A stretch of 64,000 nt of DNA from Nodularia spumigena CCY9414. Lineage in GTDB: Bacteria; Cyanobacteriota; Cyanobacteriia; Cyanobacteriales; Nostocaceae. Shown piece by piece: positions 1 through 64,000 of this stretch. The position numbers were made by a program, and so were the translations under genes. The DNA lies in contig NZ_CP007203.1 of NCBI RefSeq assembly GCF_000340565.2, positions 155,898 to 219,897 of the forward strand, written 5' to 3'. Position 1 is the stretch's first letter, and the number at the start of each line of letters is the position of its first letter. Under the pieces are notes generated by a model. That model was not told the DNA's origin and ran no database searches. It saw nothing but the letters and a program-made list of their open reading frames with translations.

Positions 1-43
1 CCAGTCTTTGCATTTAATCTCATAAAATTGTAGTTGTCCGTAG

Positions 44-1321
44 TCAAACGTAGCTATACCCGTCACTACAATGAACCTTAGTAATATTTTTCATTGTTGA
101 AAATTCAACTCTAAAACCATTGATAACAATCTCACATCCGTTTTTTGTGGGAGTTTTAACACGACTTACATACTTTCCAGAAGTTATGTTTTTACGATCT
201 TTGTGCAAAGTAGCCTTAACAAAATCTCCTGTAGAAACATGAGTGAATATTTTTTTAGGCTCAGTGCAAGGAAAACCAAATTTATTGATCCTACAGAATC
301 TTCTGCAACTATGCCCCGTGCTTTTTACTGTTAAAATTTTTGTTGTCAGTATTTTGAGAGTTTCAACTTTTCCTACACAAGCAGCATCAATCCAATGAGT
401 TTTAGGCAATCCTAAACGAGTTCTATTAAACTTAGTTAAACCTCCTGAACCTGTTGTTATAGGTAATCCAGTTTCTTTTAACTTATTAAATAAAGCCCAT
501 CTCGTTGAATTTACAGCAGACGCATCTTTTAGTGGACGCTTGGCTTGGGATAAAATTTGCTTCAACAACTCAGGCTTTTTTGCTAAAAACTTCTCAATAT
601 CTTGAGTACCTTTTTTGATATTGCATTTCTCACAAGCTAGACACAAATTAGAAATTCTATTAGTTCCTCCTTTGGCTTTTGGTTTAATATGCTCAACTTG
701 TAAAGGGACATTTTCCGCAGTACAGTATGCACATTTTCTATTCCATTTATTCAAAAGATATTCACGGACTTCATACCCTTGTAACTCTCCCTGTTGATAC
801 TCAAAGCCTGATATCTCCGGGTTTTCTAGCTGCTGTAGGTCAAACCTAGCAAGCTCTTCAACTATGTCAGTTATTGGGGCAAAATTACATAATCTTTTAA
901 CCCAAGTGTTAATAGTTAAAACTCTATGGCTTAAAGAAGGTGCTAACCAACCTTGAGGTTTAGTGCGGTTAAGAAATCTAGCTTGACGATAACGAGTATG
1001 TCTAGAACGTCTTCCTCGCCTTACTCCTTTTCGAGTTTCTAGGCTTTCTTTAATAGCTAAACCTCTGTGTTGTAATTCCATACCCCAGATGACTTTATTA
1101 TTTTGAACTAACGCAAAACCTGTAGTTTTACTCCCTGGATCTATTTTTAATTCAATCGGTTGAGTTGGAACTTCAGATTTAGGTTCTTTCAAAATTATGG
1201 TAAATGGAAATCTTCTAAATACAGCAGCTTTTTGTTGATTTAATAAAAAACGTGCATCTCCTGGATGAATTGGAGTAAGTGGTTTTTTGTTGGTATCAAG
1301 AACTAGAACAAAATTAGACAT
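44..1321 (-). CDS. iscB: IscB RNA-guided nuclease (IS200/IS605 superfamily)
   Basis: 425 aa nickase-like ancestor of Cas9 that cuts DNA using an omega RNA guide. The domains are in the expected order: an N-terminal PLMP-type segment (residues 1-45), RuvC-I with IDPGSKTTGFAL (Asp61), an arginine-rich bridge helix (about 98-120), RuvC-II with IVEELARFD (about 153-161), an HNH domain with CAYC (197-200), VEHIKPKAKGG (His211) and CLACEKC, then RuvC-III with HWIDAACVG (His309, Asp312). All catalytic residues are present, so the nuclease looks intact. No tnpA transposase lies beside it, as is common for IscB loci that move in trans. The ATG directly follows a structured RNA on the same strand, which fixes the start. 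The right end of the element falls near or before the window edge and was not found. Confidence 0.95.
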   Translation of the reverse strand: MSNFVLVLDTNKKPLTPIHPGDARFLLNQQKAAVFRRFPFTIILKEPKSEVPTQPIELKIDPGSKTTGFALVQNNKVIWGMELQHRGLAIKESLETRKGVRRGRRSRHTRYRQARFLNRTKPQGWLAPSLSHRVLTINTWVKRLCNFAPITDIVEELARFDLQQLENPEISGFEYQQGELQGYEVREYLLNKWNRKCAYCTAENVPLQVEHIKPKAKGGTNRISNLCLACEKCNIKKGTQDIEKFLAKKPELLKQILSQAKRPLKDASAVNSTRWALFNKLKETGLPITTGSGGLTKFNRTRLGLPKTHWIDAACVGKVETLKILTTKILTVKSTGHSCRRFCRINKFGFPCTEPKKIFTHVSTGDFVKATLHKDRKNITSGKYVSRVKTPTKNGCEIVINGFRVEFSTMKNITKVHCSDGYSYV

Positions 1322-1470
1322 TTAAATTTCACCTTTTCAGGGTAATGTTTGCTTCAACCTTGTTATCTGAGCTTGTTATGCTAAATACACTATCCTTGCG
1401 GATTGTTTAATAAGTAGCAACATGGCAGGGGACTAGCGAATCCCAAGGTGTTATGACCTAGATAACGTTT
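1322..1470 (-). ncRNA. HEARO / omega RNA of IscB
   Basis: The 150 bases immediately 5' of iscB on its strand fold as expected for the HEARO RNA class. A long-range helix can form between GTTATCT (1460-1466) and AGATAAC (1362-1368). It encloses a GGGA/TCCC hairpin (about 1428-1445) and an ATCC-GCAA-GGAT hairpin. Near the 3' end is an ACC/GGT hairpin just before the iscB ATG. Position, strand and the tail running directly into the start codon match known HEARO RNAs. The 5' boundary is approximate; the guide should come from sequence just beyond it, at coordinates above about 1466. Confidence 0.82.
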
Positions 1471-1502
1471 ACTCATGTTTTGAGTGGTTTGGTTCACATA
1501 AA

Positions 1503-1853
1503 CTACAGATTACTCCGTTTATTTATGCTCTCTACTCTGGAAATTCCTTCGGGGTGGATGTTGTCAAAGATGAGTTCCTGTCCATCAATTTCTACAGCGA
1601 TCGCTTCATGTCTTCCGTTGATAGAGATGTTTTGTTGGAGGCGTTCATGATAAATATTGCAGAAGGGATCTTCTGTAGTCCCTGTAGATAGGCTAATCTG
1701 TTTACCGGAAACTTTTTGATTTATGAGGAATTGCCGCAGGGCGATCGCACAGGAAACACATTCAAAAATTTGAATTTCCGCGATCGCACTCAGTTGACTG
1801 TGAACCTTCCCATTGGTCATTTTTTTGTTAGGTAGCTTTCCTGTATCTGCCAT
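1503..1853 (-). CDS. Papain-fold toxin-like protein (Tox-PL-2 type)
   Basis: 116 aa. It contains a cysteine-protease-like triad arrangement: ECVSCAIAL (candidate nucleophile Cys), HEAIAVEIDG (His) and IFDNIHPEG (Asp/Asn). This pattern matches the short stand-alone proteins that cyanobacterial annotations call papain fold toxin domain proteins. It has no signal peptide and no membrane segment. It stands alone, with no obvious immunity gene in the window, and its stop codon lies about 35 bp from the 5' end of the IscB omega RNA. Family assignment rests on motif recall; enzymatic activity is inferred. Confidence 0.6.
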   Translation of the reverse strand: MADTGKLPNKKMTNGKVHSQLSAIAEIQIFECVSCAIALRQFLINQKVSGKQISLSTGTTEDPFCNIYHERLQQNISINGRHEAIAVEIDGQELIFDNIHPEGISRVESINKRSNL

Positions 1854-1903
1854 GATTAGACGATACGATACATAGAATAAGCTACGCTAACGCCACTGTG
1901 GAA

Positions 1904-2794
1904 CTATTCGTGATGACGATTAAATCTGATTCCTACAAAGATGTCATACACAAATTCAAAAAAGTCTTTTTTCTGCAATAACCCCGATGTCTGAGGACTA
2001 CCTTTTTCATCCAATAACGGCTTCATCGCATAATAAGCAGGCTGGTAATTATACCAAGGAATCGAAGGCCATAAATGATGTATGAGGTGGTAATTCTGTC
2101 CCAAAATCAGGATATTCAGTAGTTTACCAGGATAGACGCGGGCATTTTTCCAGCGATCGCGCTCCGCAAACGGACGATGTGGTAAATAATCAAAAAATAA
2201 TCCTAGTGCTATCCCCACCAAAAACGCCGGTATAAACCAAAAATTGAGAATATAGCCTAAAAAGTGATACTGAATCGAAATATAAAAAATTGTCACGACA
2301 ATTAAGCGGCTGACGAACCATTCTAATAATTCATACTTGCGCCACAGTCGCCGTTGAAAGAAAAACACCTCATGATACAAAAAACGCACCGCAATCAACC
2401 ACAACGGTCCCCCTGTAGAGACGTAATGATCTGGGTCGTTTTTGGGGTCATTCACATGGGCGTGATGCTGTAAATGTACCCGTGTAAATACTGGAAAAGC
2501 GAAAGCTAATATCAAAGCGCTACCATGCCCTAACATGGCATTAATCACACGGTTGCGATGGGCAGATTGGTGACAAGCATCGTGAATCACAGTGCCAGCA
2601 CAATGTAAAGCAATGGTATTAATGGTAAAACACAACCAGTCTGGCCATTGCCATAGCCAGTAACCGAAGTTAGATAAGACCAACATTGTTACCGTCGATA
2701 AAAACAGCAACAGTGTCGGATTAAAATCACCAGGAGGCGCTAAAAATTCCCTGGGGGGGATTTTCAGTGACTTCTGTGCCTCCAATGTGAGCAT
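1904..2794 (-). CDS. crtR: Beta-carotene hydroxylase CrtR (fatty-acid-desaturase fold)
   Basis: 296 aa membrane di-iron hydroxylase expected to add hydroxyl groups to beta-carotene or related carotenoids in zeaxanthin and myxoxanthophyll synthesis. Histidine boxes are visible: HDACHQSAH, HLQHHAH and YHLIHHLWPSIPWYNY, with hydrophobic segments between them. The N-terminus MLTLEAQKSLKIPP and the EFLAPPGDFNP stretch are typical of cyanobacterial CrtR. I chose the ATG at 2792-2794 because AAGGAG lies 6-8 bases upstream; a more distal in-frame start would add 14 residues without support. CrtW ketolases share the boxes but differ in overall sequence. Confidence 0.87.
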   Translation of the reverse strand: MLTLEAQKSLKIPPREFLAPPGDFNPTLLLFLSTVTMLVLSNFGYWLWQWPDWLCFTINTIALHCAGTVIHDACHQSAHRNRVINAMLGHGSALILAFAFPVFTRVHLQHHAHVNDPKNDPDHYVSTGGPLWLIAVRFLYHEVFFFQRRLWRKYELLEWFVSRLIVVTIFYISIQYHFLGYILNFWFIPAFLVGIALGLFFDYLPHRPFAERDRWKNARVYPGKLLNILILGQNYHLIHHLWPSIPWYNYQPAYYAMKPLLDEKGSPQTSGLLQKKDFFEFVYDIFVGIRFNRHHE

Positions 2795-3223
2795 TTGTAA
2801 CTCCTTTCTTGAGCAAACATTACAAATATACGACAAAGATGAGCAGATAATAAACTTTTGTAAGCTTTTATTTAGGAATATTTAACTTTATCTTTGCTGA
2901 AGAGGAGATGAATAGCGCTATGATTCCAGACGAGAGATAAGTTTTTGCTGATCAGTAGGATGTGCTAGGCAACCACCAAAGAGTTGATAAAAAAAATCTC
3001 TCTGAAGCCGGATGTCACCAAGTTTGGTGTACGATATCTACTCTATCTCACAACACTTGGGAAATAAGCAGGGGAAAATAAATAATTGCTGCTCAAAGTG
3101 ACTCTCACACCCCCATTCATCCTCTGCCTCTGTTGGTTATGGATATAGCAGTGACTGAAAACGAAACGCCCCTTAACTTACTATGAATCTCTAGATAGAG
3201 ATAGCCCCCTAGAATCAGCCCCT
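2795..3223. other. Intergenic region between crtR and pyk
   Basis: 429 bp between two divergently transcribed genes, so both promoters should lie here. It is AT-rich with no convincing ORF. I see no repeat, no clear NtcA palindrome and no riboswitch. Confidence 0.6.
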
Positions 3224-4993
3224 ATGCAATTAAGAGACTCTCTACGCCGGACAAAAATTGTTGCTACAATTGGGCCTGCCACTAGCAGCCCAGAAATGCT
3301 GAAGGCGATTATTGAAGCGGGTGCAACGACACTGCGGCTCAACTTCTCCCACGGTACTCATGCCGACCATCAGCGTAGTATTCGCTTAATTCGGCAAACT
3401 GCCTTTGAATTAAATCAGCCCGTGGCCATTCTCCAAGACTTGCAAGGGCCAAAAATTCGCTTAGGTAAGTTTGAACATGGGTCGATAATTTTAGCAAAAG
3501 GCGATCGCTTCACCTTGACAAATCGCCCAGTTATCGGTTCACAAGAAATTAGCTGTGTTACCTACGATCATTTGGCAGAAGAAGTGCCTGTAGGTGCAAA
3601 AATTCTCCTTGATGATGGACGAGTAGAAATGCTCGTAGAAAATATTAACCGTGACAAAGGTGATTTACATTGTTCTGTCACAGTCCCTGGTAAGTTGTCG
3701 AACAACAAAGGTGTCAACTTTCCCGGTGTTTACCTATCCATCAAGGCCATGACCGACAAAGACCGCGATGACCTGATGTTTGGTCTAGATCAAGGTGTAG
3801 ACTGGGTAGCACTTTCCTTTGTCCGCAACCCCCAGGACATGATCGAAATTAAAGAGCTAATTTCTAGCACAGGTAAGCAGGTTCCAGTCATTGCCAAAAT
3901 TGAAAAACATGAAGCCATTGAACAAATGGAAGAAGTTCTGGCTTTATGTGATGGCGTAATGGTTGCTAGAGGGGACTTAGGTGTAGAACTCCCGGCTGAG
4001 GATGTCCCTGTATTGCAAAAGCGGCTGATTGCGACAGCCAATCGCTTAGGGATTCCCATCATCACCGCTACCCAAATGTTAGATAGCATGGTGAGCAACC
4101 CCCGCCCCACTCGTGCGGAAGTTTCAGACGTAGCTAATGCCATTTTAGATGGCACAGATGCCGTGATGCTATCGAATGAAACTGCTGTGGGCGACTTTCC
4201 CGTGGAAGCCGTCGCCACAATGGCCAGAATTGCCGAACGCATGGAACAGGAAGAAGTACTGCATTCAGTCGTCCCTCCACAGCGCAATAATCGGCGTTCT
4301 ATTCCCAATGCTATTAGTCAAGCCGTGGGACAAATTGCTGAACAGTTAGGAGCTGCGGCAATTATGACCCTGACGCAAACAGGAGCTACAGCTCGCAATG
4401 TCTCCAAATTTCGTCCCCATACGCCTATTTTAGCTGTGACACCCCATGTAAATGTGGCACGACAGTTACAAATGGTTTGGGGAGTTAAACCCTTATTAGT
4501 GCTGGGGCTACCTTCCACAGGGCAGACATTTCAAGCAGCTATCAATGTGGCGCAAGAGCATAATTACCTATCTGAGGGTGATTTGGTGGTGATGACTGCT
4601 GGTACACTCCAAGGTGTTTCAGGCTCAACGGATTTGGTCAAGGTGGAAGTTGTCACAGCTGTTCTAGGTCAGGGTATTGGTTTGGGACAAGGTTCTGTCA
4701 GTGGTCGTGCGAGAGTGGCTCACACTGCTATGCAGGTGAGTAATTTTAATCCTGGAGATATCTTGGTTGCACCCCGCACCGATGCCGATTTTGTCGAGGC
4801 GATTCGGAAAGCTGCTGGTATTATTACTGAAGATGAGAGTCTAACAAGTCACGCGGCAGTCATTGCTTTACGTCTCGGTGTCCCTGTGATTGTGGGTGTG
4901 AAGACAGCAACGTCAGTAATTCATGATGGCGCAATTGTAACTTTGGATCTGCAACGGGGTTTGGTTTACTCTGGAGCAGTGGGAACTCCTTAA
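3224..4993 (+). CDS. pyk: Pyruvate kinase with C-terminal PEP-utilising-type domain
   Basis: 589 aa cytosolic enzyme making pyruvate and ATP from phosphoenolpyruvate and ADP in glycolysis. The barrel carries RTKIVATIGPAT at the N-terminus, LRLNFSHG, the catalytic lysine region IAKIEKHEAIE and the metal site VMVARGDLGVE. It is longer than the common 470 aa form. The last 100 or so residues form an extra domain with GIITEDESLTSHAAVIAL, resembling the mobile histidine domain of PEP-utilising enzymes, as in Bacillus-type and cyanobacterial pyruvate kinases. It is monocistronic, and the next gene is convergent. Confidence 0.96.
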   Translation: MQLRDSLRRTKIVATIGPATSSPEMLKAIIEAGATTLRLNFSHGTHADHQRSIRLIRQTAFELNQPVAILQDLQGPKIRLGKFEHGSIILAKGDRFTLTNRPVIGSQEISCVTYDHLAEEVPVGAKILLDDGRVEMLVENINRDKGDLHCSVTVPGKLSNNKGVNFPGVYLSIKAMTDKDRDDLMFGLDQGVDWVALSFVRNPQDMIEIKELISSTGKQVPVIAKIEKHEAIEQMEEVLALCDGVMVARGDLGVELPAEDVPVLQKRLIATANRLGIPIITATQMLDSMVSNPRPTRAEVSDVANAILDGTDAVMLSNETAVGDFPVEAVATMARIAERMEQEEVLHSVVPPQRNNRRSIPNAISQAVGQIAEQLGAAAIMTLTQTGATARNVSKFRPHTPILAVTPHVNVARQLQMVWGVKPLLVLGLPSTGQTFQAAINVAQEHNYLSEGDLVVMTAGTLQGVSGSTDLVKVEVVTAVLGQGIGLGQGSVSGRARVAHTAMQVSNFNPGDILVAPRTDADFVEAIRKAAGIITEDESLTSHAAVIALRLGVPVIVGVKTATSVIHDGAIVTLDLQRGLVYSGAVGTP

Positions 4994-5020
4994 TTTGTAA
5001 TTCGTAATTGCTGGAACCAT

Positions 5021-5608
5021 CTACTCTGGTTGATTTTCAAATTTCACTCTCTCGTAAATCTGGCGATGGGGAATTTGGCAATTTGCGGAAGCTAAAGTTA
5101 AAACTCCGTCTTCATTGTCAGATTCTCTTAATAGCCAGTTAGCTTCTGGAGTTTTACTAAACTGCTCAATATGAATTTGATATTGGTCAATTAATATATA
5201 TTCTTGAAGTTCCGGGATGGAACGGTAATAGGTAAATTTATCGCCTCTATCTCTACTACTGGTAGATTTAGAAAGTACCTCAAAAATGATGCTCGGATTT
5301 AGCACTGTATCTGTGCGTCCCTCTTGGAATATAGCTTCATCTTTGATGATTAGAATATCAGGATATGTGTATTCTCGGTAATGAGGAATCCATAAACGCA
5401 AATCGCTAGTATAAACGTGGTAATCTCGTTCTCTCAGAGCAAGACCTAGAGCAATTACTAAGTTGACAATAATTTGATTATGATTAATCGAGCCTCCAGT
5501 CATTGGTAAAATTTCTCCATTACGGTATTCGCTGCGATACTCAGCCGTCTCTTCATGTGCTAGGTATTCTTCTATAGAATATTGCCGGGGGGGAGTTTGC
5601 ACAACCAT
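5021..5608 (-). CDS. Uma2-family putative endonuclease
   Basis: 195 aa DUF820/Uma2 protein with a predicted PD-(D/E)XK nuclease fold. It shows the N-terminal YSIEEYLAHEE, the GEILPMTGGS loop, the acidic YPDILII strand and IIFEVLSKSTSSRDRGDK, which carries the remaining candidate active-site residues. These proteins are greatly expanded in filamentous cyanobacteria and have no established function. It lies just downstream of the glycosyltransferase gene on the same strand, 46 bp away, and is convergent with pyk. Confidence 0.85.
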   Translation of the reverse strand: MVVQTPPRQYSIEEYLAHEETAEYRSEYRNGEILPMTGGSINHNQIIVNLVIALGLALRERDYHVYTSDLRLWIPHYREYTYPDILIIKDEAIFQEGRTDTVLNPSIIFEVLSKSTSSRDRGDKFTYYRSIPELQEYILIDQYQIHIEQFSKTPEANWLLRESDNEDGVLTLASANCQIPHRQIYERVKFENQPE

Positions 5609-5654
5609 AGGATTTCTTGGTAAGGTTTTGAGCCAGATTACTTTAGCCTAACAT

Positions 5655-6758
5655 TCATAAATAGCGTGATAAAACTTCGGCGGTAGCCAGTCCGGTTTTT
5701 TCCCAACTGAATTGATTGGCTCTTTTTATACTTAGGGTGGAGAGGTGCGATCGCACTGCCATATCTTCAGCTATCATCTGCATAGCGTCGGTAATTTCTG
5801 CTATAATATAAGGATTGATTAAAATCGCAGCATCGGCTGCAACTTCTGGGAGAGAAGAAAGGTTAGAAGTAATTACCGGAGTCCCACAAGCCATTGCTTC
5901 GACAACCGGCAAACCAAAGCCTTCCCACAGACTGGGAAACACTAAAGCGATCGCACCATGAATAATCTTTCGTAATTCGTTATACGATACATAATTGAGA
6001 AACTTTACTAACTGAGTTATTCCCAGTTCTGCAACCTGCGCTTGTAAAACTGGAGTGTAACGCTTATCGATGGGACCAGCTAACCATAATTCATATTCAT
6101 CCCTATTTCGTAGCGCCGCAAAAGCAGCTATGAGTCGATGTAAATTTTTATAGGGATCGTGTCGTCCCAGGTAGAGAAAATAACGCTGATTTTCTCGCCG
6201 TTTTTCTCTCATCGGGCGAAAATGTTGGCAATTATAAGCCAAAGGAATCGGCGTAATTTTGCTGGCGGAAACGTGGTAAAAATCGATTATATCCTGGGCT
6301 GTCGCTTGGGAATTGCAGATTATGTGTTGCGCTTGTTTGAGGACTTGGGGAATGTAGTAACGATGGTAAGGTGTTAACGGCGAGAAGCGTTTGGGAAAGC
6401 GCAAAGGTATTAAGTCATGAGACATGACCACAAAACGACAGTTACTATTAAGAGGCGCTTCGGGTAACGGGGAAAATAACAGTTTTGATTTAAGATTTTT
6501 ATAGATTTGCGGTAGTTGAAATTGTGTCCACAATAAGCGGCGCAAATGCCCTTTTGTCCCTTGAGCGGGAGTCAGATTATCACGAACCGGATAGCATTTA
6601 AATTCCGAGGATTTTTGTGATGTTAATAAAGTAGGTTCAAGAGATTTTAAATAAGGAAAAATATTTTGAGCATAGTTACTAATACCTGTGGGTTGAGGTA
6701 AAAGAATGGATAAGTTAATAATTAATTGATGAGAACCAGAATTATCGGATATATTCAT
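5655..6758 (-). CDS. GT4-family glycosyltransferase
   Basis: 367 aa GT-B enzyme. The N-terminal half binds the acceptor. The C-terminal half has YFLYLGRHDPYKNLHRLI and the nucleotide-sugar site FPSLWEGFGLPVVEAMACG with the EX7E motif, diagnostic of the GT4 clade (WcaI or mannosyl/rhamnosyltransferase-like). There is no signal peptide, so it is probably cytoplasmic or membrane-peripheral. It sits at the downstream end of the polysaccharide locus but is separated from gmd by a 362-bp gap holding a MITE, so it may have its own promoter. Donor and acceptor are unknown. Confidence 0.88.
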   Translation of the reverse strand: MNISDNSGSHQLIINLSILLPQPTGISNYAQNIFPYLKSLEPTLLTSQKSSEFKCYPVRDNLTPAQGTKGHLRRLLWTQFQLPQIYKNLKSKLLFSPLPEAPLNSNCRFVVMSHDLIPLRFPKRFSPLTPYHRYYIPQVLKQAQHIICNSQATAQDIIDFYHVSASKITPIPLAYNCQHFRPMREKRRENQRYFLYLGRHDPYKNLHRLIAAFAALRNRDEYELWLAGPIDKRYTPVLQAQVAELGITQLVKFLNYVSYNELRKIIHGAIALVFPSLWEGFGLPVVEAMACGTPVITSNLSSLPEVAADAAILINPYIIAEITDAMQMIAEDMAVRSHLSTLSIKRANQFSWEKTGLATAEVLSRYL

Positions 6759-6862
6759 TAAATAAGTTGTAATATTGGTTTTATATTTCTTGACCAGTCA
6801 AATAATTTTGCTCTTTCACTACCTTGATTAATTGAATTTTAGATTCAAGTTTTTAAGCTAAC

Positions 6863-7006
6863 AGGACTTACGCAACAATTGCCAAAATCTTGATTTATCT
6901 AACCGCCTTCGCGCAGCGTATGCCCCCAGGGCTTTAGTCGCCCGCGCGCAGCGATGCCCGCAAGGGCTGTAGAACGCCAAGAAAACGTAAATTATGCGTA
7001 AGTCCT
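6863..7006. mobile_element. MITE with 12-bp terminal inverted repeats (copy 1, complete)
   Basis: A 144-bp non-coding element begins with AGGACTTACGCA (6863-6874) and ends with its exact inverse TGCGTAAGTCCT (6995-7006). The interior is rich in GCGCAGCG/AAGGGC-type palindromes typical of Nostoc REP sequences. The same end sequence recurs at 47864 and 61026. No clear target-site duplication was seen. Confidence 0.75.
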
Positions 7007-7073
7007 AGCTAAGTAGGGCTTGCTGAATAAACCAAACTATGTTACGACTCCTAAACAGGATCGAAACCCTTAC

Positions 7074-7115
7074 TAATGACAAATGACCAATGACAAATGA
7101 CAAATGACAAATCAC
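7074..7115. repeat. Heptamer tandem repeat (TGACAAA-type STRR)
   Basis: Six consecutive 7-bp units of the form (A/T/C)AATGAC run from 7074 to 7115, just past the gmd stop codon. Such short tandemly repeated sequences are typical of heterocystous cyanobacteria. Confidence 0.8.
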
Positions 7116-7120
7116 CTTAT

Positions 7121-8098
7121 TTACGCCGACCTACTGTCAGCGCACAATTTTTTGAGGTCATAATCAACCATTAACTCAACCATTGGCTCAAAACTATGTT
7201 GAGGTTGCCAACCTAACTCAGTTTTAATTTTATCAATGGAACCAACTAACTGCACTGGTTCATCAGGACGGTAAAATGTAGGGTCAACTACAACATAATC
7301 TTGCCAATTTAGACCAACATAATTGAAAGCACATTCAACGAGTTCTTTGACCGAATGAGTTTCACCACTGGCAATAATATAATCTTCGGGTTGCTCTTGT
7401 TGTAACATCAGCCACATAGCATAAACAGCATCTTTGGCATAACACCAATCACGACGAGCCTCTAAATTACCTAATTTTAATTCATTTGCCAAACCGAGTT
7501 TAATTTGGGCTGCGGCGTGGGTGATTTTACGAAATACAAACTCCGTCCCACGTCGGGGCGATTCATGAGTGTAGGTAATACCACAGCAGCAGTAGAGGTC
7601 ATATTTTTGGCGATAGTTAACAGTCATCCAGTGGGCGTAAGCTTTAGCAACACCGTAGGGGTTACGGGGACGAAAAGCGGTGCGTTCACTTTGGGGTGAT
7701 TCGTCGGGTTGACCAAAAACTTCACTACTGGAAGCTTGATAGAATCTTGCATCGGATTTACAGCGACGAATTGATTCTAAGAGACGGGAAACACCGAGGG
7801 CTGTGTATTCTGCGGTGAGGGAGGGTTGAGTCCAAGACAGGGGGACGTAGCTTTGAGAGGCGAGGTTATAGATTTCATCTGGTTGTGAGTCTGTAATTAC
7901 GTCCATTAAGGAACATTGATCGAGGAGATCACCGGATACTATTTTAACTTCGCCGGAAAGGTGGCTAATACGTTCTAAATTGCTGGTGCTGGAACGGCGC
8001 ACTAGTCCGAATACTTCGTAACCTTTGGTGAGGAGGATTTCGGCGAGATAGGAACCGTCTTGTCCAGTTAGTCCAGTAATTAGGGCTTTTTTAGTCAC
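7121..8098 (-). CDS. gmd: GDP-mannose 4,6-dehydratase
   Basis: 325 aa short-chain dehydrogenase that converts GDP-mannose to GDP-4-keto-6-deoxymannose, precursor of GDP-fucose or GDP-rhamnose. It has the NADP site ALITGLTGQDGSYL, the SSSEVFG serine motif, the catalytic YGVAK and a typical RRGTEFV(F)RKI segment. The proposed start is the GTG at 8096-8098, directly before TKKALITG; a TTG eight codons further up is possible. It is the downstream member of the polysaccharide locus. No fcl/wcaG or rmd partner is in the window, so the final sugar cannot be named. Confidence 0.93.
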   Translation of the reverse strand: MTKKALITGLTGQDGSYLAEILLTKGYEVFGLVRRSSTSNLERISHLSGEVKIVSGDLLDQCSLMDVITDSQPDEIYNLASQSYVPLSWTQPSLTAEYTALGVSRLLESIRRCKSDARFYQASSSEVFGQPDESPQSERTAFRPRNPYGVAKAYAHWMTVNYRQKYDLYCCCGITYTHESPRRGTEFVFRKITHAAAQIKLGLANELKLGNLEARRDWCYAKDAVYAMWLMLQQEQPEDYIIASGETHSVKELVECAFNYVGLNWQDYVVVDPTFYRPDEPVQLVGSIDKIKTELGWQPQHSFEPMVELMVDYDLKKLCADSRSA

Positions 8099-8223
8099 AG
8101 TGATAATTTTGCTATTAAACAACTAATTTAAATGAATTGTAGATGCGATCGCCTCCTAACTGCCAATATAAAATCAGGTGGGGAGTTTTTCCTGCTTTGA
8201 CTTTTGACGAAAGCGGAGCGCTA

Positions 8224-9078
8224 CTAGTTTCTGGGAGTTAGACATCTCCGCAAATACATTAACACCCCCTGAATTTTTCCTAGTGATACTTGAGGTTTGA
8301 TAGCAATCAAAATAATAGCGTACAGAATCAGCCTAGTTAATCTGATTATTTGTATTGCCAAATTTGTATATTTTTCTAATGTAATTAAATAGCTGTATGT
8401 ACTATATTTAATTTTGAGAAAAACATTTCTATTGGTAATTGACGATGGTTGATGAATTACACTAACCTGATTCGTTACAGCAATTAAATATCCTTGATTA
8501 GCATAGCGTTGACAAAAATCAAAATCTTCATAATATAGAAAGTAAACCGGGTCAAACAAAGGAACTTCCGAAAAATTCCGTAAATTAATCATTAAACTAC
8601 AGCCTGAAACCCAGTCACAAATCACATAGGGTTTATCTGTGTATGTTAACAAGTCTTCCTGAATAATTGCACCTATTTTAGGAAGAAAGCGACCACCTGC
8701 AAACCAAACTTCACCTTCAGGTGTATAAATAATAGTACCAACAATTGATAAATCTGAATGAGAATCAAAAAAAATATTAACTTCTGCTAAAGAATTTTTT
8801 GGCAAATAAGCATCAGGATTAATTATCCAAATAATTGCTTGTTGATCTTCATTGAAAATATATTCAATTCCTAAGTTGCAAGCATTACCAAAGCCTATAT
8901 TACCTTCAGCATGAATAATCTGCACAGATTGACCTTGAATCTGATTAATATCAGTATCTTCAGGAGAATTATTGATGATTAAAACTTTGTAAGGAATATT
9001 TTGGTCTGTGGGGAATGAATTGATTAATTTAGTTAACAGATTCGTAGAATAATAGTTAACTGTTAAAAAGTAAATCAT
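8224..9078 (-). CDS. GT2-family glycosyltransferase (rhamnosyltransferase-like)
   Basis: 284 aa GT-A enzyme. It has an N-terminal FLTVNYYSTNLL strand, the metal-binding IINPDAYLP in the position of DXD, WVSGCSLMI, and YYEDFDFCQRY as the acceptor-side ED motif. The C-terminus is hydrophobic and basic, suggesting membrane association. It overlaps rfbA by 4 bp (ATGA), indicating translational coupling. Context suggests it adds a deoxysugar to a cell-surface glycan; substrate not determinable. Confidence 0.88.
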   Translation of the reverse strand: MIYFLTVNYYSTNLLTKLINSFPTDQNIPYKVLIINNSPEDTDINQIQGQSVQIIHAEGNIGFGNACNLGIEYIFNEDQQAIIWIINPDAYLPKNSLAEVNIFFDSHSDLSIVGTIIYTPEGEVWFAGGRFLPKIGAIIQEDLLTYTDKPYVICDWVSGCSLMINLRNFSEVPLFDPVYFLYYEDFDFCQRYANQGYLIAVTNQVSVIHQPSSITNRNVFLKIKYSTYSYLITLEKYTNLAIQIIRLTRLILYAIILIAIKPQVSLGKIQGVLMYLRRCLTPRN

Positions 9079-10151
9079 GTCAGTTCAATTTGACAATCAT
9101 CACCAATCAAAAACCGTAAGGCTTTAGGACGACGAGGAGCAACAGTCAATTGTGCGCGTTGTCCAATCACACTATCAATTATACGCTGATTAATTCCCAC
9201 AATTTTCGCACCTTCTAAAACTACGCTGTGTTCTAAATCGGTATCAATAAGCTTTGTATGATTCGCAATGCTAGTGTAAGGACCAATGAAGCAGTTTTCT
9301 AAATAACAATCATTGCCAATCACAACTGGACCGCGAATTGTGCAATTGATAATTTGAGAATTCGTACCAATTTGGACGCGCCCAATAATTTGACTATTGG
9401 CATCAACTTCGCCTAAATTGGATGTTTGTAAATAAGTATCAAGAATCAAACGGTTAGCTTCTAGTAAATCATCTTTTTTACCCGTGTCTAGCCACCAACC
9501 ATCCAGTTTACAAGCTACAACTTGTTTTTTTTGGTTGATTAAACATTGAATCGCATCGGTAATTTCTAACTCGCCTCTTTTTGAGGGTTGGATACGAGAA
9601 ATGGCATCATGGATAATCGGGGAAAAGAAATAAACCCCTACCAAGGCTAAATTTGATGGGGGAACTTTGGGTTTTTCAATTAATTCTAATACTCGCCCTG
9701 TTTCGTCTACTTTAGCTACACCAAAGGCGCTAGGATTAACAACTTCACGCAAGAGAATTAACGCTTCTGGTTGTTGTTGGATAAATTCTTGAAGAAAGTA
9801 ACTTAAGTCACCTTGCTGAATCAGGTTATCACCCAAATACATGATAAAGGGTGAGTCTGCTAAAAAAGGACGCGCAACTGAAACTGCATGAGCTAAACCG
9901 GCTGGCTGGTCTTGTACAATATAGGTGATGTTAGCCCCAAAAAGTTTGCCATCTCCGGTTTTATTTTGGACTTCTGGTCCGGTTTCTGGGCTAATAATAA
10001 TCCCAATATCGGTAATACCCGCAGCAACCATCTCTTCAATCCCGTACCACAAAATTGGTTTATTGGCAACTGGGACGAGTTGTTTTGCGCCTGTATAAGT
10101 GAGTGGGCGTAGACGTGTACCTTTACCACCAGAGAGAATCAGTGCTTTCAT
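9075..10151 (-). CDS. rfbA: Glucose-1-phosphate thymidylyltransferase, long form
   Basis: 358 aa nucleotidyltransferase of the RmlA-long type, making dTDP-glucose from glucose-1-phosphate and dTTP. The nucleotide site LSGGKGTRLRPLT starts at residue 6, and EKPKVPPSNLALVGVYFF forms the sugar-binding part. Residues beyond about 240 contain hexapeptide-repeat-like motifs (IIGRVQIG, CTIRGPVVIG), as expected for the long form. It is flanked by rfbD (2 bp gap) and a coupled GT2 gene. It is the entry enzyme of dTDP-rhamnose synthesis. Confidence 0.93.
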   Translation of the reverse strand: MKALILSGGKGTRLRPLTYTGAKQLVPVANKPILWYGIEEMVAAGITDIGIIISPETGPEVQNKTGDGKLFGANITYIVQDQPAGLAHAVSVARPFLADSPFIMYLGDNLIQQGDLSYFLQEFIQQQPEALILLREVVNPSAFGVAKVDETGRVLELIEKPKVPPSNLALVGVYFFSPIIHDAISRIQPSKRGELEITDAIQCLINQKKQVVACKLDGWWLDTGKKDDLLEANRLILDTYLQTSNLGEVDANSQIIGRVQIGTNSQIINCTIRGPVVIGNDCYLENCFIGPYTSIANHTKLIDTDLEHSVVLEGAKIVGINQRIIDSVIGQRAQLTVAPRRPKALRFLIGDDCQIELT

Positions 10152-10153
10152 AA

Positions 10154-11038
10154 TTATGATTTGGAGAACCAGTCTTTGAGCATTAGCCTAAGTCTTTGTC
10201 GCCAATGGGGGGGATATGTTCCTAGAAGCTGTGATATTTTCCCACAAGCTAGGACGGGATAGGCTGGACGACGGGCTAAGGTGGGATATTCGGCGGTGGT
10301 GATGGGGATAACTTGGGGTGGTGTGAGGGGAAAACCCAGGTGTTGGGCTTCTGCAAAAATCGCCACAGCAAAGTCGTACCAGCTAATTACGCCACTATTG
10401 GTATAGTGGTAAGTTCCAGCTATTTCTGGTGTTAATTGGGGTATAATGTGGGCGATCGCATCAGCAATATCTTGCGCCCATGTGGGACTACCAATTTGAT
10501 CTGTAACTACACCAATTTCTGAGCGTTCTTTACCCAGTCGCAGCATGGTTTTGACAAAGTTACCTTTACCAAATGTGCCGTAAACCCAAGCTGTGCGAAG
10601 AATAATATGATGGGGATGAGTTTGCTCAATTGCTATTTCTCCGGCTCGTTTGGTTTGTCCGTAAACGCCTAAAGGGTTGGTTCTATCAGTTTCTTGATAT
10701 GGGCGAGTTTGCTGTCCATCAAATACGTAATCTGTGGAAAAGTGAATTAAGAAACAACCGAGTTTTTGGCTTTCTTCGGCGATAATTTGGGGGGCTTTCG
10801 CATTGATGGCGGTAGCTAGTTCGGGTTCTGTTTCGGCTTTGTCTACAGCAGTGTAAGCGGCGGCGTTAATGATGATTTGTGGTTGGATTTCTCTGATGAT
10901 TTGACGCAGGTTATCGGGTTGAGTCAGGTCAATTTTAGGGCGCGCCAGTGGGATTATTTTGTGTTTGGGTGAAAGGATTTTTTCGAGTTCTTGACCTACT
11001 TGACCGTTGCTACCCAGTAGTAAAATTGATTCATTCAT
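10154..11038 (-). CDS. rfbD: dTDP-4-dehydrorhamnose reductase
   Basis: 294 aa extended short-chain dehydrogenase that performs the last step of dTDP-L-rhamnose synthesis. It shows the cofactor loop LLGSNGQVGQEL, AAYTAVDKAE, the STDYVFDG stretch and the catalytic YGQTK. It overlaps rfbC by 8 bp upstream and lies 2 bp from rfbA downstream, so the three rfb genes form one coupled unit in the order C-D-A. Confidence 0.95.
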   Translation of the reverse strand: MNESILLLGSNGQVGQELEKILSPKHKIIPLARPKIDLTQPDNLRQIIREIQPQIIINAAAYTAVDKAETEPELATAINAKAPQIIAEESQKLGCFLIHFSTDYVFDGQQTRPYQETDRTNPLGVYGQTKRAGEIAIEQTHPHHIILRTAWVYGTFGKGNFVKTMLRLGKERSEIGVVTDQIGSPTWAQDIADAIAHIIPQLTPEIAGTYHYTNSGVISWYDFAVAIFAEAQHLGFPLTPPQVIPITTAEYPTLARRPAYPVLACGKISQLLGTYPPHWRQRLRLMLKDWFSKS

Positions 11039-11576
11039 ATACTTCGGCAGTTTTAAATGGTTGACCTTTGTTATCTTTATCTGATAAGATTGGTGGTTGT
11101 TTGATAGGCCAATTTATCGCTAAATCTGGATCATTCCAGAGAATGGTGCGATCGCCTTGAGCCGCATAGTAATCTGTCGTTTTGTAAGTAACTTCAGCAA
11201 CTTCTGACAGCACTAGAAAACCGTGAGCAAAGCCTGGTGGTATCCACAATTGGCGTTTATTCTCAGCGCTGAGTTCATAACCTACCCATTGTCCAAAGGT
11301 GGGGGAACTTTTTCTAATATCTACAGCTACATCAAAGATTTTACCAACCACAGCCCGAACGAGTTTACCTTGGGGTTGGATAATTTGATAGTGTAGTCCC
11401 CGGAGGACGTTTTGCTGGGAAGCTGAGTGGTTATCTTGGACAAAGTTGACGGTGATACCTAGTTTATCTGTGAATTTTTGCTGATTGTAGGATTCCAAGA
11501 AAAAGCCGCGAGAGTCGGTGAATACTTGCGGTTCGATGAGGTAAACTTCAGAGATTTCAGTGGGTATAAGTTTCAC
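11031..11576 (-). CDS. rfbC: dTDP-4-dehydrorhamnose 3,5-epimerase
   Basis: 181 aa cupin-fold epimerase. It shows the family N-terminus IPTEISEVYLIEP, RGFFLESYN, the catalytic histidine in VLRGLHYQ and WIPPGFAHGF. The GTG at 11574-11576 (VKLIPTEI) is preferred because homologues begin at this point. An upstream ATG at 11667-11669 would add 31 residues with no family counterpart, although a ribosome binding site for the GTG is not obvious. It overlaps rfbD by 8 bp. Confidence 0.92.
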   Translation of the reverse strand: MKLIPTEISEVYLIEPQVFTDSRGFFLESYNQQKFTDKLGITVNFVQDNHSASQQNVLRGLHYQIIQPQGKLVRAVVGKIFDVAVDIRKSSPTFGQWVGYELSAENKRQLWIPPGFAHGFLVLSEVAEVTYKTTDYYAAQGDRTILWNDPDLAINWPIKQPPILSDKDNKGQPFKTAEVYE

Positions 11577-11675
11577 GGGTATTGATTTTACTGCTATCAG
11601 CAAGAATAATTTAGCACGGATTATTTCTCCACCTGTGAGCTTCAGCAAAGCGGCTGAAATACTTAACATTTGTAG

Positions 11676-12593
11676 TTACCAAGTTTTACCCAGTCTGCCA
11701 AAAAAACCTTCAATAGTCCCAGTAATACAAGCCCAAGCTTTTAACAAAGTCAAGTCTGGTTCATAATAAAATATATGCCTTAAATGGTTTCTGACAACAT
11801 TTAATCTACAGATGATAGATTTGGACAACATCAACTTTGTTGATAAACGAGTTTCCAGAAAAGTATGATTTCTACAACTGTAATAGTAGCGAAGTGGTGA
11901 GCAAGTGTAAGTAAAAACTTCTGTTTTTGTCTTTGGTGATTTAACTTGGCGATATGTGCCTAAATGATGCTTAAGAATAGCATCTTTGATCACGACTATT
12001 TTATATCCCTGGCTTTTAAAATTCATACAGTACAGGTAATCTACAGCATCTAGAAATAAATCTTCTCTTGGTAATTCAACACTTCTGGCTGCATCTATAG
12101 AAATTAAACTCCCAGATGTAATCACAGCATCACATTCATAGTAATCTGTAAGAGTTTGTAATTCTGAAGGTAAATCAAATTTGTATCCGCTAAATATTAA
12201 CCCGTGAATGTTGCTCTGAGATTGTACATCTATTGCTAGAGGCGCAACTATTCCAATCGGAAATTCATTAGTTGACAATGATTGATATTTTAATAAGAGC
12301 TTTTCTAGCAAATCTTCATCTGGTTCACTATCTTGATCAAAAGCCCAAAGGAAATTAGCGTCTTTTTCTTTAGCCCAAATAACTGCTTGCTTCAAGCCTC
12401 CAGCAACTCCTATATTTTCCGGACAATGTTTAACTAATAATCCATCTTCCGAGAATATGATTTGTTGTGGAGAATTGTCAACTACAAAAATTTCCTGTAT
12501 GGGATATGACTGATTTTTGAGTAGTTCTAAACATTTTTTTACCGCTTGTAGGTCTTTGTAAGCAGTAATATATGCTATTACTTGATAATCCAT
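11676..12593 (-). CDS. GT2-family glycosyltransferase (rhamnosyltransferase-like)
   Basis: 305 aa GT-A enzyme with AYITAYKDLQ, VVDNSP, the acidic metal site LWAFDQDSEPDEDLL and FLDAVDYLYCMN in the acceptor region, followed by a hydrophobic C-terminus. The architecture matches bacterial rhamnosyltransferases of O-antigen loci. The ATG at 12591-12593 is preferred to a TTG four codons upstream. It lies about 100 bp before rfbC and 50 bp after the methyltransferase-glycosyltransferase gene on the same strand, so it is probably part of the same transcript. Confidence 0.87.
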   Translation of the reverse strand: MDYQVIAYITAYKDLQAVKKCLELLKNQSYPIQEIFVVDNSPQQIIFSEDGLLVKHCPENIGVAGGLKQAVIWAKEKDANFLWAFDQDSEPDEDLLEKLLLKYQSLSTNEFPIGIVAPLAIDVQSQSNIHGLIFSGYKFDLPSELQTLTDYYECDAVITSGSLISIDAARSVELPREDLFLDAVDYLYCMNFKSQGYKIVVIKDAILKHHLGTYRQVKSPKTKTEVFTYTCSPLRYYYSCRNHTFLETRLSTKLMLSKSIICRLNVVRNHLRHIFYYEPDLTLLKAWACITGTIEGFFGRLGKTW

Positions 12594-12643
12594 AAATTTA
12601 AACAATAAATCTCATTTTGATGAATTTATCCCCCACTAAGAAA

Positions 12644-14659
12644 TTAAACTTTAATGCCAATATCTTTAGTTAAACCTAAAAGTTTCTTAAGTTGAAACCA
12701 CTTGTTTCTTAATTTCCAAAATTTACTGGACTTAATAGCCTCAATAGTCGCATGAGCCTTTTGTAATTCATCTGATTGAACTGCATTTAACCTCGGTCTG
12801 ATTTTTGCGTATGTTCCTGAACAAACGTCACTGCGCCAAGAACCAAATAGTCTATCTGAGTGAGTATCTAATTGAGCCAATTCTGAAAATTTATGATGAA
12901 AATATCTGGACATATTCAGTATATATCTGCCAGTAGTATTTATCATTGAAGATGGATGTAACCTATAGGAACTGAGAATTTCTGGAACTAGCTGACATGA
13001 GTATCCATTGTGAGCTAATTTCAGCCAAAGGTCATAATCTTCCCATCCAAACCAACCATATTCAATTAGTTCAGTCGAATATCCTCCTACTTTCAGCAGA
13101 ATTTCTTTATCAAACATAGCCATAGCATCTATGTATGGATCTTTTACTAAGGAACTAACATCCCACTCTTTAGAGGATACTGTATCGATATCTTGATTAG
13201 TTTCATTATCAAATCTTCTGATTTTTCCGTATGTTGCTGCACAATGAGATTGTTTAATTTCCCGATAAAGAACTGGTAAGCAGTTGGGAAATATCCAATT
13301 GTCTGCATCTAGGATGAATACATAAGGAGAACGTGCCAGTTTTAATCCTATGTTTCTCACATCAGCTAAACCTGTGTTAAAATATTTCTTGATTAAAGAA
13401 ATAGGTATGTTAGCTTCTTTTATATATTCTTCTACTATGCTGGCTGAACTATCTGTTGAACAATCATCAATTATTAATACTTCAATATTTCCTGGTAAAT
13501 CATGTAGGTTAGATTTACACACACTGTCTATACATTCACATATATATTTAGAGTAGTTATACAAAGAAATAATTACAGTTATACAAGGATTTTTACTGGA
13601 TTCATAGGCAGCATTAGACATTGTTTGCCAGGGATTATTGCCCATTCTCTCACAGATGGTTGCACTTTCTAGCCGAGAAATAACTAATAATCTTTTTTCG
13701 TCAATTTCACTGATTGATTCATCTGGTAATTGTTGTATTTCCACTGATGTATTTTGGTTTATTAGTTCCATAACCGCTTCTTTTGTTGTGTTATTTTCGA
13801 CGGGTTCAATCATTTTAATTTTACTTGGTTTACTGGCTTGAAGTTCAAAGCCAGCACTAAATTTTTCTTGGCTAGATTGAGGTAATCTTAATAAGGAATC
13901 CCATAGTAAACCATCTCGTTTATCAGGATCAGCCCAAATTTCGCTCCAATCTTGAAGGGTGGTTTTTGATAAGTCTGTACCGATGCTAGAATGATAATTT
14001 TGATTTAATGAGTGGATTAATTCAGAGGATAACCACCCTAATGTCAAAGCAGGATTGAAGTTTTCTGAAACATGGCACTTGTCTATGTTAAATTCGGAGA
14101 ACCAATTAAGTAAACCATATTTAGTTGCGTTGTAAAAATGTATAGGTTCTTCATGTAAAGGTTGTAAAAATGCTGTCTGAAGAATTAATTTTCCACCGGG
14201 TTTTAATACTCGTAAAATTTCTTTTGCTGCTAAATTTGGATTATATAAATGTTCAAATACATTCAAGCAAACTACGGCATCAAAAATTTCATCCTGAAAG
14301 GGAAGTTGATGTGCGTCACCCACAACAGTTGTATTTTTCCATATGGAATACTCTATTTCTATACATTTAGGTATTGGTGATTTTGTTGCACCTGCGCCTA
14401 TATTCAAGCTATAACCATCTAACTTTTCTAGCCAGTTAAGGATTTCAATCGGCAATTGATTACTAATATGGTCTACTGGCATTAGTTTAACAGTATTTGG
14501 ATGTTCTAAAAAAATTGGAACTTTATTCAGTATTGGGTATTGTGCTGAACAATTTGTACACTCCAAATAGTCTGTTTTAATTCTTAAGTGATAGTGGTGG
14601 CATTTGGGGCATTTTAATAAGCTAAGTATATATTGTAGGTTATTTTGGTTAAATAGCAT
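12644..14659 (-). CDS. Bifunctional SAM methyltransferase / GT2 glycosyltransferase
   Basis: 671 aa fusion. Residues about 10-50 form a Trm112-like zinc ribbon (CPKCHHYHL then CTNC). Residues about 85-200 form a class I methyltransferase (YSLNIGAGAT, CLNVFEHLYNP, VLKPGGKLIL). After a linker, residues about 355-600 form a GT-A domain with CITVIISLYNYSKYI, LIIDDCSTDSS and the metal site FILDADNW. The C-terminal tail SSKFWKLRNKWFQLKKLLG is shared with the neighbouring methyltransferase. It probably adds a sugar and a methyl group to the glycan made here; the coupling of the two reactions is inferred. Confidence 0.87.
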   Translation of the reverse strand: MLFNQNNLQYILSLLKCPKCHHYHLRIKTDYLECTNCSAQYPILNKVPIFLEHPNTVKLMPVDHISNQLPIEILNWLEKLDGYSLNIGAGATKSPIPKCIEIEYSIWKNTTVVGDAHQLPFQDEIFDAVVCLNVFEHLYNPNLAAKEILRVLKPGGKLILQTAFLQPLHEEPIHFYNATKYGLLNWFSEFNIDKCHVSENFNPALTLGWLSSELIHSLNQNYHSSIGTDLSKTTLQDWSEIWADPDKRDGLLWDSLLRLPQSSQEKFSAGFELQASKPSKIKMIEPVENNTTKEAVMELINQNTSVEIQQLPDESISEIDEKRLLVISRLESATICERMGNNPWQTMSNAAYESSKNPCITVIISLYNYSKYICECIDSVCKSNLHDLPGNIEVLIIDDCSTDSSASIVEEYIKEANIPISLIKKYFNTGLADVRNIGLKLARSPYVFILDADNWIFPNCLPVLYREIKQSHCAATYGKIRRFDNETNQDIDTVSSKEWDVSSLVKDPYIDAMAMFDKEILLKVGGYSTELIEYGWFGWEDYDLWLKLAHNGYSCQLVPEILSSYRLHPSSMINTTGRYILNMSRYFHHKFSELAQLDTHSDRLFGSWRSDVCSGTYAKIRPRLNAVQSDELQKAHATIEAIKSSKFWKLRNKWFQLKKLLGLTKDIGIKV

Positions 14660-14750
14660 ATTTTAAATCCTCTATATTGATAAGTAGTGGAATGATTGAA
14701 TGCCATTTTTAAATCATGTCTATTTTATAGATAATATCATTTCTGCATGA

Positions 14751-15815
14751 TTAACTCCCACCTATAATTTTTTTTAATTTGAACCAAATTTGTCTAATTT
14801 CCCAAAATTTGCTACTTTCCATTGCTGTGATTATGTGCTGCGATCGCTCTAATTCTGTCTGAGTATTTTGGAGTTGCAATTTCAATGTTTCTACTTCTTC
14901 TACAGACGGTTGTAAACCAACTTCTATTTCTGCTGGTATATGTGGCGATCGCCTGCGAATTTCCTCTAATTCCGCCTGTGTTTCTTGTAATTGACATTGC
15001 GATCGCTCTAGTTCCGCCTGAGTTTGTTGTAGTTGCGATTGTATGAAATCACGTTCCACTAAAACCTTGTGATATCTGGTATTCAGTAAACTATGCTCAC
15101 CCTCTTGAGATAAAGGAAATGCTCTGACTATAAATTGGAGAGTATCAATATCTTGATCTTGTTGGAGATATTGAATAACATCTTTGCTAAAGTGATTTTC
15201 ATTAAGTTTTGGGACTAAATCAGAATCAGAAAATAATGGTAATTTTGTCCGCTCTAACTCATCAATTAAATATCCAGATTTTTGCAACAATTCTTCAGTT
15301 GTTTCACGAGTAAAAAACCGCAAATGTGTATCATCTAAGATTCCTAACTTCCTATACTCAAATTTGCCTTCAAGTAATGCTAAACGAATTGCTCCGTGAG
15401 CGATATTAGGAATAGACGCTACTACAAAGCCATGCTCTTTTAAAATACTTTTTGTTTCTTCTAAAACTTTCCACGGGTTGCGGAGATGTTCCAGAATATC
15501 GCCAAATATCGCCACATCAAACTTCTGATTAGCTAAAATTTCTGTAATAGATACAAAATCTAGATCGGCTACTATGACATTTTGACAGTATTTTTCAGCT
15601 ACTTTTGCTGCATCTGGATTGATTTCAATTCCTGTGACTATACAATCTTTTTGTTGAAGTAAATTTGCGAAGTAACCTGTTGCACAACCAAAGTCAACTA
15701 CTGTTTTATCTGAGCCAATAAAGTCCAACATTTTTTTGAGACTACTATTCTCATCCAGAACTTCTTCTGTCAGCCCTTCAGGGGATGGATAATCTTTTGA
15801 CCAATTTTTATGCAT
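14751..15815 (-). CDS. SAM-dependent methyltransferase with C-terminal coiled coil
   Basis: 354 aa. Residues about 50-160 are a class I methyltransferase core (TVVDFGCATGYFANLL, IFGDILEHLRNP, HGFVVASIPN). From about residue 250 the protein turns into Gln/Glu/Leu-rich heptads (QLQQTQAELERSQCQLQETQ), predicted coiled coil. It ends with SSKFWEIRQIWFKLKKIIG, like the tail of the 671 aa protein. It resembles chain-terminating methyltransferases of ABC-exported O-antigens, in which a coiled coil measures or signals chain length; that role is inferred. It directly follows wzt (14 bp). Confidence 0.85.
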   Translation of the reverse strand: MHKNWSKDYPSPEGLTEEVLDENSSLKKMLDFIGSDKTVVDFGCATGYFANLLQQKDCIVTGIEINPDAAKVAEKYCQNVIVADLDFVSITEILANQKFDVAIFGDILEHLRNPWKVLEETKSILKEHGFVVASIPNIAHGAIRLALLEGKFEYRKLGILDDTHLRFFTRETTEELLQKSGYLIDELERTKLPLFSDSDLVPKLNENHFSKDVIQYLQQDQDIDTLQFIVRAFPLSQEGEHSLLNTRYHKVLVERDFIQSQLQQTQAELERSQCQLQETQAELEEIRRRSPHIPAEIEVGLQPSVEEVETLKLQLQNTQTELERSQHIITAMESSKFWEIRQIWFKLKKIIGGS

Positions 15816-15829
15816 AATTTTGAGATAAT

Positions 15830-17245
15830 TTAATTTGGTATAGCTATTATTGGCAACAGATTTCTTTTAAGTTCAACAATCATTGGTTGATCAATTAAAG
15901 CATGAATACGCTTTCCTGACTCTGGAGGTAAAACTTGAAAAACTATTGCATTATCAATCCAATCAAAAGTCACGGCTTCATAGTTTTCTGAGCCAGCGAC
16001 CGTTAGACTATAAGAGTTTGATCTTAAAGGTAATTTGAATTTAAATCTAATTTCTAATTCTTCTTGAGTTTCTAAGTTATCAATTTTGATATTTTCTTCA
16101 AATGTATTACTTCCGATCAATTCATTGCCGTTTTTGTCGCATACGAAAAATCCAATAATACAACTCTTAATAGCGACATAAGCTTTTACTTGAATCAATA
16201 AAGTCACTTCTTCATTAAATTCAAAGATTGGGCTTTCTCCAGCGTCTTCTCCTAACTGGTTCAACAATCTGATTTTTTGAATGCGAGCTTTACCACTTCC
16301 CCTGCGTTTGAGTTTTCCCGAAGATTCCTTAGCTGATAGGATGTCAACATCTAGTGATTCTGATGATTGATTGTTAACAACATTAATTTCATCTGTTGGC
16401 TGTTGACATTGATGATCCAACTCTTTCGGCGATAAATTCAATTCTAAATCAGTCACAAGTTTTAAATATTCAATTATGACTGCATTGGGTAAACCTGAAG
16501 TGTGTATTTGCCCATCATGAATCATAATTGCGGAATTACACAAATTTTTGATGGCTCCGGAATCGTGAGAAACAAATAAAGTTGTTACGCCAGAATCCAT
16601 TAAATCTCGCATCCGCCGCATACATCGATGTTGAAATACAACATCACCTACAGCTAGTGCTTCATCAACAATGAGAATTTCTGGATTCACGTTCACCGCT
16701 ACAGCAAAAGCTAAACGAACAAACATCCCACTTGAGTATGTTTTAACAGGTTGCTCGATAAAGTCGCCGATATCTGCAAATCTGGCAATTTCATCAAACT
16801 TGTCTTCAATTTCTCTTTTAGTTAACCCCAATAAACGACCATTAAAAAATACATTTTGTCGTCCGGTAAACTCTGGGTTAAAACCACTTCCTAGTTCTAA
16901 TAAAGCAGAAACTCTACCCTTTACCTGTGCTTCTCCAGTTGTTGGGGTTAAGGTTCCTGCGATAATTTGCAATAGTGTACTTTTACCAGAACCATTGCGC
17001 CCAATAATTCCTACTGTTTGTCCTTTAGGAATTTCTAAATTAATATTTTTCAGCGCCCAAAATTGTTCAGAGATACTTTTACCAGGTAATAAAATCTCTT
17101 TTAAGCGATCTACAGGATGAGCATATCGCACAAAGCACTTCGATACAGTTTTGAGAGAAATTGCAATTTCTTCTCCCATGTTTTTAATATCACTCCTCGC
17201 ACTTTTCAAATAATCAGGAAAATGAAACTTCAATAACATATTCAC
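15830..17245 (-). CDS. wzt: Polysaccharide ABC transporter ATPase, Wzt type
   Basis: 471 aa. An N-terminal ABC domain (about 30-270) has GIIGRNGSGKSTLLQ, the signature YSSGM and Walker B ILIVDEALAVGD, all typical of the KpsT/TagH/Wzt branch. A C-terminal extension of about 150 residues (about 315-465) is a beta-rich Wzt C-terminal-like domain, known in O9a/O8 systems to recognise the terminally modified glycan. The GTG start overlaps the wzm stop (GTGA), so the two subunits are coupled. Confidence 0.93.
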   Translation of the reverse strand: MNMLLKFHFPDYLKSARSDIKNMGEEIAISLKTVSKCFVRYAHPVDRLKEILLPGKSISEQFWALKNINLEIPKGQTVGIIGRNGSGKSTLLQIIAGTLTPTTGEAQVKGRVSALLELGSGFNPEFTGRQNVFFNGRLLGLTKREIEDKFDEIARFADIGDFIEQPVKTYSSGMFVRLAFAVAVNVNPEILIVDEALAVGDVVFQHRCMRRMRDLMDSGVTTLFVSHDSGAIKNLCNSAIMIHDGQIHTSGLPNAVIIEYLKLVTDLELNLSPKELDHQCQQPTDEINVVNNQSSESLDVDILSAKESSGKLKRRGSGKARIQKIRLLNQLGEDAGESPIFEFNEEVTLLIQVKAYVAIKSCIIGFFVCDKNGNELIGSNTFEENIKIDNLETQEELEIRFKFKLPLRSNSYSLTVAGSENYEAVTFDWIDNAIVFQVLPPESGKRIHALIDQPMIVELKRNLLPIIAIPN

Positions 17246-18087
17246 AGTACATCCGCGAAAGCCGGACGCAAGCGTTTATAAATTGCCAACCCAAGACAAA
17301 ATATAATCAATGCGATCGCACTCGCAACTCCCCATTCTCCCCCATGCTTTACCTCTCCTACTAAAATTAAATCACGATAAACTTCTGCGATCGCCGTCAA
17401 CGGATTTAACCAAAATACCCAATTCCGCCATGCTTCGGGAATTGCTGAAGCCGGATAAATAATCGGTGTTAAATACATCCAAATATTTAAAACTACTCCC
17501 AGTGTCTGCGGAATATCCCGCAGAAAAACTGTTAATCCCGCCGCTAAGTAACCCAAACCTGCCGTTAACACTAATTGCGTTAACCAGACTAAGGGTAACA
17601 GCGCCAACGTACTATGTAAAGTATGAGTATTTACTGCTACAAAAAAAATCAACGCCATTAAACCAAAAGAACTTTCAATGAACGTTGACAAAATTGGCAC
17701 TAAGGGTAACAAAGCCAGAGGAAATACCACCTTCTTGACTAAATTTGGCTGGCTTACCACCGAACCAGCAGACTGCATTAATCCACCTGAAAAAGCAATC
17801 CAGGGAAGCAAACCTGCAAATAACCACAATCCAAAAGTGAAATTATTTTCTGGCAAATTTGTGAGAGTGAGCTTTACCCTTAAAACAATGGAAAACACAT
17901 AAGTATAAATCAGTAATTGTGAAAGCTGATTTACCAAAGGCCACAAATTTCCCAAAACAGAACCCTTATACCGCGCCTCTAAATCTCGCCGTACTAAAGT
18001 TCTCAATAAATCAAACTTAGCCCACAATTGCTGGTTTATTGGCAGTATTCGCCTCAGCTTCCCTACCTTACTTACAGCATTTTGCAT
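17242..18087 (-). CDS. wzm: Polysaccharide ABC transporter permease, Wzm type
   Basis: 281 aa ABC-2-type permease with about six hydrophobic segments. It has LLRTLVRRDLEARYKGSVLGNLWPLV near the N-terminus and IWMYLTPIIYPASAIPE towards the end, hallmarks of TagG/Wzm/KpsM proteins. With the coupled ATPase it should flip lipid-linked glycan across the inner membrane. I prefer the ATG at 18085-18087 to a TTG four codons upstream. It is the first gene of the polysaccharide operon; about 170 bp upstream is a strong hairpin that closes the preceding transcript. Confidence 0.93.
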   Translation of the reverse strand: MQNAVSKVGKLRRILPINQQLWAKFDLLRTLVRRDLEARYKGSVLGNLWPLVNQLSQLLIYTYVFSIVLRVKLTLTNLPENNFTFGLWLFAGLLPWIAFSGGLMQSAGSVVSQPNLVKKVVFPLALLPLVPILSTFIESSFGLMALIFFVAVNTHTLHSTLALLPLVWLTQLVLTAGLGYLAAGLTVFLRDIPQTLGVVLNIWMYLTPIIYPASAIPEAWRNWVFWLNPLTAIAEVYRDLILVGEVKHGGEWGVASAIALIIFCLGLAIYKRLRPAFADVL

Positions 18088-18258
18088 TATCCGTACCAAT
18101 GCCTGTTTCCTCGCTCACTACTCACACTCACACTTAATTATCATCAATTAATCGCAATATTATATGAAGATTTCTTCAATTTTTATACGTGTATAAATAA
18201 TAGCTATAACAAAGGATTGAAAGAATTAATAAACTATACACACATATACCTTTACTAC

Positions 18259-18306
18259 AAAAAATACCTTCATCCAGATGATTTTGTTTGGATGAAGGTA
18301 TTTTTT
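18259..18306. terminator. Bidirectional intrinsic terminator
   Basis: Perfect 18-bp inverted repeat AAAAAATACCTTCATCCA (18259-18276) and its complement (18289-18306) around a 12-nt loop. A-runs and T-runs at both edges give a U-tract in either direction. It lies just past the stop of the Uma2 gene at 18312 and upstream of wzm, insulating the two. Confidence 0.88.
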
Positions 18307-18311
18307 CTGAC

Positions 18312-18965
18312 TTAAGTTAAAGTATCTGGGTCAACTCCTAAAGAACGCAAATGTTCCGCTAGTCGTTCCGCCCGTTGTCGTTGTTGTTCCGCCAATTCCG
18401 CTAATTCGGTGGGTATCAGTAATTTCGCCCCGGTATCTAAGCGATAAAATCGCAAAAGTTCCTCTTCTACTTCGAGGCGCAATCCTAAAGGCTGAGATAA
18501 ATTGTCAGTAATTGGGTGATAAATTTCATCCTGTAAACGATACCCCTGTAATTTTTCGTTAACCCATTCGCCTTTGGGGTCAAATAACCAGTATTCTAAA
18601 ATACCTAATTGTTCATACAAAAGTTTCTTTTGCTCTTGATCCTGCTTTTGAGTACCTTTACTGGTCATCTCAAATACCACTTGTGGCACTTGACCTTCTT
18701 CCCAGACTTTATAGTTATCTCTACCCCCAGGCTGCACATCAAAAATTACCATGACATCTGGTGCAACTCTTAATTTAGGAAAACCCTGAGCATAATACAG
18801 AAATTGATTTGCTAGTACCGTCGCCTGTCTACCTGCTAAGTATTGTTTCAGGACTTCCAATGTAGTTAAAATTGCATAAAGATGTATATAGGTTTCTGCC
18901 ACAGGTTCTCCATCAGCACTGGGATATTCAATGTTTGTATCTACTAAATTGATGGCGGTAGTCAT
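18312..18965 (-). CDS. Uma2-family putative endonuclease
   Basis: 217 aa. It has the DUF820 core with KLRVAPDVMVIFDV and VVFEMTSKGTQKQDQEQKK, followed by a charged helical tail ending AEHLRSLGVDPD. The tail is almost identical to that of the next gene, so the two are tandem paralogues. It is followed directly by an intrinsic terminator. Function unknown; a nuclease role is predicted from the fold only. Confidence 0.85.
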   Translation of the reverse strand: MTTAINLVDTNIEYPSADGEPVAETYIHLYAILTTLEVLKQYLAGRQATVLANQFLYYAQGFPKLRVAPDVMVIFDVQPGGRDNYKVWEEGQVPQVVFEMTSKGTQKQDQEQKKLLYEQLGILEYWLFDPKGEWVNEKLQGYRLQDEIYHPITDNLSQPLGLRLEVEEELLRFYRLDTGAKLLIPTELAELAEQQRQRAERLAEHLRSLGVDPDTLT

Positions 18966-18979
18966 AGTTTTTACCTAAT

Positions 18980-19733
18980 CTAACTAAGCAAACTATCTGG
19001 GTCAACTCCTAAAGATCGCAAGTGTTCTGCCAATTGTTGCGATCGCATTTGTTCCGCTTGTAACTGTGATTTCGCCTCTAATACCTGTTTTTGCGCCTCA
19101 GATACCTGTTGTTGCGCTGCGATCGCCATCTGCTGTACTGCCATAGCAGCTTCCTCTGGTGTCGGCACTAAAACACCATCAGGTGTAAAGTAGCGTAATT
19201 TACTATTTTGGATACCCAAATACAGACCCAGGACTTCACTCCAGCGCCATCCTTGCTCATTTGGTGTAATTTCCTGATATTTATTGCCTACTAATTCAAA
19301 CCCGACAAATTCTAAACTTTCCGGCGCAAACCAAAAATACTCAGGGGTATGAAATCGATTCTCATACAAACTTTTCTTTAAATTTCGGTCAATATTAGCT
19401 GTACTCTCGGAAAGTAATTCAATAATCAAATCAGGATAACGACCATCTTCTTCCCAAACTACCCAAGAAGTGCGGGGGCGTTTTTCCGTGTCCTTCACCA
19501 AAAAAAAAGTCCGGCCCACGAAAATCTCGATTGCGTAACTGCTGACGGCTGAAAAAAATTGTCAGATTTGCACCGATAAAGAAATCATTGCGATCGCGCC
19601 ACAACCATTCTAAACAAGTGACTAACAGCAGTAGCTGCATATAGTGCAAAGAACTTTCCATTTCCGGCTCATCACTTAACAACCGAGTTGCATCGGGCAT
19701 TTGTTGTTCTAGCTGTTGCGCTGTGACAAACAT
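18980..19733 (-). pseudogene. Uma2-family gene with a +1 frameshift in an A9/T9 run
   Basis: The first frame (from 19733) encodes an N-terminal Uma2 half ending RNRDFRGPDFF and then turns to nonsense. The second frame (to 18980) resumes at FLVKDTEKRP and carries the rest, including YPDLIIELLSESTANID and a Gln-rich coiled-coil tail ending AEHLRSLGVDPD. The switch occurs at nine consecutive T (coding strand, 19500-19508). Removing one T restores a normal protein of about 250 aa. It could be a sequencing error, a real mutation or slippage. Confidence 0.8.
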
Positions 19734-19827
19734 AATTATTTACCTGATTGCTTGTTGATTTAATTTTAAACAGATGGGACACCGATTCGGCTAAACTGAA
19801 ACTTGGTTTATTGCATTGTGACTAGGC

Positions 19828-20019
19828 ATGGAAATCGGACAAAAGGTTAAAGTTTTTCGTCTGCGCGATCGCGTATCTGCTGCTATTGCGAAAAAACTCG
19901 GACAAATAGGCATCATTCAAGGCTACAAAGTCACCGATGGCTGTGGAATCGGTGTAGTGGTGCTGTTTGACGATAATTCTTCCACTTGGTTTTTTGAAGA
20001 TGAAATCAAACTTGTGTAA
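19828..20019 (+). CDS. petP: Cytochrome b6f complex subunit PetP
   Basis: 63 aa DUF2862 protein. The sequence MEIGQKVKVFRLRDRVS, IIQGYKVTDG and STWFFEDEI follow the cyanobacterial PetP pattern, an SH3-like peripheral subunit on the cytoplasmic side of cytochrome b6f that affects linear electron flow. Length is normal for the family. It is divergent from the frameshifted Uma2 gene, with about 95 bp between them for promoters, and lies 88 bp upstream of an ArsA-like ATPase gene. Confidence 0.88.
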   Translation: MEIGQKVKVFRLRDRVSAAIAKKLGQIGIIQGYKVTDGCGIGVVVLFDDNSSTWFFEDEIKLV

Positions 20020-20107
20020 TAGATAAAACTCCACGCGGAAGCTAAGAGTATTTGCCTAGTGCTAAGTTGGAGTGGAATAGAATGGCGGTGAATATAGGAA
20101 TCAAGTA

Positions 20108-21208
20108 ATGTCCCTGATATTGACATTTTTGGGCAAAGGCGGTGTAGCGCGGACTAAAATTGCGATCGCTGCCGCCAAGTTATTGGCAAGCCAAGGCAAG
20201 CGTGTACTTCTCGCAGGTTTGGCAGAACCAGTTTTACCCATTTTACTGGATCAGACCCTGACTGCTGACCCCCAGGAAATTGCTCCCAATTTACAAGTTG
20301 TGCAGTTTCAATCATCTGTATTGCTAGAACGCAACTGGGAAGAAGTGAAAAAACTGGAGGCGCAATACCTCCGCACGCCCATCTTCAAAGATGTTTATGG
20401 TCAAGAACTGGTAGTATTACCAGGGATGGACAGCGCCCTGGCCTTGAATGCGATCCGCGAATATGATGCCAGTGGCAAATATGACGCGATTATCTACGAT
20501 GGCACAGGTGATTCCTTCACCCTGCGAATGTTAGGGATGCCAGAATCTCTGAGTTGGTATGTGCGGCGATTTCAGCAATTATTTGTCAACTCAGATTTGG
20601 GAAAGACTATTGCGGAATCGCCTTTAATTCAGCCGCTAATTAGCAGCTTTTTTAATGTCAACTGGACAGCAGATAATTTTGCTCTCCCCACCAACCAAGT
20701 GAATGGTTTTTTAGATAAAGGAAAAGCCGCCCTTGCAGATCCTCATCGCGTTGCGGCCTTCTTAGTGAGTACACCAGACCCCCTAGAAGTCGCTAGTTCT
20801 CGTTATTTGTGGGGTAGCGCTCAACAAATCGGTTTAACCGTTGGTGGTGTGATTTTGGTCTCACCTGAGCCAAAGGTCAACCTGTCAGAAGAATTTGCAC
20901 CTCTGACTGTGAGCGTTGTTCCCGATGCTCCCACAGGTGAATGGCAACCTTTGATAGATGCTCTACCCAACTTTGTTGAACAAGCACGACAGGCTCCCAA
21001 ACCCATAGAGATTGACATCCACAATCGTCAAGTCCGCTTATTCTTGCCAAGTTTTGACAAAAAGCAAGTCAAACTGACGCAGTACGGGCCAGAAGTCACT
21101 GTAGAAGCCGGAGATCAACGGCGTAATCTCTTCTTACCCCCAGCACTCACTGGCAGACAAGTTACTGGAGCCAAATTTCAAAATAATTATTTGATAATTT
21201 CTTTTTAA
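20108..21208 (+). CDS. ArsA/Get3-like ATPase with alpha-crystallin-type C-terminal domain
   Basis: 366 aa. The N-terminal P-loop domain resembles ArsA/Get3 proteins (ILTFLGKGGVARTKIAIAAAK; YDAIIYDGTGD). The last 70 residues (from about 300) form an HSP20-like beta domain found in the cyanobacterial and plastid Get3b-type branch. The deviant Walker A is abnormal: the canonical GKGGxGKTT reads GKGGVARTK, so the second conserved glycine is Ala and the lysine is Arg. ATP turnover is therefore uncertain. The gene lies between petP and chlG, suggesting a thylakoid-related role; this is inference. Confidence 0.78.
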   Translation: MSLILTFLGKGGVARTKIAIAAAKLLASQGKRVLLAGLAEPVLPILLDQTLTADPQEIAPNLQVVQFQSSVLLERNWEEVKKLEAQYLRTPIFKDVYGQELVVLPGMDSALALNAIREYDASGKYDAIIYDGTGDSFTLRMLGMPESLSWYVRRFQQLFVNSDLGKTIAESPLIQPLISSFFNVNWTADNFALPTNQVNGFLDKGKAALADPHRVAAFLVSTPDPLEVASSRYLWGSAQQIGLTVGGVILVSPEPKVNLSEEFAPLTVSVVPDAPTGEWQPLIDALPNFVEQARQAPKPIEIDIHNRQVRLFLPSFDKKQVKLTQYGPEVTVEAGDQRRNLFLPPALTGRQVTGAKFQNNYLIISF

Positions 21209-21369
21209 GGACTTTCGGTGGGTTACGGCGGAAAGAAATTTTTTCATGCTCAAAGGTTTTATAGCCGCCTAACCCACCCTACAGATTGGGTATTAGGCAA
21301 GAACAAATTTCTCACCTGCACCTTGCCTCTATTCCCCACTCCCTACTCCCTCTTCCTACTCATAGTGTT

Positions 21370-22410
21370 ATGTCAGAATCAACCCCTATTAACCCTAATT
21401 CTCAGCCGGTAGAGGCTATAGATTCAGTTAAACCTAACGAGGAAATTACAGCAGTTGCCGATCGCAGCGCCAAGGCTCGGCAGTTATTAGGCATGAAAGG
21501 GGCAGCACCAGGGGAAAAATCCATCTGGAAAATTCGCCTACAACTGATGAAACCTATCACCTGGATTCCCCTGATTTGGGGTGTAGTCTGTGGTGCGGCT
21601 TCTTCGGGTAACTATACTTGGACACTAGAAAATGTGTTGATGTCGGCAGCTTGTATGTTGCTTTCAGGGCCTTTACTCGCAGGTTATACCCAAACTTTAA
21701 ATGAATATTATGACCGTGAAATTGATGCGGTGAATGAACCTTACCGTCCCATTCCTTCTGGTGCAATTCCTTTACCTCAAGTCATTACACAAATTTGGGT
21801 ATTGTTAATTTCGGGAAATGCTCTGGCTGTTGCACTGGATGTTTGGGCGGGTAATGAATATCCCACAATCACAACTATAGCTATTCTGGGTTCCTTTATT
21901 GCCTATATTTATTCTGCGCCCCCATTAAAGCTGAAACAAAACGGTTGGTTAGGCGGTTATGCTCTTGGTGCGAGCTATATGGCTTTTCCTTGGTGTACTG
22001 GTCATGCTTTGTTTGGCGAACTGAATTGGAAAATTGTGGTGATTACTGTGGTTTATAGTTTGGCTGGTTTGGGTATTGCCATTGTGAATGATTTTAAGAG
22101 TGTTGAAGGCGATCGCCAGTTCGGATTAAAATCATTACCTGTGATGTTTGGTGTCACCAGAGCAGCTTGGGTTTGTGCAGCCATGATTGATGTATTTCAA
22201 GCTGTGATTGCAGTTTATCTGATCACTATTCACGAAAACTTGTATGCCGCAATTTTGCTGCTATTAATCATCCCCCAAATCACCTTCCAGGATATGTATT
22301 TCCTGCGTGACCCCCTGAAAAATGATGTCAAATATCAAGCCAGCGCTCAACCCTTCCTAGTCTTAGGAATGCTCGTAGCTGGTATAGCCCTCGGTCATGC
22401 TGGCGTTTAA
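21370..22410 (+). CDS. chlG: Chlorophyll synthase
   Basis: 346 aa UbiA-family prenyltransferase that esterifies chlorophyllide with phytyl or geranylgeranyl diphosphate in the thylakoid membrane. It has the first Asp-rich motif NEYYDREIDAVNEP, the second motif NDFKSVEGDRQFG and about eight hydrophobic segments. I chose the ATG at 21370 (MSESTPINPN); an in-frame ATG at 21286 would add 28 residues of non-family sequence. The N-terminal 60 residues are hydrophilic, as in homologues. Same strand as the ArsA-like gene. Confidence 0.95.
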   Translation: MSESTPINPNSQPVEAIDSVKPNEEITAVADRSAKARQLLGMKGAAPGEKSIWKIRLQLMKPITWIPLIWGVVCGAASSGNYTWTLENVLMSAACMLLSGPLLAGYTQTLNEYYDREIDAVNEPYRPIPSGAIPLPQVITQIWVLLISGNALAVALDVWAGNEYPTITTIAILGSFIAYIYSAPPLKLKQNGWLGGYALGASYMAFPWCTGHALFGELNWKIVVITVVYSLAGLGIAIVNDFKSVEGDRQFGLKSLPVMFGVTRAAWVCAAMIDVFQAVIAVYLITIHENLYAAILLLLIIPQITFQDMYFLRDPLKNDVKYQASAQPFLVLGMLVAGIALGHAGV

Positions 22411-22535
22411 TGGTCATTGGTCAAGGGGAGCAAACTTTTCTCCTACACCAAATTTATACCTCTGTAGTCAGAAGTAAAGAATGAGGAGTTAGGAGTTAAA
22501 ATACTTCTAACTCTGAATTTTTCTCAGGACTTACC

Positions 22536-22823
22536 ATGTTAGAATTGACAAATTTTCTCATTGGGGGAATTCAACCCTTATTAGTCCCTATTTGCTTTGT
22601 TGCTGCTTGGACTGTAATTATTCTCTTTGCTTCAAGTCTTTGGACAGCAGTTCGAGATGGTGTCACCACAGCCAAACAAATGCATCAAATTCCCTGCCCT
22701 AATTGCCAATTTTTTACCGACAATTACCGTTTAAAATGCACTGTACACCCATCCACTGCCAGTACAGAAGAGGCTATTGATTGTTGCGACTATCAACCAA
22801 AGACCAATCCTATGCTCTACTAG
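22536..22823 (+). CDS. Small membrane protein with cysteine motif, unknown function
   Basis: 95 aa. One or two hydrophobic segments at residues about 8-38 are followed by a hydrophilic tail with CPNC, a single Cys (KLKC-type context) and CC, which could bind metal. I recognise the pattern as a conserved cyanobacterial hypothetical but cannot assign a function. It follows chlG by 125 bp and precedes a cupin gene by 37 bp on the same strand. Confidence 0.7.
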   Translation: MLELTNFLIGGIQPLLVPICFVAAWTVIILFASSLWTAVRDGVTTAKQMHQIPCPNCQFFTDNYRLKCTVHPSTASTEEAIDCCDYQPKTNPMLY

Positions 22824-22860
22824 AAAGGGAACTTGAAAACTTAAAATCAAAAATTGACTG

Positions 22861-23220
22861 ATGCTAGTTCAAAAGCTTAACGACTGTCAAGAATTTATTG
22901 CTGGAGATAATACCATTCTACGGGAACTACTACATCCCGATAAACAGCCCCTGGCATTACGCTATAGTTTGGCTCACGCAACTTTACCAGTGGGGAAAAC
23001 TTCTCAACCCCACTCACTAACCACTTCAGAAGTTTATTATATTCTGAATGGTCAAGGAGAAATGCATATTGATGATGAAACTCAGATAGTTGAACCAGGA
23101 GACGCGGTGTATATTCCCCCCAATACACGGCAATTTATTCGTAATTCTGGTAGCGAACCTTTGGTATTTATTTGTATGGTAGATCCAGCATGGCGTAAAG
23201 AAGATGAAACAGTTTATTGA
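22861..23220 (+). CDS. Cupin-domain protein
   Basis: 119 aa single-domain cupin. Motif 1 is PHSLTTSEVYYILNGQGEMHID and motif 2 is PGDAVYIPPNTRQFI, giving two candidate metal-binding histidine/glutamate sets. It probably binds a small molecule or metal; no specific reaction can be named. It lies 37 bp downstream of a small cysteine-containing membrane protein gene. Confidence 0.83.
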   Translation: MLVQKLNDCQEFIAGDNTILRELLHPDKQPLALRYSLAHATLPVGKTSQPHSLTTSEVYYILNGQGEMHIDDETQIVEPGDAVYIPPNTRQFIRNSGSEPLVFICMVDPAWRKEDETVY

Positions 23221-23559
23221 CTTTTAGGGACTTCCAAATAAAAAACACTCAATCATCTAATCTAAAAAATCTCTCAAAGTCTCATAACTCTGTGTCCTCT
23301 GCGCCTCTGTGGTTCCTTTATCTGGATAATTTATTTTTTTGAAGTCCCTTACAGCGATTTTCAACTAAATGAACCACATCTTTATATCGGGCTACGCCCC
23401 GCTACGCTAACACGCAAAGCCGCATTCGGCGTTCGCGCAGCGTCCCGAAGGGAAGCCGTTCCCGAAGGGTAGGCGCAAAGGAAGAAAGAAATGCAGAAAT
23501 GTGCGATTTTAGTTACATAAGTATAGTTGTGAATTAAGTAAAACCACGGTTGCTTTATT
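23221..23559. other. Intergenic region with repeat debris
   Basis: 339 bp between convergent genes. It holds a CTCTGTGTCCTCTGCGCC-type low-complexity stretch near 23290, common beside cyanobacterial genes. A cluster of short palindromic REP-like units (GGGCTACGCCCCGCTACGC, GTTCGCGCAGCG, CCCGAAGGG) runs from about 23388 to 23478. No gene seen. Confidence 0.65.
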
Positions 23560-24366
23560 TCAAAGATTTAAATGTTTGAGAAATGGCGTAAATACTGGTA
23601 ATATTTCCGGGCTACTGACAACCAGGGTGGGAAAAGAGCGATCGCTATAATCTTCCCCTGTAGATAAAGGAAATGGCTGATCCTTGAGAGATGTCCAACT
23701 ACCACCAGCAGCTTGAACAATCACCCAAGCCCCGGCGATGTCCCAAACCTTTGGTGTGGCTTCAATACCGCCTAGTGTCGCTCCAGTCGCAACTGTGAGA
23801 AAATTATAGCTTGCTACACCCAGCATCCGAATTTTGCAAGGAAAGTCTGTTTGAATCACGGAAGTGCTGCGGGAACAGAGGTTAAAAAAGTGATTTTTAC
23901 TCACAGCATCATTACTGCTATGGATGGGGTGATGGTTGAGAAATGCGCCGGAGGGTGTTGTTAAACCAGAGTCACCCGCCCAGAAACCATGAAAAGCTTG
24001 ACTCAGTGGTGGTACGTAAACATAACCAAAAATAGGCGTGCCTTTATACAGTAATCCCATCGAAATTGACCAGATGGGAAGACCTCTAGTAAAGTTGGTA
24101 GTACCATCGAGAGGGTCGATTACCCAGCACCACTCTGTACCCGGAAATACTTTGTCGCTTTCTTCGCTCAAAATACCATAACCAGAAAAACGAGAGGCGA
24201 TCGCATCTTGAATTTCCTGATCAGCCCATTTATCGGCTCGCGTGACTAAACTACCGTCAGCTTTTTGAGAAGCCTGGACTTTACCAAAATCTTGCATCAG
24301 TTGCTTTCCCACTCTGGTAGTGGTGGTTTCGGCAAAGTCGAGAATTGTTGTCCAAAAATCATTCAT
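23560..24366 (-). CDS. Inositol monophosphatase family protein
   Basis: 268 aa Li-sensitive-type phosphatase with the metal-binding motifs SEESD, VIDPLDGTTNF and WDIAGAW in the canonical order and spacing. Possible substrates are myo-inositol-1-phosphate, histidinol phosphate or 3'-phosphoadenosine 5'-phosphate, and the sequence alone does not separate them. It lies 39 bp from the downstream end of the PucC-type transporter gene on the same strand, so the two may be co-transcribed. Confidence 0.9.
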   Translation of the reverse strand: MNDFWTTILDFAETTTTRVGKQLMQDFGKVQASQKADGSLVTRADKWADQEIQDAIASRFSGYGILSEESDKVFPGTEWCWVIDPLDGTTNFTRGLPIWSISMGLLYKGTPIFGYVYVPPLSQAFHGFWAGDSGLTTPSGAFLNHHPIHSSNDAVSKNHFFNLCSRSTSVIQTDFPCKIRMLGVASYNFLTVATGATLGGIEATPKVWDIAGAWVIVQAAGGSWTSLKDQPFPLSTGEDYSDRSFPTLVVSSPEILPVFTPFLKHLNL

Positions 24367-24405
24367 TAATTAATTCTCTCGCAAAGATGCTTCTGAGCCA
24401 AGAAA

Positions 24406-25839
24406 TTAGTCTAAATCACTTTCGAGAACAGATGCGATCGCTTGTTTGGCACTAGTTTGAAATTCTTTGACATTGACTCGGTTGAGAAACCAAATCGAAA
24501 CAACCATCCCCAAAGCTTCTAGAAAGAATACCATGCCATAAGCTAACTCTAAACTCGGTAGCAAATTACGACCAATATCTAATATCGTACCGCCTATGAG
24601 TACGGCAATTCCCCTAGACACAGACTGAGCTAATCCCCAAGCCCCAATAAAAGTACCTGCGGCTTCAGCTGCTGTCAGATCCAACATTAAACTAACGGCT
24701 GCGGTAGTTAAGAAACCAGTAGCTAAACCAAACAAAAACAAGCTAAATTTCAGAAAAGCTACATTCGCTGTAAATCCTGACATACCCAGTAATAATGCAC
24801 AGATTGCTACTAATACACAGCCTAAGCGTGCAGTTCTGCGTTTACCCAAACGCGGCACAATGAAAAAACCTGTGACACCATAGGCTATCAAGATACCAAA
24901 ACCGTAAAAAATATTCAATCTGGTGCTTTCTGCCAAAGGCATACCAAATACCTGACCCGCATAGGGTTCTAAAACAGGGTCTTGCATAAATAAGCTGATA
25001 GTCATTACCAGCAAAAATGCGAAAAATAAACCTGTTTGGCGACTAGCTGTCAAAATTTTCCAAGCTCTACCCAGTCCAACGCTGTCGTCTCGATTCTCAG
25101 TGGTAGAACGGCGGGAATATTGGGAATATTTTTTTTCTACGCCGAATGTAGCGATGATCGCCAGCCCAAAGACAATAGCCGGAACGATAAAAAATAATCT
25201 ATTAATAGCTGATTGTAAACTTTCTATGGGTGCTTCTGGGGTTAATTGTCTGAGCAAACTGGAACTAATGATCGCTCCCACAATAATCCCCACCATTAGC
25301 ATTGACCAAACAACGCCAACAATTTTAGAACGGTTATCTTCTTGGGAGATATCCACTAATAAAGCCGCAAAGGCAGTACCACTGGCACAAATTGCTAAAC
25401 CATATATGGCGAAAACTAAAGATAGTAATGCTGTCCAGCCGATGGTTTGGGTTGTCCATACCCAGCCATCTGTGCTGTTAGCTGCTAGATTTAATTGCCA
25501 AAGTATTTGTATTGCTAAAAATGAGGCGATCGCAAATACTGCTGCGCCCACCCAAACGTAAACTGTACGATTGTAACCCCACATCGGTTTGAGGTCTGAC
25601 ATTTGACCAAACCAAATCCGAGCCGGGGAAACAAATGCAGGTAACGCCAACACTAGGGACACCAATATTGCTGGAATTGCTATTTCTTGAATCATGACTC
25701 TGTTGAGTACACCCAGAATCAAGATAGACATCATGCTCAGTCCCATTTGAAATAAGCCCAACCGGAACATAGTAATCAGGTTAACCCTTGGCACAGTTAA
25801 GGATTTTGTTTGGGTATCAAATATATCACCGCTTGCCAT
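24406..25839 (-). CDS. PucC-family major facilitator (BCH/chlorophyll-related)
   Basis: 477 aa with about 12 hydrophobic helices. The N-terminal block VNLITMFRLGLFQMGLSMMS, ALPAFVSPARIWFGQMSD and the internal GxxxSxxR-type loops are typical of the PucC/LhaA/BCH subfamily, implicated in chlorophyll-protein assembly or pigment delivery in membranes. I used the ATG at 25837-25839 (MASGDIFD). A TTG 19 codons upstream lies inside the 297-bp repeat and would give a non-family N-terminus. It is likely co-transcribed with the downstream inositol phosphatase-type gene. Confidence 0.85.
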   Translation of the reverse strand: MASGDIFDTQTKSLTVPRVNLITMFRLGLFQMGLSMMSILILGVLNRVMIQEIAIPAILVSLVLALPAFVSPARIWFGQMSDLKPMWGYNRTVYVWVGAAVFAIASFLAIQILWQLNLAANSTDGWVWTTQTIGWTALLSLVFAIYGLAICASGTAFAALLVDISQEDNRSKIVGVVWSMLMVGIIVGAIISSSLLRQLTPEAPIESLQSAINRLFFIVPAIVFGLAIIATFGVEKKYSQYSRRSTTENRDDSVGLGRAWKILTASRQTGLFFAFLLVMTISLFMQDPVLEPYAGQVFGMPLAESTRLNIFYGFGILIAYGVTGFFIVPRLGKRRTARLGCVLVAICALLLGMSGFTANVAFLKFSLFLFGLATGFLTTAAVSLMLDLTAAEAAGTFIGAWGLAQSVSRGIAVLIGGTILDIGRNLLPSLELAYGMVFFLEALGMVVSIWFLNRVNVKEFQTSAKQAIASVLESDLD

Positions 25840-25874
25840 AGCTACTTTTTCGGATGATTTCCAAAATCTAGACT

Positions 25875-26171
25875 CTGCTATATAAAACCTAGACAAAACT
25901 AGACTTTACTTTCTACTTCAACGGGAGCATGGGAGCAGTTATCCCTCAGTAGACTTTCACGCCTTAGCCAGACGCGATTGTGTTCCAATTAAGTTTCTGA
26001 AAAAGACTACCACCATCATTGCTTGGTTTTCGCGTCGGCAATAGTCTCAATTCAATACTTGATATCACCGTATTATATATCAAGTAGTTGATTTTTTCCT
26101 AAAATATATATTGATTTTTGTCAATATAAGTATAGTTTTGTCTATGAAATTGTCAACTTAGGACTTGCTCT
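25875..26171. repeat. 297-bp perfect direct repeat, copy 1
   Basis: Every base from CTGCTATATAAAACC (25875) to GGACTTGCTCT (26171) is matched by 63590-63886. It contains two hairpins (ACTTGATAT/ATATCAAGT near 26060-26085; ATATTGA/TCAATAT near 26107-26126) and outward-facing near-identical ends TAGACAAAACTA. It has no ORF. It occupies most of the 413-bp gap between the PucC-type gene and the aldo/keto reductase gene. Confidence 0.95.
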
Positions 26172-26252
26172 TTAATTAAATCCTGTCCTCACTTTTATTT
26201 GTAACGATAAACTATAAAGGTAAAGAAATGTAAATAAAATACATATTGCCAC

Positions 26253-27203
26253 GTGGAAAATATCACATTAGGACAAAATGGCCCCAGTGTTACACCCCTT
26301 TGCATTGGTACTTGGGCTTGGGGCGATAAACTCTTTTGGAATTATGGCGATGGCTATGGTCCAGAACAGTTAGAGGCAGCTTTTACAGCCGCATTAGAAG
26401 CTGGGATAAATTTCTTTGATACTGCGGAAATTTATGGTTTGGGACTGTCAGAAGAGTTATTAGGGCAATTCATGCAAAAAGCCCAACAACCTGTGCAAAT
26501 GGCGACGAAATTTGGCCCTTTACCTTGGCGATTTACAGGTCAATCTGTCTCGGATGCGTTAACAGACAGTCTCAAACGCCTACAAGTAGCGCGAGTTGAA
26601 CTGTATCAAGTCCATTGGCCGTTCGCTTTCTTTTTAAGTCAAGAAACTTTGATGAATACCCTAGCAGATGAAGTGAAGCAGGGTAGAATTGGCTCAGTCG
26701 GGGTGAGTAATTATTCAGCTACTCAAATGCGAGAGGCGCAGCAAATTTTAGCTGCGCGTGGAGTCCCTTTAGCTGTAAACCAAGTCCGCTATTCGTTGCT
26801 CACGCGTCAAATAGAAACTAACGGGATTTTAGCTACTGCTCGTGAGTTGGGTGTAACTATCTTGGCATATAGTCCCTTAGCTCAGGGATTACTCACTGGT
26901 AAATATACACCAGATAGGGCTGAAACCCCCGGTGGTGCGCGGAAGATAGACCCACGATTTGGTAAAGAAGGGTTACAAAAAATTGCCCCTGTAATTTCTT
27001 TACTCAACACTTTGGGAGAAAAATATGATCGCACTCCTGCCCAAGTAGCCCTCAATTGGTTAATATCTCAAGGAAATGTGATTCCTATTGCTGGGGTCAA
27101 AACTGCCCAGCACGTAAAACAAAATGCAGGCGCTTTGGGCTGGAGATTAAACACCGATGAAATCGCGCAACTAGAACAAGTCAGTCGTCCTTGGCTTAAT
27201 TAA
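26253..27203 (+). CDS. Aldo/keto reductase
   Basis: 316 aa TIM-barrel NADPH-dependent oxidoreductase. The catalytic tetrad is visible: Asp and Tyr in FFDTAEIYG, Lys in MATKFG and His in YQVHWP. NADPH-binding residues follow in GVKTAQHVKQN. The start is a GTG (VENITLGQNG) with a weak ribosome binding site, just outside the 297-bp repeat, so its promoter region contains that repeat. The physiological carbonyl substrate is unknown. Confidence 0.9.
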   Translation: MENITLGQNGPSVTPLCIGTWAWGDKLFWNYGDGYGPEQLEAAFTAALEAGINFFDTAEIYGLGLSEELLGQFMQKAQQPVQMATKFGPLPWRFTGQSVSDALTDSLKRLQVARVELYQVHWPFAFFLSQETLMNTLADEVKQGRIGSVGVSNYSATQMREAQQILAARGVPLAVNQVRYSLLTRQIETNGILATARELGVTILAYSPLAQGLLTGKYTPDRAETPGGARKIDPRFGKEGLQKIAPVISLLNTLGEKYDRTPAQVALNWLISQGNVIPIAGVKTAQHVKQNAGALGWRLNTDEIAQLEQVSRPWLN

Positions 27204-27230
27204 CAGCTATTAGTCATAAGTCTTTAGTAG

Positions 27231-27270
27231 CTAGTAATAACTAATAACTAATGACTAATGACTAATGACT
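27231..27270. repeat. Heptamer tandem repeat (TAATGAC-type STRR)
   Basis: Repeated CTAATGA/CTAATAA units lie between the convergent aldo/keto reductase and RNA helicase genes, reaching to within about 10 bp of the helicase stop. Confidence 0.75.
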
Positions 27271-27277
27271 CAGAAAC

Positions 27278-28780
27278 TTATTCTCTACCAGCATTTGAAG
27301 ATGACACAGAAGTGTCGCGGCGATTATTGGTATTTGTCCGTAGTTTGGGCTTGGGACTACCACCATTGCTGTCTGGTTTGTTCCAGGAACGGTTTCTATC
27401 GTTAGAAGATTCACCACCACGACGCTTGGCCAATTTGGGCTTGGTGGAAGGTGCATCATCTTGGGGATCTACGCCTGATTGCAACCAAGCGGGACGGGTT
27501 TGATCATAAGCGATTTGTAATGCAGCTGCGGCGATCGCATGAGCATCATATTCTTCAATCAATTCGCTGACTATGGGCAAGAATGAAGCTAGACGTTCAC
27601 CAGTCAAGGCTTCTTTAACTTGTTCTTGCAATTTTTGGATATGTCGCGCTTCAATCTGCGCCCGTGTCGGAATCGACAGCAATTGCCAATTTTGGCGATT
27701 ATGGCGCTCAAATGCCTGCTGTTTGCGGCGTTCAAAGGGCTGTACTAACGAAATTGCTGTACCTTCTTTACCCGCGCGCCCAGTCCGACCAATACGGTGA
27801 ACATAGGTTTCGGCGCTATCTGGCAAGTCGAAGTTAATTACATGGGATAGTAGATCGACATCTAACCCCCGTGCCGCAATATCAGTTGCTACTACCCAGC
27901 GCACTTGACGATTCCGGAATCGGGTCAATAATCGCTCCCGCGCCTGTTGAGACAAGTCGCCGTGGTATTCATCCACACTATGACCTGCTCCTTGCAGTAG
28001 ATTTGTCAGTTCTGCGGCTGTCCGTCTGGTACGCACAAAGATTAAAGCTGTTTCTGGATCTTCCATTTCCAGAATCGGCTGCAATGCTTTGGCTTTTGTC
28101 CAATGACGAGGGATGAGATAAGCTACTTGATTGATTTTGTTGGGTGAAGCTTTTGGCTGCTCAACGGTGACTGTAGCCGGGTTTCGCAAGAATTTGTTGA
28201 CAATCATGCGAATCGATGGTGGCATGGTCGCCGAGAATAAAGCTGTTTGGCGTTCTTTCGGGGCTTGAGACAGGATTTTAATCACGTCATCAATAAAGCC
28301 CATGCTCAACATTTCATCAGCTTCATCCAAGACAAACCACTTAACTTGATCGAGCTTCAAACAGCCCCGATCTAGTAAGTCGATCATCCGCCCTGGTGTA
28401 CCCACAACCATGTGAACACCACGTTTGAGTTGCATCATTTGGCGTTCAATTGATTGACCGCCATAAATTGCCAGAATCCGCAATCCTTCGTCGCCGACAA
28501 ATTGGTTGATAGCATCGTGAACTTGAATTGCTAACTCACGGGTTGGGGCTAGTACCAAGGCTTGTACAGCTTTGTGATTAACATCTAGCTGTTCTAAGAT
28601 TGGCAGGGAAAATGCTGCTGTTTTGCCTGTTCCGGTTTGAGATTGACCCACGACATCCCTACCTGCTAGCAGTTGGGGAATGGCTTGAGTTTGAATATTT
28701 GTAGGTGTGGTAAAGCCGATGTTTTCTAATTGCTCAACACGCTTTTGTGAAAGACCTAATTCTTGAAAGGAAAGAGTCAT
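27278..28780 (-). CDS. crhR: DEAD-box RNA helicase, CrhR-like
   Basis: 500 aa. It has all helicase motifs: Q motif (FTTPTNIQTQAIPQL), GQSQTGTGKTAAF, PTRELA, TPGRMIDLL, DEAD in VLDEADEM, SAT, ARGLDVD and HRIGRTGRAG. A basic, Ser/Asn/Arg-rich low-complexity tail follows from about residue 440. The overall layout resembles the redox- and cold-responsive CrhR of Synechocystis and Crh proteins of Anabaena. The 267-bp upstream gap may hold a long regulated 5' leader. The symbol is by similarity only. Confidence 0.88.
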   Translation of the reverse strand: MTLSFQELGLSQKRVEQLENIGFTTPTNIQTQAIPQLLAGRDVVGQSQTGTGKTAAFSLPILEQLDVNHKAVQALVLAPTRELAIQVHDAINQFVGDEGLRILAIYGGQSIERQMMQLKRGVHMVVGTPGRMIDLLDRGCLKLDQVKWFVLDEADEMLSMGFIDDVIKILSQAPKERQTALFSATMPPSIRMIVNKFLRNPATVTVEQPKASPNKINQVAYLIPRHWTKAKALQPILEMEDPETALIFVRTRRTAAELTNLLQGAGHSVDEYHGDLSQQARERLLTRFRNRQVRWVVATDIAARGLDVDLLSHVINFDLPDSAETYVHRIGRTGRAGKEGTAISLVQPFERRKQQAFERHNRQNWQLLSIPTRAQIEARHIQKLQEQVKEALTGERLASFLPIVSELIEEYDAHAIAAAALQIAYDQTRPAWLQSGVDPQDDAPSTKPKLAKRRGGESSNDRNRSWNKPDSNGGSPKPKLRTNTNNRRDTSVSSSNAGRE

Positions 28781-29047
28781 TAATTCTCCTAGATTTTGTT
28801 TTTTGGTTGGTAATTTTTAAATCTGACGGCATTTGCTCAGATACAGCAGTTGCATTCAGTGGCCAGATTTAAAGTAAGTGTGTGAAACCCTCATTTGTCA
28901 GAGGGTGCTACGCGATTAGCGTTAGCGTGGCGTGTTCTAGACACGCGATAGTGAGGAAAGAGGGTCAGCGATGCCCTTTGGGCAAGACATGACTTCTCTT
29001 CTGTCCAAAACCTGCTTTTACGCAGTGCTGGACTCACCCTGCGGCCT
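28781..29047. other. Helicase leader region with REP-like palindromes
   Basis: 267 bp between the rimO stop and the helicase start, both on the minus strand. It contains palindromic units near 28905-28955 (TGCTACGCGATTAGCG, GTGTTCTAGACACGC) and GCCCTTTGGGC at about 28974-28984. These are REP-type repeats. No gene seen. Confidence 0.55.
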
Positions 29048-30376
29048 CTACTTTTGGTAACTATTGACAACTTGACCGTAGAGGTCGTATGTATCAGCGC
29101 TATGGATCGCTACTGGTACGATGGTTCCTAATTTTGCTTCCCCATCGACATAAATCTGACCATCGACTTCTGGGGAAAACCTACCTGAGCGACCTATGAG
29201 CTTTCCAGTTTCAGGGTTTTCTTGCTCAATCAGGACTTCAACAATTTTGCCGATTTCCTGTTGATTTTTTTTACCCGCTATCGGCTCTTGAAGCGCCATT
29301 AATTTATGCCACCGCTCATCCATTACGGATTGGGGTAACTGATTGGCTAGCTTGTAAGCGGGCGTTCCTTCTTCGGGTGAAAAGGTGAATACACCAACAT
29401 GGTCAAATTCGTGCCTCTGGACGAATTCTCTTAGATGCTCAAAATGCTCTGCGGTTTCTCCGGGGAAACCAACTATAAATGTTGTCCTGAGTACCGCATT
29501 TGGTAGGGCTGCTTTGATGCGTTCAATAATCCCATCATTTACCCGTCCTTGCCAGGGACGATTCATTGAGCGAAGAATATCTGGATGAGAATGTTGAAGG
29601 GGCAAATCTAGATATGGTAAGACGTTGTGGGTTTCTTGGATTGCCTCTATCACATCTGGGGTTAACCCGGTGGGATATGCATAATGCATTCTGATCCACG
29701 GTACATCTACTTTACCCAAAGCGCGAAGTAATTCGGCTAACTTTGGCTTTCCATAGATGTCTAACCCGTAATTGGTGGTGATTTGGGAAATTAAGATAAT
29801 TTCCTGCACCCCTTGGCTAGCTAACTGCTCCGCTTCAGCAACTATAGATTCAATAGTACGCGATCGCTGGTTCCCTCTGAGATAGGGAATAATACAAAAT
29901 GCACAACGATAATCACATCCTTCGGCTACCCGCAGATAGGCAACGCCTTCGGTTGTAGTGCGATAACGCGGTGTAGTTTCATCAGCGATGTAGGTTGGTT
30001 CTAGACTAACCTCTTTTACCTGCTCGCCTTGTTCTACACGCTCAATTACATTAACAATTTTGTGATAATCACCAGTGCCTACCAGTGCCACCGCTTCTGG
30101 CAATTCTTCCAATAATTGTTCTTGGAAGTGCTGTGCCATACAGCCAGTGATCACGACTTTCTTGTTGGCTTCTGCCAGTTCTACTAAAGTTCTGACAGAC
30201 TCCTGTCTTGCTGCTTCTATAAAACTACAAGTATTAACTATAACGTAATCGGCTAACTCTTCATTTGTATCTACACTATAGCCTGCTTCTACAAGCAGTC
30301 CTAGCATATGCTCTGTATCAATTCGATTTTTTTCGCAACCCAGGTGCGAAACTGCAATCGTTGGCTTTTCACCCAT
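29048..30376 (-). CDS. rimO: Ribosomal protein S12 methylthiotransferase RimO
   Basis: 442 aa radical-SAM enzyme that methylthiolates Asp89 of ribosomal protein S12. It has the N-terminal UPF0004 domain with [14 protein letters not shown] and TGCMAQ cysteines, the radical-SAM cluster motif [12 protein letters not shown] at about residue 150, and a C-terminal TRAM domain (about 375-440). Its closeness to RimO rather than MiaB is judged from [10 protein letters not shown] and length. It lies upstream of the helicase gene on the same strand. Confidence 0.94.
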
Positions 30377-31126
30377 ATTTTGAAAACATTTTCTGTTTTT
30401 TGTAGTCAGATACGCAAGCAGCGATGATTTCGCTTCTTGTGATACACACCTTTACACAGTCAAGGGCTAGAATAACAGGTTTTAACTGCCAGCTACTACC
30501 TGCCGATATATGACATGGATAGTTTCCGGCCATGTTATGATATTTGTACTATTTAGTCTATGTCCCAGGGTAAGGTGAGTGTCTTTGAGTACAATTGACA
30601 CCTGTATTTTTTTTAACAAGTTTTCTGGTGGTATTTTTCATTACCGCAGCGTGTGTGTTGTTAATTTACCCGTCGGGAAGCCGCCCAAAGGGCTGGTTGT
30701 GAGAAGTCGCTACCCTCAGGGAAACCGCGCTCTCTGCGTCGTTTATTTCGACCCAGGAGTACGAAACCACGCCTAATGAAGCAATAATGCTGCCCTGATG
30801 CTCAAGCTTGTCCGACGACTATGCGTGGACGAGGTGCCTAAACCGGGGAAAGCTGCCTTGCGTCTTGTGAGTGGCAAACTCCTCTTCTAGCCTAGTTTTA
30901 TCTTAACATATCTTAGGGGAGGTTTTACGATAATTTCCATCCTAGGGAAGAGGTAGTAAGACAACCAACTTAAAACACATTTGACTAGTTAGTTAAAAGT
31001 CAACAGGAGCCAGCATCATCAGCAGGTTCGGTTGACTTGAGGTGACTGGCGTTCAATAGTCAATAGTCAAACAAATTCTAGACTCTCGACTGGTGGACAC
31101 TAGACCCCGCAAAGCGGATTAAAGAC
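30377..31126. other. 750-bp intergenic region, no gene recognised
   Basis: Between divergent rimO and btpA. It contains a 12-codon micro-ORF from ATG at about 30560, a T8 run, REP-like palindromic DNA near 30665-30745 (CGGGAAGCCGCCCAAAGGG), and a GC-richer stretch at 30750-30890 that could be structured RNA. There is an AACTCCTC/GAGGTTT inverted pair near 30880-30925. The only longer ORF (about 65 codons) has no recognisable family and overlaps the palindromes. Candidate sRNA or leader; nothing firmer. Confidence 0.45.
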
Positions 31127-31978
31127 GTGGACTTATATCAGCTATTTAAAACTCGAACACCGATTATTGGCGTGGTTCATCTACTACCACTGCCCACCTC
31201 GCCCCGTTGGGGAGGTAATCTCAAAGCGGTAATTAACCGTGCGGAACAAGAAGCAGCCGCCCTAGCCAGTGGCGGGGTAGACGGCATTATTGTGGAAAAC
31301 TTTTTTGACGCGCCCTTTGCCAAAAACCAAGTTGATCCAGCAGTTGTGAGTGCCATGACTGTGGTGGTACAACGCATCCAAAATTTGGTGGCACTGCCCA
31401 TAGGCTTAAATGTTTTACGGAATGATGGCAAAAGTGCAATGGCGATCGCCTACAGCACCCAAGCCCAATTCATTCGGGTGAATGTATTGACAGGAGTAAT
31501 GGCCACTGACCAAGGATTAATTGAAGGTGAAGCGCATCAATTACTCCGTTATCGGCGAGAATTGGGCAGCGATGTCAAAATTCTCGCTGATGTGTTGGTG
31601 AAACACGCCCGTCCATTAGGTTCCCCGAATCTCACAGTTGCCGTGAAAGACACAATTGAAAGAGGTTTAGCAGATGCCGTAATTTTGTCTGGCTGGGCTA
31701 CCGGTAGCCCTCCTAATCAAGAAGACTTGGAACTAGCTTGTGGTGCAGCAAATGAAACTCCTGTTTTCATAGGTAGTGGAGCCAACTGGGAAAATATTGC
31801 TACACTGATGCAGGCAGCAAATGGTGTAATTGTTTCCAGTTCCCTCAAGCGTCACGGTCGCATCGAGCAACCAATTGACCCGATTCGCGTCAGTCAATTT
31901 GTAGAAGCTGCCCATAGTCGTTGGGATTCTCCTGGTGAAATTCCGTCTATTTCTGGGCCAATGAAATTACATTATTAG
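31127..31978 (+). CDS. btpA: Photosystem I biogenesis protein BtpA
   Basis: 283 aa TIM-barrel protein of the BtpA family, in Synechocystis a peripheral thylakoid protein needed for stable accumulation of photosystem I reaction-centre proteins. It shows PIIGVVHLLPLP at the N-terminus, GGVDGIIVENFFDAPF, GLNVLRNDG and ADAVILSGWATG. The start is a GTG (VDLYQLFKTR). It is followed by the VKOR-thioredoxin gene on the same strand, after 128 bp of dispersed repeats. Confidence 0.92.
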   Translation: MDLYQLFKTRTPIIGVVHLLPLPTSPRWGGNLKAVINRAEQEAAALASGGVDGIIVENFFDAPFAKNQVDPAVVSAMTVVVQRIQNLVALPIGLNVLRNDGKSAMAIAYSTQAQFIRVNVLTGVMATDQGLIEGEAHQLLRYRRELGSDVKILADVLVKHARPLGSPNLTVAVKDTIERGLADAVILSGWATGSPPNQEDLELACGAANETPVFIGSGANWENIATLMQAANGVIVSSSLKRHGRIEQPIDPIRVSQFVEAAHSRWDSPGEIPSISGPMKLHY

Positions 31979-31990
31979 GAGACTGGAGAA

Positions 31991-32058
31991 TTTTAGATTT
32001 TAGATTTTAGATTTTGGATTGAACTGCAATCTAAAATCGCCAATCCAAAATCCCAAAT
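31991..32058. repeat. TTTTAGATTTTGGATT inverted repeat
   Basis: Direct TTTTAGAT units followed by TTTTGGATT, then the inverted complement AATCTAAAATCG...AATCCAAAATCC, giving a potential hairpin between btpA and the VKOR gene. Relatives occur at 37870, 45121 and 62761. Confidence 0.75.
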
Positions 32059-32060
32059 TG

Positions 32061-32100
32061 ATTGACCAATGACTAATGACCAATAACCAATGACCAATAG
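32061..32100. repeat. Heptamer tandem repeat (CAATGAC-type STRR)
   Basis: Units of ACCAATGACTAATGACCAATAACCAATG abut the VKOR gene start at 32107; the same repeat type as at 7074 and 36763. Confidence 0.75.
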
Positions 32101-32106
32101 CAGTTT

Positions 32107-33108
32107 ATGATTCGCCGCCGTACTACTCCTTGGATTCATAAATGGTCGCGTCCATTGATTGGGGCGATCGCTGGACTTGGTGCCTTAACTACAGGTTATA
32201 TCGCCATAGAAAAGCTCACAGGAGGCACTGCCGCTTGTGTAGCCGAAGCAGGTGCCAAAGGCTGTAATGATGTACTTTCCAGCCCTTGGGCAACCATACC
32301 CATCTTTGGTGGGTCGGTTCCCTTAGCTTTATTTGGGCTTTTGGCTTATGTGAGTATGGTGATTTTGGCTTTTGCTCCCCTAGCATGGAAACCAGATGAT
32401 AAAAATAGCCAGAAACAACTGGAAAACTTAACTTGGTGGTTGCTGTTGGTAGGAGCGATCGCTATGTCGGTTTTCAGTGGGTATTTAATGTACTTACTGG
32501 CATTCCAAATCCAAGCCGTCTGTTATTACTGTATTGCTTCGGCTTTATTCTCTGTGAGTCTTTTAGTCTTGACGATTATCGGTCGTGCTTGGGAGGATAT
32601 AGGGCAAATTTTCTTTGCCGCGATTATTGTGGGCATGGTAACGCTGATTGGGACTTTAGGTGTCTATGCTGGCGTGAATACATCTGGTGTGACATCAGAT
32701 GCAACTCCTGGAGAACCTCAAAGAATTAGCTTTACTCCTCAAGTAAATCCTGATCCAGCTTTTGGTTGGGAAATCACCACTACCTCTGGTGAGGCAGAAA
32801 TTGAACTAGCACGCCATCTGGGGACTGTAGATGCTAAGGAATATGTTGCCTATTGGTGTCCTCATTGCCACGAGCAAAAACAACTCTTTGGTAAAGAAGC
32901 TTACAAAATTCTTCAAAAGAAGCAGATTATCGTGGAATGTGCTGCTGATAGCCCTAAAGGTCAACCAGAAGTGTGTCAAGCAGCGAAAATCACCGGCTTC
33001 CCCAGTTGGATTATTAATGGTCAAACCTATAGCGGAGTTCAAAATCTTGAGCAATTAGCCAGAATTTCTGGTTATACAGGCCCTAAGAATTTCAAGTATT
33101 TCCGATAA
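32107..33108 (+). CDS. VKOR-thioredoxin fusion, disulfide-bond formation protein
   Basis: 333 aa. An integral VKOR domain of about four to five helices carries Cys44 and Cys53 (loop pair) and the active CYYC (139-142). A periplasmic or luminal thioredoxin-like domain follows, with WCPHC (250-254). This architecture is the cyanobacterial counterpart of the DsbB-DsbA pair, which makes disulfides in lumenal and periplasmic proteins. All expected cysteines are present. It is convergent with nadB, with a perfect hairpin in between. Confidence 0.93.
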   Translation: MIRRRTTPWIHKWSRPLIGAIAGLGALTTGYIAIEKLTGGTAACVAEAGAKGCNDVLSSPWATIPIFGGSVPLALFGLLAYVSMVILAFAPLAWKPDDKNSQKQLENLTWWLLLVGAIAMSVFSGYLMYLLAFQIQAVCYYCIASALFSVSLLVLTIIGRAWEDIGQIFFAAIIVGMVTLIGTLGVYAGVNTSGVTSDATPGEPQRISFTPQVNPDPAFGWEITTTSGEAEIELARHLGTVDAKEYVAYWCPHCHEQKQLFGKEAYKILQKKQIIVECAADSPKGQPEVCQAAKITGFPSWIINGQTYSGVQNLEQLARISGYTGPKNFKYFR

Positions 33109-33112
33109 TTGC

Positions 33113-33146
33113 TGACAATCTCCGGACTGAACCACGGAGATTGTCA
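33113..33146. terminator. Bidirectional terminator between VKOR and nadB
   Basis: Perfect 12-bp stem TGACAATCTCCG (33113-33124) / CGGAGATTGTCA (33135-33146) with a 10-nt loop. It is followed by A6 and later T-runs, placed exactly between two convergent stop codons. Confidence 0.85.
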
Positions 33147-33157
33147 AGAAAAAATGT

Positions 33158-34837
33158 CTAATTTTTCAAGATCCGAGATTTCTGCCATTGGTGTTTTTGT
33201 ACCAAGGTATGAACTTGCCAATCGGGGTCTGGTTGAGGATAGTCTAGGCGGTAGTGTCCGCCACGGCTTTCAGTTCTAAAGGCGGCACTTTTGAGAATTA
33301 GATGGGCGACATCTAGTAAATTACGGCTTTCTGCCCAAAGTCGTAATTGTCGTTCCACATCTGGGATGTCGAAATTAACGGGTTCGTTGGGATTTAAAGA
33401 CAGTAAGAATTGACTCAAAGGTAAAGCAGCAAAATCTTGTTGCCAAGATTCCACTGTAGCGATCGCAGTTTCTAAACTTGACTGTTCTCGACAAATCCCC
33501 GCACTTTGCCAAACCAAACGCGGTAACTTCTCTCTAAGTATTTCTATCTGTGTTTTTTGGCTTTGCCATTCACTGACATTCGCCCTAAATTCTCGTAATG
33601 GCAATATTGGGACTGCTGAGGATAGTGTAGTATCTGCCAAATCAATCTTCGCCATCTGCGCTCCAAACACAATACATTCGAGCAGAGAGTTACTCGCCAA
33701 ACGATTAGCCCCATGTACTCCAGTGCTGGCGGTTTCTCCCACTGCGTACAAACCGGGAATGTTCGTGCGATTCATCAAATCAGCTACAATACCACCCATC
33801 CAGTAATGTGCCGCAGGGGCTACAGGAATGGGTTCATGGAAGACATCAATACCCCAATGTTGACAAACTTTGACGATATTAGGAAAGCGATGACGAATCT
33901 TTTCCGGGGGTATGGGGCGCATATCTAACCAAACATGGGCAGTGGCTAGATCGACGGCGGTCTGTTGTAGATGGCTGAAAATAGCTCTACTGACTACATC
34001 TCTGGGCGCTAGTTCACCCGCAGGATGATAGTCAAAGGCAAAACGCCGCCCTGTGTCATCCACAAGGTGTGCGCCTTCGCCGCGTACAGCTTCACTAATC
34101 AGAAAATGGTCTGCACCGGGTTTAGTCAGGGACGTGGGATGAAATTGCACAAATTCCAAATCCCGGAGAATAGCCCCGGCGCGATAGGCGATCGCCACCC
34201 CATCTCCTGTACTGACGGCTGGATTAGTGGTTTGGGCAAATACCTGACCACCGCCACCGGTTGCTAAAACCACAGCACTGGCTCTTACCCATGTGATTTT
34301 ACCTTGATGAAATAGGCTAATTCCCTGACATTTCTTGGTTTGGGGTTCTAGCCACAAATTCAAAGCTAAAGCTTGCTGGATGACTTGAATGTTTTGGCGG
34401 CGCAATACTTGTGCTGTCAGGGTAGTGGTGACTTCCCTACCTGTAGTATCGGCAGTATGAAGAACGCGATGACGAGAATGGGCTGCTTCTAAAGTTAAAG
34501 CTAAAGCTTGACCGTGACGGTCAAAAGCTACTCCCAAGTTAACCAAGGATTGAATACACCGAGGGGCTTCTTGGGCGAGGAATTCTACGGCTGGGCGATC
34601 GCACAAACCCGCACCTGCGTGCAATGTATCCTCAATGTGCAGTGAAGGCGAATCTTCCGGGGCGATGGCCGCCGCAATCCCTCCTTGCGCCCAATCACTG
34701 GCAGATAGGGTAACAGTTTCTTTGGTAATCAAGCCGACTCGCAAGTTCTCTGGTAGACACAATGCTGTGTACAGTCCAGCAGCGCCAGCACCGACTACTA
34801 AAACATCAAATTCGCTAGGAATATCTATTTGAAGCAA
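33158..34837 (-). CDS. nadB: L-aspartate oxidase
   Basis: 559 aa flavoprotein that oxidises aspartate to iminoaspartate, the first step of de novo NAD synthesis. It has the FAD loop DVLVVGAGAAGLYTAL, SDWAQGGIAAA, the active-site segment LRDLEFVQFHPTSL, RGEGAHLVDDTGRRF, and the fumarate-reductase-like C-terminal domain (about 430-530) with SRGGHYRLDYP. The start is a TTG (LQIDIPSEFD), since no better codon precedes the FAD motif. It is monocistronic. Confidence 0.94.
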   Translation of the reverse strand: MLQIDIPSEFDVLVVGAGAAGLYTALCLPENLRVGLITKETVTLSASDWAQGGIAAAIAPEDSPSLHIEDTLHAGAGLCDRPAVEFLAQEAPRCIQSLVNLGVAFDRHGQALALTLEAAHSRHRVLHTADTTGREVTTTLTAQVLRRQNIQVIQQALALNLWLEPQTKKCQGISLFHQGKITWVRASAVVLATGGGGQVFAQTTNPAVSTGDGVAIAYRAGAILRDLEFVQFHPTSLTKPGADHFLISEAVRGEGAHLVDDTGRRFAFDYHPAGELAPRDVVSRAIFSHLQQTAVDLATAHVWLDMRPIPPEKIRHRFPNIVKVCQHWGIDVFHEPIPVAPAAHYWMGGIVADLMNRTNIPGLYAVGETASTGVHGANRLASNSLLECIVFGAQMAKIDLADTTLSSAVPILPLREFRANVSEWQSQKTQIEILREKLPRLVWQSAGICREQSSLETAIATVESWQQDFAALPLSQFLLSLNPNEPVNFDIPDVERQLRLWAESRNLLDVAHLILKSAAFRTESRGGHYRLDYPQPDPDWQVHTLVQKHQWQKSRILKN

Positions 34838-34990
34838 GGTGAGATTTGGGTAGCAGGGGGCGGGGGTTTACGGGAGGGTAAGTAGAGTCACCCTTACCTT
34901 CTTCGTCTATATTTTGAGAAAAAGCGCCACTCCCTACTATGGGAAGTGGGCTGATTTTGGTATGTTTAATCACATAAACTGCCAATACAG

Positions 34991-35419
34991 TTATCTGTAG
35001 ATACCGTTGTTAAAGCGATCATCTCCGGCGTTGAAGATAACTTCTCGTTCGGTGACAGCGAAGTTATCTAAGTTGGCTTGCAAAAGTTGTTTTTGGCGAT
35101 CGCTCAATCCCGGAATATCCAAGACATCCTCGACATTCTTGTAAGGAGCATTGATCACAATTTTCTTAGCTAGGGTAGGGTACATCCCTGGAAACTGTTG
35201 AAAAGCTCGGACGTTAGTATTATTCAAATCAAGTTTTTGACCAAATGCTGTCCCTAACTTAGCATCAGCTCTATTCTGCCTCTCAATTGCCAAAACTGGA
35301 ACTTGCCTAAAAGCAAAACTGTTGATATTGGCCGCAGTGGCGATCTGAGTTGTTCCCAGCCATCCCCAACTACCAAGCAACAAGCTAAATACTGTTAATA
35401 AACGCAGCAATGTTTTCAC
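34991..35419 (-). CDS. psbU: Photosystem II 12 kDa extrinsic protein PsbU
   Basis: 142 aa precursor of the lumenal PSII oxygen-evolving subunit. A signal peptide (residues about 1-30, [20 protein letters not shown], cleaved near ATA) precedes a mature domain with tandem helix-hairpin-helix elements ([27 protein letters not shown]). It ends [12 protein letters not shown] as is typical. I chose GTG at 35417-35419 because GGGAG lies 7-11 bases upstream; starts further up would place charged residues before the signal peptide. Confidence 0.94.
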
Positions 35420-35796
35420 AATTTTTCTCCCTCTTTCCATCAAACTAAAATAACGACGTTAAGCCAAATGCTATCAACTCTCAGCTAAATTCAGACCTAT
35501 GAAGTCAACCACATCAATACTGTCAGCTTCTATTTGGTTCTAGCCTGAGAATAGACACCTTGAGTTTATCTACATCCTGGCTCTTTCACCTGGGTTTGAG
35601 AGCTTCTGGCTTCGTCAACACACAGCAGTCATCAAAAACTAATATACAGCGTTTAATACCCGCAATATTTGCTGCTACTGGGTTTGCTATTTTTTTTACA
35701 AAAAGTTATGTCTCAAGACACAATTATCTACATAGCTAGGATAGATAAACTATTCTTTATGTAATTTTTACTACCATACTTGCCTGGATAAAATTT
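35420..35796. other. Intergenic region upstream of psbU
   Basis: 377 bp of AT-rich DNA between two minus-strand genes, which must hold the psbU promoter and leader. No repeats or ORFs recognised. Confidence 0.5.
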
Positions 35797-36531
35797 TTAG
35801 GCAGCATTTGCAGCTATTAAGAATAGGCTATCTACTAAAATTGTACTTAACACTGCTCCACTAAAGGCGTACCAATGTGTTTGTTTTGTACGTAAAGGTA
35901 AAACTCCTGCTGTGAACAACGCTAGAGCCAACATGACTGCCCAACCTTGTCCCCAAGGCGTTTGTACTTGGATTAAAGCACTTTGTAATATTGAAGGCAC
36001 TCTATTCGGTTCGACTTGCATAATTTGTCGCCAATAGGGCATCAAGTCTACTAGATAAAAATACACATCAGTCAAAACTGTACCGAGTAAAGAACCTAAA
36101 TAAAACCAGTTACCAACTTTACCCCAATTTTTGAGCAGACACCAACAAGCAAATGGTAACGCAATAGACTCTATTGGTAAATGCCATAAAGGTTCCCAAC
36201 GTAGCCAACCCCAGTAAATCGCTCCGGCTAACCAACTCCAGCTAAAGCCGAAGAGCAAATCTCCCCATAGATAAGTTTTAGGACTTGACATTAATGTCAA
36301 ACTCAGCCATACCCAAAATCCTGTGATTGCTACGCTCACAACTGGCAGCGATCGCACTAATGGTGCTTCTATAAATACTGGTACTGATACCAAAAACACA
36401 GCCGCAGCCAACACTAACCAAGTTTCTCGTACAGCCGTAGATATGGGGATAGAAGGCGAGAAGGCGAGTGTAGATTCTAACTCCCTGATGCTCTTTTGCC
36501 CAAATTCAGTTGCGGGTAAATCAGTATTCAT
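35797..36531 (-). CDS. DUF3120-type membrane protein
   Basis: 244 aa with about six hydrophobic segments (for example LVLAAAVFLVSVPVF, VVSVAITGFWVWLSL, GWAVMLALALFTAGVLPL). It has tryptophan-rich loops (FSWSWLAGAIYWGWLRWEPLW) that I recognise from the cyanobacteria-specific DUF3120 family. Function is unknown. I used the ATG at 36529-36531; a TTG 15 codons upstream is an alternative. Confidence 0.72.
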   Translation of the reverse strand: MNTDLPATEFGQKSIRELESTLAFSPSIPISTAVRETWLVLAAAVFLVSVPVFIEAPLVRSLPVVSVAITGFWVWLSLTLMSSPKTYLWGDLLFGFSWSWLAGAIYWGWLRWEPLWHLPIESIALPFACWCLLKNWGKVGNWFYLGSLLGTVLTDVYFYLVDLMPYWRQIMQVEPNRVPSILQSALIQVQTPWGQGWAVMLALALFTAGVLPLRTKQTHWYAFSGAVLSTILVDSLFLIAANAA

Positions 36532-36675
36532 AGGAGTGCTAGAAGTTGTGTAAGAAGACAAGGTATTATTAATCAACGTTTTTAATATTTGTTACTAAAC
36601 TTTATCTTATTTAAGATATCACACTTAAAATCCCCCCCCAGGGCATTTTTATTGTACCGAGATTTTGCCTAGATT

Positions 36676-36750
36676 GGGGAGTGGGGAGTGGGGAGTAGGG
36701 AGTAGGGAGAAGAGGCAGGGGGGCAGGGAGCAGGGAGCAGGGGGGAGAAG
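36676..36750. repeat. G-rich tandem tract (GGGGAGT / GGGAGCA units)
   Basis: 75 bp with more than ten runs of three to six G separated by short AGT, AGCA or AGAA spacers. The strand with the G-runs could form G-quadruplexes. It lies about 145-220 bp upstream of uppP. Confidence 0.85.
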
Positions 36751-36762
36751 ACGGTAACTTCC

Positions 36763-36804
36763 CAATGACAAATGACCAATGACTAATGACTAATGACTAA
36801 TGAC
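36763..36804. repeat. Heptamer tandem repeat, six units
   Basis: Exactly six consecutive 7-mers of the form (C/A/T)AATGAC or AAATGAC, the same family as the repeats at 7074 and 32061. Confidence 0.8.
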
Positions 36805-36894
36805 TTTTTCCTGGACAGTTACCCAGATAGCTGTTTGTGTAATTGGTTGTAATCAAAGCGAACGCTATCGGCTTCGCTATCAGAGGTAAATTAA

Positions 36895-37860
36895 ATGGCT
36901 ATATCAAAACGTCAATGGTTCATGCTCTTAAGTGCAGCATCTGCCATGTTCTCAGTTGCGGCCTTTCCGACAAAGGTTTTAAGTACCCAAGCTAACCCCG
37001 CATTAGACGGGGTACAGCAACAAATGAACATCTTGCAAGCCATTTTTTTAGGCTTTGTGCAGGGAATGACGGAATTTCTCCCCATTAGTAGTTCAGCACA
37101 TTTAAAAGTTGTGCCTGTAGCGTTGGGTTGGGGCGATCCGGGAGTAGCGTTTACTGCAATTATTCAGCTTGGTAGTATTGTCGCCGTGCTGTGGTATTTC
37201 TGGGGTGACATGACGCAAATTATCAAAGGAACAACAAAAGCGATCGCTCTTAAAGATTACGAAAGCCAAGACTTGCAGCTATTTCTGGGAATTATCTTGG
37301 GAACAATTCCGATTCTTGTCTTTGGACTGTTAATTAAAAGATTTATCCCAGACTACGATAATTCACCCTTGAGAAGCCTCATAGCGATCGCCATAGCCTC
37401 GATATTAATGTCGCTGTTATTGGGAATAGCAGAAAAATTCGGCAAACGTCAACGTGACTTTGAGCATTTAAGCATGAAAGATGGGCTATTGATGGGTTTA
37501 GCTCAAGCTTTAGCATTAATCCCTGGGGTATCTCGTTCCGGTTCCACCATCACAGGGGGGCTATTTATGAACTTAGAACGAGAAACAGCCGCGAGATTTT
37601 CGTTTTTGCTGGGAATTCCCGCCATCACCCTCGCCGGATTAGTCGAGTTAAAAGATTTTTTAGAAGTAGGCGTAGGTAATGTCGGTATGGTTCCTATGGT
37701 TGTCGGGACAATTTCATCTGGGATATTCTCATATATAGCGATCGCTGGATTAATACAATTTCTCAAAACCCAAAGCACCTGGGTATTTATTTGGTATCGC
37801 CTAGCCTTTGGTGTAGTCATCTTAGGTGCAATCAGCGCCGGACTGTTGAAAAATAGTTAA
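36895..37860 (+). CDS. uppP: Undecaprenyl-diphosphatase
   Basis: 321 aa membrane phosphatase that recycles the undecaprenyl carrier used for peptidoglycan and surface glycans. It has the two signature motifs, GMTEFLPISSSAHL (about 58-71) and PGVSRSGSTITGGL (about 205-218), with about eight hydrophobic helices. An N-terminal extension of about 45 residues contains its own hydrophobic stretch (WFMLLSAASAMFSVAAF), which may be an extra helix or a signal anchor. The ATG is the only good start upstream of it. Confidence 0.94.
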   Translation: MAISKRQWFMLLSAASAMFSVAAFPTKVLSTQANPALDGVQQQMNILQAIFLGFVQGMTEFLPISSSAHLKVVPVALGWGDPGVAFTAIIQLGSIVAVLWYFWGDMTQIIKGTTKAIALKDYESQDLQLFLGIILGTIPILVFGLLIKRFIPDYDNSPLRSLIAIAIASILMSLLLGIAEKFGKRQRDFEHLSMKDGLLMGLAQALALIPGVSRSGSTITGGLFMNLERETAARFSFLLGIPAITLAGLVELKDFLEVGVGNVGMVPMVVGTISSGIFSYIAIAGLIQFLKTQSTWVFIWYRLAFGVVILGAISAGLLKNS

Positions 37861-37869
37861 TAGTCAATC

Positions 37870-37941
37870 AATTTTGGATTTTGGATTTGCGATTTTAGAT
37901 TGCAGTTCAATCCAAAATTTAAAATCTAAAATCTAAAATTC
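37870..37941. repeat. TTTTGGATTTTAGATT inverted repeat
   Basis: Between uppP and the next gene: TTTTGGATTTTGGATT, GATTTTAGATTGCAGTTCAATCC and the complement AAAATCTAAAATC. It is the inverse orientation of the element at 31991, including the shared GCAGTTCAATC centre. Confidence 0.75.
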
Positions 37942-37954
37942 TCCATCCCTAATC

Positions 37955-39295
37955 ATGTCTACCATCCGTCCTGCCCAAATCACCAGAGTATTACCCGATT
38001 CCATCGCCGCAGAAATTGGCTTTGACGCGGGGGATGCGATCGTTGCTATCAATGGCACACAACCCCGTGATTTAATTGATTATCAATTTTTATGTGCTGA
38101 TCAAGTTCTCGAACTAGAAGTTTTAGACGCATCTGGTAAAACTCATCACATTGAAATAGAAAAAGATTACGACGAAGACCTGGGGCTAGAATTTGAAACT
38201 GCCCTATTTGATGGATTAATTCAATGTAATAACCATTGTCCATTTTGCTTTATTGACCAGCAGCCACCAGGTAAGCGTTCCACCTTATATTTAAAAGACG
38301 ATGATTACCGTCTCAGCTTTTTATATGGTTCCTACTTAACTCTTACCAATTTGTCAGCAAAAGAATGGGAACGTATTGAACAAATGCGCCTGTCTCCCTT
38401 GTTTGTTTCTGTTCATGCGACCGAACCCGAAATCAGAATTAGACTGCTGAAAAATCAGCGCGCCGGACAAATATTACAACAAATTAAATGGTTCCAAGAC
38501 CGAAGACTGCAAATTCACGCCCAAGTAGTCGTTTGTCCTGGTATAAATGATGGTCAACACCTGCAACAAACCCTCAAAGATTTAGCGTCTTTTCATAGTG
38601 GTGAAATACCTGCTGTGGCATCAGTAGCAGTAGTTCCAGTGGGTTTGACGCGGTTTCGCCCAGAGGAAGACGAACTCATCCCCGTCACCAGAGAAAAAGC
38701 TCAAGAAGTGATTTCTCAAGTGAATAGCATATCCGGGCAGTTTCGTCAACAATTCGGTTCCGCCTTTGCTTGGTTAGCCGATGAGTGGTTTTTGATTGCA
38801 GGTGAGGAATTACCCAGCGAAGCCGAATATGAAGAATATCCGCAAATTGATAATGGTGTGGGTTCCATTCGTTTATTTATTAAGCAATTTGCCTCTACAG
38901 CCTCACAATTATTACCGCAAAAACTTTATCATCAAAAAAAATTAACTTGGGTAGTTGGTAATGCTGTAGAAAAAGCATTTCAACCGATTTTACAACGTTT
39001 AAATGCCGTTGAGGGTTTAGAAGTCAATATGCAGGCTTTATTTAGTGATTACTGGGGACAAAATATTAGTGTCACTGGGTTAATTACAGGTCATGATTTA
39101 CTTTTACATCTCTCAGGAAAAGATTTGGGTGATGGGATTTTGCTGCCAAAAGTCATGTTGAAAAATGGTGAATTGGTATTTTTAGATGATATGACTGTTG
39201 GAGAAGTAGCTGAAAAACTCCATACAGAAATATTTCCAGTTGCTGGGATTGAAGAATTGATAAATAAGTGTATTGCTGAAGGTGTTTTAGTTTAG
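37955..39295 (+). CDS. PDZ/DUF512 cyanobacterial FeS oxidoreductase-like protein
   Basis: 446 aa. A short PDZ-like N-terminus (ITRVLPDSIAAEIGFDAGD) is followed by a radical-SAM-like cysteine cluster CNNHCPFCF (about 90-98) and a DUF512 C-terminal region. This matches the cyanobacterial FeS-containing protein family I know as TIGR03279. The reaction is unknown. It starts 94 bp after uppP on the same strand, separated by a dispersed repeat. Confidence 0.85.
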   Translation: MSTIRPAQITRVLPDSIAAEIGFDAGDAIVAINGTQPRDLIDYQFLCADQVLELEVLDASGKTHHIEIEKDYDEDLGLEFETALFDGLIQCNNHCPFCFIDQQPPGKRSTLYLKDDDYRLSFLYGSYLTLTNLSAKEWERIEQMRLSPLFVSVHATEPEIRIRLLKNQRAGQILQQIKWFQDRRLQIHAQVVVCPGINDGQHLQQTLKDLASFHSGEIPAVASVAVVPVGLTRFRPEEDELIPVTREKAQEVISQVNSISGQFRQQFGSAFAWLADEWFLIAGEELPSEAEYEEYPQIDNGVGSIRLFIKQFASTASQLLPQKLYHQKKLTWVVGNAVEKAFQPILQRLNAVEGLEVNMQALFSDYWGQNISVTGLITGHDLLLHLSGKDLGDGILLPKVMLKNGELVFLDDMTVGEVAEKLHTEIFPVAGIEELINKCIAEGVLV

Positions 39296-39397
39296 TTAGC
39301 AAACATCAGTTATTTTTCGGAGGTAATTTATGGGTATGTTGAATGATAAATAAATAATCGGCTTTAATTATTTTTTTTGAGAATAGCTCTGAAAATC

Positions 39398-39673
39398 CTC
39401 TATGCAAGCTTTACCTCAGCCTCCCTGGCTACGATGTTTAAAGTCAATTATGGCTACACTGCGGCTGAAGTGATTGGTAAAACACCGCGTATTCTCCAGG
39501 GTGAGCTAACTTCTCGCCCTGAATGAGATAAAATGCGGACTGCACTCCAAGGCGGTTTGTCAATCAGGACAGAATTGATTAATTACCATAAAGATGGTTC
39601 TACATACTGGGTCGAGGTGAACTTAGTCCCAATAGTTCCAAATCACAAATATTTTAGATTTGTTATTTGCTGA
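39398..39673 (+). pseudogene. Remnant of a PAS domain from a sensor protein
   Basis: The frame through 39434 reads TAAEVIGKTPRILQGELTSRPE, a stop (TGA at 39524-39526), then DKMRTALQGGLSIRTELINY and KDGSTYWVEVNLVP. This is the textbook second half of a PAS fold with one in-frame stop and no kinase or cyclase partner. The 5' part (LYASFTSASLATMF) is degraded. It lies between the FeS protein and the cupin gene and fills most of that 433-bp gap. Confidence 0.8.
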
Positions 39674-39728
39674 AGAGTCAAATTTGCTAAATTACTGATT
39701 GATAGTGATAGTTAGGAGAAATTTATTT

Positions 39729-40151
39729 ATGTCTCATAATGAGAATGATATTCAATCAAATATCAATGAAACCTCTTCCCATTCAGGTGCAAGATACTGG
39801 GGTAATGTAGAGGTGATAGAGGAGGGAGAAAGCTATAGAATTAGTCGTGTTGAAATCAATCCTAGACATGGGATTAAACCACAAATCCATTATCACCGTA
39901 ATGAACATTGGGTTGTGGTGTCCGGTGTAGCTAAGGTAACTTGTGGAGAAGAAGAAAAATTACTGAATCGAAATGAATCAACTTTTGTTCCCGCAGCTAC
40001 TCTGCATAAGGTAGACAACCCAGGACAGATTCCCTTAGTTATTCTGGAAATTCAAAATGGTGAGTATTTGGGAGAGGATGACACAGAACGTCCCTATGAA
40101 CTGAATTTAATTAAGCCTGGGACAGAAACTAAAAAAGTTCATGAAAAGTAA
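39729..40151 (+). CDS. Cupin protein of the mannose-6-phosphate isomerase type II family
   Basis: 140 aa. It resembles the stand-alone C-terminal isomerase domain of bifunctional mannose-1-phosphate guanylyltransferases: RYWGNVEVIEEGESYRISRV, PQIHYHRNEHWVVVSGVAKV (metal-binding His set), STFVPAATLHKVDNPG and LEIQNGEYLGEDD. The ATG at 39729 is chosen because AGGAGA lies about 10 bases upstream. It could supply mannose-6-phosphate for gmd-type pathways; that link is only inferred. Confidence 0.85.
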   Translation: MSHNENDIQSNINETSSHSGARYWGNVEVIEEGESYRISRVEINPRHGIKPQIHYHRNEHWVVVSGVAKVTCGEEEKLLNRNESTFVPAATLHKVDNPGQIPLVILEIQNGEYLGEDDTERPYELNLIKPGTETKKVHEK

Positions 40152-40156
40152 ATGAG

Positions 40157-40188
40157 GTCTGAGATGGGAATGTAAACCCATCTCAGAC
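40157..40188 (+). terminator. Intrinsic terminator after the cupin gene
   Basis: Perfect 12-bp stem GTCTGAGATGGG / CCCATCTCAGAC with an 8-nt loop, six bases past the stop codon. No long T-run follows, so termination strength is uncertain. Confidence 0.7.
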
Positions 40189-40353
40189 AAAATCCATGGT
40201 TGGTAAAAATTGAGCGCAAGTCATATCATGTTCGGTAAATCACTTATTTTTATGCCAAGGTGGGGTGATTCCGGTTTAATTATTAAGTAATCAAGCAAAC
40301 TGTTCCCTGTTTTAATGATAAGTAATCAAGCGAACATGATATCAAAAGGCTGT

Positions 40354-42169
40354 TTACTTGCGTTTGCCGATTGAAAATAATGAATTAGACGTAAAAAAGC
40401 GAGTGAGCCAGTAAATAAAAATTCCAGAAGCCATCCCTGGTAGTACTTCGTAAATTATGGAAGATAACCCGAGTGTGAGATTCCAAATCATGGCTGTAGC
40501 GATACCAACACCCATCATTAATATTGCCGTAAATGTATTTACTTGTATTTTGTAAACACGTAGTATCAGTAATGGTCCTAAAGCGGAAGCCAAGGCAGAC
40601 CAACAGAAGGTAACCAACAGAAATACATTTTTATCTCCTACTAGGGCAATACTCAAAACGATCATTGTTACAGTAAGAGTTCCGAGCTTAACTATTTTAT
40701 AGGAGTTAGCAAACTGAGGAAAAATATCTTGGGTCAGTGCTGCCGAACAACACAGGATTTGAGAATCTGCGGAAGACATGGTGGCTGCAAACACTCCAGA
40801 TAACATGATTCCTACAAAGATATCTGGTAATAATTCTTGTGCTAAATAAGGTAGTGCCAGTTCTGGATCTCCTGCTGAGATCAACTCTGGTAAGAGAATT
40901 CTGGCTTTGAACCTCCCCACGTCTAAAGCCAGGGGATTCTTGCCTACCTGAAAAAGGCGACAACGGGACATTCAAGTATCCCTCTACTCACTCAAAGAGC
41001 TTTTGCTCTCATTCGCGCATACTTTCTGAGTCCTTCATATTTTAAAGATGAACGCTCCATATCCTGCCATTATTCGCCCTTTAACTATTCCGAATCGAGT
41101 CGGATATGTCCGTTGCCGGGATTGCTCCGTACTAGGATACTTCAATGCGCTGAAGGTTATTCCTACTTGTTTTCTCGCTAATCTATTTTAACACTGTGGC
41201 TAAAGCCACGCAATCGTTTGACGGAACTTAAAAGTTCTTACCGCCTTCTCCCCATGCCTAAAGTCAGGGGCTTGCGTCTCGTTTTTCGGTCAAGCCTATG
41301 CCAATTGCAGAAAAAGAGTTAATCAGACCACAAGCTGTTTTGATGTTAAGAGCCTGGTTGATGCTTTTTGGTGAGTCGATCGCCATAGCCCGTATTAATA
41401 TGTGTGGTTGACCAACTACACCAAACCCAGCAACTATCCAACCAATTAAAAAAGGTAAAAAGCCTAAAGGGAGATTTTTGGGGCTGAAGTTAACTAGTTG
41501 TGTATCAATTAGGGCAAGTTTTGTCCACAATTCTCCGAGACCACCACAGTTAGCAATTGCAACTGTTAATAGCAACAACAACGAACCAATCATGACTATT
41601 CCTTGTGCTGCATCTGTCCAGATTTCAGCGCGGACACCTCCAGAAAAACAGTAAATCATGACGATGATCGCCCCCAGGATAATTCCCAGATAATAGTCCC
41701 ATCCAAATACCACACTAAGTGCTTTACCTCCGGCTATTAGTTGTGATGCGGCATAGGAACCCAAGAAAGCGATAATAATGACAGATGAAATAATAGAAAT
41801 CCAGCGAGCACCAGAAAAATTTTGAGATAGAAAGGCAGAGACTGTATCAGAAGCGGTTTCTTCGGAAATTTGTCTGAGCTTTTTGAAAAAAAACAACCAA
41901 GCTAAGTAATCTCCAATTGCCCAACCAATTACTAGCCAAATGGAAGAAATTCCTATTTTATAGGCGAAACCAACCTGACCTAGAAATAACAAGCCACTTT
42001 GACCCGTGGACATGGCTGATAGGGCTGTCAGCCAAGGACTCACACATCGGCTTGCTAGTATGTAATCAGCAGTGGTGTTTTGCCTGTAGGTTGCAGAGTA
42101 TATGCCAATCAGGACAATAAAACCAAGAAATCCGATAAAAGCAGCTGCGATCAACAGTTGATTAGCCAT
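40354..42169 (-). pseudogene. Sodium:solute symporter (PutP-like) gene split by a mobile element
   Basis: The 5' part (42169 to 41289) encodes SSS-family helices (for example ILASRCVSPWLTALSAMSTG, YCFSGGVRAEIWTDAAQG) up to SFSAIGIGLT. The 3' part (from 40906 down to 40354) continues with ARILLPELISAGDPE, SGVFAATMSSADSQILCCS and the last helices. Joining the halves across the 382-bp insertion restores one frame of about 478 codons, normal for the family. The interrupted product would stop eight codons into the insert, so it should be non-functional. Confidence 0.92.
40907..41288 (-). mobile_element. Miniature IS200/IS605-type element (PATE-like), 382 bp
   Basis: Read on the minus strand it begins right after a TTGAC pentamer (41289-41293) and ends with TTCAA (40907-40911). 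It leaves no target duplication, and removal gives TTG ACA GCC AGA, restoring the symporter frame. Each end has a subterminal hairpin: CCCC-TGACTTTAGGCAT-GGGG near the left end and CCCC-TGGCTTTAGACGT-GGGG near the right end. It has no transposase, so it should be mobilised by a TnpA in trans. Its interior has no ORF of note. Confidence 0.85.
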
Positions 42170-42220
42170 AGAAAATTGAGTTAGTAGGGGTTGGGAACTG
42201 ATTAGAAATATTTATCCATA

Positions 42221-42269
42221 CTTACTCATAACTACTTAAATGCTATGCTATAGTAGTTATATGAGTAAG
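42221..42269 (+). promoter_or_regulatory. IS607 left-end palindrome / putative TnpA operator
   Basis: CTTACTCATAACTACT (42221-42236) is repeated inverted as AGTAGTTATATGAGTAAG (42252-42269), with two extra bases. The tnpA start codon lies within the right arm, and TATGCTATAG-type promoter sequence sits in the centre. Such an arrangement would let the MerR-like domain of TnpA bind its own promoter and the transposon end. Confidence 0.6.
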
Positions 42270-42863
42270 TTATCTATATCTGAAGCAGCAAAGTTAAAAG
42301 GTGTAAGTGTTTCCACACTCAGAAGATGGGAAACAGAAGGTAAATTAATTCCCGAAAGAACAGCTAGTGGTCATAGAAGATATGATTTAGCTCAATTGTT
42401 AGGAATCAAGCCTGATTTATCTTACACCATTGGTTACTGTCGAGTTTCTAGCCATGACCAAAAAGAAGACCTAGAAAGACAAAAGCAAGTTGTTGAATTA
42501 TTTTGCGCTCAAAATGGTTGGCAATTTGAAATTATAGAAGACTTAGGTTCAGGCTTAAACTACAGCAAAAAAGGATTAAAGAGATTAATCCGATTAATTG
42601 TTGATAGTAAACTTGAACGTCTTGTTTTAACCCATAAAGATAGACTATTGAGATTTGGTAGTGAATTAATTTTTAGTTTGTGTGAACATTTTGGAACAGA
42701 AATAGTAATTATCAATAGAACTGAAGACTCAACTTTTGAAGAAGACTTAGCTCAAGATGTTTTAGAAATAATTACAGTTTTTAGTGCCAGACTGTATGGA
42801 TCTAGAAGTCACAAAAACAAGAAAATTATAGAGGAGTTGAAAGAAGTTGCTGTTCGGCTTTAA
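42261..42863 (+). CDS. tnpA: IS607-family serine recombinase TnpA
   Basis: 200 aa. A MerR-type helix-turn-helix (SISEAAKLKGVSVSTLRRWE) is followed by a small serine recombinase domain, IGYCRVSSHDQKEDLERQ with the catalytic serine near residue 63, then GLNYSKKGLKRL and VLTHKDRLLRFG. This is the IS607 transposase architecture. I start at the ATG at 42261 rather than seven codons earlier because MSKLSISEAA is the family N-terminus. It overlaps tnpB by 17 bp. Confidence 0.95.
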   Translation: MSKLSISEAAKLKGVSVSTLRRWETEGKLIPERTASGHRRYDLAQLLGIKPDLSYTIGYCRVSSHDQKEDLERQKQVVELFCAQNGWQFEIIEDLGSGLNYSKKGLKRLIRLIVDSKLERLVLTHKDRLLRFGSELIFSLCEHFGTEIVIINRTEDSTFEEDLAQDVLEIITVFSARLYGSRSHKNKKIIEELKEVAVRL

Positions 42864-43947
42864 AACTGAGTTAAAAATCAATAACCATCAGCGTACCCAA
42901 CTACTTCAACATTGTGGTGTTGCTCGTCATGCTTGGAATTGGGGATTAGCTCTTACCAAACAGATATTAGATCACAATAAGTTAAATCCTAATTCCAAAA
43001 TAAAATTTCCTACTGCTATTGATTTACATAAATGGTTAGTAGCATTAGTAAAAAGTGAAAATCCCTGGTATTACGAATGTTCAAAATCAGCACCACAAGA
43101 AGCTCTACGAGCTTTAAAAACAGCATGGGATAGGTGCTTTAAAAAAATATCAGGAGTGCCTAAATTTAAGAGAAAGGGTAAACATGATAGCTTTACCTTA
43201 GAGGGTAGTGTCAAAAATTTAGAGTCAAATAAAATACAAGTACCGAAGATAGGAGTTCTCCAAACTTATGAAAGACTACCTCAAAAAGAAATTAAATCAG
43301 TAACCATTAGTCGTAAGGCTAATAGATGGTTTATTAGTTTTAGATTTGATGTAGAAAAACAAGATAATAAAAACCTCAAAGTTGTGGGAGTAGACTTAGG
43401 TGTAAAAAATTTAGCTACTCTATCAACAGGTGAAATTATAGAAGGTGCAAAGTCTTACAAAAAATATGAATCTAAATTAAGCAGGTTGCAATGGTTAAAC
43501 AGAAATAAAGTTATCAATTCAAACAATTGGAGAAAAGCACAACTAAAAATTGCTAAATTGCATCTGAAGATTGCCAACATTCGTAAAGATACATTACACA
43601 AACTTACTACTTTATTAGCCAAGAACCACGGCAAAGTGGTAATCGAAGATTTAAACGTATCTGGAATGTTGGCAAACAGGAAATTAGCAAAAGCAATCTC
43701 CGATATGGGATTTCATGAGTTTCGTCGTCAACTAACCTACAAGTGTGAATTGTATAGTTCTGAACTTGTCGTGGTTGATAGATGGTATCCCAGTTCTAAA
43801 ACTTGTTCTAATTGCGGAACTAAAAAAGAAAATCTCACACTTAACGAAAGAGTTTTTCAATGTGAAAATTGCGGTTTTGAGTGTGATAGAGATTTAAACG
43901 CAGCTATCAATTTATCAAAAATTGATTTGTCAAAAGCTGTCAGTTAG
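42847..43947 (+). CDS. tnpB: TnpB RNA-guided nuclease of an IS607 element
   Basis: 366 aa. An N-terminal OrfB helix-turn-helix region (HCGVARHAWNWGLAL) is followed by a RuvC domain with VVGVDLGVKNLA (Asp183), VVIEDLNVSGML (Glu267), a zinc finger CSNCG...CENCGFEC and CDRDLNAAINL (Asp347/349). All catalytic acids are kept. TnpB proteins use an RNA from the element's right end to cut the donor or empty site. The guide RNA should overlap the 3' end of this gene and the next 100 or so bases. Confidence 0.95.
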   Translation: MLFGFKTELKINNHQRTQLLQHCGVARHAWNWGLALTKQILDHNKLNPNSKIKFPTAIDLHKWLVALVKSENPWYYECSKSAPQEALRALKTAWDRCFKKISGVPKFKRKGKHDSFTLEGSVKNLESNKIQVPKIGVLQTYERLPQKEIKSVTISRKANRWFISFRFDVEKQDNKNLKVVGVDLGVKNLATLSTGEIIEGAKSYKKYESKLSRLQWLNRNKVINSNNWRKAQLKIAKLHLKIANIRKDTLHKLTTLLAKNHGKVVIEDLNVSGMLANRKLAKAISDMGFHEFRRQLTYKCELYSSELVVVDRWYPSSKTCSNCGTKKENLTLNERVFQCENCGFECDRDLNAAINLSKIDLSKAVS

Positions 43948-44302
43948 ACAGTGTTAGTCTGTGGACTGGATAATGCCGACATTACCAGGATGAAGCAGAA
44001 AGTAAACTTCAAACCCCATCTAGTACAAGTTATCTATTATAGAAAAGTCTAAATAGGTAAGTTTGAGTAAGTTTTATGTAACGGTTAGTTAAGATAAGCA
44101 GCCACTTAATCTACATAAAAAAAATGATGCGTTATAGCTGTACTTAACGCACCCTCCACATTTTAACCCCTAATAAGCGTGTTTTATCGTATTTTTGAGC
44201 TTGAGGAACTTTTAGAGTTATTATTGTAGCTAATGTGGCTAAATGATTCTCATTTTTAGGGTTTTACCTCGGAAATTTTTGTGAGTTTCTCTGGGCTATG
44301 TA
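43948..44302. other. IS607 right end and following intergenic DNA
   Basis: 355 bp. The first 100-150 bases after tnpB should contain the reRNA scaffold and the right transposon end; I could not fix the exact boundary. Near 44128-44151 is a TGCGTTA/TAACGCA hairpin of a type seen as a dispersed repeat in Nostoc. The rest is AT-rich with no gene. Confidence 0.5.
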
Positions 44303-45061
44303 TTAAAACCATCCCTCTTGTTCTAGGGTTTCAATCAACTGCAAACCACGAGGATCACCTACGCCTAATAGTGAGGCTTTAGCGTCTTCCCGGACTCCTA
44401 AATCTTGGTCTTCGGCAAAGGCTTGAATCAGCGCATCGATGGCTGTAGCATAAACTATGTTAGATGGCAATTCTCGGCACAATTGCCCAATTGTCCAAGC
44501 GCAGTTACTCCGTACAGCTGCCACTCGATCTTGAACTAACGCTTCAATTAGGGACGGGATGGCTCCCACAACGGCTTCATAACCCACGTCTGCCATTTGG
44601 GCTAAAGAACTGGCAGACCATAGGCGCACTGCGGAAATATCAGTTTTTAAGGCATCTGCTAGGGGGGCTAAAGAACGGCGATCGCGACAGTTTCCTAAAG
44701 CCCACACTACACCTTTACGTACATAGCCATTCCAGTCTTTGTGGAGTTGAGTGATTAACGGTTCCACTGCTTCTGGACTGGGATTGCGTCCAATCCCATA
44801 GGCTGCACTAACTCTTACTAAGGGACAAGTATCAGTTAATAGGCGAATTAAATGGGGTGTAGCTCGTTTATCTTCAATATCGCAAAAAGCACGAGCCGCT
44901 AGCATCCGTTGCTGGGGTTGATGATTTTCCAAAAGCGCTAGCATCACTTCTGGATCGGGTTTTGCCACTTCAGATTCAGCAGTTAGCGGCTCTATTTTAT
45001 CCAGGGGGCTTTCTAGTTCCACCTCGGCATCAAGTAAGCTTAGGTCTTCTTCGTCGTACAT
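44303..45061 (-). CDS. HEAT-repeat (PBS-lyase-like) protein
   Basis: 252 aa. After an acidic N-terminus of about 40 residues there are about five or six HEAT-like repeats, visible as DTCPLVRVSAAYGIGRN, DWNGYVRKGVVWALGN, DISAVRLWSASSLAQM, DRVAAVRSNCAWTIGQL and DLGVREDAKASLLGVG. Proteins of this type include CpcE/NblB-like factors acting on phycobilisomes. No specific partner can be inferred from the context, so this remains a generic scaffold assignment. Confidence 0.85.
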   Translation of the reverse strand: MYDEEDLSLLDAEVELESPLDKIEPLTAESEVAKPDPEVMLALLENHQPQQRMLAARAFCDIEDKRATPHLIRLLTDTCPLVRVSAAYGIGRNPSPEAVEPLITQLHKDWNGYVRKGVVWALGNCRDRRSLAPLADALKTDISAVRLWSASSLAQMADVGYEAVVGAIPSLIEALVQDRVAAVRSNCAWTIGQLCRELPSNIVYATAIDALIQAFAEDQDLGVREDAKASLLGVGDPRGLQLIETLEQEGWF

Positions 45062-45120
45062 ATTTCATTTAAATGCGCGAGTAGGATTTCATTGAACCCC
45101 CCGTGCTAATAAGTCAAACA

Positions 45121-45154
45121 ATTTTAGATTTTGGATTTTGGATTTTGGATTGAT
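45121..45154. repeat. TTTTAGATTTTGGATT direct repeats
   Basis: One ATTTTAGA unit and three TTTTGGAT units upstream of the HEAT gene; a short, half-length relative of the elements at 31991, 37870 and 62761. Confidence 0.65.
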
Positions 45155-45240
45155 TCCACAGATAAATCTGGGGGCTTGTACCATTAAGAAACTATTGGTC
45201 AAAACTTCATAGATATCAAATATTGTACATCTATATCAGC

Positions 45241-45726
45241 TTATTTATGGCTATGGAGTGATTTGAGCATCCATAGGGATTGGGTTTGATAACCTAAGTG
45301 ATTGTAAAGATTTAAGGCGGCTGAGTTAGATTGAAAAACTTGCAAGCCGATTTGGCGATCGCCTCTTTGAATTGCCCAATTTTCCACATACTGCATCAAA
45401 GCTTTACCCACACCCCGCCGCCGATGTTCTGGGACGACGTAGAGCAGAAAAATGTGAGCATGGCGATCGCCCTGCACTTGATCTATGGCATTTCCTACCC
45501 ACAGACAAGCAATAGGAGATGGGGGAGAATCTCCCTCACCCAAAAAATCTACCCACCACAAAGGCGTGTCCTGGGAGAAATATTGCTCAACGGTTCGGGC
45601 TAAGTGGGCAAAATTTTGCTGCGGAAATAGCTCCTGGTAAGTTTGCTGCATGAACTTGACTAGCAGCGATCGCTCTAGCGTTGAACCGCAACGAAGATAG
45701 TAACTCGGTAGCAGTTGCTCAGACAA
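45241..45726 (-). CDS. GNAT-family N-acetyltransferase
   Basis: 161 aa. It has the acetyl-CoA binding segment LYVVPEHRRRGVGKALMQYVE (R/Q-x-x-G-x-G/A type) and the C-terminal FQSNSAALNLYNHLGYQ, as in RimI-like GNATs. The most upstream plausible start is a TTG (LSEQLLPSYY); a stop lies five codons before it. The substrate is unknown. It is separated by 15 bp from a small membrane protein gene on the same strand. Confidence 0.85.
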   Translation of the reverse strand: MSEQLLPSYYLRCGSTLERSLLVKFMQQTYQELFPQQNFAHLARTVEQYFSQDTPLWWVDFLGEGDSPPSPIACLWVGNAIDQVQGDRHAHIFLLYVVPEHRRRGVGKALMQYVENWAIQRGDRQIGLQVFQSNSAALNLYNHLGYQTQSLWMLKSLHSHK

Positions 45727-45741
45727 ACTCAGGTTCCATTT

Positions 45742-45945
45742 TTATGAGAGCAGTGGAGGTTGTGCAAAAAAGGCAAATAATTCTGAGTCCCCATTTCCCC
45801 ATTGTCCTATCTCGCCATTATCTTCAATGGGTGCGGGTGCTGCCATATCAGAAGGTAAAAAAATCCGAGCGCTGACTGCCACAAGGGCTAAGGAGAATAC
45901 CAACACTGCCAGCAATGGGGCAATGTATTGACGAATGATAGTCAT
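45742..45945 (-). CDS. Small single-pass membrane protein
   Basis: 67 aa. The N-terminal MTIIRQYIAPLLAVLVFSLALVAV provides one transmembrane helix, followed by SARIFLPSDMAAPAPIE and a loosely structured tail. It resembles conserved short cyanobacterial hypotheticals. Same-strand neighbours 15 and 92 bp away make co-transcription likely. No function proposed. Confidence 0.6.
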   Translation of the reverse strand: MTIIRQYIAPLLAVLVFSLALVAVSARIFLPSDMAAPAPIEDNGEIGQWGNGDSELFAFFAQPPLLS

Positions 45946-46037
45946 AGTTTAATTGAAATCGGCTAGGATTTTGTTTAAAAATCTAGCTGAAGATTTGTGA
46001 ACTTTTCTTGACTTATTTTAGCGGTTTTTGGGCATGG

Positions 46038-46475
46038 TTAACGTTGATCGCGTTCCAAATCATCAATTACTCTTTCGCAATACCAAATTTCTGCCATTCC
46101 CGGATAGTTGAGCTTTGCCTGCTCAATTAAGCGCTCGGCTGCGGCAACATCACCTCCTAACTTGGCAATTAGTTTGTTTTTGAGATGGTTATCGGCTATT
46201 TGCTCGGTGATTTGCTCGGTAATTTGCTCGTTGATTGGTTCCTGTACCGGCTCTGGTCTTTGTTCTGGTTCTACCTGCAATTGTTCTCTGCGTAGCTGCC
46301 AAAATAAAACGTAATAGAGTGTACCAAAAATCAAAAATAGGCTGAATGTACCGAAGAGAGTTAGGAGGTTAAACTCTAGAAATCCTAAAACCAACTGTGA
46401 GAGAACATAGCCGAGTAACAAGCCGGTGATTAAGAGAATAAATGTGCCGACAATAATAACTACTTGGTTCCCCAT
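46038..46475 (-). CDS. Membrane protein with C-terminal soluble domain, unknown
   Basis: 145 aa. Two long hydrophobic helices (residues about 5-30 and 38-62) are followed by a charged, repeated linker (NEQITEQITEQIA) and a helical tail NKLIAKLGGDVAAAERLIEQAK. The gene overlaps the MFS gene by 16 bp, so the products are probably made together. I recognise the tail as common in cyanobacterial hypotheticals but cannot name a function. Confidence 0.72.
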   Translation of the reverse strand: MGNQVVIIVGTFILLITGLLLGYVLSQLVLGFLEFNLLTLFGTFSLFLIFGTLYYVLFWQLRREQLQVEPEQRPEPVQEPINEQITEQITEQIADNHLKNKLIAKLGGDVAAAERLIEQAKLNYPGMAEIWYCERVIDDLERDQR

Positions 46476-47752
46476 AAATCCTCATCGTCTTCCTCAAGTC
46501 CTGGTCTGGATATTGCCACTGGTTTAGGGTTCCAAGGGGCAAACAATGGTAACAGCAGTAGTCCTGGGATAGCAGCGACTATACTAATAATGAAAAATAA
46601 TGGCCAACCTGTGCTTTTTGCTATAGTGCCAGCTGGCGCAACGAGAATATCACGACTGACAGCCATAAAACTGGATAATAAAGCATATTGGGTGGCAGAA
46701 AAGCGCTGATTACACATATTCATCAAAAAGGCCACAAAGGCTGCTGTTCCCAACCCACCACAAAAGTTTTCGATGTTGATTGTTAATACTAGAGCCGGGT
46801 AGTTTTGACCTACGTTGGCTAGAGCATAATAAGCTAAATTACTGACTGCTTGCAAAGCCCCAAATAGCCAAAGTGAGCGATTCAGACCAATTTTACTCAA
46901 AATCACGCCACCTGAGAGCGTACCAACGATGGTAGCAATTAACCCCATACCACCTTGAATAGCCCCGATATCGGTTTGGGTGAATCCAGTTTGCAACAGA
47001 AAGGGTGTAGACATATTGTTGACAAAGGAATCGCCCAATTTATACAGGACGATGAATACCAGCATTAAAATGGCTTGAACTACACCCTGACGCTGGAAAA
47101 ATTCCCCAAAGGGTAAAATTACCGCCGCCGCTAAAGATTCAGGGGGGCTGGTTTCTTTGGGTTCTGGGGCAAATAAGGTGGCAATAATCCCAATTACCAT
47201 GCCCAAAGCCATGAATAAGTAGACTGATGGCCAAGGTAAATTATCGGCAAGGATTAATGCTAAAGATCCGGTGAATAACAGTGCTATGCGATAACCTAAG
47301 ACGAAAACAGCAGCACCGGCTCCTAATTCTAATTCTTCGAGAACGTCGGTGCGGTAGGCATCAGCCGCAATGTCTTGACTGGCACTTAAAAAGGCGATCG
47401 CTACTGCGTTAATCGCTAATAATTGTAGTGCTTGCTTGGGTTGTTGGAAAGCCATGAGGGCGATCGCAATCAATAACCCAATTTGCAGTGTTATTAACCA
47501 GCCGCGTCGCCTCCCCAAAATTGGTACTGTAAACCTGTCTATTAAAGGCGACCAGATAAATTTCAACGAGTAGGGTAGACCCACAAGGCTAAATAAACCA
47601 ATAGCGGTTAAATCCACCCCTTCGACAGTCATCCAAGCTTGCAGGGTTCTACTGGTTAAGAACAATGGTAAACCGGAGGAAAAACCGATTAATGTCAAAG
47701 CCGCCATTTTACGGCTACCGAAAACTGTCAACAGCGATCGCACTGGTTTCAT
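46460..47752 (-). CDS. MFS transporter, AmpG-like
   Basis: 430 aa with about 12 hydrophobic helices. It has GFSSGLPLFLTSRTLQAWM, LVGLPYSLKFIWSPLIDRF and the DAYRTD motif in loop 4, typical of the AmpG/muropeptide permease branch. It may import cell-wall fragments or another solute. It is the first gene of a two-gene overlap with the 145 aa membrane protein. Upstream is a partial MITE. Confidence 0.85.
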   Translation of the reverse strand: MKPVRSLLTVFGSRKMAALTLIGFSSGLPLFLTSRTLQAWMTVEGVDLTAIGLFSLVGLPYSLKFIWSPLIDRFTVPILGRRRGWLITLQIGLLIAIALMAFQQPKQALQLLAINAVAIAFLSASQDIAADAYRTDVLEELELGAGAAVFVLGYRIALLFTGSLALILADNLPWPSVYLFMALGMVIGIIATLFAPEPKETSPPESLAAAVILPFGEFFQRQGVVQAILMLVFIVLYKLGDSFVNNMSTPFLLQTGFTQTDIGAIQGGMGLIATIVGTLSGGVILSKIGLNRSLWLFGALQAVSNLAYYALANVGQNYPALVLTINIENFCGGLGTAAFVAFLMNMCNQRFSATQYALLSSFMAVSRDILVAPAGTIAKSTGWPLFFIISIVAAIPGLLLLPLFAPWNPKPVAISRPGLEEDDEDLWGTK

Positions 47753-47863
47753 GTTGTGCAGGTTCCTCTAAATCTTGTGAATTGCAGTTATCTTGCCATA
47801 GCTGCTGTGACATTCTACGCAAACATATAAATTTGCTCAGGTTTTTTCTACTGAGATACAGTT

Positions 47864-47937
47864 AGGACTTACGCAAGAAATCTCTGAAACCCTCTTGACT
47901 TAGTGTCCTTTGTGTCCTTTGCGGTTCGTTTATCCAT
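47864..47937. mobile_element. Partial MITE (AGGACTTACGCA family, copy 2)
   Basis: AGGACTTACGCA (47864-47875) is followed by AAGAAATCTCTGAAACC and GTGTCCTTTGCGGTTCGTTT. This left part closely matches copy 3 at 61026, but no TGCGTAAGTCCT end follows, so the right side is lost. Confidence 0.65.
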
Positions 47938-47976
47938 TCCAATCATAAAAACAAGTTTCACAGCCGCACTAATCCC

Positions 47977-49434
47977 TTAATTTTCCTGAATTTGCTCAAT
48001 TTGATGACCGTTAATTTCTACCCCGTGTGCAGCCAGACATTTTTCCCAACCTGCACGAGTCCCAATTTCGCTTTTCTGCTTGAGTAGCCCTAATTGCTGT
48101 TCTTTTTGAGTCAGTTGAGCAAATTCCTCATAGCGGGGGTAGTTAGGAGTGACAAAATTTTCCTTGCGGTGCAGAATTGGCGGATTCGTTCTTTCTGCAT
48201 AATCACGGTGAGTTATGTATAAAGTTTTTAAGTCAATTGTGATACTGGCTTTTAAAGCGGGATGGGGATCACTGTCAAAATCTGGGTAAAACAAATAGGA
48301 TATTTGCGGTTTTTCAATGTTGTATTTAATTAATGTGGCTCCATCGACACGCCCAATAGTACGACTAGCACAGCTTTCATAAATTCGTAATAAAGGATCT
48401 AGTGCTGGGAGTGCTGAAACATGAACGTATAGTGCGCCTCGTGTGTGTTTACCAATTTTGCTTTTTTCACAAGCTGTTTGCACAACTTTGGGATCACCTA
48501 AACTGAACAGTTTTTGGTCGGCTACTTGACAAGCTTCTTCATAGCTACCGAAAAAGGCTTTGATATCGTGACGCATCTCTGGGGCTAGTTTTTGCCATGA
48601 CGGACGTTGATCAAAGTGGCTGAGGGCGAGATATACTTGGATATCTAAAGAACGACGATAGGCGATCGCATCCCATTCAGGTTCATCGGTAGCTTGTAAC
48701 ACCACATTAAAAGCCCGGCGGAAGTTTCCAAATTCACTGAGTAATTCTGTTTGGTTCGCTAATTCGCCTTTAACGGGTAATCTGCCCCGTTTGGCAAAAA
48801 AGTCCATCAGTGGTTGTAATTGCTCTTGGTAGTCCTCAAAGCGCTTACTGGGGATACGAACTCTGGGTGTAGCAGTGCTAGAAAAGAAGCGGATGGCTTT
48901 AAAACTTTCTTTAGCAGCTTCATCACGAAAAACAAAATAGACACCTAAAGCTACTGGGACTGCATCAACGTTGAGAACTTCATCTATATAGGTTTTCAGT
49001 TCTTGTTGTTCATAATACTTCTGAAAGGTGTTGCGGCGAGTCACAATACCATCGCTGTAAGCTAGTTGTGCTTTACTAGGGGCATTAATTAATACTTGAG
49101 CCGCCACAATTAAAACCTGTTGAGTAAGTTCCCAAGCATGGATGAGACTTTGGCGGCGTTCCTCTTGGTCTTCAATCACATTGAGGACATAACCCAAATT
49201 GACCACATCGGCGGCGGTCATTGATTCATTGGGAAAATAATAAGGGTCCCAACCAGCGCTGGTGTAGCCTAAATTGCCGACTCGCTGCACATCACCACCG
49301 TAGCCGCAGCCGTAATCAAAGAATGAGGTTTCCTGATGAAGGATAGCCCATTCTATTGCCAACCGCACGGGGCGAGATATATCATTACGAGCGATCGCAG
49401 CTCGATGACGCTCGATTTCTAAAGATTCAGGCAT
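47977..49434 (-). CDS. DNA phosphorothioation-associated putative methyltransferase
   Basis: 485 aa. Near the N-terminus is an SAM-binding-like segment FFDYGCGYGGDVQRVGNLGY and LGYVLNVIEDQEERR, followed by a long unassigned region. The start PESLEIERHRAAIARNDISRPV is typical of the Dnd-associated methyltransferase family (TIGR04096 by recall). It lies 27 bp downstream of dndE on the same strand, separated by an STRR. Whether it methylates DNA is unknown. Confidence 0.85.
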   Translation of the reverse strand: MPESLEIERHRAAIARNDISRPVRLAIEWAILHQETSFFDYGCGYGGDVQRVGNLGYTSAGWDPYYFPNESMTAADVVNLGYVLNVIEDQEERRQSLIHAWELTQQVLIVAAQVLINAPSKAQLAYSDGIVTRRNTFQKYYEQQELKTYIDEVLNVDAVPVALGVYFVFRDEAAKESFKAIRFFSSTATPRVRIPSKRFEDYQEQLQPLMDFFAKRGRLPVKGELANQTELLSEFGNFRRAFNVVLQATDEPEWDAIAYRRSLDIQVYLALSHFDQRPSWQKLAPEMRHDIKAFFGSYEEACQVADQKLFSLGDPKVVQTACEKSKIGKHTRGALYVHVSALPALDPLLRIYESCASRTIGRVDGATLIKYNIEKPQISYLFYPDFDSDPHPALKASITIDLKTLYITHRDYAERTNPPILHRKENFVTPNYPRYEEFAQLTQKEQQLGLLKQKSEIGTRAGWEKCLAAHGVEINGHQIEQIQEN

Positions 49435-49435
49435 A

Positions 49436-49470
49436 TCAGTTATCAGTTAACAGTTAACAGTTAACAGTTA
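49436..49470. repeat. TTAACAG heptamer repeat between dndE and the methyltransferase
   Basis: CAGTTATCAGTTAACAGTTAACAG-type units of 7 bp, running to the dndE stop codon; a different heptamer from the TGACAAA type. Confidence 0.8.
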
Positions 49471-49868
49471 TTAATATCCTTTCCATCTTTGAGCGCGAGT
49501 TGGATTAAATCTTCAATTTTCTTGATATTTGGATCACCCGCTAAATAACCAATTCCCCGATGCAAGTGCAGCCGAAATTGGCTAGCGAGGCTGTCTTTAT
49601 CAATGGGGTAGCCGTCGTTGTGACAGCGTTGCTTGAGGGCGAGGAGGAGGATATCAGACATTTCGCCGCCAAATACCCGCCAGGTCATTTCCACGTTGCT
49701 ATCTTGGGGAATTAGTACGGGTGAGGGTGCAGTTGCTTCAGCTAGGGAACGACAAAAAGCCCAACGACATAAAATGTTCCATTGGTCAATTTTTGTAGTG
49801 CGTCTGAGTTTAAGAAGTTGGTCTTTGGCTGTTTGAGAAAGTTTAATTCTTTCAATTGGAGATTCCAT
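49461..49868 (-). CDS. dndE: DNA sulfur modification protein DndE
   Basis: 135 aa. It shows SPIERIKLSQTAKDQLLKLRR, WNILCRWAFCRSLAE and the late FRLHLHRGIGYLAGD, all characteristic of DndE, which binds nicked DNA and belongs to the DndCDE modification complex. Length is normal. It is not adjacent to dndD here: a toxin-antitoxin pair of about 600 bp separates them. Confidence 0.93.
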   Translation of the reverse strand: MESPIERIKLSQTAKDQLLKLRRTTKIDQWNILCRWAFCRSLAEATAPSPVLIPQDSNVEMTWRVFGGEMSDILLLALKQRCHNDGYPIDKDSLASQFRLHLHRGIGYLAGDPNIKKIEDLIQLALKDGKDINNC

Positions 49869-50018
49869 AATAATTCCATAATATAGCGATCCTATCTCTT
49901 TTTTCTCTTCCTCTGTGATCTCTGTGTCTCTGTGGTATGGCTAACGCCACGCTCCGCTAACGTTAAAAAAATCCCGTTCAAAACTCAAATATAATTCCTA
50001 TATTAATTATTACTTGAG

Positions 50019-50366
50019 TCATAAACCCAAACAGTAACGAACCGCCGCTTCAACTTCAAGCATCTTAGAATCAGAAATTTTGCCAGTTGATTTAGCAGCA
50101 AAGCGATTTGGATCTAAAGAGCGAATTTGAAAACATAAAAATACAGTTTCTATCAGCAATCCACTGTCACTGGGAGATACTCTAATATTAGTAGGATAAT
50201 CGCGCTTAATATTTGTGCCTTTCGTCCCTACAACTACAGTCACTACCAAAGGTAATTGGTTAATAGCGTCTACAGATAAAACTAATACAGGTCTTGTCCC
50301 TGACTGTTCTCGACCTATAACTGGATTAAGATTAACAAAATAAATTTGCCCTCTTTCGATCCTCAC
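50019..50366 (-). CDS. MazF/PemK-type toxin endoribonuclease
   Basis: 115 aa. It has the MazF fold signature RGQIYFVNLNPVIGREQSGTRPVLVLS, the VTVVVGTKGT strand and a C-terminal FLCFQIRSLDPNRF. The GTG start overlaps the stop of the upstream antitoxin by 4 bp (GTGA), the normal coupled arrangement. It should cleave mRNA at specific sites when released. It lies between dndD and dndE. Confidence 0.93.
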   Translation of the reverse strand: MRIERGQIYFVNLNPVIGREQSGTRPVLVLSVDAINQLPLVVTVVVGTKGTNIKRDYPTNIRVSPSDSGLLIETVFLCFQIRSLDPNRFAAKSTGKISDSKMLEVEAAVRYCLGL

Positions 50367-50614
50367 GGCTGTGATAATCCATCCATCTCAGTAACAAAAA
50401 ATTCCTGATTAATAGTGGATATCTCTGTTTGTATATCTGAATCTATAGCCATTGCAGCTAGTTGTTCCTGCATATATTTCATATTTATAAATATATCTGA
50501 TGTTTGCTGCTTTTCTTTCATTTGTTTTTGGATACGTTCTAAAAGCCATTCTAGTTCTTCTAATGACAAACCACTTAAATCACGTTCGATTTCTCGTAAA
50601 TTTGATGACATCAT
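50363..50614 (-). CDS. Antitoxin partner of the MazF-type toxin
   Basis: 83 aa. A LSLEELEWLLERIQKQMKEK segment matches the common cyanobacterial antitoxins beside MazF proteins. The C-terminal part (INQEFFVTEMDGLSQP) is likely the toxin-neutralising tail. No clear helix-turn-helix is visible. It directly precedes and overlaps the toxin gene. Confidence 0.8.
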   Translation of the reverse strand: MMSSNLREIERDLSGLSLEELEWLLERIQKQMKEKQQTSDIFINMKYMQEQLAAMAIDSDIQTEISTINQEFFVTEMDGLSQP

Positions 50615-50671
50615 AATTAACTAGCGATTTTTACCTGTGAGTGAGATATCTATTATTTTAAACAACATCTA

Positions 50672-52657
50672 CTACCAAAAATATTTATTTTCTATGATTG
50701 TAGTTTGGCGGGTGGAGGAGTCGTATTTGAGGAGATATTCACGAGCGATCGCCTCATTATTTCTCAGTGTTTCTACTTCGTGTTTACCAATTTCAGTATC
50801 AGTAGACAACAGTATTACTTGATGACTAGCGGATGGAAAATACCGTTCTACGAGATTTCCCCGGTGGGATGAGTCCAATCTCCCCAGAGGCGTGTCTATG
50901 GCTACAGGTAAGCGGTGTCCAGAGACTCGCGCTAATCCCCAGAGAAAGGCGATCGCTAAAAGTTGCTTTTCGCCGGCTGAAAGTCGATGTTTGGGAACTG
51001 GTTTACCATTAAAGTCATACAGAGAGAGGCTGAAACTATCTGTATGAATGGCGACACGATGCACTAAATCTGATTTATGCAGCAGGTAGCGGAAACATTC
51101 TGTAACTTCAACTTCTAATTTATTCAGTTTGCGGAGAGTCAGTTTTTCCCGAAAAAGTTTGAGTGTATCTTGAACTTTAGCCGTTGCCGTAATAATATGT
51201 TCATTATATTTGCGGTCAATATTAGTTTCTGTATATTTTTCTAAGGTTTTTTTAGTAGTCCGAATTTGAGTGTCTAATTCATTCAAATTTTGTTTCGCTA
51301 TTTCACAAGCTGCTTGGGCTTCTGCAACTTCTTTTTGGGCTGCTTGCAATTCATCTACCAGCCTTTGATAATCTTCTGGAGATGCGGCTGTTTGAATTTG
51401 TCTTTCTAGGGTAATAACTTCTTCTTCTTGAGTTTGGTGTAGTTCTAGCTGCTTTTGAGTAGCATTTTTTGTATAGGGTAAATAATGATGAATAATATTA
51501 TCTAAATGATGCAGAGTTTCTGTATCAGATAATAGCCAAACTTCCCCTGTAGTATCTTGCTTAATGAGATTATTTTCTTCGTCAATAAAATCTTGAATTT
51601 TTTCTACTTGTTGGTCAGCAATAGTTAATTGTTTAATTAATTCAATTAAGCGGTGATCTCGTTCTAATAATAAATTATATGCTACCTTAGCTTGTTGAGT
51701 CCGAAATTCCTTTTGTCCTTGGAGATAAGCTTGATTTAGCAAAGGTTCAATTAAAGCTAACGGTAAAATATCAGCAGCTAATCCGCGCATGGCTTGACGG
51801 CTATTTTCTGACTCAGCAACTATTTGAGATTTTTGTTTTTCTAAATAAGTGCGATCGCCTGCAATTTTACCACCTTCAGAGATGAATTTATCCACAGCTT
51901 CTTGCTGCTTCTTTTCTGCTACTACTAAATTATCAGTCAGTTCCTTTAATTGAACTTCAACTTCCTGATATTCCTTTTGTTCTAACTTGAGTTGATGTTC
52001 AATTTCTTCTAAATTAGCCAAATCTTGAGTATCCGCAATTTCTTTGCGCTTGCGGTTGACGATAATTTCTAAATCACCGCCTAAACGTTCAGCTAGTTCT
52101 AAACCTAAAAGTCCGCGAATTGCATCAACTACAATCGATGGAGGTGTTTCTTGTTCTGCGAGTTCCTTAACTTGTTCACCATCAAATAGAAACAAGTTAG
52201 AAATCCCTAAAGGTAAGAGATTTTCGATATACTCATCCCAAATATTAACTAAAGCCGTATCCAGCCATTCTTGAGCATCTAAAATCCCTAATTGGTCTTT
52301 ACCATCTTTAGGGTTTTTTGTCCAGCGTCGAACAACTCTATATTTTACTGGTTGGTCATTTTCAATATGTTCAAAAACTAATTCAATGCGAGTATCTTCA
52401 GTGGGTGAACTGTGACTATTAACGCATTGGTTAAGAAAATCATTATAACTCAAGTTCCCACGGGTAGAACATTGGGCGCGATGTCCATATAATGCTAGGC
52501 GAATTGCATCCATCAGGGTAGTTTTTCCGCCCCCATTCATCCCACCTAATAGAATAATTGGATAGGAATTTTCCTGATCAATTTTTGGGTCAAGGTTGAT
52601 TACCTGACGACCACAGTAAGGGCCAAAGTTTTGTAATACGAGTTCAAGAAATATCAT
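50672..52657 (-). CDS. dndD: DNA sulfur modification protein DndD
   Basis: 661 aa SMC/Rad50-like ATPase. It has an N-terminal Walker A LGGMNGGGKTTLMDAIRLALYG (38 onwards), FLFDGEQVKELAE, long coiled coils (about 210-540), the signature LSAGEKQLLAIAFLWGL and Walker B/D-loop AIDTPLGRLDSSHR. It has no cysteine hook in the coiled-coil middle. In Dnd systems DndD supplies ATP hydrolysis to open DNA for sulfur insertion. It follows dndC by 86 bp, with a strong hairpin in the gap. Confidence 0.93.
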   Translation of the reverse strand: MIFLELVLQNFGPYCGRQVINLDPKIDQENSYPIILLGGMNGGGKTTLMDAIRLALYGHRAQCSTRGNLSYNDFLNQCVNSHSSPTEDTRIELVFEHIENDQPVKYRVVRRWTKNPKDGKDQLGILDAQEWLDTALVNIWDEYIENLLPLGISNLFLFDGEQVKELAEQETPPSIVVDAIRGLLGLELAERLGGDLEIIVNRKRKEIADTQDLANLEEIEHQLKLEQKEYQEVEVQLKELTDNLVVAEKKQQEAVDKFISEGGKIAGDRTYLEKQKSQIVAESENSRQAMRGLAADILPLALIEPLLNQAYLQGQKEFRTQQAKVAYNLLLERDHRLIELIKQLTIADQQVEKIQDFIDEENNLIKQDTTGEVWLLSDTETLHHLDNIIHHYLPYTKNATQKQLELHQTQEEEVITLERQIQTAASPEDYQRLVDELQAAQKEVAEAQAACEIAKQNLNELDTQIRTTKKTLEKYTETNIDRKYNEHIITATAKVQDTLKLFREKLTLRKLNKLEVEVTECFRYLLHKSDLVHRVAIHTDSFSLSLYDFNGKPVPKHRLSAGEKQLLAIAFLWGLARVSGHRLPVAIDTPLGRLDSSHRGNLVERYFPSASHQVILLSTDTEIGKHEVETLRNNEAIAREYLLKYDSSTRQTTIIENKYFW

Positions 52658-52693
52658 TTATTTTTGAGTTTTTAAGATACGGGGCGAGAGAAG

Positions 52694-52717
52694 ACCGGGC
52701 GAATGAATTCACCCGGT
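52694..52717. promoter_or_regulatory. Hairpin between dndC and dndD
   Basis: On the minus strand ACCGGGTGAAT pairs with ATTCGCCCGGT around a 2-nt apex, with a single G-T pair. With little T-run after it, it may be a partial terminator, an mRNA stabiliser or a processing site that tunes the dndC:dndD ratio. Confidence 0.6.
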
Positions 52718-52743
52718 ATTTTATAATCAATATTCATTTTTAC

Positions 52744-54345
52744 TTAACTCTTTTTAAACTTCATACTTCCCCAACTTGGCGGTTTATCGCTTGCGTCGTC
52801 GCTTTCATCCACAGCGTCGCCCAAAGTCAACTGCTTGACCTTTTTCACATCCCCTTGGTCAACGGCTGTTTTTAAATCACGTTTCAAATGAGCATTTTTA
52901 ATCGCTTCCTCTGGAGAATGGGAACTGGTGACAAAACATTTCTCTAAACTGTCATATATTCCCACCCGACGACCTTTTTTCCGATACTGGCGTTCTGTAT
53001 CTAACAGCTTAGACATCAGTTCTAAGTGCATAGCATCATCGCCACAAATTTCCTCTAACACTTCCCATTCATCGCTACCCAGTAGACTGTAGCCAGCACC
53101 AGGACGGGGGTCTTTGAAAACTTCACCAGTCACTTCTTGATAAATGCGCGGTAAACTATCATCAAATTCGTGCTTTTCTTCTAGCCAGATGCGGCGAATT
53201 TCGCTAAGTTCCTCTGGACTTATTAGCGTAATGTCGCGCATATTTTCTGGTGCTGTACGCCTGATTTTAGTTTGTGCTTCTAGTAACTTTCTTAACAAAT
53301 GTTCTCGCCAAGATTTAACGTAGGGGCCTGGTATTGGTTCAATAGAAACTTCCCCTTCCAAGTTGCGCTCAAATAGTTGAACTTCTCCCCAGATGCGGCG
53401 AAAGTCTCGCTTACTTCGGTCTTGGTCAATATTTAATTCTTCTAAACGAATATCAATCAGAGGTTGCAACCATTCTTTCTCTTCATCATTTTGAATCATG
53501 GCTTGCATAGACCTATCACTATTAACTAATGTACAGACCCAGCATCCAAAACGAGAGCTACCACAACTAGGAGTAGAAGTATCAACTACTAAAGGACATT
53601 CATTATCTGCTGTTGCACCTCGATACATAGCAAATAAGTCTTTGTTGCTGTATTCCCAAGGATTTGACCATTGCATCAAATACAGCCAAACTTCATCAGT
53701 ACGCCAATCTTCGATGGGAGTATAAAGCAGTGAGTTAACCAGACTAGGATGAGGACTAAGGCGCTCTCGGACTCTACCAATTTCACGCTTGGCCATAATA
53801 GCCGCACGATTAGTACTTTCCGTCTTGCGAGTTCCCAAGACTACAATTGTTTCACCACTAGCCCGGACAACATCACGAATGAAGTTGTTAGAAGGGTCAA
53901 TTTTCAATCTTCCGGTACACCAACGGAATTTGTGACGTGGTGCTGGATAGCCTTTACCCATCAAACCTACCCAGTAACTCTGTTTAGTCTCTGGTTTCAA
54001 TAAATGCGGTTTTATGGGCATTTTTTGCTCTTGAGCCGCTACTTTCATCTGTTCTAATGAATTACGTACCCAAGTAGCAACATAAGGATTCTCGACACCT
54101 GTATCAGTTGTAATTACATGAATTGGTTTAATCCGTTTTTCTGGTGGAAGTTCATGTATTGCGTTCCAGATAAGCTGTAAGGTCGCCGTGCTGTCTTTAC
54201 CTCCGGAATACCCCACAACCCAAGGTATCTCGTCTAAACAATATAATTCTTGTATTTCAGTGGTGAGAACTTGGATATAGTCCACTAACTCTGCTACAGT
54301 ACGTGTTTGCGGAACTTTATTTTCTGGTTGTTGTGCTGTAGTCAT
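52744..54345 (-). CDS. dndC: DNA sulfur modification protein DndC
   Basis: 533 aa PAPS-reductase-like enzyme. It has the PP-loop VVGYSGGKDSTATL (residues 43-56), ITTDTGVENP, and a cysteine cluster CPLVV...SCG...GCWVCTL (about 245-275) expected to hold a 4Fe-4S cluster. It activates the DNA backbone for sulfur transfer from a cysteine desulfurase. That desulfurase (DndA or IscS) is not in the window. It is divergent from dndB, with 183 bp between. Confidence 0.95.
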   Translation of the reverse strand: MTTAQQPENKVPQTRTVAELVDYIQVLTTEIQELYCLDEIPWVVGYSGGKDSTATLQLIWNAIHELPPEKRIKPIHVITTDTGVENPYVATWVRNSLEQMKVAAQEQKMPIKPHLLKPETKQSYWVGLMGKGYPAPRHKFRWCTGRLKIDPSNNFIRDVVRASGETIVVLGTRKTESTNRAAIMAKREIGRVRERLSPHPSLVNSLLYTPIEDWRTDEVWLYLMQWSNPWEYSNKDLFAMYRGATADNECPLVVDTSTPSCGSSRFGCWVCTLVNSDRSMQAMIQNDEEKEWLQPLIDIRLEELNIDQDRSKRDFRRIWGEVQLFERNLEGEVSIEPIPGPYVKSWREHLLRKLLEAQTKIRRTAPENMRDITLISPEELSEIRRIWLEEKHEFDDSLPRIYQEVTGEVFKDPRPGAGYSLLGSDEWEVLEEICGDDAMHLELMSKLLDTERQYRKKGRRVGIYDSLEKCFVTSSHSPEEAIKNAHLKRDLKTAVDQGDVKKVKQLTLGDAVDESDDASDKPPSWGSMKFKKS

Positions 54346-54528
54346 AATCTCTCTATATTTTTAAATATGGGTGTGACTTGATTTTTAGTATCCCAGTGAA
54401 TGGAATTAGCTGGTATACAGGCAAAATTTACCTATGTCGGTGCAAAATTTTTTTAAAAACCTTACTACTATTACTCAATTTTTAGACAATTAGACTATCC
54501 TAACACCATTTACTTTTTAAAAATTAAT

Positions 54529-56127
54529 ATGAAGAAGAATGTATCAGATCAAACTGCTGACATCGCTCAAGAGTATCTGGAACGGGAAAACAAGGATAAA
54601 CAGGTACTCGCCTTACTGCTAGAGAAGTTCATGGGGAAGAAAGACCAGATTTTAGTCCAAAAAACCGAGATGGGCGGTACTGAGGCTTTTGTTGGTTCTG
54701 TTACCTTGGAATGGTTGGCTGGTCGTGTTCACTTCGCCTCTGGTTTACCCTTGCTTGAGAAAAAGTACAATCCAGACACTGGTAACATTGAGATTGACGC
54801 AGATAGCATTGATGAAATTCAGCAACGTCCCATTGACTGGACACGTCAAGCACCACTAGTACAGTATTTAGCAGCGCGGAAAAGTCATAAATTCCCACCT
54901 GTGCTGGTAGTAATTAATCAACCTTGGGTAGATAACCCCAAAGCGGCTGAGTGGGATAGTCAGGGAATAGCTTTAAAATCTACTACTGATTTCACCCCTT
55001 TAGATAAAGATGGTAAAGTTGGTCTGCTGAATATTTCTGAAGAAAATGTGACAATTTATGCTTTGGATGGTCAGCACCGACTCATGAGTGTACAAGGGTT
55101 GATGGAGTTAATCAAAACTCGCAAATTGCAGCGCTATAAAAAAGATAAAACTGCTGATGATAATTCTATTACCTTAGATGATTTGAGAGATAAGTACCAA
55201 GTAGACCTTGATTACTTGCAAAGCTTACCCAAAGAAAAAATAGGAATTGAATTTATCTGTGCGGTTGCGGCTGGGGAAACTCGCACCGAAGCTAGGCGAA
55301 GAGTAAGGTCTATCTTTGTTCATGTTAACTTAATGGCTGCACCATTGACTAAAGGTCAGTTAGCACAGCTAAATGAGGATGATGGGTTTTCCATTGTGGC
55401 GAGAAAAATTGCTGTTACTCATCCGCTTTTGGAACAACGAAAAGAGCGCAATCCTCGTGTTAATTGGAATAGTGGAACAGTGGCATCTAATTCTACTGTT
55501 TTAACCACCCTGCAAGCTCTCCATGATATGTGTGAGCGATATTTGGGGCAAAAGTTCCCTCACTGGAAACCTCTGGAAAAAGGCTTAATTCCCATGCGTC
55601 CAGAGGATGAAGAACTTGAGGAGGGAATTGCGGAATTTAGCAATTTATTTGATCATTTAGCCAGCCTTCCCAGTTATAAGCTGCTGGATGAAGAAGACAC
55701 TCCAACTTTGCGACGCTTTAGTTTTGAAAAGGATGGGGGAGAAGGAAATCTGCTTTTTCGTCCTGTTGCACAAGTGGCTTTAGCGCAAGCTTTGGGAATC
55801 TTGGTTTTTCAAAAAGGTTTTACACTAGCAAATGTCTTTAAAAAGTTGCGGAAATTCGACCAACAAGGCGGTTTAAGTGGTATGGAGTATCCCCAGTCTT
55901 TATGGTATGGCGTTTTGTATGACCCCAATAAAAAGCGAGTCCAGGTTTCTGGACGGGAATTAGCGGCGAAGTTACTAATTTATATTCTGGGTGGAGTTCA
56001 GGATCAAATGGAACGCGCTGAACTGCGTAAGGCTTTGGCTGATGCGAGAACTATAGAAAATAAAACAATAGGTTTTGATGGTAAGTTTGTCGAACCCAAG
56101 CAAGTAGGACTTCCACCAGTGCTGTAA
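54529..56127 (+). CDS. dndB: DNA sulfur modification protein DndB
   Basis: 532 aa DGQHR-domain protein. The diagnostic YALDGQHRLMSVQG lies at residues about 178-190, and VHVNLMAAPLTKGQ follows. In characterised systems DndB is a transcriptional regulator and influences modification frequency, and the divergent position relative to dndC is typical. The intergenic region 54346-54528 should contain both promoters and any DndB site. Its stop codon directly abuts the HNH gene's stop on the other strand. Confidence 0.93.
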   Translation: MKKNVSDQTADIAQEYLERENKDKQVLALLLEKFMGKKDQILVQKTEMGGTEAFVGSVTLEWLAGRVHFASGLPLLEKKYNPDTGNIEIDADSIDEIQQRPIDWTRQAPLVQYLAARKSHKFPPVLVVINQPWVDNPKAAEWDSQGIALKSTTDFTPLDKDGKVGLLNISEENVTIYALDGQHRLMSVQGLMELIKTRKLQRYKKDKTADDNSITLDDLRDKYQVDLDYLQSLPKEKIGIEFICAVAAGETRTEARRRVRSIFVHVNLMAAPLTKGQLAQLNEDDGFSIVARKIAVTHPLLEQRKERNPRVNWNSGTVASNSTVLTTLQALHDMCERYLGQKFPHWKPLEKGLIPMRPEDEELEEGIAEFSNLFDHLASLPSYKLLDEEDTPTLRRFSFEKDGGEGNLLFRPVAQVALAQALGILVFQKGFTLANVFKKLRKFDQQGGLSGMEYPQSLWYGVLYDPNKKRVQVSGRELAAKLLIYILGGVQDQMERAELRKALADARTIENKTIGFDGKFVEPKQVGLPPVL

Positions 56128-57069
56128 TTAGGCTTGAAATATATTTTGGCGATGCCATTGAAGTGCTTCTAATTCTGGAAAGTATTGTTCTGTATTTGGT
56201 AGAAGTATTTTTTCCCCATGAAAATCTTTCATAGGTTTAGCGTAGGGAGAAACTTCTGCCAAATCTTCGCTCACAATGATTTTGTATTGCTCGTCTATGG
56301 TAAACCAACCACGGTCAAATGCCCAATGATGATTTTTACACAGTGCTATTCCATTATGGATTCTGTTGTCATAAAACTGGGAAAATGGTTTAATGTGTGC
56401 GCCATCAATAATATTTTGATTTATGGCTTTAGTTACTTTCAGTCCACAAAAAGCACACCTAGAATCATAAACATATACAATAGCTTTCCTGAAAAAAGCA
56501 TTTCTAATTGCTGCTCGCTTTAACTGCCATCTTGGCTCATAATCTGCATTTTCAGATTTAAGTAATTTTTCTATTTCTACAGTTTGGTCATCAAAAGTCT
56601 CATTGATTTTCAAAATAACTTCTATATCACTTTCATTCTCAGAAAAGAAGGCTACCACGAGTGCATCAATTAAATATTTTCGAGAAGTTTCATCTTGGAG
56701 GAAGTTAAATAATTCAATATCTAAATAGGCATATTCAATAGTTTCTTTCAGTCTTTTAGTCGTTTTTGGACGCAACCCATTAAAATGAGGTGTAAACGCT
56801 AAGTACCAAAATCCTTCATTTTTGAGATGGTAGAAAGGATAGTGTAAACCACCTTTGTGATACGCAGATCCTATAACATTCCAGTAATTCGTAAATGTTT
56901 TAATTAATTCGTCTGAAATATAAATTTTATTATCGTTAATAATACCTCTGCTAATTAAGTCAACTACAGATAAAAGTAATATAGGTTTATATAAAGCATT
57001 CCCAAGCTTCCGGCTAACGCTAACATTTAATTGTGAAAATTTTTGCCGATAATGTTCTAAATTTTTCAT
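56128..57069 (-). CDS. HNH endonuclease with probable sulfur-binding domain
   Basis: 313 aa. The N-terminal 160 residues show LGNALYKPILLLSVVDLI and GGLHYPFYHLKNEGFWYL; the Tyr-Pro (77-78) in this context resembles the sulfur-binding pocket of ScoMcrA-type SBD proteins. The C-terminal HNH domain has CAFCGLKV (205-212), IDGAHIKPFS (221-230) and ALCKNHHWAFDRGWF (242-256), all conserved. Such SBD-HNH proteins cut phosphorothioated DNA. Its presence inside a dnd locus is unexpected. SBD assignment is from pattern, not alignment. Confidence 0.8.
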   Translation of the reverse strand: MKNLEHYRQKFSQLNVSVSRKLGNALYKPILLLSVVDLISRGIINDNKIYISDELIKTFTNYWNVIGSAYHKGGLHYPFYHLKNEGFWYLAFTPHFNGLRPKTTKRLKETIEYAYLDIELFNFLQDETSRKYLIDALVVAFFSENESDIEVILKINETFDDQTVEIEKLLKSENADYEPRWQLKRAAIRNAFFRKAIVYVYDSRCAFCGLKVTKAINQNIIDGAHIKPFSQFYDNRIHNGIALCKNHHWAFDRGWFTIDEQYKIIVSEDLAEVSPYAKPMKDFHGEKILLPNTEQYFPELEALQWHRQNIFQA

Positions 57070-57095
57070 TTTAAAGCTTTATTTGAAGAAATAAA

Positions 57096-57566
57096 TTAAC
57101 TTAAAAATTTACTAAGATCAAATTCTTCGTCTGACTGTTCTTGAGCATCTTTTTCGGAAATGAGAAGCAATAACAGACGTTCTGAATAATCAACGGCTCC
57201 TCGTAATTCATTTTGTAAAATTTCCAGCCCTCCATTAGCATACTCTTCAAATATTTGGGTACGTTGATCTTCATACTCTTCTTCTCTAGAAGAAAGTATT
57301 TGTATATCTTTGGTTTCAGTTATTCCTAATAAGTTGATAATGAGGTCATGTCCTAGAGAGGCAAAATTTTCTTGTGGAATTGGCGAAGGTTCCCTTTTTG
57401 TAAATTCGCCTAGAGGAACACGTTTTTTATGTTTGACTCCCAAAGCTGCGGCAAATACCATTACTTCTACATAAGTTTGAAAAGGACCAGTTGTGTCTTT
57501 TGATGCTAATAACTGTTTCACCAACTCAGCCTTATCTTTAGCAACCCTGATTCTGTTTGCAGCCAT
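57096..57566 (-). CDS. Dnd system-associated protein 4
   Basis: 156 aa. RIRVAKDKAELVKQLL, GPFQTYVEVMVFAAALGVKHKKRVPL and the acidic C-terminus EYANGGLEILQNEL match the dnd system-associated protein 4 family (TIGR04062 by recall). The function is unknown; it is seen only near dnd genes, often with DndB or restriction genes. It lies 26 bp upstream of the HNH gene, so the two are probably co-expressed. Confidence 0.87.
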   Translation of the reverse strand: MAANRIRVAKDKAELVKQLLASKDTTGPFQTYVEVMVFAAALGVKHKKRVPLGEFTKREPSPIPQENFASLGHDLIINLLGITETKDIQILSSREEEYEDQRTQIFEEYANGGLEILQNELRGAVDYSERLLLLLISEKDAQEQSDEEFDLSKFLS

Positions 57567-57618
57567 AATAATGATATTTATATTGTGACTATTTTAACCG
57601 AATATTAGATGCGATCGC

Positions 57619-58224
57619 CTATTCCCCTTTCCTCTCTGTGTCCTCTGCGCCTCTGTGGTTCGTCAACTCCACATCCTCATAAACCAGAGACAGAGGAAAG
57701 CGAAAATCAACACTAGTTAAATGAACCTTATCCCCCTCAGCGTAAGGATGTAACTCCCATAAACCCCTATCATTCAATCGAAAACAATCCAAACTCATTT
57801 TTTGAGCATCAATCAGCACATACTCTTGCAAAGTTGCTATCCGACGATACTGCGTAAACTTACCCCCTCTGTCGTAAGCTTCCGTACCTGGGGAAAGAAC
57901 CTCAACAATCAGACAAGGATACTGAATAAACTTAATAGCTTGTTTATCCCTGGGATGACAACTCACCATCACATCCGGGTAATGAAAGGGGCCATTTTCC
58001 GATACACCCAGCTTTGCATCTGCCATAAAAGCACGACACTTACCCCCTCGTAAATGTCCTTTTAACGCCGCAGCTAAATTAAGAGCAATAGTAGTATGAG
58101 GAATAGTCCCCCCAGTCATGGCAAAAACTTCACCATTGATATATTCATACTTAACCTCCTGTGTCTCCTCCCATTCCAAATACTCCTGGGGAGACATATA
58201 ACTTCCTTCTCGACTCGCAATCAT
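57619..58224 (-). CDS. Uma2-family putative endonuclease
   Basis: 201 aa. It has SPQEYLEWEETQEVKYEYINGE, the MTGGTIPHTTIA loop, PFHYPDVMVSC and LIVEVLSPGTEAYDRGGK. Its ATG overlaps the stop of an upstream 50-codon frame (ATGA). It lies inside the dnd island between protein 4 and the second ATPase. Given how common Uma2 genes are here (four in the window), its position may be coincidental. Confidence 0.85.
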   Translation of the reverse strand: MIASREGSYMSPQEYLEWEETQEVKYEYINGEVFAMTGGTIPHTTIALNLAAALKGHLRGGKCRAFMADAKLGVSENGPFHYPDVMVSCHPRDKQAIKFIQYPCLIVEVLSPGTEAYDRGGKFTQYRRIATLQEYVLIDAQKMSLDCFRLNDRGLWELHPYAEGDKVHLTSVDFRFPLSLVYEDVELTNHRGAEDTERKGE

Positions 58225-58373
58225 AACCCCACCTCAAAAACAACCACCCATCTTAACTCTACCTCTTCCCTCCGCGCCTTTGCCCAGTGGTTTTGGGTGT
58301 CAAAAAAGGCGAGGGTGTGGGTGTGGGATAAGGTGAGAAGAAAGGTGAGTATTGCTAGGGTATATTGGTTCAT
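58221..58373 (-). CDS. Possible 50-aa secreted peptide or SLH-domain remnant
   Basis: A frame from ATG 58371-58373 starts with a signal-like hydrophobic segment (MNQYTLAILTFLLTLS) followed by FFDTQNHWAKA, the usual opening of an SLH domain. It then loses similarity. Its TGA overlaps the Uma2 start by 4 bp. It may be a fragment of an SLH gene rather than a functional peptide. Confidence 0.35.
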   Translation of the reverse strand: MNQYTLAILTFLLTLSHTHTLAFFDTQNHWAKARREEVELRWVVVFEVGL

Positions 58374-58454
58374 GATTGTCTCACGCTGAGGCGCAGAGGC
58401 GCAGAGAAGAATAGAGAAGCGTACAGTGGGAAAGAATGTCAATCAATTCTTTTG

Positions 58455-58490
58455 ACTGATAACTGATAACTGATAACTGATAACTGTTAA
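58455..58490. repeat. AACTGAT heptamer repeat
   Basis: Five GATAACT units of 7 bp end at the stop codon of the 689 aa ATPase gene; the same TAACTGAT family as 49436-49470, also within the dnd island. Confidence 0.8.
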
Positions 58491-60556
58491 TTACGAATTA
58501 TTTCTATGATTTCGGTATATTCAAATTCGTTGGGACTTTGCTTGACTAAGGGGTATCTTTGTCCTGCTAATTGGATATAATTTTGTTCACAATCTGGTTT
58601 TGAGGAATAATAGGTAAGTACGTATTCTTTACCAATTCTTTCTGTCATTTCTTCTTCTACTTCACCTCTCCATTGAGTTTTACTGGCTAAGACAATTAAT
58701 TGATTAGCTAATTTGGGAATTGTCCCCGCTATATGTCTCCGTGACATTTCATCTAAGCTGCCAAAGGGGGAATCCATAACAATAGGAAATGTGCTACTAT
58801 CGGGAAGCATCATCATTTTGCGCTTTTGACTCCACTCTCTCACTTTATCTATGATGCTGGCAATGAAGGATAAGCTGAGAATTTGATTTTCTCCTGTAGA
58901 AGCTGCAACTGGTGCTTCTATTCCCGCAGTGTGTTCTACTAAGGTTAATTCATATTTTTCGCTAATTTTGGGAATATATGGTTTGACTGAAAGCTGGTTA
59001 AATATCTCTTGGACTCGTTTTTCTAGTTGCAGACGAAATTGTTTTTCTTGCCGATTTTTAACTTCGGTTAACCGTTCAATTGCATCTTGAGTAGCGTTAA
59101 TGCGTCGCTGTGCTAAAATTTGTCGTTCTTCATTTAGTTTCTGCTTGGATATTTGTTTACCTAAAGCATCAATTTGTGTTTTTAATTGAATAATTTTCTG
59201 CTGGTTTGCACCTTGTTCTCGATTTAGTTCGTCAATTTTGCTGGAAATCTCATCTAAGCGTTTTTGTAAGCTGCTAATTTCTTCATTTGCATCTTTTCGT
59301 AGTTTGTCTTGAAGGTTATCTAATTCACCTTCAACTTGGGATATAGTTTCTCTTAACTGTTTAATTCTGGCTTGTTCTCTATCAACTTCTTCCCAAAAAG
59401 CCCCAGCTTGTTTATCAATTTCATCGACTTGAACACCCATGCGAATAGCGGTTTCTTCTACGGCTGAAGAACCAGCTTTATCTAGCCAAGTTCGGACATT
59501 TTCATGATTATCAGTACCTGCGCTTAAGTCTGCACCACAAATACAGCGTTGAGTTTTTAATAATTCGTTGACAAATTCCCGCGAAATTCCAGAGGTTAAC
59601 TCACCTCGCTGTTTTAAATCATCAACAATTTTCCGAAATTGTGATGTCGTCTCCCCCAGTAACACTGTATAACCCCGTGAGGAAATGATTTTTTTCAGGG
59701 CTTCTTTATTTTTTTTGAATGCTTCCTGGTTTTCGGCTTTCTGCAATTCTAAATTTTGCCACCTGTCTTCTATTTCTTTGGCTTTAACAAGTTCCAATAA
59801 ACGGTTACTTGTCTCTTTTTTAAAGGTTTGCTGATATTCTAACTCTTGTTTAATTTCTGTTTGGCGGTTGGTGATGCGTTCACTTTCTTGTTCTATCTGT
59901 TCTTGCTGTTTTAGCAGTTTCTTTGTTTCTGCATTACCAATGGCTTTCAACTCATTCTCTAAAGTTTTTTTCGCTTCTCCTAAATGTCGGATAGAACGGT
60001 TAATTACTTCCACACCCAAGAAAATCTTAGTCGCTTCCGCAATTTCCGCTTTTTTATCAGAACGCACGATTTCTTCTATGCGTTCACCGTCAAAGAAAAA
60101 ATATTGATGTAAACTTGCAGGTAAAATTTGATTAATAATATCATCTGGTTGTTGTTGTGGTATGTACCAGCTACCATCGTCTTCACCTACCCACATCCGT
60201 AATTCTGTTTTACCAGCTTCAAAGTCGCTGTCATTTTTATAAACCCGACAGGAACGGTTAACTTTATAGCGTTTACCTTCGTGTTCCCAGCCAACTTCTA
60301 CCCAACATCCTACAGCTTGACCTTTTTGGGCTTCAGCTATGGAACGTTTATTAACTAACTGTTCGGCGGAGGCGAAAGCGGCACTAAATTTTTCATATAA
60401 TACCCAAGTGAAGGCATTGAGTAAACTGGTTTTTCCAGAACCGTTATTACCATGAATAATTGTGGTGTTCAGGGTATCTCCCACGGCGAGGAATATTTCT
60501 GGGGTTGTACCATAAAAGGAGCGAAAGTTGCACAGCTTAATTGAAGTTAGCTTCAT
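58487..60556 (-). CDS. DndD/Rad50-like SMC ATPase, second copy in the island
   Basis: 689 aa. Walker A is IIHGNNGSGKTSLLNAFTW (33-51). FFFDGERIEEIVRSDKK (153-169) follows, a motif shared with DndD. Long coiled coils span about 185-300 and 380-540, with a CIC-G turn (Cys338, Cys340) between them as a possible hook. Then come the signature STGENQILSLSF and Walker B IVMDSPFGSLDEMSRR. It is not a duplicate of the neighbouring dndD: the hook and N-terminus differ. It overlaps the 62 aa gene by 4 bp. Probably a restriction- or defence-side ATPase. Confidence 0.85.
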   Translation of the reverse strand: MKLTSIKLCNFRSFYGTTPEIFLAVGDTLNTTIIHGNNGSGKTSLLNAFTWVLYEKFSAAFASAEQLVNKRSIAEAQKGQAVGCWVEVGWEHEGKRYKVNRSCRVYKNDSDFEAGKTELRMWVGEDDGSWYIPQQQPDDIINQILPASLHQYFFFDGERIEEIVRSDKKAEIAEATKIFLGVEVINRSIRHLGEAKKTLENELKAIGNAETKKLLKQQEQIEQESERITNRQTEIKQELEYQQTFKKETSNRLLELVKAKEIEDRWQNLELQKAENQEAFKKNKEALKKIISSRGYTVLLGETTSQFRKIVDDLKQRGELTSGISREFVNELLKTQRCICGADLSAGTDNHENVRTWLDKAGSSAVEETAIRMGVQVDEIDKQAGAFWEEVDREQARIKQLRETISQVEGELDNLQDKLRKDANEEISSLQKRLDEISSKIDELNREQGANQQKIIQLKTQIDALGKQISKQKLNEERQILAQRRINATQDAIERLTEVKNRQEKQFRLQLEKRVQEIFNQLSVKPYIPKISEKYELTLVEHTAGIEAPVAASTGENQILSLSFIASIIDKVREWSQKRKMMMLPDSSTFPIVMDSPFGSLDEMSRRHIAGTIPKLANQLIVLASKTQWRGEVEEEMTERIGKEYVLTYYSSKPDCEQNYIQLAGQRYPLVKQSPNEFEYTEIIEIIRN

Positions 60557-60741
60557 TGCACTTCTTCCTTGACAATATCTAATATCTCTTCGTTAATATG
60601 GCTATTGATTTTTTTATCTAGTCTGCCTTTTTCCAATTTCCAAACTCGCTCAATAATCTGTCGCACTTCTGGCGACGCACTGGAAATTGGTTCCTGCACA
60701 TCTTCAATATTTGTGTCTGGGAGCATTTGGCGGCTTTTCAA
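60553..60741 (-). CDS. Small partner protein of the SMC-like ATPase
   Basis: 62 aa (57 if the ATG at 60724-60726 is used; the outer start is TTG). It is charged and mainly helical, with SPEVRQIIERVWKLEKGRLDKKINSHINEEILDIVKEEV. Its stop overlaps the ATPase start by 4 bp, so the two are tightly coupled. I do not recognise a family; an accessory subunit of the ATPase is the simplest reading. Confidence 0.7.
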   Translation of the reverse strand: MKSRQMLPDTNIEDVQEPISSASPEVRQIIERVWKLEKGRLDKKINSHINEEILDIVKEEVQ

Positions 60742-61025
60742 TAGGTTTTCTTTATATTTTAGCTGCTATAAGTCCTGCATTTACATCCGTGAAGCTACTA
60801 TTACTCTTGGTTTGAGGTCTGGCTGGAATTTTTGCAATTTATTCGGCAAAAAGAATGCTTGATTTTGCGTTTTGGGTGTGGTAAATTAAAGATGGATTTA
60901 CATTATAATCGTGTATAAGCTAAATTTTTAGAGCAAGGTACAGCCGATTATGATCAACCTTAATATTATTCTCCCACACTTTCTGCTATTTACTACAAAT
61001 TTAAAAAAAATTTTTGTTAAAGAGT

Positions 61026-61218
61026 AGGACTTACGCAAGAACTCTCTGAAACCTTCTTAACTTCGTGTCCTTCTCCCTTGGCGCTAGCCTCTCCCTTTGG
61101 GAGAAGGGGAGACGCTTCGCGAACGTGTCCTTCTCCCTTGGCGCTAGCCTCTCCCTTTGGGAGAAGGGGAGACGCTTCGCGAACGTGGTTCGTTTTTCCA
61201 TAATTTTGCGTAAGTCCT
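61026..61218. mobile_element. MITE with 12-bp ends and nested tandem repeat (copy 3)
   Basis: AGGACTTACGCA (61026-61037) and TGCGTAAGTCCT (61207-61218) bound 193 bp. Outer parts match the partial copy at 47864 (CTCTCTGAAACC, GTGTCC, GGTTCGTTT). The interior has been expanded by a perfect 60-bp tandem duplication. Confidence 0.78.
61065..61184. repeat. Perfect 60-bp tandem duplication inside the MITE
   Basis: Units 61065-61124 and 61125-61184 are identical. Each contains a palindrome TCTCCCTTTGGGAGA followed by AGACGCTTCGCGAAC, the common Nostoc REP sequence. The short frames running through it are repeat artefacts, not genes. Confidence 0.93.
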
Positions 61219-61281
61219 GAAAGAGGAACGAACCGCCAAGACGCAAAGAACGCCAAGGAGGAGGAGGAGGAGGAAGTATTA

Positions 61282-62751
61282 TCAAATATCTAATAATCCG
61301 TAACGTTTTTGTAAGTTTAGTAGTTTCATTCTAGCTTCGCCGGCGTTATCGGCTAGGTCGGCAAATTCTACGAAGCGGCGGAGTTCTTTTTTTAAGAGGT
61401 TGCGTTCTATTTCTATGGTTTCTCTATCTAAGTCTGGTGGTAGGACTATCATATCGAATATGGTGGCGCGTTCTTTACCAATGTGAGGACGTAATACTCT
61501 CCCCCGGCGCTGTATGAATTGGCGCGGGTTTCCAGAACTTGATAATATGACGGCTGTTTGAATGGCTGGTATATCAACTCCTTCGTCTAAACAACGAATT
61601 GCTACTAAACCCTGTAATTCTCCACTTTCAAATTGACAGCGTAAGGTTTCCCGTTCTTTGAGGGAGGTGTGGGCTGTGTATGTGCTGACTCTATATCCTA
61701 AATCTACACCGAGGATTTTGGCTACGGCTTTGAGTTGACGCAAGGATGAACGTTGTCCGGTTTCTTGGGAACCATCGCTACAATAAAATAGTGTGTGGGT
61801 ACTTTCTCGCCGAGTTGTCATTAATTCTCGCAAAGCGGTTAATTTATTTTCTGCTGTACCAATTAACCTGGCGCGTTGCATTAATAATGGTTTTAAGTCT
61901 TCGTTGTCTTCAAAGTTTCCCCCTTGGCTATTTTCTCGTTCTCTATATAATAGCGATCGCCCAATCTTTTTAGTTAACTTTAAATAAGCCATACTTTCCG
62001 TTTCGGTCAGTTCTACAAGTATGGGATAATACAAATAATGTACTAAAGCCCCTTGAGCGATCGCATCCTTTAAGTTAAACTCTGGTTGTAGCACTGAACC
62101 AAAGTAATCAAATAACGATTGCGTACCATAATCATCGAAATACCTTTCTGGTGTCGCCGATAAAGCCAGTCGTAACCCCACCCGACGAGGTAAATTTTCC
62201 TCTAATTTCGGTGCGCCTAAATTATGCGCTTCATCACCAATAATTAAAGTTTTAGGGGGAAAATACTTAAGTTGAGACTGAAAACCATCACCAATTAATG
62301 TGGAATTGGTAGTAATTACCGTAACAAAGTTTTGCGAACCGGAACGCAGATTATACAGTTGGGTAGATAGTTGACTTTGCCAAGTGCGTAAATTCTCGAA
62401 AGCTAAAATAGGCTGTAAGTTAAACTTCTCACATTCTCGCGCCCATTGGGTGACAAGATGACGATAAGGACACACCACTAATAACACTTGTAAATTAATT
62501 TGCTGGTATAATTCACAAGCGATCGCTAAAGCTGTAATAGTTTTACCACTACCAGTAGCCATTTTTAGCGTTCCTCTGCCATTGTTAGCAAACCAGCTAG
62601 TAATAGCCTGTCGCTGATATGGACGTAATTGCAGAGATGCAGGCAAAATTGGGCATCCTGGTAATGGCTGACGAGTTTGATAACTCCCCTTACCTTCCCG
62701 AACAAATGGAAATTTTAGCCTAAAAGTAGATTGTTGTTGATAATTAGTCAT
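61282..62751 (-). CDS. DNA phosphorothioation system restriction helicase
   Basis: 489 aa SF2 DEAD/DEAH helicase. It has LRPYQRQAITSWF, KMATGSGKTITALAIA, VVCPYRHLVTQW, the DEAH box IGDEAHNLG, LALSATPERYFDDYG, and motifs V/VI as RCLDEGVDIPA and QFIQRRGRVLRP. It matches the Dnd-linked restriction enzyme family (TIGR04095 by recall) in length and start (LPGCPILPASLQLRPYQ). No nuclease domain is evident in it, so cleavage probably needs a partner. It lies at the far end of the island, next to lexA. Confidence 0.87.
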   Translation of the reverse strand: MTNYQQQSTFRLKFPFVREGKGSYQTRQPLPGCPILPASLQLRPYQRQAITSWFANNGRGTLKMATGSGKTITALAIACELYQQINLQVLLVVCPYRHLVTQWARECEKFNLQPILAFENLRTWQSQLSTQLYNLRSGSQNFVTVITTNSTLIGDGFQSQLKYFPPKTLIIGDEAHNLGAPKLEENLPRRVGLRLALSATPERYFDDYGTQSLFDYFGSVLQPEFNLKDAIAQGALVHYLYYPILVELTETESMAYLKLTKKIGRSLLYRERENSQGGNFEDNEDLKPLLMQRARLIGTAENKLTALRELMTTRRESTHTLFYCSDGSQETGQRSSLRQLKAVAKILGVDLGYRVSTYTAHTSLKERETLRCQFESGELQGLVAIRCLDEGVDIPAIQTAVILSSSGNPRQFIQRRGRVLRPHIGKERATIFDMIVLPPDLDRETIEIERNLLKKELRRFVEFADLADNAGEARMKLLNLQKRYGLLDI

Positions 62752-62760
62752 TAGTCAATC

Positions 62761-62833
62761 AATTTTAGATTTTAGATTTTAGATTTTGGATTAGACTACA
62801 ATCTAAAATCGCTTTCTCCAAAATCCAAAATTC
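62761..62833. repeat. TTTTAGATTTTGGATT inverted repeat
   Basis: TTTTAGATTTTAGATTTTAGATTTTGG, then the inverted complement CAATCTAAAATCG...CCAAAATCC, between the restriction helicase start and the lexA stop. It belongs to the same family as 31991 and 37870. Confidence 0.75.
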
Positions 62834-62852
62834 TTTACGGACCACTCCCTAT

Positions 62853-63455
62853 TTAATAACCGCGCCAAACTCCCACTAGAGAACCCTGCACCTGCACTTG
62901 TGTAGCGAGTACCTCAATGGGTTTATACTTAGAATTGGCAGGCTTGAGAGTTACGCGATCGCCTTGGCGATAAAAACGTTTTAAAGTAGTACCGTAGCCA
63001 TCAACTCTCGCAGCGACGATAGTTCCATTTTTTAACTGGTCTGGTTCTAACACTGGATGCAGAAATACTAAATCGCCATCAGCAATTAAATCTTCAATCA
63101 TGCTATCGCCGGCTACCCGTAAACCATAGCTTTGAGGAGGTAAGGAAACATGAGAAAAGTCTAAATGATCTATAGCGTCAGTAAAAGGTTCAATTAAACC
63201 ACCAGCCGCAATTGTGCCTAAAATTGGGATACCTTGCTTCACAGGATGCAAAATCCGAATCGTTCGCGCCTTACCTTCATTCCAGTCTATATAACCTTTG
63301 GTACGTAAATGCTCTAAACGACTTTGAATTGGTGCAGGTGATTTCAGCTTCATTGCTTCCATCATTTGCCGAATTGAAGGAGAATACTGGTGAATTTTAA
63401 TATATTCTACCAACCAATCGTATAATTGTTGTTGAGCTTCTGTGAGACGTTCCAT
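62853..63455 (-). CDS. lexA: LexA repressor
   Basis: 200 aa. An N-terminal winged helix (LTEAQQQLYDWLVEYIKIH, SPSIRQMMEAM) is followed by the S24 self-cleaving domain: cleavage site Ala84-Gly85 (IAAGGLIEP), catalytic Ser118 (VAGDSMIED) and Lys159 (GTTLKRF). All residues for autocleavage are present. I use the ATG at 63453-63455 (MERLTEAQQQ); eight residues further up is only a TTG. A LexA box lies 33 bp before it, so it is autoregulated. Confidence 0.95.
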   Translation of the reverse strand: MERLTEAQQQLYDWLVEYIKIHQYSPSIRQMMEAMKLKSPAPIQSRLEHLRTKGYIDWNEGKARTIRILHPVKQGIPILGTIAAGGLIEPFTDAIDHLDFSHVSLPPQSYGLRVAGDSMIEDLIADGDLVFLHPVLEPDQLKNGTIVAARVDGYGTTLKRFYRQGDRVTLKPANSKYKPIEVLATQVQVQGSLVGVWRGY

Positions 63456-63487
63456 AAATTTATTGGGAATTAAATACAAATGTCTTT

Positions 63488-63501
63488 AGAACATTAGTAC
63501 T
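63488..63501 (-). promoter_or_regulatory. LexA operator (SOS-type box) of lexA
   Basis: AGTACTAATGTTCT on the minus strand agrees at every position with the cyanobacterial LexA consensus RGTACNNNDGTWCB, at a normal promoter distance from the lexA start. No other match was noticed in the window. Confidence 0.85.
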
Positions 63502-63589
63502 ACAAAAAATCCCAAATCACAAGATGAAAGTAAAAATATGAAAGGCAAAAGCAAGACAAATCTCTTTGCTTCTGCCCTATAGATTGTTA

Positions 63590-64000
<411 letters not shown>

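Follow-up and report, generated by a model that had tools for sequence, protein, structure and literature searches.

A phosphorothioate gene cluster of Nodularia spumigena with a PbeABCD-type module, an HKD-less helicase and an exchangeable slot

Gene content of the cluster

The window analyzed here, that is, the whole stretch of 64,000 nucleotides from N. spumigena CCY9414, carries a phosphorothioate (PT) gene cluster with the following features:

62853–63479, minus strand: LexA (S24 peptidase and LexA DNA-binding domain; PF00717, PF01726), directly upstream of the helicase gene
61282–62751, minus strand: PbeA-type SF2 helicase, 489 aa (TIGR04095 669.8 bits, cut-off 600)
60553–60726, minus strand: small protein in the PbeB position, 57 aa (assigned by place and size; stop overlaps the PbeC start by 4 nt)
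58487–60556, minus strand: PbeC, CxC-type ABC ATPase, 689 aa (PADLOC PDLC02753 1165 bits; CxC at residue 338)
57619–58224, minus strand: Uma2-family gene, variable passenger (PF05685)
57096–57566, minus strand: PbeD, TIGR04062 'Dnd-associated protein 4' (dnd_assoc_4 217.6 bits, cut-off 74.25; DndE fold)
56128–57069, minus strand: SBD-HNH nuclease, 313 aa, in the exchangeable slot (PF13391; SBD match to PDB 8h0l)
54529–56127, plus strand: DGQHR-domain (ParB/DndB-like) protein, 532 aa (TIGR03187 194.5 bits; PF14072 40.9 bits)
52744–54345, minus strand: DndC sulfurtransferase, 533 aa (TIGR03183 697.4 bits, cut-off 290.4)
53626–54225, minus strand: DndC residues ~41–240, divergent stretch (windowed identity)
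53929–53937, minus strand: DndC specificity-loop triplet R137-H138-K139 in GYPAP-RHK-FRWC (loop as defined in PMC12193691)
50672–52657, minus strand: DndD (TIGR03185 712.5 bits, cut-off 245.85)
50019–50614, minus strand: PemK/MazF-like toxin (PF02452) and probable antitoxin (from position only), between dndD and dndE
49461–49868, minus strand: canonical DndE (TIGR03184 134.6 bits, cut-off 71.85; PF08870)
47977–49434, minus strand: PT-associated putative methyltransferase TIGR04096 (718 bits, cut-off 150)

Every gene named in the original prediction was recovered where it had been placed, each with family support. In a profile search of the window, DndC, DndD and DndE all exceeded their curated cut-offs, as did the associated methyltransferase, Dnd-associated protein 4 and the Dnd-type helicase; the HNH nuclease has the anticipated sulfur-binding domain (SBD) at its N terminus, and the small partner of the second ATPase is the 57-aa reading frame overlapping the ATPase start. 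The gene taken for a divergent dndB does encode a DGQHR protein on the plus strand (convergent with the HNH gene and divergent from dndC), but not a full-length canonical DndB, its PF14072 match (Pfam cut-off 29.1 bits) covering only part of the model. Structure modelling of this protein was of poor quality (pLDDT 64), and Foldseek gave no match below E 0.1. A full-length canonical DndB was found in a close relative, Nodularia LCM1.Bin15 (locus L032), at the position occupied in the window by the HNH gene; the window itself has none. Both the PemK-like toxin pair and the Uma2 gene break up the cluster, the latter being present in only part of the compared loci. Rfam and tRNA scans across the window gave no matches.

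As predicted, no dndA match was obtained among the scanned cluster genes, and sulfur for DndCDE is probably supplied by a housekeeping cysteine desulfurase. Judging from its gene content, the cluster very likely marks the host's own DNA with sulfur. The methyltransferase is only loosely linked to the rest: it occurs in 206 of 243 genomes of the order with phi values of 0.48–0.61 against the other genes, which rules it out as a tight partner.

A PbeABCD-type module without DndFGH

The claim that dndF, dndG and dndH are absent is supported genome-wide, as whole-genome searches matched none of them (the positive control matched for the DndH search only; the DndF and DndG searches matched nowhere), so that DndFGH elsewhere in the genome was rejected as the true partner. 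DndH was over the cut-off in 0 of the 243 genomes. The helicase, the ATPase pair and Dnd-associated protein 4 correspond to the PbeABCD/CxC module, described in 2019 (PMC6459918) and re-annotated in 2024 (PMC10853773), rather than to a restriction arm new to the literature. The CxC motif was present in 96 of 97 PbeC and 0 of 26 DndD proteins; the second ATPase is not a duplicate DndD, for which it scored 166 of the needed 245.85 bits versus 1165 as PbeC, in addition to having the CxC motif. In 96 of 97 loci the gene just upstream of PbeC encodes a homologue of the PbeB-position protein. The window protein in this position had no Pfam/NCBIfam family match of note and does not match PF20304, whereas archaeal PbeB does. 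The DndE fold of PbeD was clear by VIA structure alignment; in Foldseek alone DndE ranked 1–4, yet with E 0.06–0.96, and sequence profiles were weak (archaeal PbeD over 38 columns, probability 31%; DndE, probability 3.5%).

Five PADLOC PbeA profiles matched the window helicase only from position 242–261 onward; the N-terminal HKD/PLD nuclease domain was not found. On this sequence evidence the system is filed as an HKD-less variant of the PbeABCD/CxC ABC-ATPase system, in the 'vast majority' of which an HKD/PLD nuclease is reported to be fused to the helicase (PMC10853773). Helicase frames were 451–577 aa among the matches listed, and the archaeal comparator PbeA has 655 aa. A separate HKD nuclease gene replacing the missing domain was rejected for the window, where PF13091 matched none (its three matching frames lie in other parts of the genome); since this profile gives archaeal PbeA itself just 15.4 bits, a distant HKD partner may exist. 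In one genome of the order (G021), locus L140 holds an additional PbeA that is full-length and of the type with HKD (655 aa, 27% identical), accompanied by a partial PbeC-like frame next to pbeD. The helicase criterion (TIGR04095 above 600 bits) misses such copies, and the L140 PbeA was left out of the identity-limited pair comparison and the neighbour counts and was examined separately.

Over the 243 genomes, all genes of the set were found in 180, none in 32 and a mixture in 31 (phi 0.70–0.87); in G169 the genes co-occur even though they lie far apart. Within the order the set counts as near-core and not as a mobile island. The expected co-conservation was borne out for the ATPase, the helicase and Dnd-associated protein 4, which go strongly with DndC, but not for the HNH gene, which is swapped among alternatives. 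The proposed restriction arm of helicase, ATPase pair and HNH protein is partly supported: the ATPase and helicase are co-conserved and belong to a known module, and the HNH component is variable. One set of loci comprises the best 80 of 179, ranked by helicase similarity; a further 60 regions were hand-picked for spread from the listed places. In the window 101 bp separate pbeA from the LexA stop. Of the best 80 of 179 loci, 77 have PbeA away from a contig edge, and LexA is the immediate upstream neighbour in 76 of these, the 77th (L039) failing the rule through ORF-start choice alone.

Such retention could also indicate a vertically kept housekeeping or epigenetic/DNA-damage system, in which PT and the lexA-adjacent helicase would serve redox protection or fork maintenance. 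The set is found in about 80% of sampled genomes, the helicase beside lexA is 84–97% identical across the best 80 of 179 loci, PbeA has no HKD nuclease, and 12 of these 80 loci have lexA and the helicase without PbeC on the stretch retrieved, four of them (L090, L098, L099 and L100) although 10 kb on each side was covered. Moreover, the dnd genes of cyanobacteria are described elsewhere as having no PT restriction partner and hence as perhaps antioxidant in origin (PMC8569181); in the present sample DndC exceeded the cut-off in 190 genomes, and 185 of them also have PbeC. A housekeeping role nevertheless appears unlikely, considering that the whole set is missing from some genomes (32 of 243), that archaeal Pbe is reported to be antiviral (PMC6459918), that the slot swaps nuclease, DGQHR and AIPR-type genes, like conflict systems, and that PbeD and DndC evolve via exchange.

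The exchangeable slot and its covarying neighbours

Residues 4–141 of the HNH protein matched SBDHga1 (PDB 8h0l, E 1.8e-20), and its HNH part resembles TagI-type HNH (E 0.0005). The protein consists of an SBD and HNH_2, without the DUF262 (DGQQR) and DUF1524 HNH domains that define SspE and DndI. Its score against NF045808 (SBD-HNH PT-dependent restriction enzyme) was 122.7 bits, under the curated 180, although the SBD homology itself holds, and the pocket His of ScoMcrA is apparently Tyr/Asn.

Slot content was tallied in 77 loci whose retrieved stretch includes the DGQHR gene (those omitted for lacking it include L066 and L159, both with the HNH protein): 30 had HNH, 27 canonical DndB, none both and 20 neither (Fisher 4e-8), the HNH label meaning a match above 50% identity and 60 aa anywhere on the locus. 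The HNH gene was in the slot in 27 of the 30, including the window, and near dndC in L140 and L167; L069 has a fragment outside the slot rule. Short HNH frames in six of the 30 (L036, L040, L049, L067, L069 and L079) suggest that the nuclease is dispensable. DndB occupied the slot in 18 loci and lay between the DGQHR gene and dndC in nine. Among the 'neither' loci, eight slots were empty (gap <200 bp), one measured 355 bp and 11 held other sequence, whose families were examined for part only. In the related locus L073 the slot itself encodes a protein of 797 aa that bears a GmrSD_N (DUF262-type) domain. Rather than a fixed restriction part, as assumed in the original prediction, the HNH protein is one of several alternatives, mutually exclusive with DndB in the loci seen.

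The SBD-HNH protein might be an independent type IV enzyme that just happens to be encoded here and acts against foreign PT-DNA carrying a different motif. Characterized enzymes of this type cut PT-DNA and are reported near dnd clusters in <3.6% of cases (PMC7461809); a homologue was found in 66 genomes, in six of which DndC does not reach the cut-off, and eight of the 43 assessable genomes (23 have no listed DndC place) carry the HNH gene on another contig than DndC. This explanation is made doubtful by DndC over the cut-off in the other 60 genomes, by distances to dndC of at most 5 kb in 35 of the 43 (within 200 bp in 23), by full-length slot copies that begin 5–74 bp from pbeD and with which PbeD covaries, and by the exclusivity with DndB.

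Label changes on quick trees numbered 4 for PbeD versus 12 each for PbeC and DGQHR in 52 loci (shuffled mean ~17.5); 2 for PbeD, 3 for DndC and 6 each for PbeC, DGQHR and PbeA in 33 loci; and 3 for PbeD, 4 for DndC and 7 each for PbeC and DGQHR in 38 loci, with the label shuffling ignoring relatedness. In close pairs at equal core identity, which are not independent of one another, identity for the same versus a different slot was 87.4% (n=118) versus 70.0% (n=146) for PbeD, 94.5% (n=63) versus 83.2% (n=63) for DndC and 95.7% (n=113) versus 96.0% (n=141) for PbeA. Permutation tests against the slot were significant for PbeD and DndC (1 in 2001 each) and not for DGQHR, PbeA, LexA, DndD (n=14 loci) or DndE (n=12 loci); when identities were referred to the DGQHR protein instead, the results for PbeC and PbeA were marginal (p 0.047 and 0.034, respectively; about 0.2 points). 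Windowed identity revealed that DndC residues ~41–240 diverge in each different-slot pair examined, and between the window and L032 the divergence spans the start to about residue 400. The exchanged stretch includes the published specificity loop (PMC12193691), whose triplets overlap between slot types (RGK also in 4 of 19 DndB-type loci). We propose that swaps replace PbeD and the slot protein together with the catalytic/specificity part of DndC, on an otherwise conserved chassis made up of the DGQHR protein and LexA-PbeA-PbeB-PbeC. In these small samples DndD and DndE showed no covariation.

PbeD, DndC and the slot all lie inside 5 kb and gene-conversion-like blocks were seen, as would be expected if the covariation reflected hitch-hiking on recombination tracts without functional matching. 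This is improbable, because no covariation was seen for the 1.6-kb DGQHR gene that separates the slot from dndC (−0.02, p 0.60) and the window and L032 regain 91–98% identity across it. We found no publication on DndC with 'gene conversion' or under the NCBI name of the helicase; the print record may hold some.

Proposed mechanism and relation to known systems

Considering gene identity, the lack of a DndFGH match, co-occurrence, HNH/DndB exclusivity, covariation and the exchanged segments, we favor, with a probability of about 0.6, a DndCDE writer coupled to a PbeABCD scanning module with an HKD-less PbeA and one exchangeable effector or regulator slot. A published survey counts against it in arguing that Pbe is not simply a DndFGH replacement (PMC10853773). 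For PT writing, scanning, gating and defence we infer the following. DndCDE would add sulfur at a short motif selected by the DndC specificity loop, the Arg-X-Lys loop here predicting G-ps-GCC. PbeC, PbeD (as a second DndE-like DNA reader) and PbeB would scan DNA and, where the mark is missing, recruit the PbeA helicase, which, though devoid of a nuclease domain, would block replication of the DNA that enters; in this way the cluster may restrict phages. The slot protein, here SBD-HNH, would read and be gated by the host PT mark and add cleavage or nicking. Elsewhere the slot is occupied by canonical DndB or by other genes, or is empty. Type I R-M systems swap HsdS alleles, and PbeD, the slot protein and the DndC specificity part may be exchanged jointly in a similar manner. 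As tested SBD-HNH enzymes cut PT-DNA (PMC7461809), such a nuclease would be suicidal next to an active same-motif dnd. More tentatively, PT immunity in Cyanobacteriales may be a vertically kept chassis whose specificity is renewed by joint swaps of the DndC stretch, PbeD (chiefly its second half) and the slot effector, with nuclease-free PbeA blocking as a helicase and the slot nuclease a separate self-PT-gated add-on.

The PbeABCD/CxC module itself is already known and occurs here in an HKD-less cyanobacterial form with a swappable effector slot; the word 'cyanobacteria' is absent from the main texts of PMC10853773 and PMC6459918. Because its PbeA has no disputed HKD nuclease, this form offers a natural test between Pbe cleavage (PMC10853773) and replication block (PMC6459918). 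The covarying PbeD-DndC-effector alleles on a near-identical chassis, for example in the window and L032, are ready-made pairs that could help to trace the choice of PT motif to one of the proteins and to explain how an SBD nuclease tolerates self PT.

Haloarchaeal DndCDEA-PbeABCD (Xiong 2019, PMC6459918), the CxC ABC-ATPase system of Rakesh 2024 (PMC10853773), shares with the window the order pbeA-B-C-D, the CxC ATPase, a small protein in the PbeB position, the DndE-fold PbeD, the helicase and the proximity to dndCDE. In contrast, the window has a PbeA without HKD/PLD, no dndA in the cluster, lexA upstream, a DGQHR protein, the exchangeable slot and near order-wide retention. IscS-DndBCDE-DndI and SspABCD-SspE have the same proposed logic of a PT writer and an HNH nuclease gated by self PT (PMC11662687, PMC9646914), whereas the window nuclease is without their DUF262/DGQQR domain. 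EcoWI, SprMcrA and Mae9806I (PMC7461809, PMC6224610) have its SBD and HNH architecture, but the gene for the window type lies within the dnd cluster, adjoining pbeD or dndC. DndBCDE-DndFGH has the DndCDE writer in common with the window, whose genome has no DndFGH match. Finally, type I R-M systems have a similar conserved chassis with exchanged specificity parts, with no homology claimed, whereas the parts exchanged here are a sulfurtransferase stretch, a DndE-like reader and an effector.

Composition of the cluster and its retention in Cyanobacteriales

Profile matches supported the families originally assigned to the methyltransferase (TIGR04096), DndE, DndD and DndC, and the HNH protein, Dnd-associated protein 4 (TIGR04062; PbeD), the second coiled-coil ATPase (PbeC) and the helicase (TIGR04095; PbeA) were likewise found at the coordinates given for them in the window (G000:C1:155898-219897), which lies in a single-contig genome of 5.46 Mb. 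A divergent gene is indeed present where dndB had been proposed, but its product is called a DGQHR-domain protein (532 aa, ParB/DndB-like); the canonical DndB match (PF14072, E 5e-84) belongs to L032, a locus of the Nodularia MAG LCM1.Bin15, which is the nearest named relative of the window helicase (97%). Further features of the cluster are as follows:

50019-50614, pair of a PemK/MazF-like toxin and a probable antitoxin, flanked by dndD and dndE
57619-58224, Uma2 gene (family match), in the gap between pbeC and pbeD
61282-62751, pbeA, SF2 helicase gene
62853-63479, lexA, directly upstream of pbeA

A toxin homologue also occurs between DndD and DndE in locus L117. The pbeC-pbeD gap gathers passengers in the window and related loci, including several kinds of Uma2 gene and, in related loci, a protein of ~632 aa that is S-layer-like by eye. 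At about 61069-61188, two near-identical tandem copies of a G+C-rich element of ~60 bp, spotted by eye when the raw sequence was read, fill part of the gap between the helicase gene and that of the small protein in the PbeB position. Of 77 assessable loci (from the best 80 of 179 helicase loci), 76 had lexA immediately before the helicase gene, at a median gap of 110 bp, and co-transcription of LexA and the Pbe helicase is possible.

Among 243 genomes of the order, PbeD was detected in 200, DndC over its cut-off in 190, the helicase in 198 (threshold 600 bits) and PbeC in 201 (threshold E<=1e-100). All four were present in 180 genomes and none in 32; the remaining 31 were mixed, several of them with an incomplete assembly or a gene fragment. 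Pairwise phi ranged from 0.70 to 0.87 (highest for PbeD-PbeC), which agrees with the predicted co-conservation of the ATPase and helicase with dnd genes. Methyltransferase TIGR04096 was more loosely tied (206 genomes, phi 0.48-0.61). Co-occurrence also holds where the genes are scattered: one contig of genome G169 carries the helicase at 2.10 Mb, DndC at 2.47, PbeC at 3.34 and PbeD at 3.98, and in G065 and G200 the helicase adjoins PbeC, with DndC and PbeD distant. In 43 of the best 80 of 179 helicase loci, the helicase, PbeC and the DGQHR gene share one stretch. The genes there run LexA-PbeA-PbeB-PbeC-[variable]-PbeD-[slot]-DGQHR-DndC-DndD, with the DGQHR gene on the opposite strand, and DndE lies beyond DndD where the stretch extends that far. 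PbeC was unseen in 12 of these 80 loci, partly accounted for by contig ends. Solitary pbeD genes, lacking any Dnd or Pbe neighbour inside about 10 kb, were observed in L124, L127, L128, L138 and others of L112-L171; the genomes of the four named loci (G169, G016, G129 and G086, respectively) hold the remaining genes elsewhere.

Like the window, the whole genome gave no profile match to DndF (TIGR03238), DndG (TIGR03236) or DndH (TIGR03237), and no sign of dndFGH elsewhere as the true partner. As a positive control, the DndH profile matched a plasmid with dptFGH; the DndF and DndG searches matched nowhere and, taken alone, therefore prove little. The DndH cut-off was reached in none of the 243 genomes, with one match of 20.8 bits. 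The absence of dndFGH, the enrichment of dnd and its vertical inheritance in this order were noted in 2021 in a paper that proposed an antioxidant origin for these genes and whose main text does not contain the word 'pbe' (PMC8569181). In an Aliivibrio plasmid, a DGQHR-domain protein lies between dndE and dptHGF (L173:19072-20352). Far from the window, a PLD domain was observed in a 1505-aa open frame (G000:C1:2575074-2575340, L178), perhaps another defence gene.

Slot occupants and covarying alleles

The place between pbeD and the DGQHR gene appeared to be an exchangeable slot. Across 77 loci with both genes, window included, 30 had the SBD-HNH protein, 27 canonical DndB, none both and 20 neither (Fisher 4e-8, relatedness ignored). 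Of the 30 HNH genes (window counted), 27 occupied the slot itself, and of the 27 DndB genes 18 did; the interval from the DGQHR gene to dndC held 9 DndB and 2 HNH genes, and the HNH fragment of L069 fell outside the slot rule used. Eight of the 20 'neither' loci had an empty slot; occupants of the filled ones included DGQHR + GIY-YIG-like (L045, L054), GIY-YIG (L041), DGQHR with another kind of HNH (L043), a protein with GmrSD_N (L073) and DndB-like + a possible HEPN (L102), the matches to GIY-YIG and DndB in L045, DndB in L043 and HEPN in L102 being below Pfam cut-offs. In L075, an AIPR gene follows SBD-HNH. Homologues of the HNH protein were found in 66 of 243 genomes, 60 of which also had DndC; for the 43 with a listed DndC place, the distance was <=5 kb in 35 (within 200 bp in 23), and 8 had the two on different contigs. 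Short SBD-HNH frames were seen in 6 of 30 HNH-type loci (L036, L040, L049, L067, L069, L079), and thus the nuclease seems prone to decay. Between pbeD and the DGQHR gene, L140 carries a second Pbe system, which is perhaps decaying (L140:10492-14377): it comprises a full-length PbeA of the HKD-bearing kind, matching the PADLOC profile from end to end with 963 bits, together with a 158-aa frame and an incomplete frame resembling PbeC.

Alleles of PbeD and DndC tracked the slot occupant. Trees built for one set of 52 loci required at least 4 label changes for PbeD and at least 12 each for PbeC and DGQHR (shuffled means 17.5); a simpler model with 71 rows gave 3, 12 and 10, respectively, and the 33 loci with all genes gave 2 for PbeD, 3 for DndC and 6 each for PbeC, DGQHR and PbeA. 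Close pairs, defined by PbeC and DGQHR protein identity averaging >=92% (118 same-slot, 146 different-slot), were matched in core identity (95.7% vs 95.6%) and similar in PbeA (95.7% vs 96.0%), whereas PbeD identity was 87.4% vs 70.0% and DndC identity 94.5% vs 83.2% (63 pairs each). After regression on PbeC identity, the same-slot excess reached 6.9 points in PbeD and 3.4 points in DndC (1 in 2001 permutations each), and was non-significant for DGQHR (-0.02), PbeA (0.07), LexA (0.22), DndD (-0.63, 14 loci) and DndE (-0.52, 12 loci). When the DGQHR protein served as the reference instead, the excesses of PbeC and PbeA were marginal (about 0.2 points). Between the window and L032, which differ in slot occupant, the DGQHR gene and dndD were 91-98% identical, whereas most of dndC was 67-80% and the region of pbeD 76%; DndC divergence ran to about residue 400 and PbeD diverged throughout. 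L087 and L062 (core 98%) form a cleaner pair, in which DndC diverged at residues about 41-240 (65-78%), with 80% at 321-360, and PbeD at about 41-156.

The exchanged DndC stretch includes the specificity loop GYPAPxxxFRW, to which a 2025 study assigned the phosphorothioate (PT) motif, Arg-X-Lys/Arg reading G-ps-GCC and Thr-Arg-Ser G-ps-AAC/TTC (PMC12193691). The window loop is RHK (residues 137-139); two gammaproteobacterial comparators share the TRS that has been published for E. coli B7A, and a haloarchaeal one has NQN. Among loci with a resolved loop, third-position Lys occurred in 21 of 22 HNH-type vs 8 of 19 DndB-type (Fisher 3e-4, relatedness ignored, L112 unresolved). From alignment with SBDHga1 and the ScoMcrA pocket residues of PMC6224610, we infer that three pocket residues are retained in the window SBD, Lys as K28, Tyr as Y77 and Pro as P78, with Tyr27 replacing the pocket His; some aligned SBD-HNH homologues have Leu instead of the pocket Tyr.

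Proposed mechanism and relation to known systems

We propose that DndC would set the motif of the PT writer, and that a CxC-ATPase/PbeD scanner would bring the HKD-less helicase to unmarked DNA, with an effector that may be exchanged separately. The frequency with which the SBD-HNH gene lies inside dnd clusters argues for a nuclease that would be gated by the host's own PT over one that would seek out foreign PT. Its exclusivity with DndB suggests the hypothesis that PT level and nuclease need matching.

In the literature searched, supplements aside, we found no report of the HKD-less form, of its near order-wide retention, of the DndE fold of 'protein 4', of the exclusive slot or of covarying PbeD-DndC alleles. 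The kind of system to which they belong is already known.
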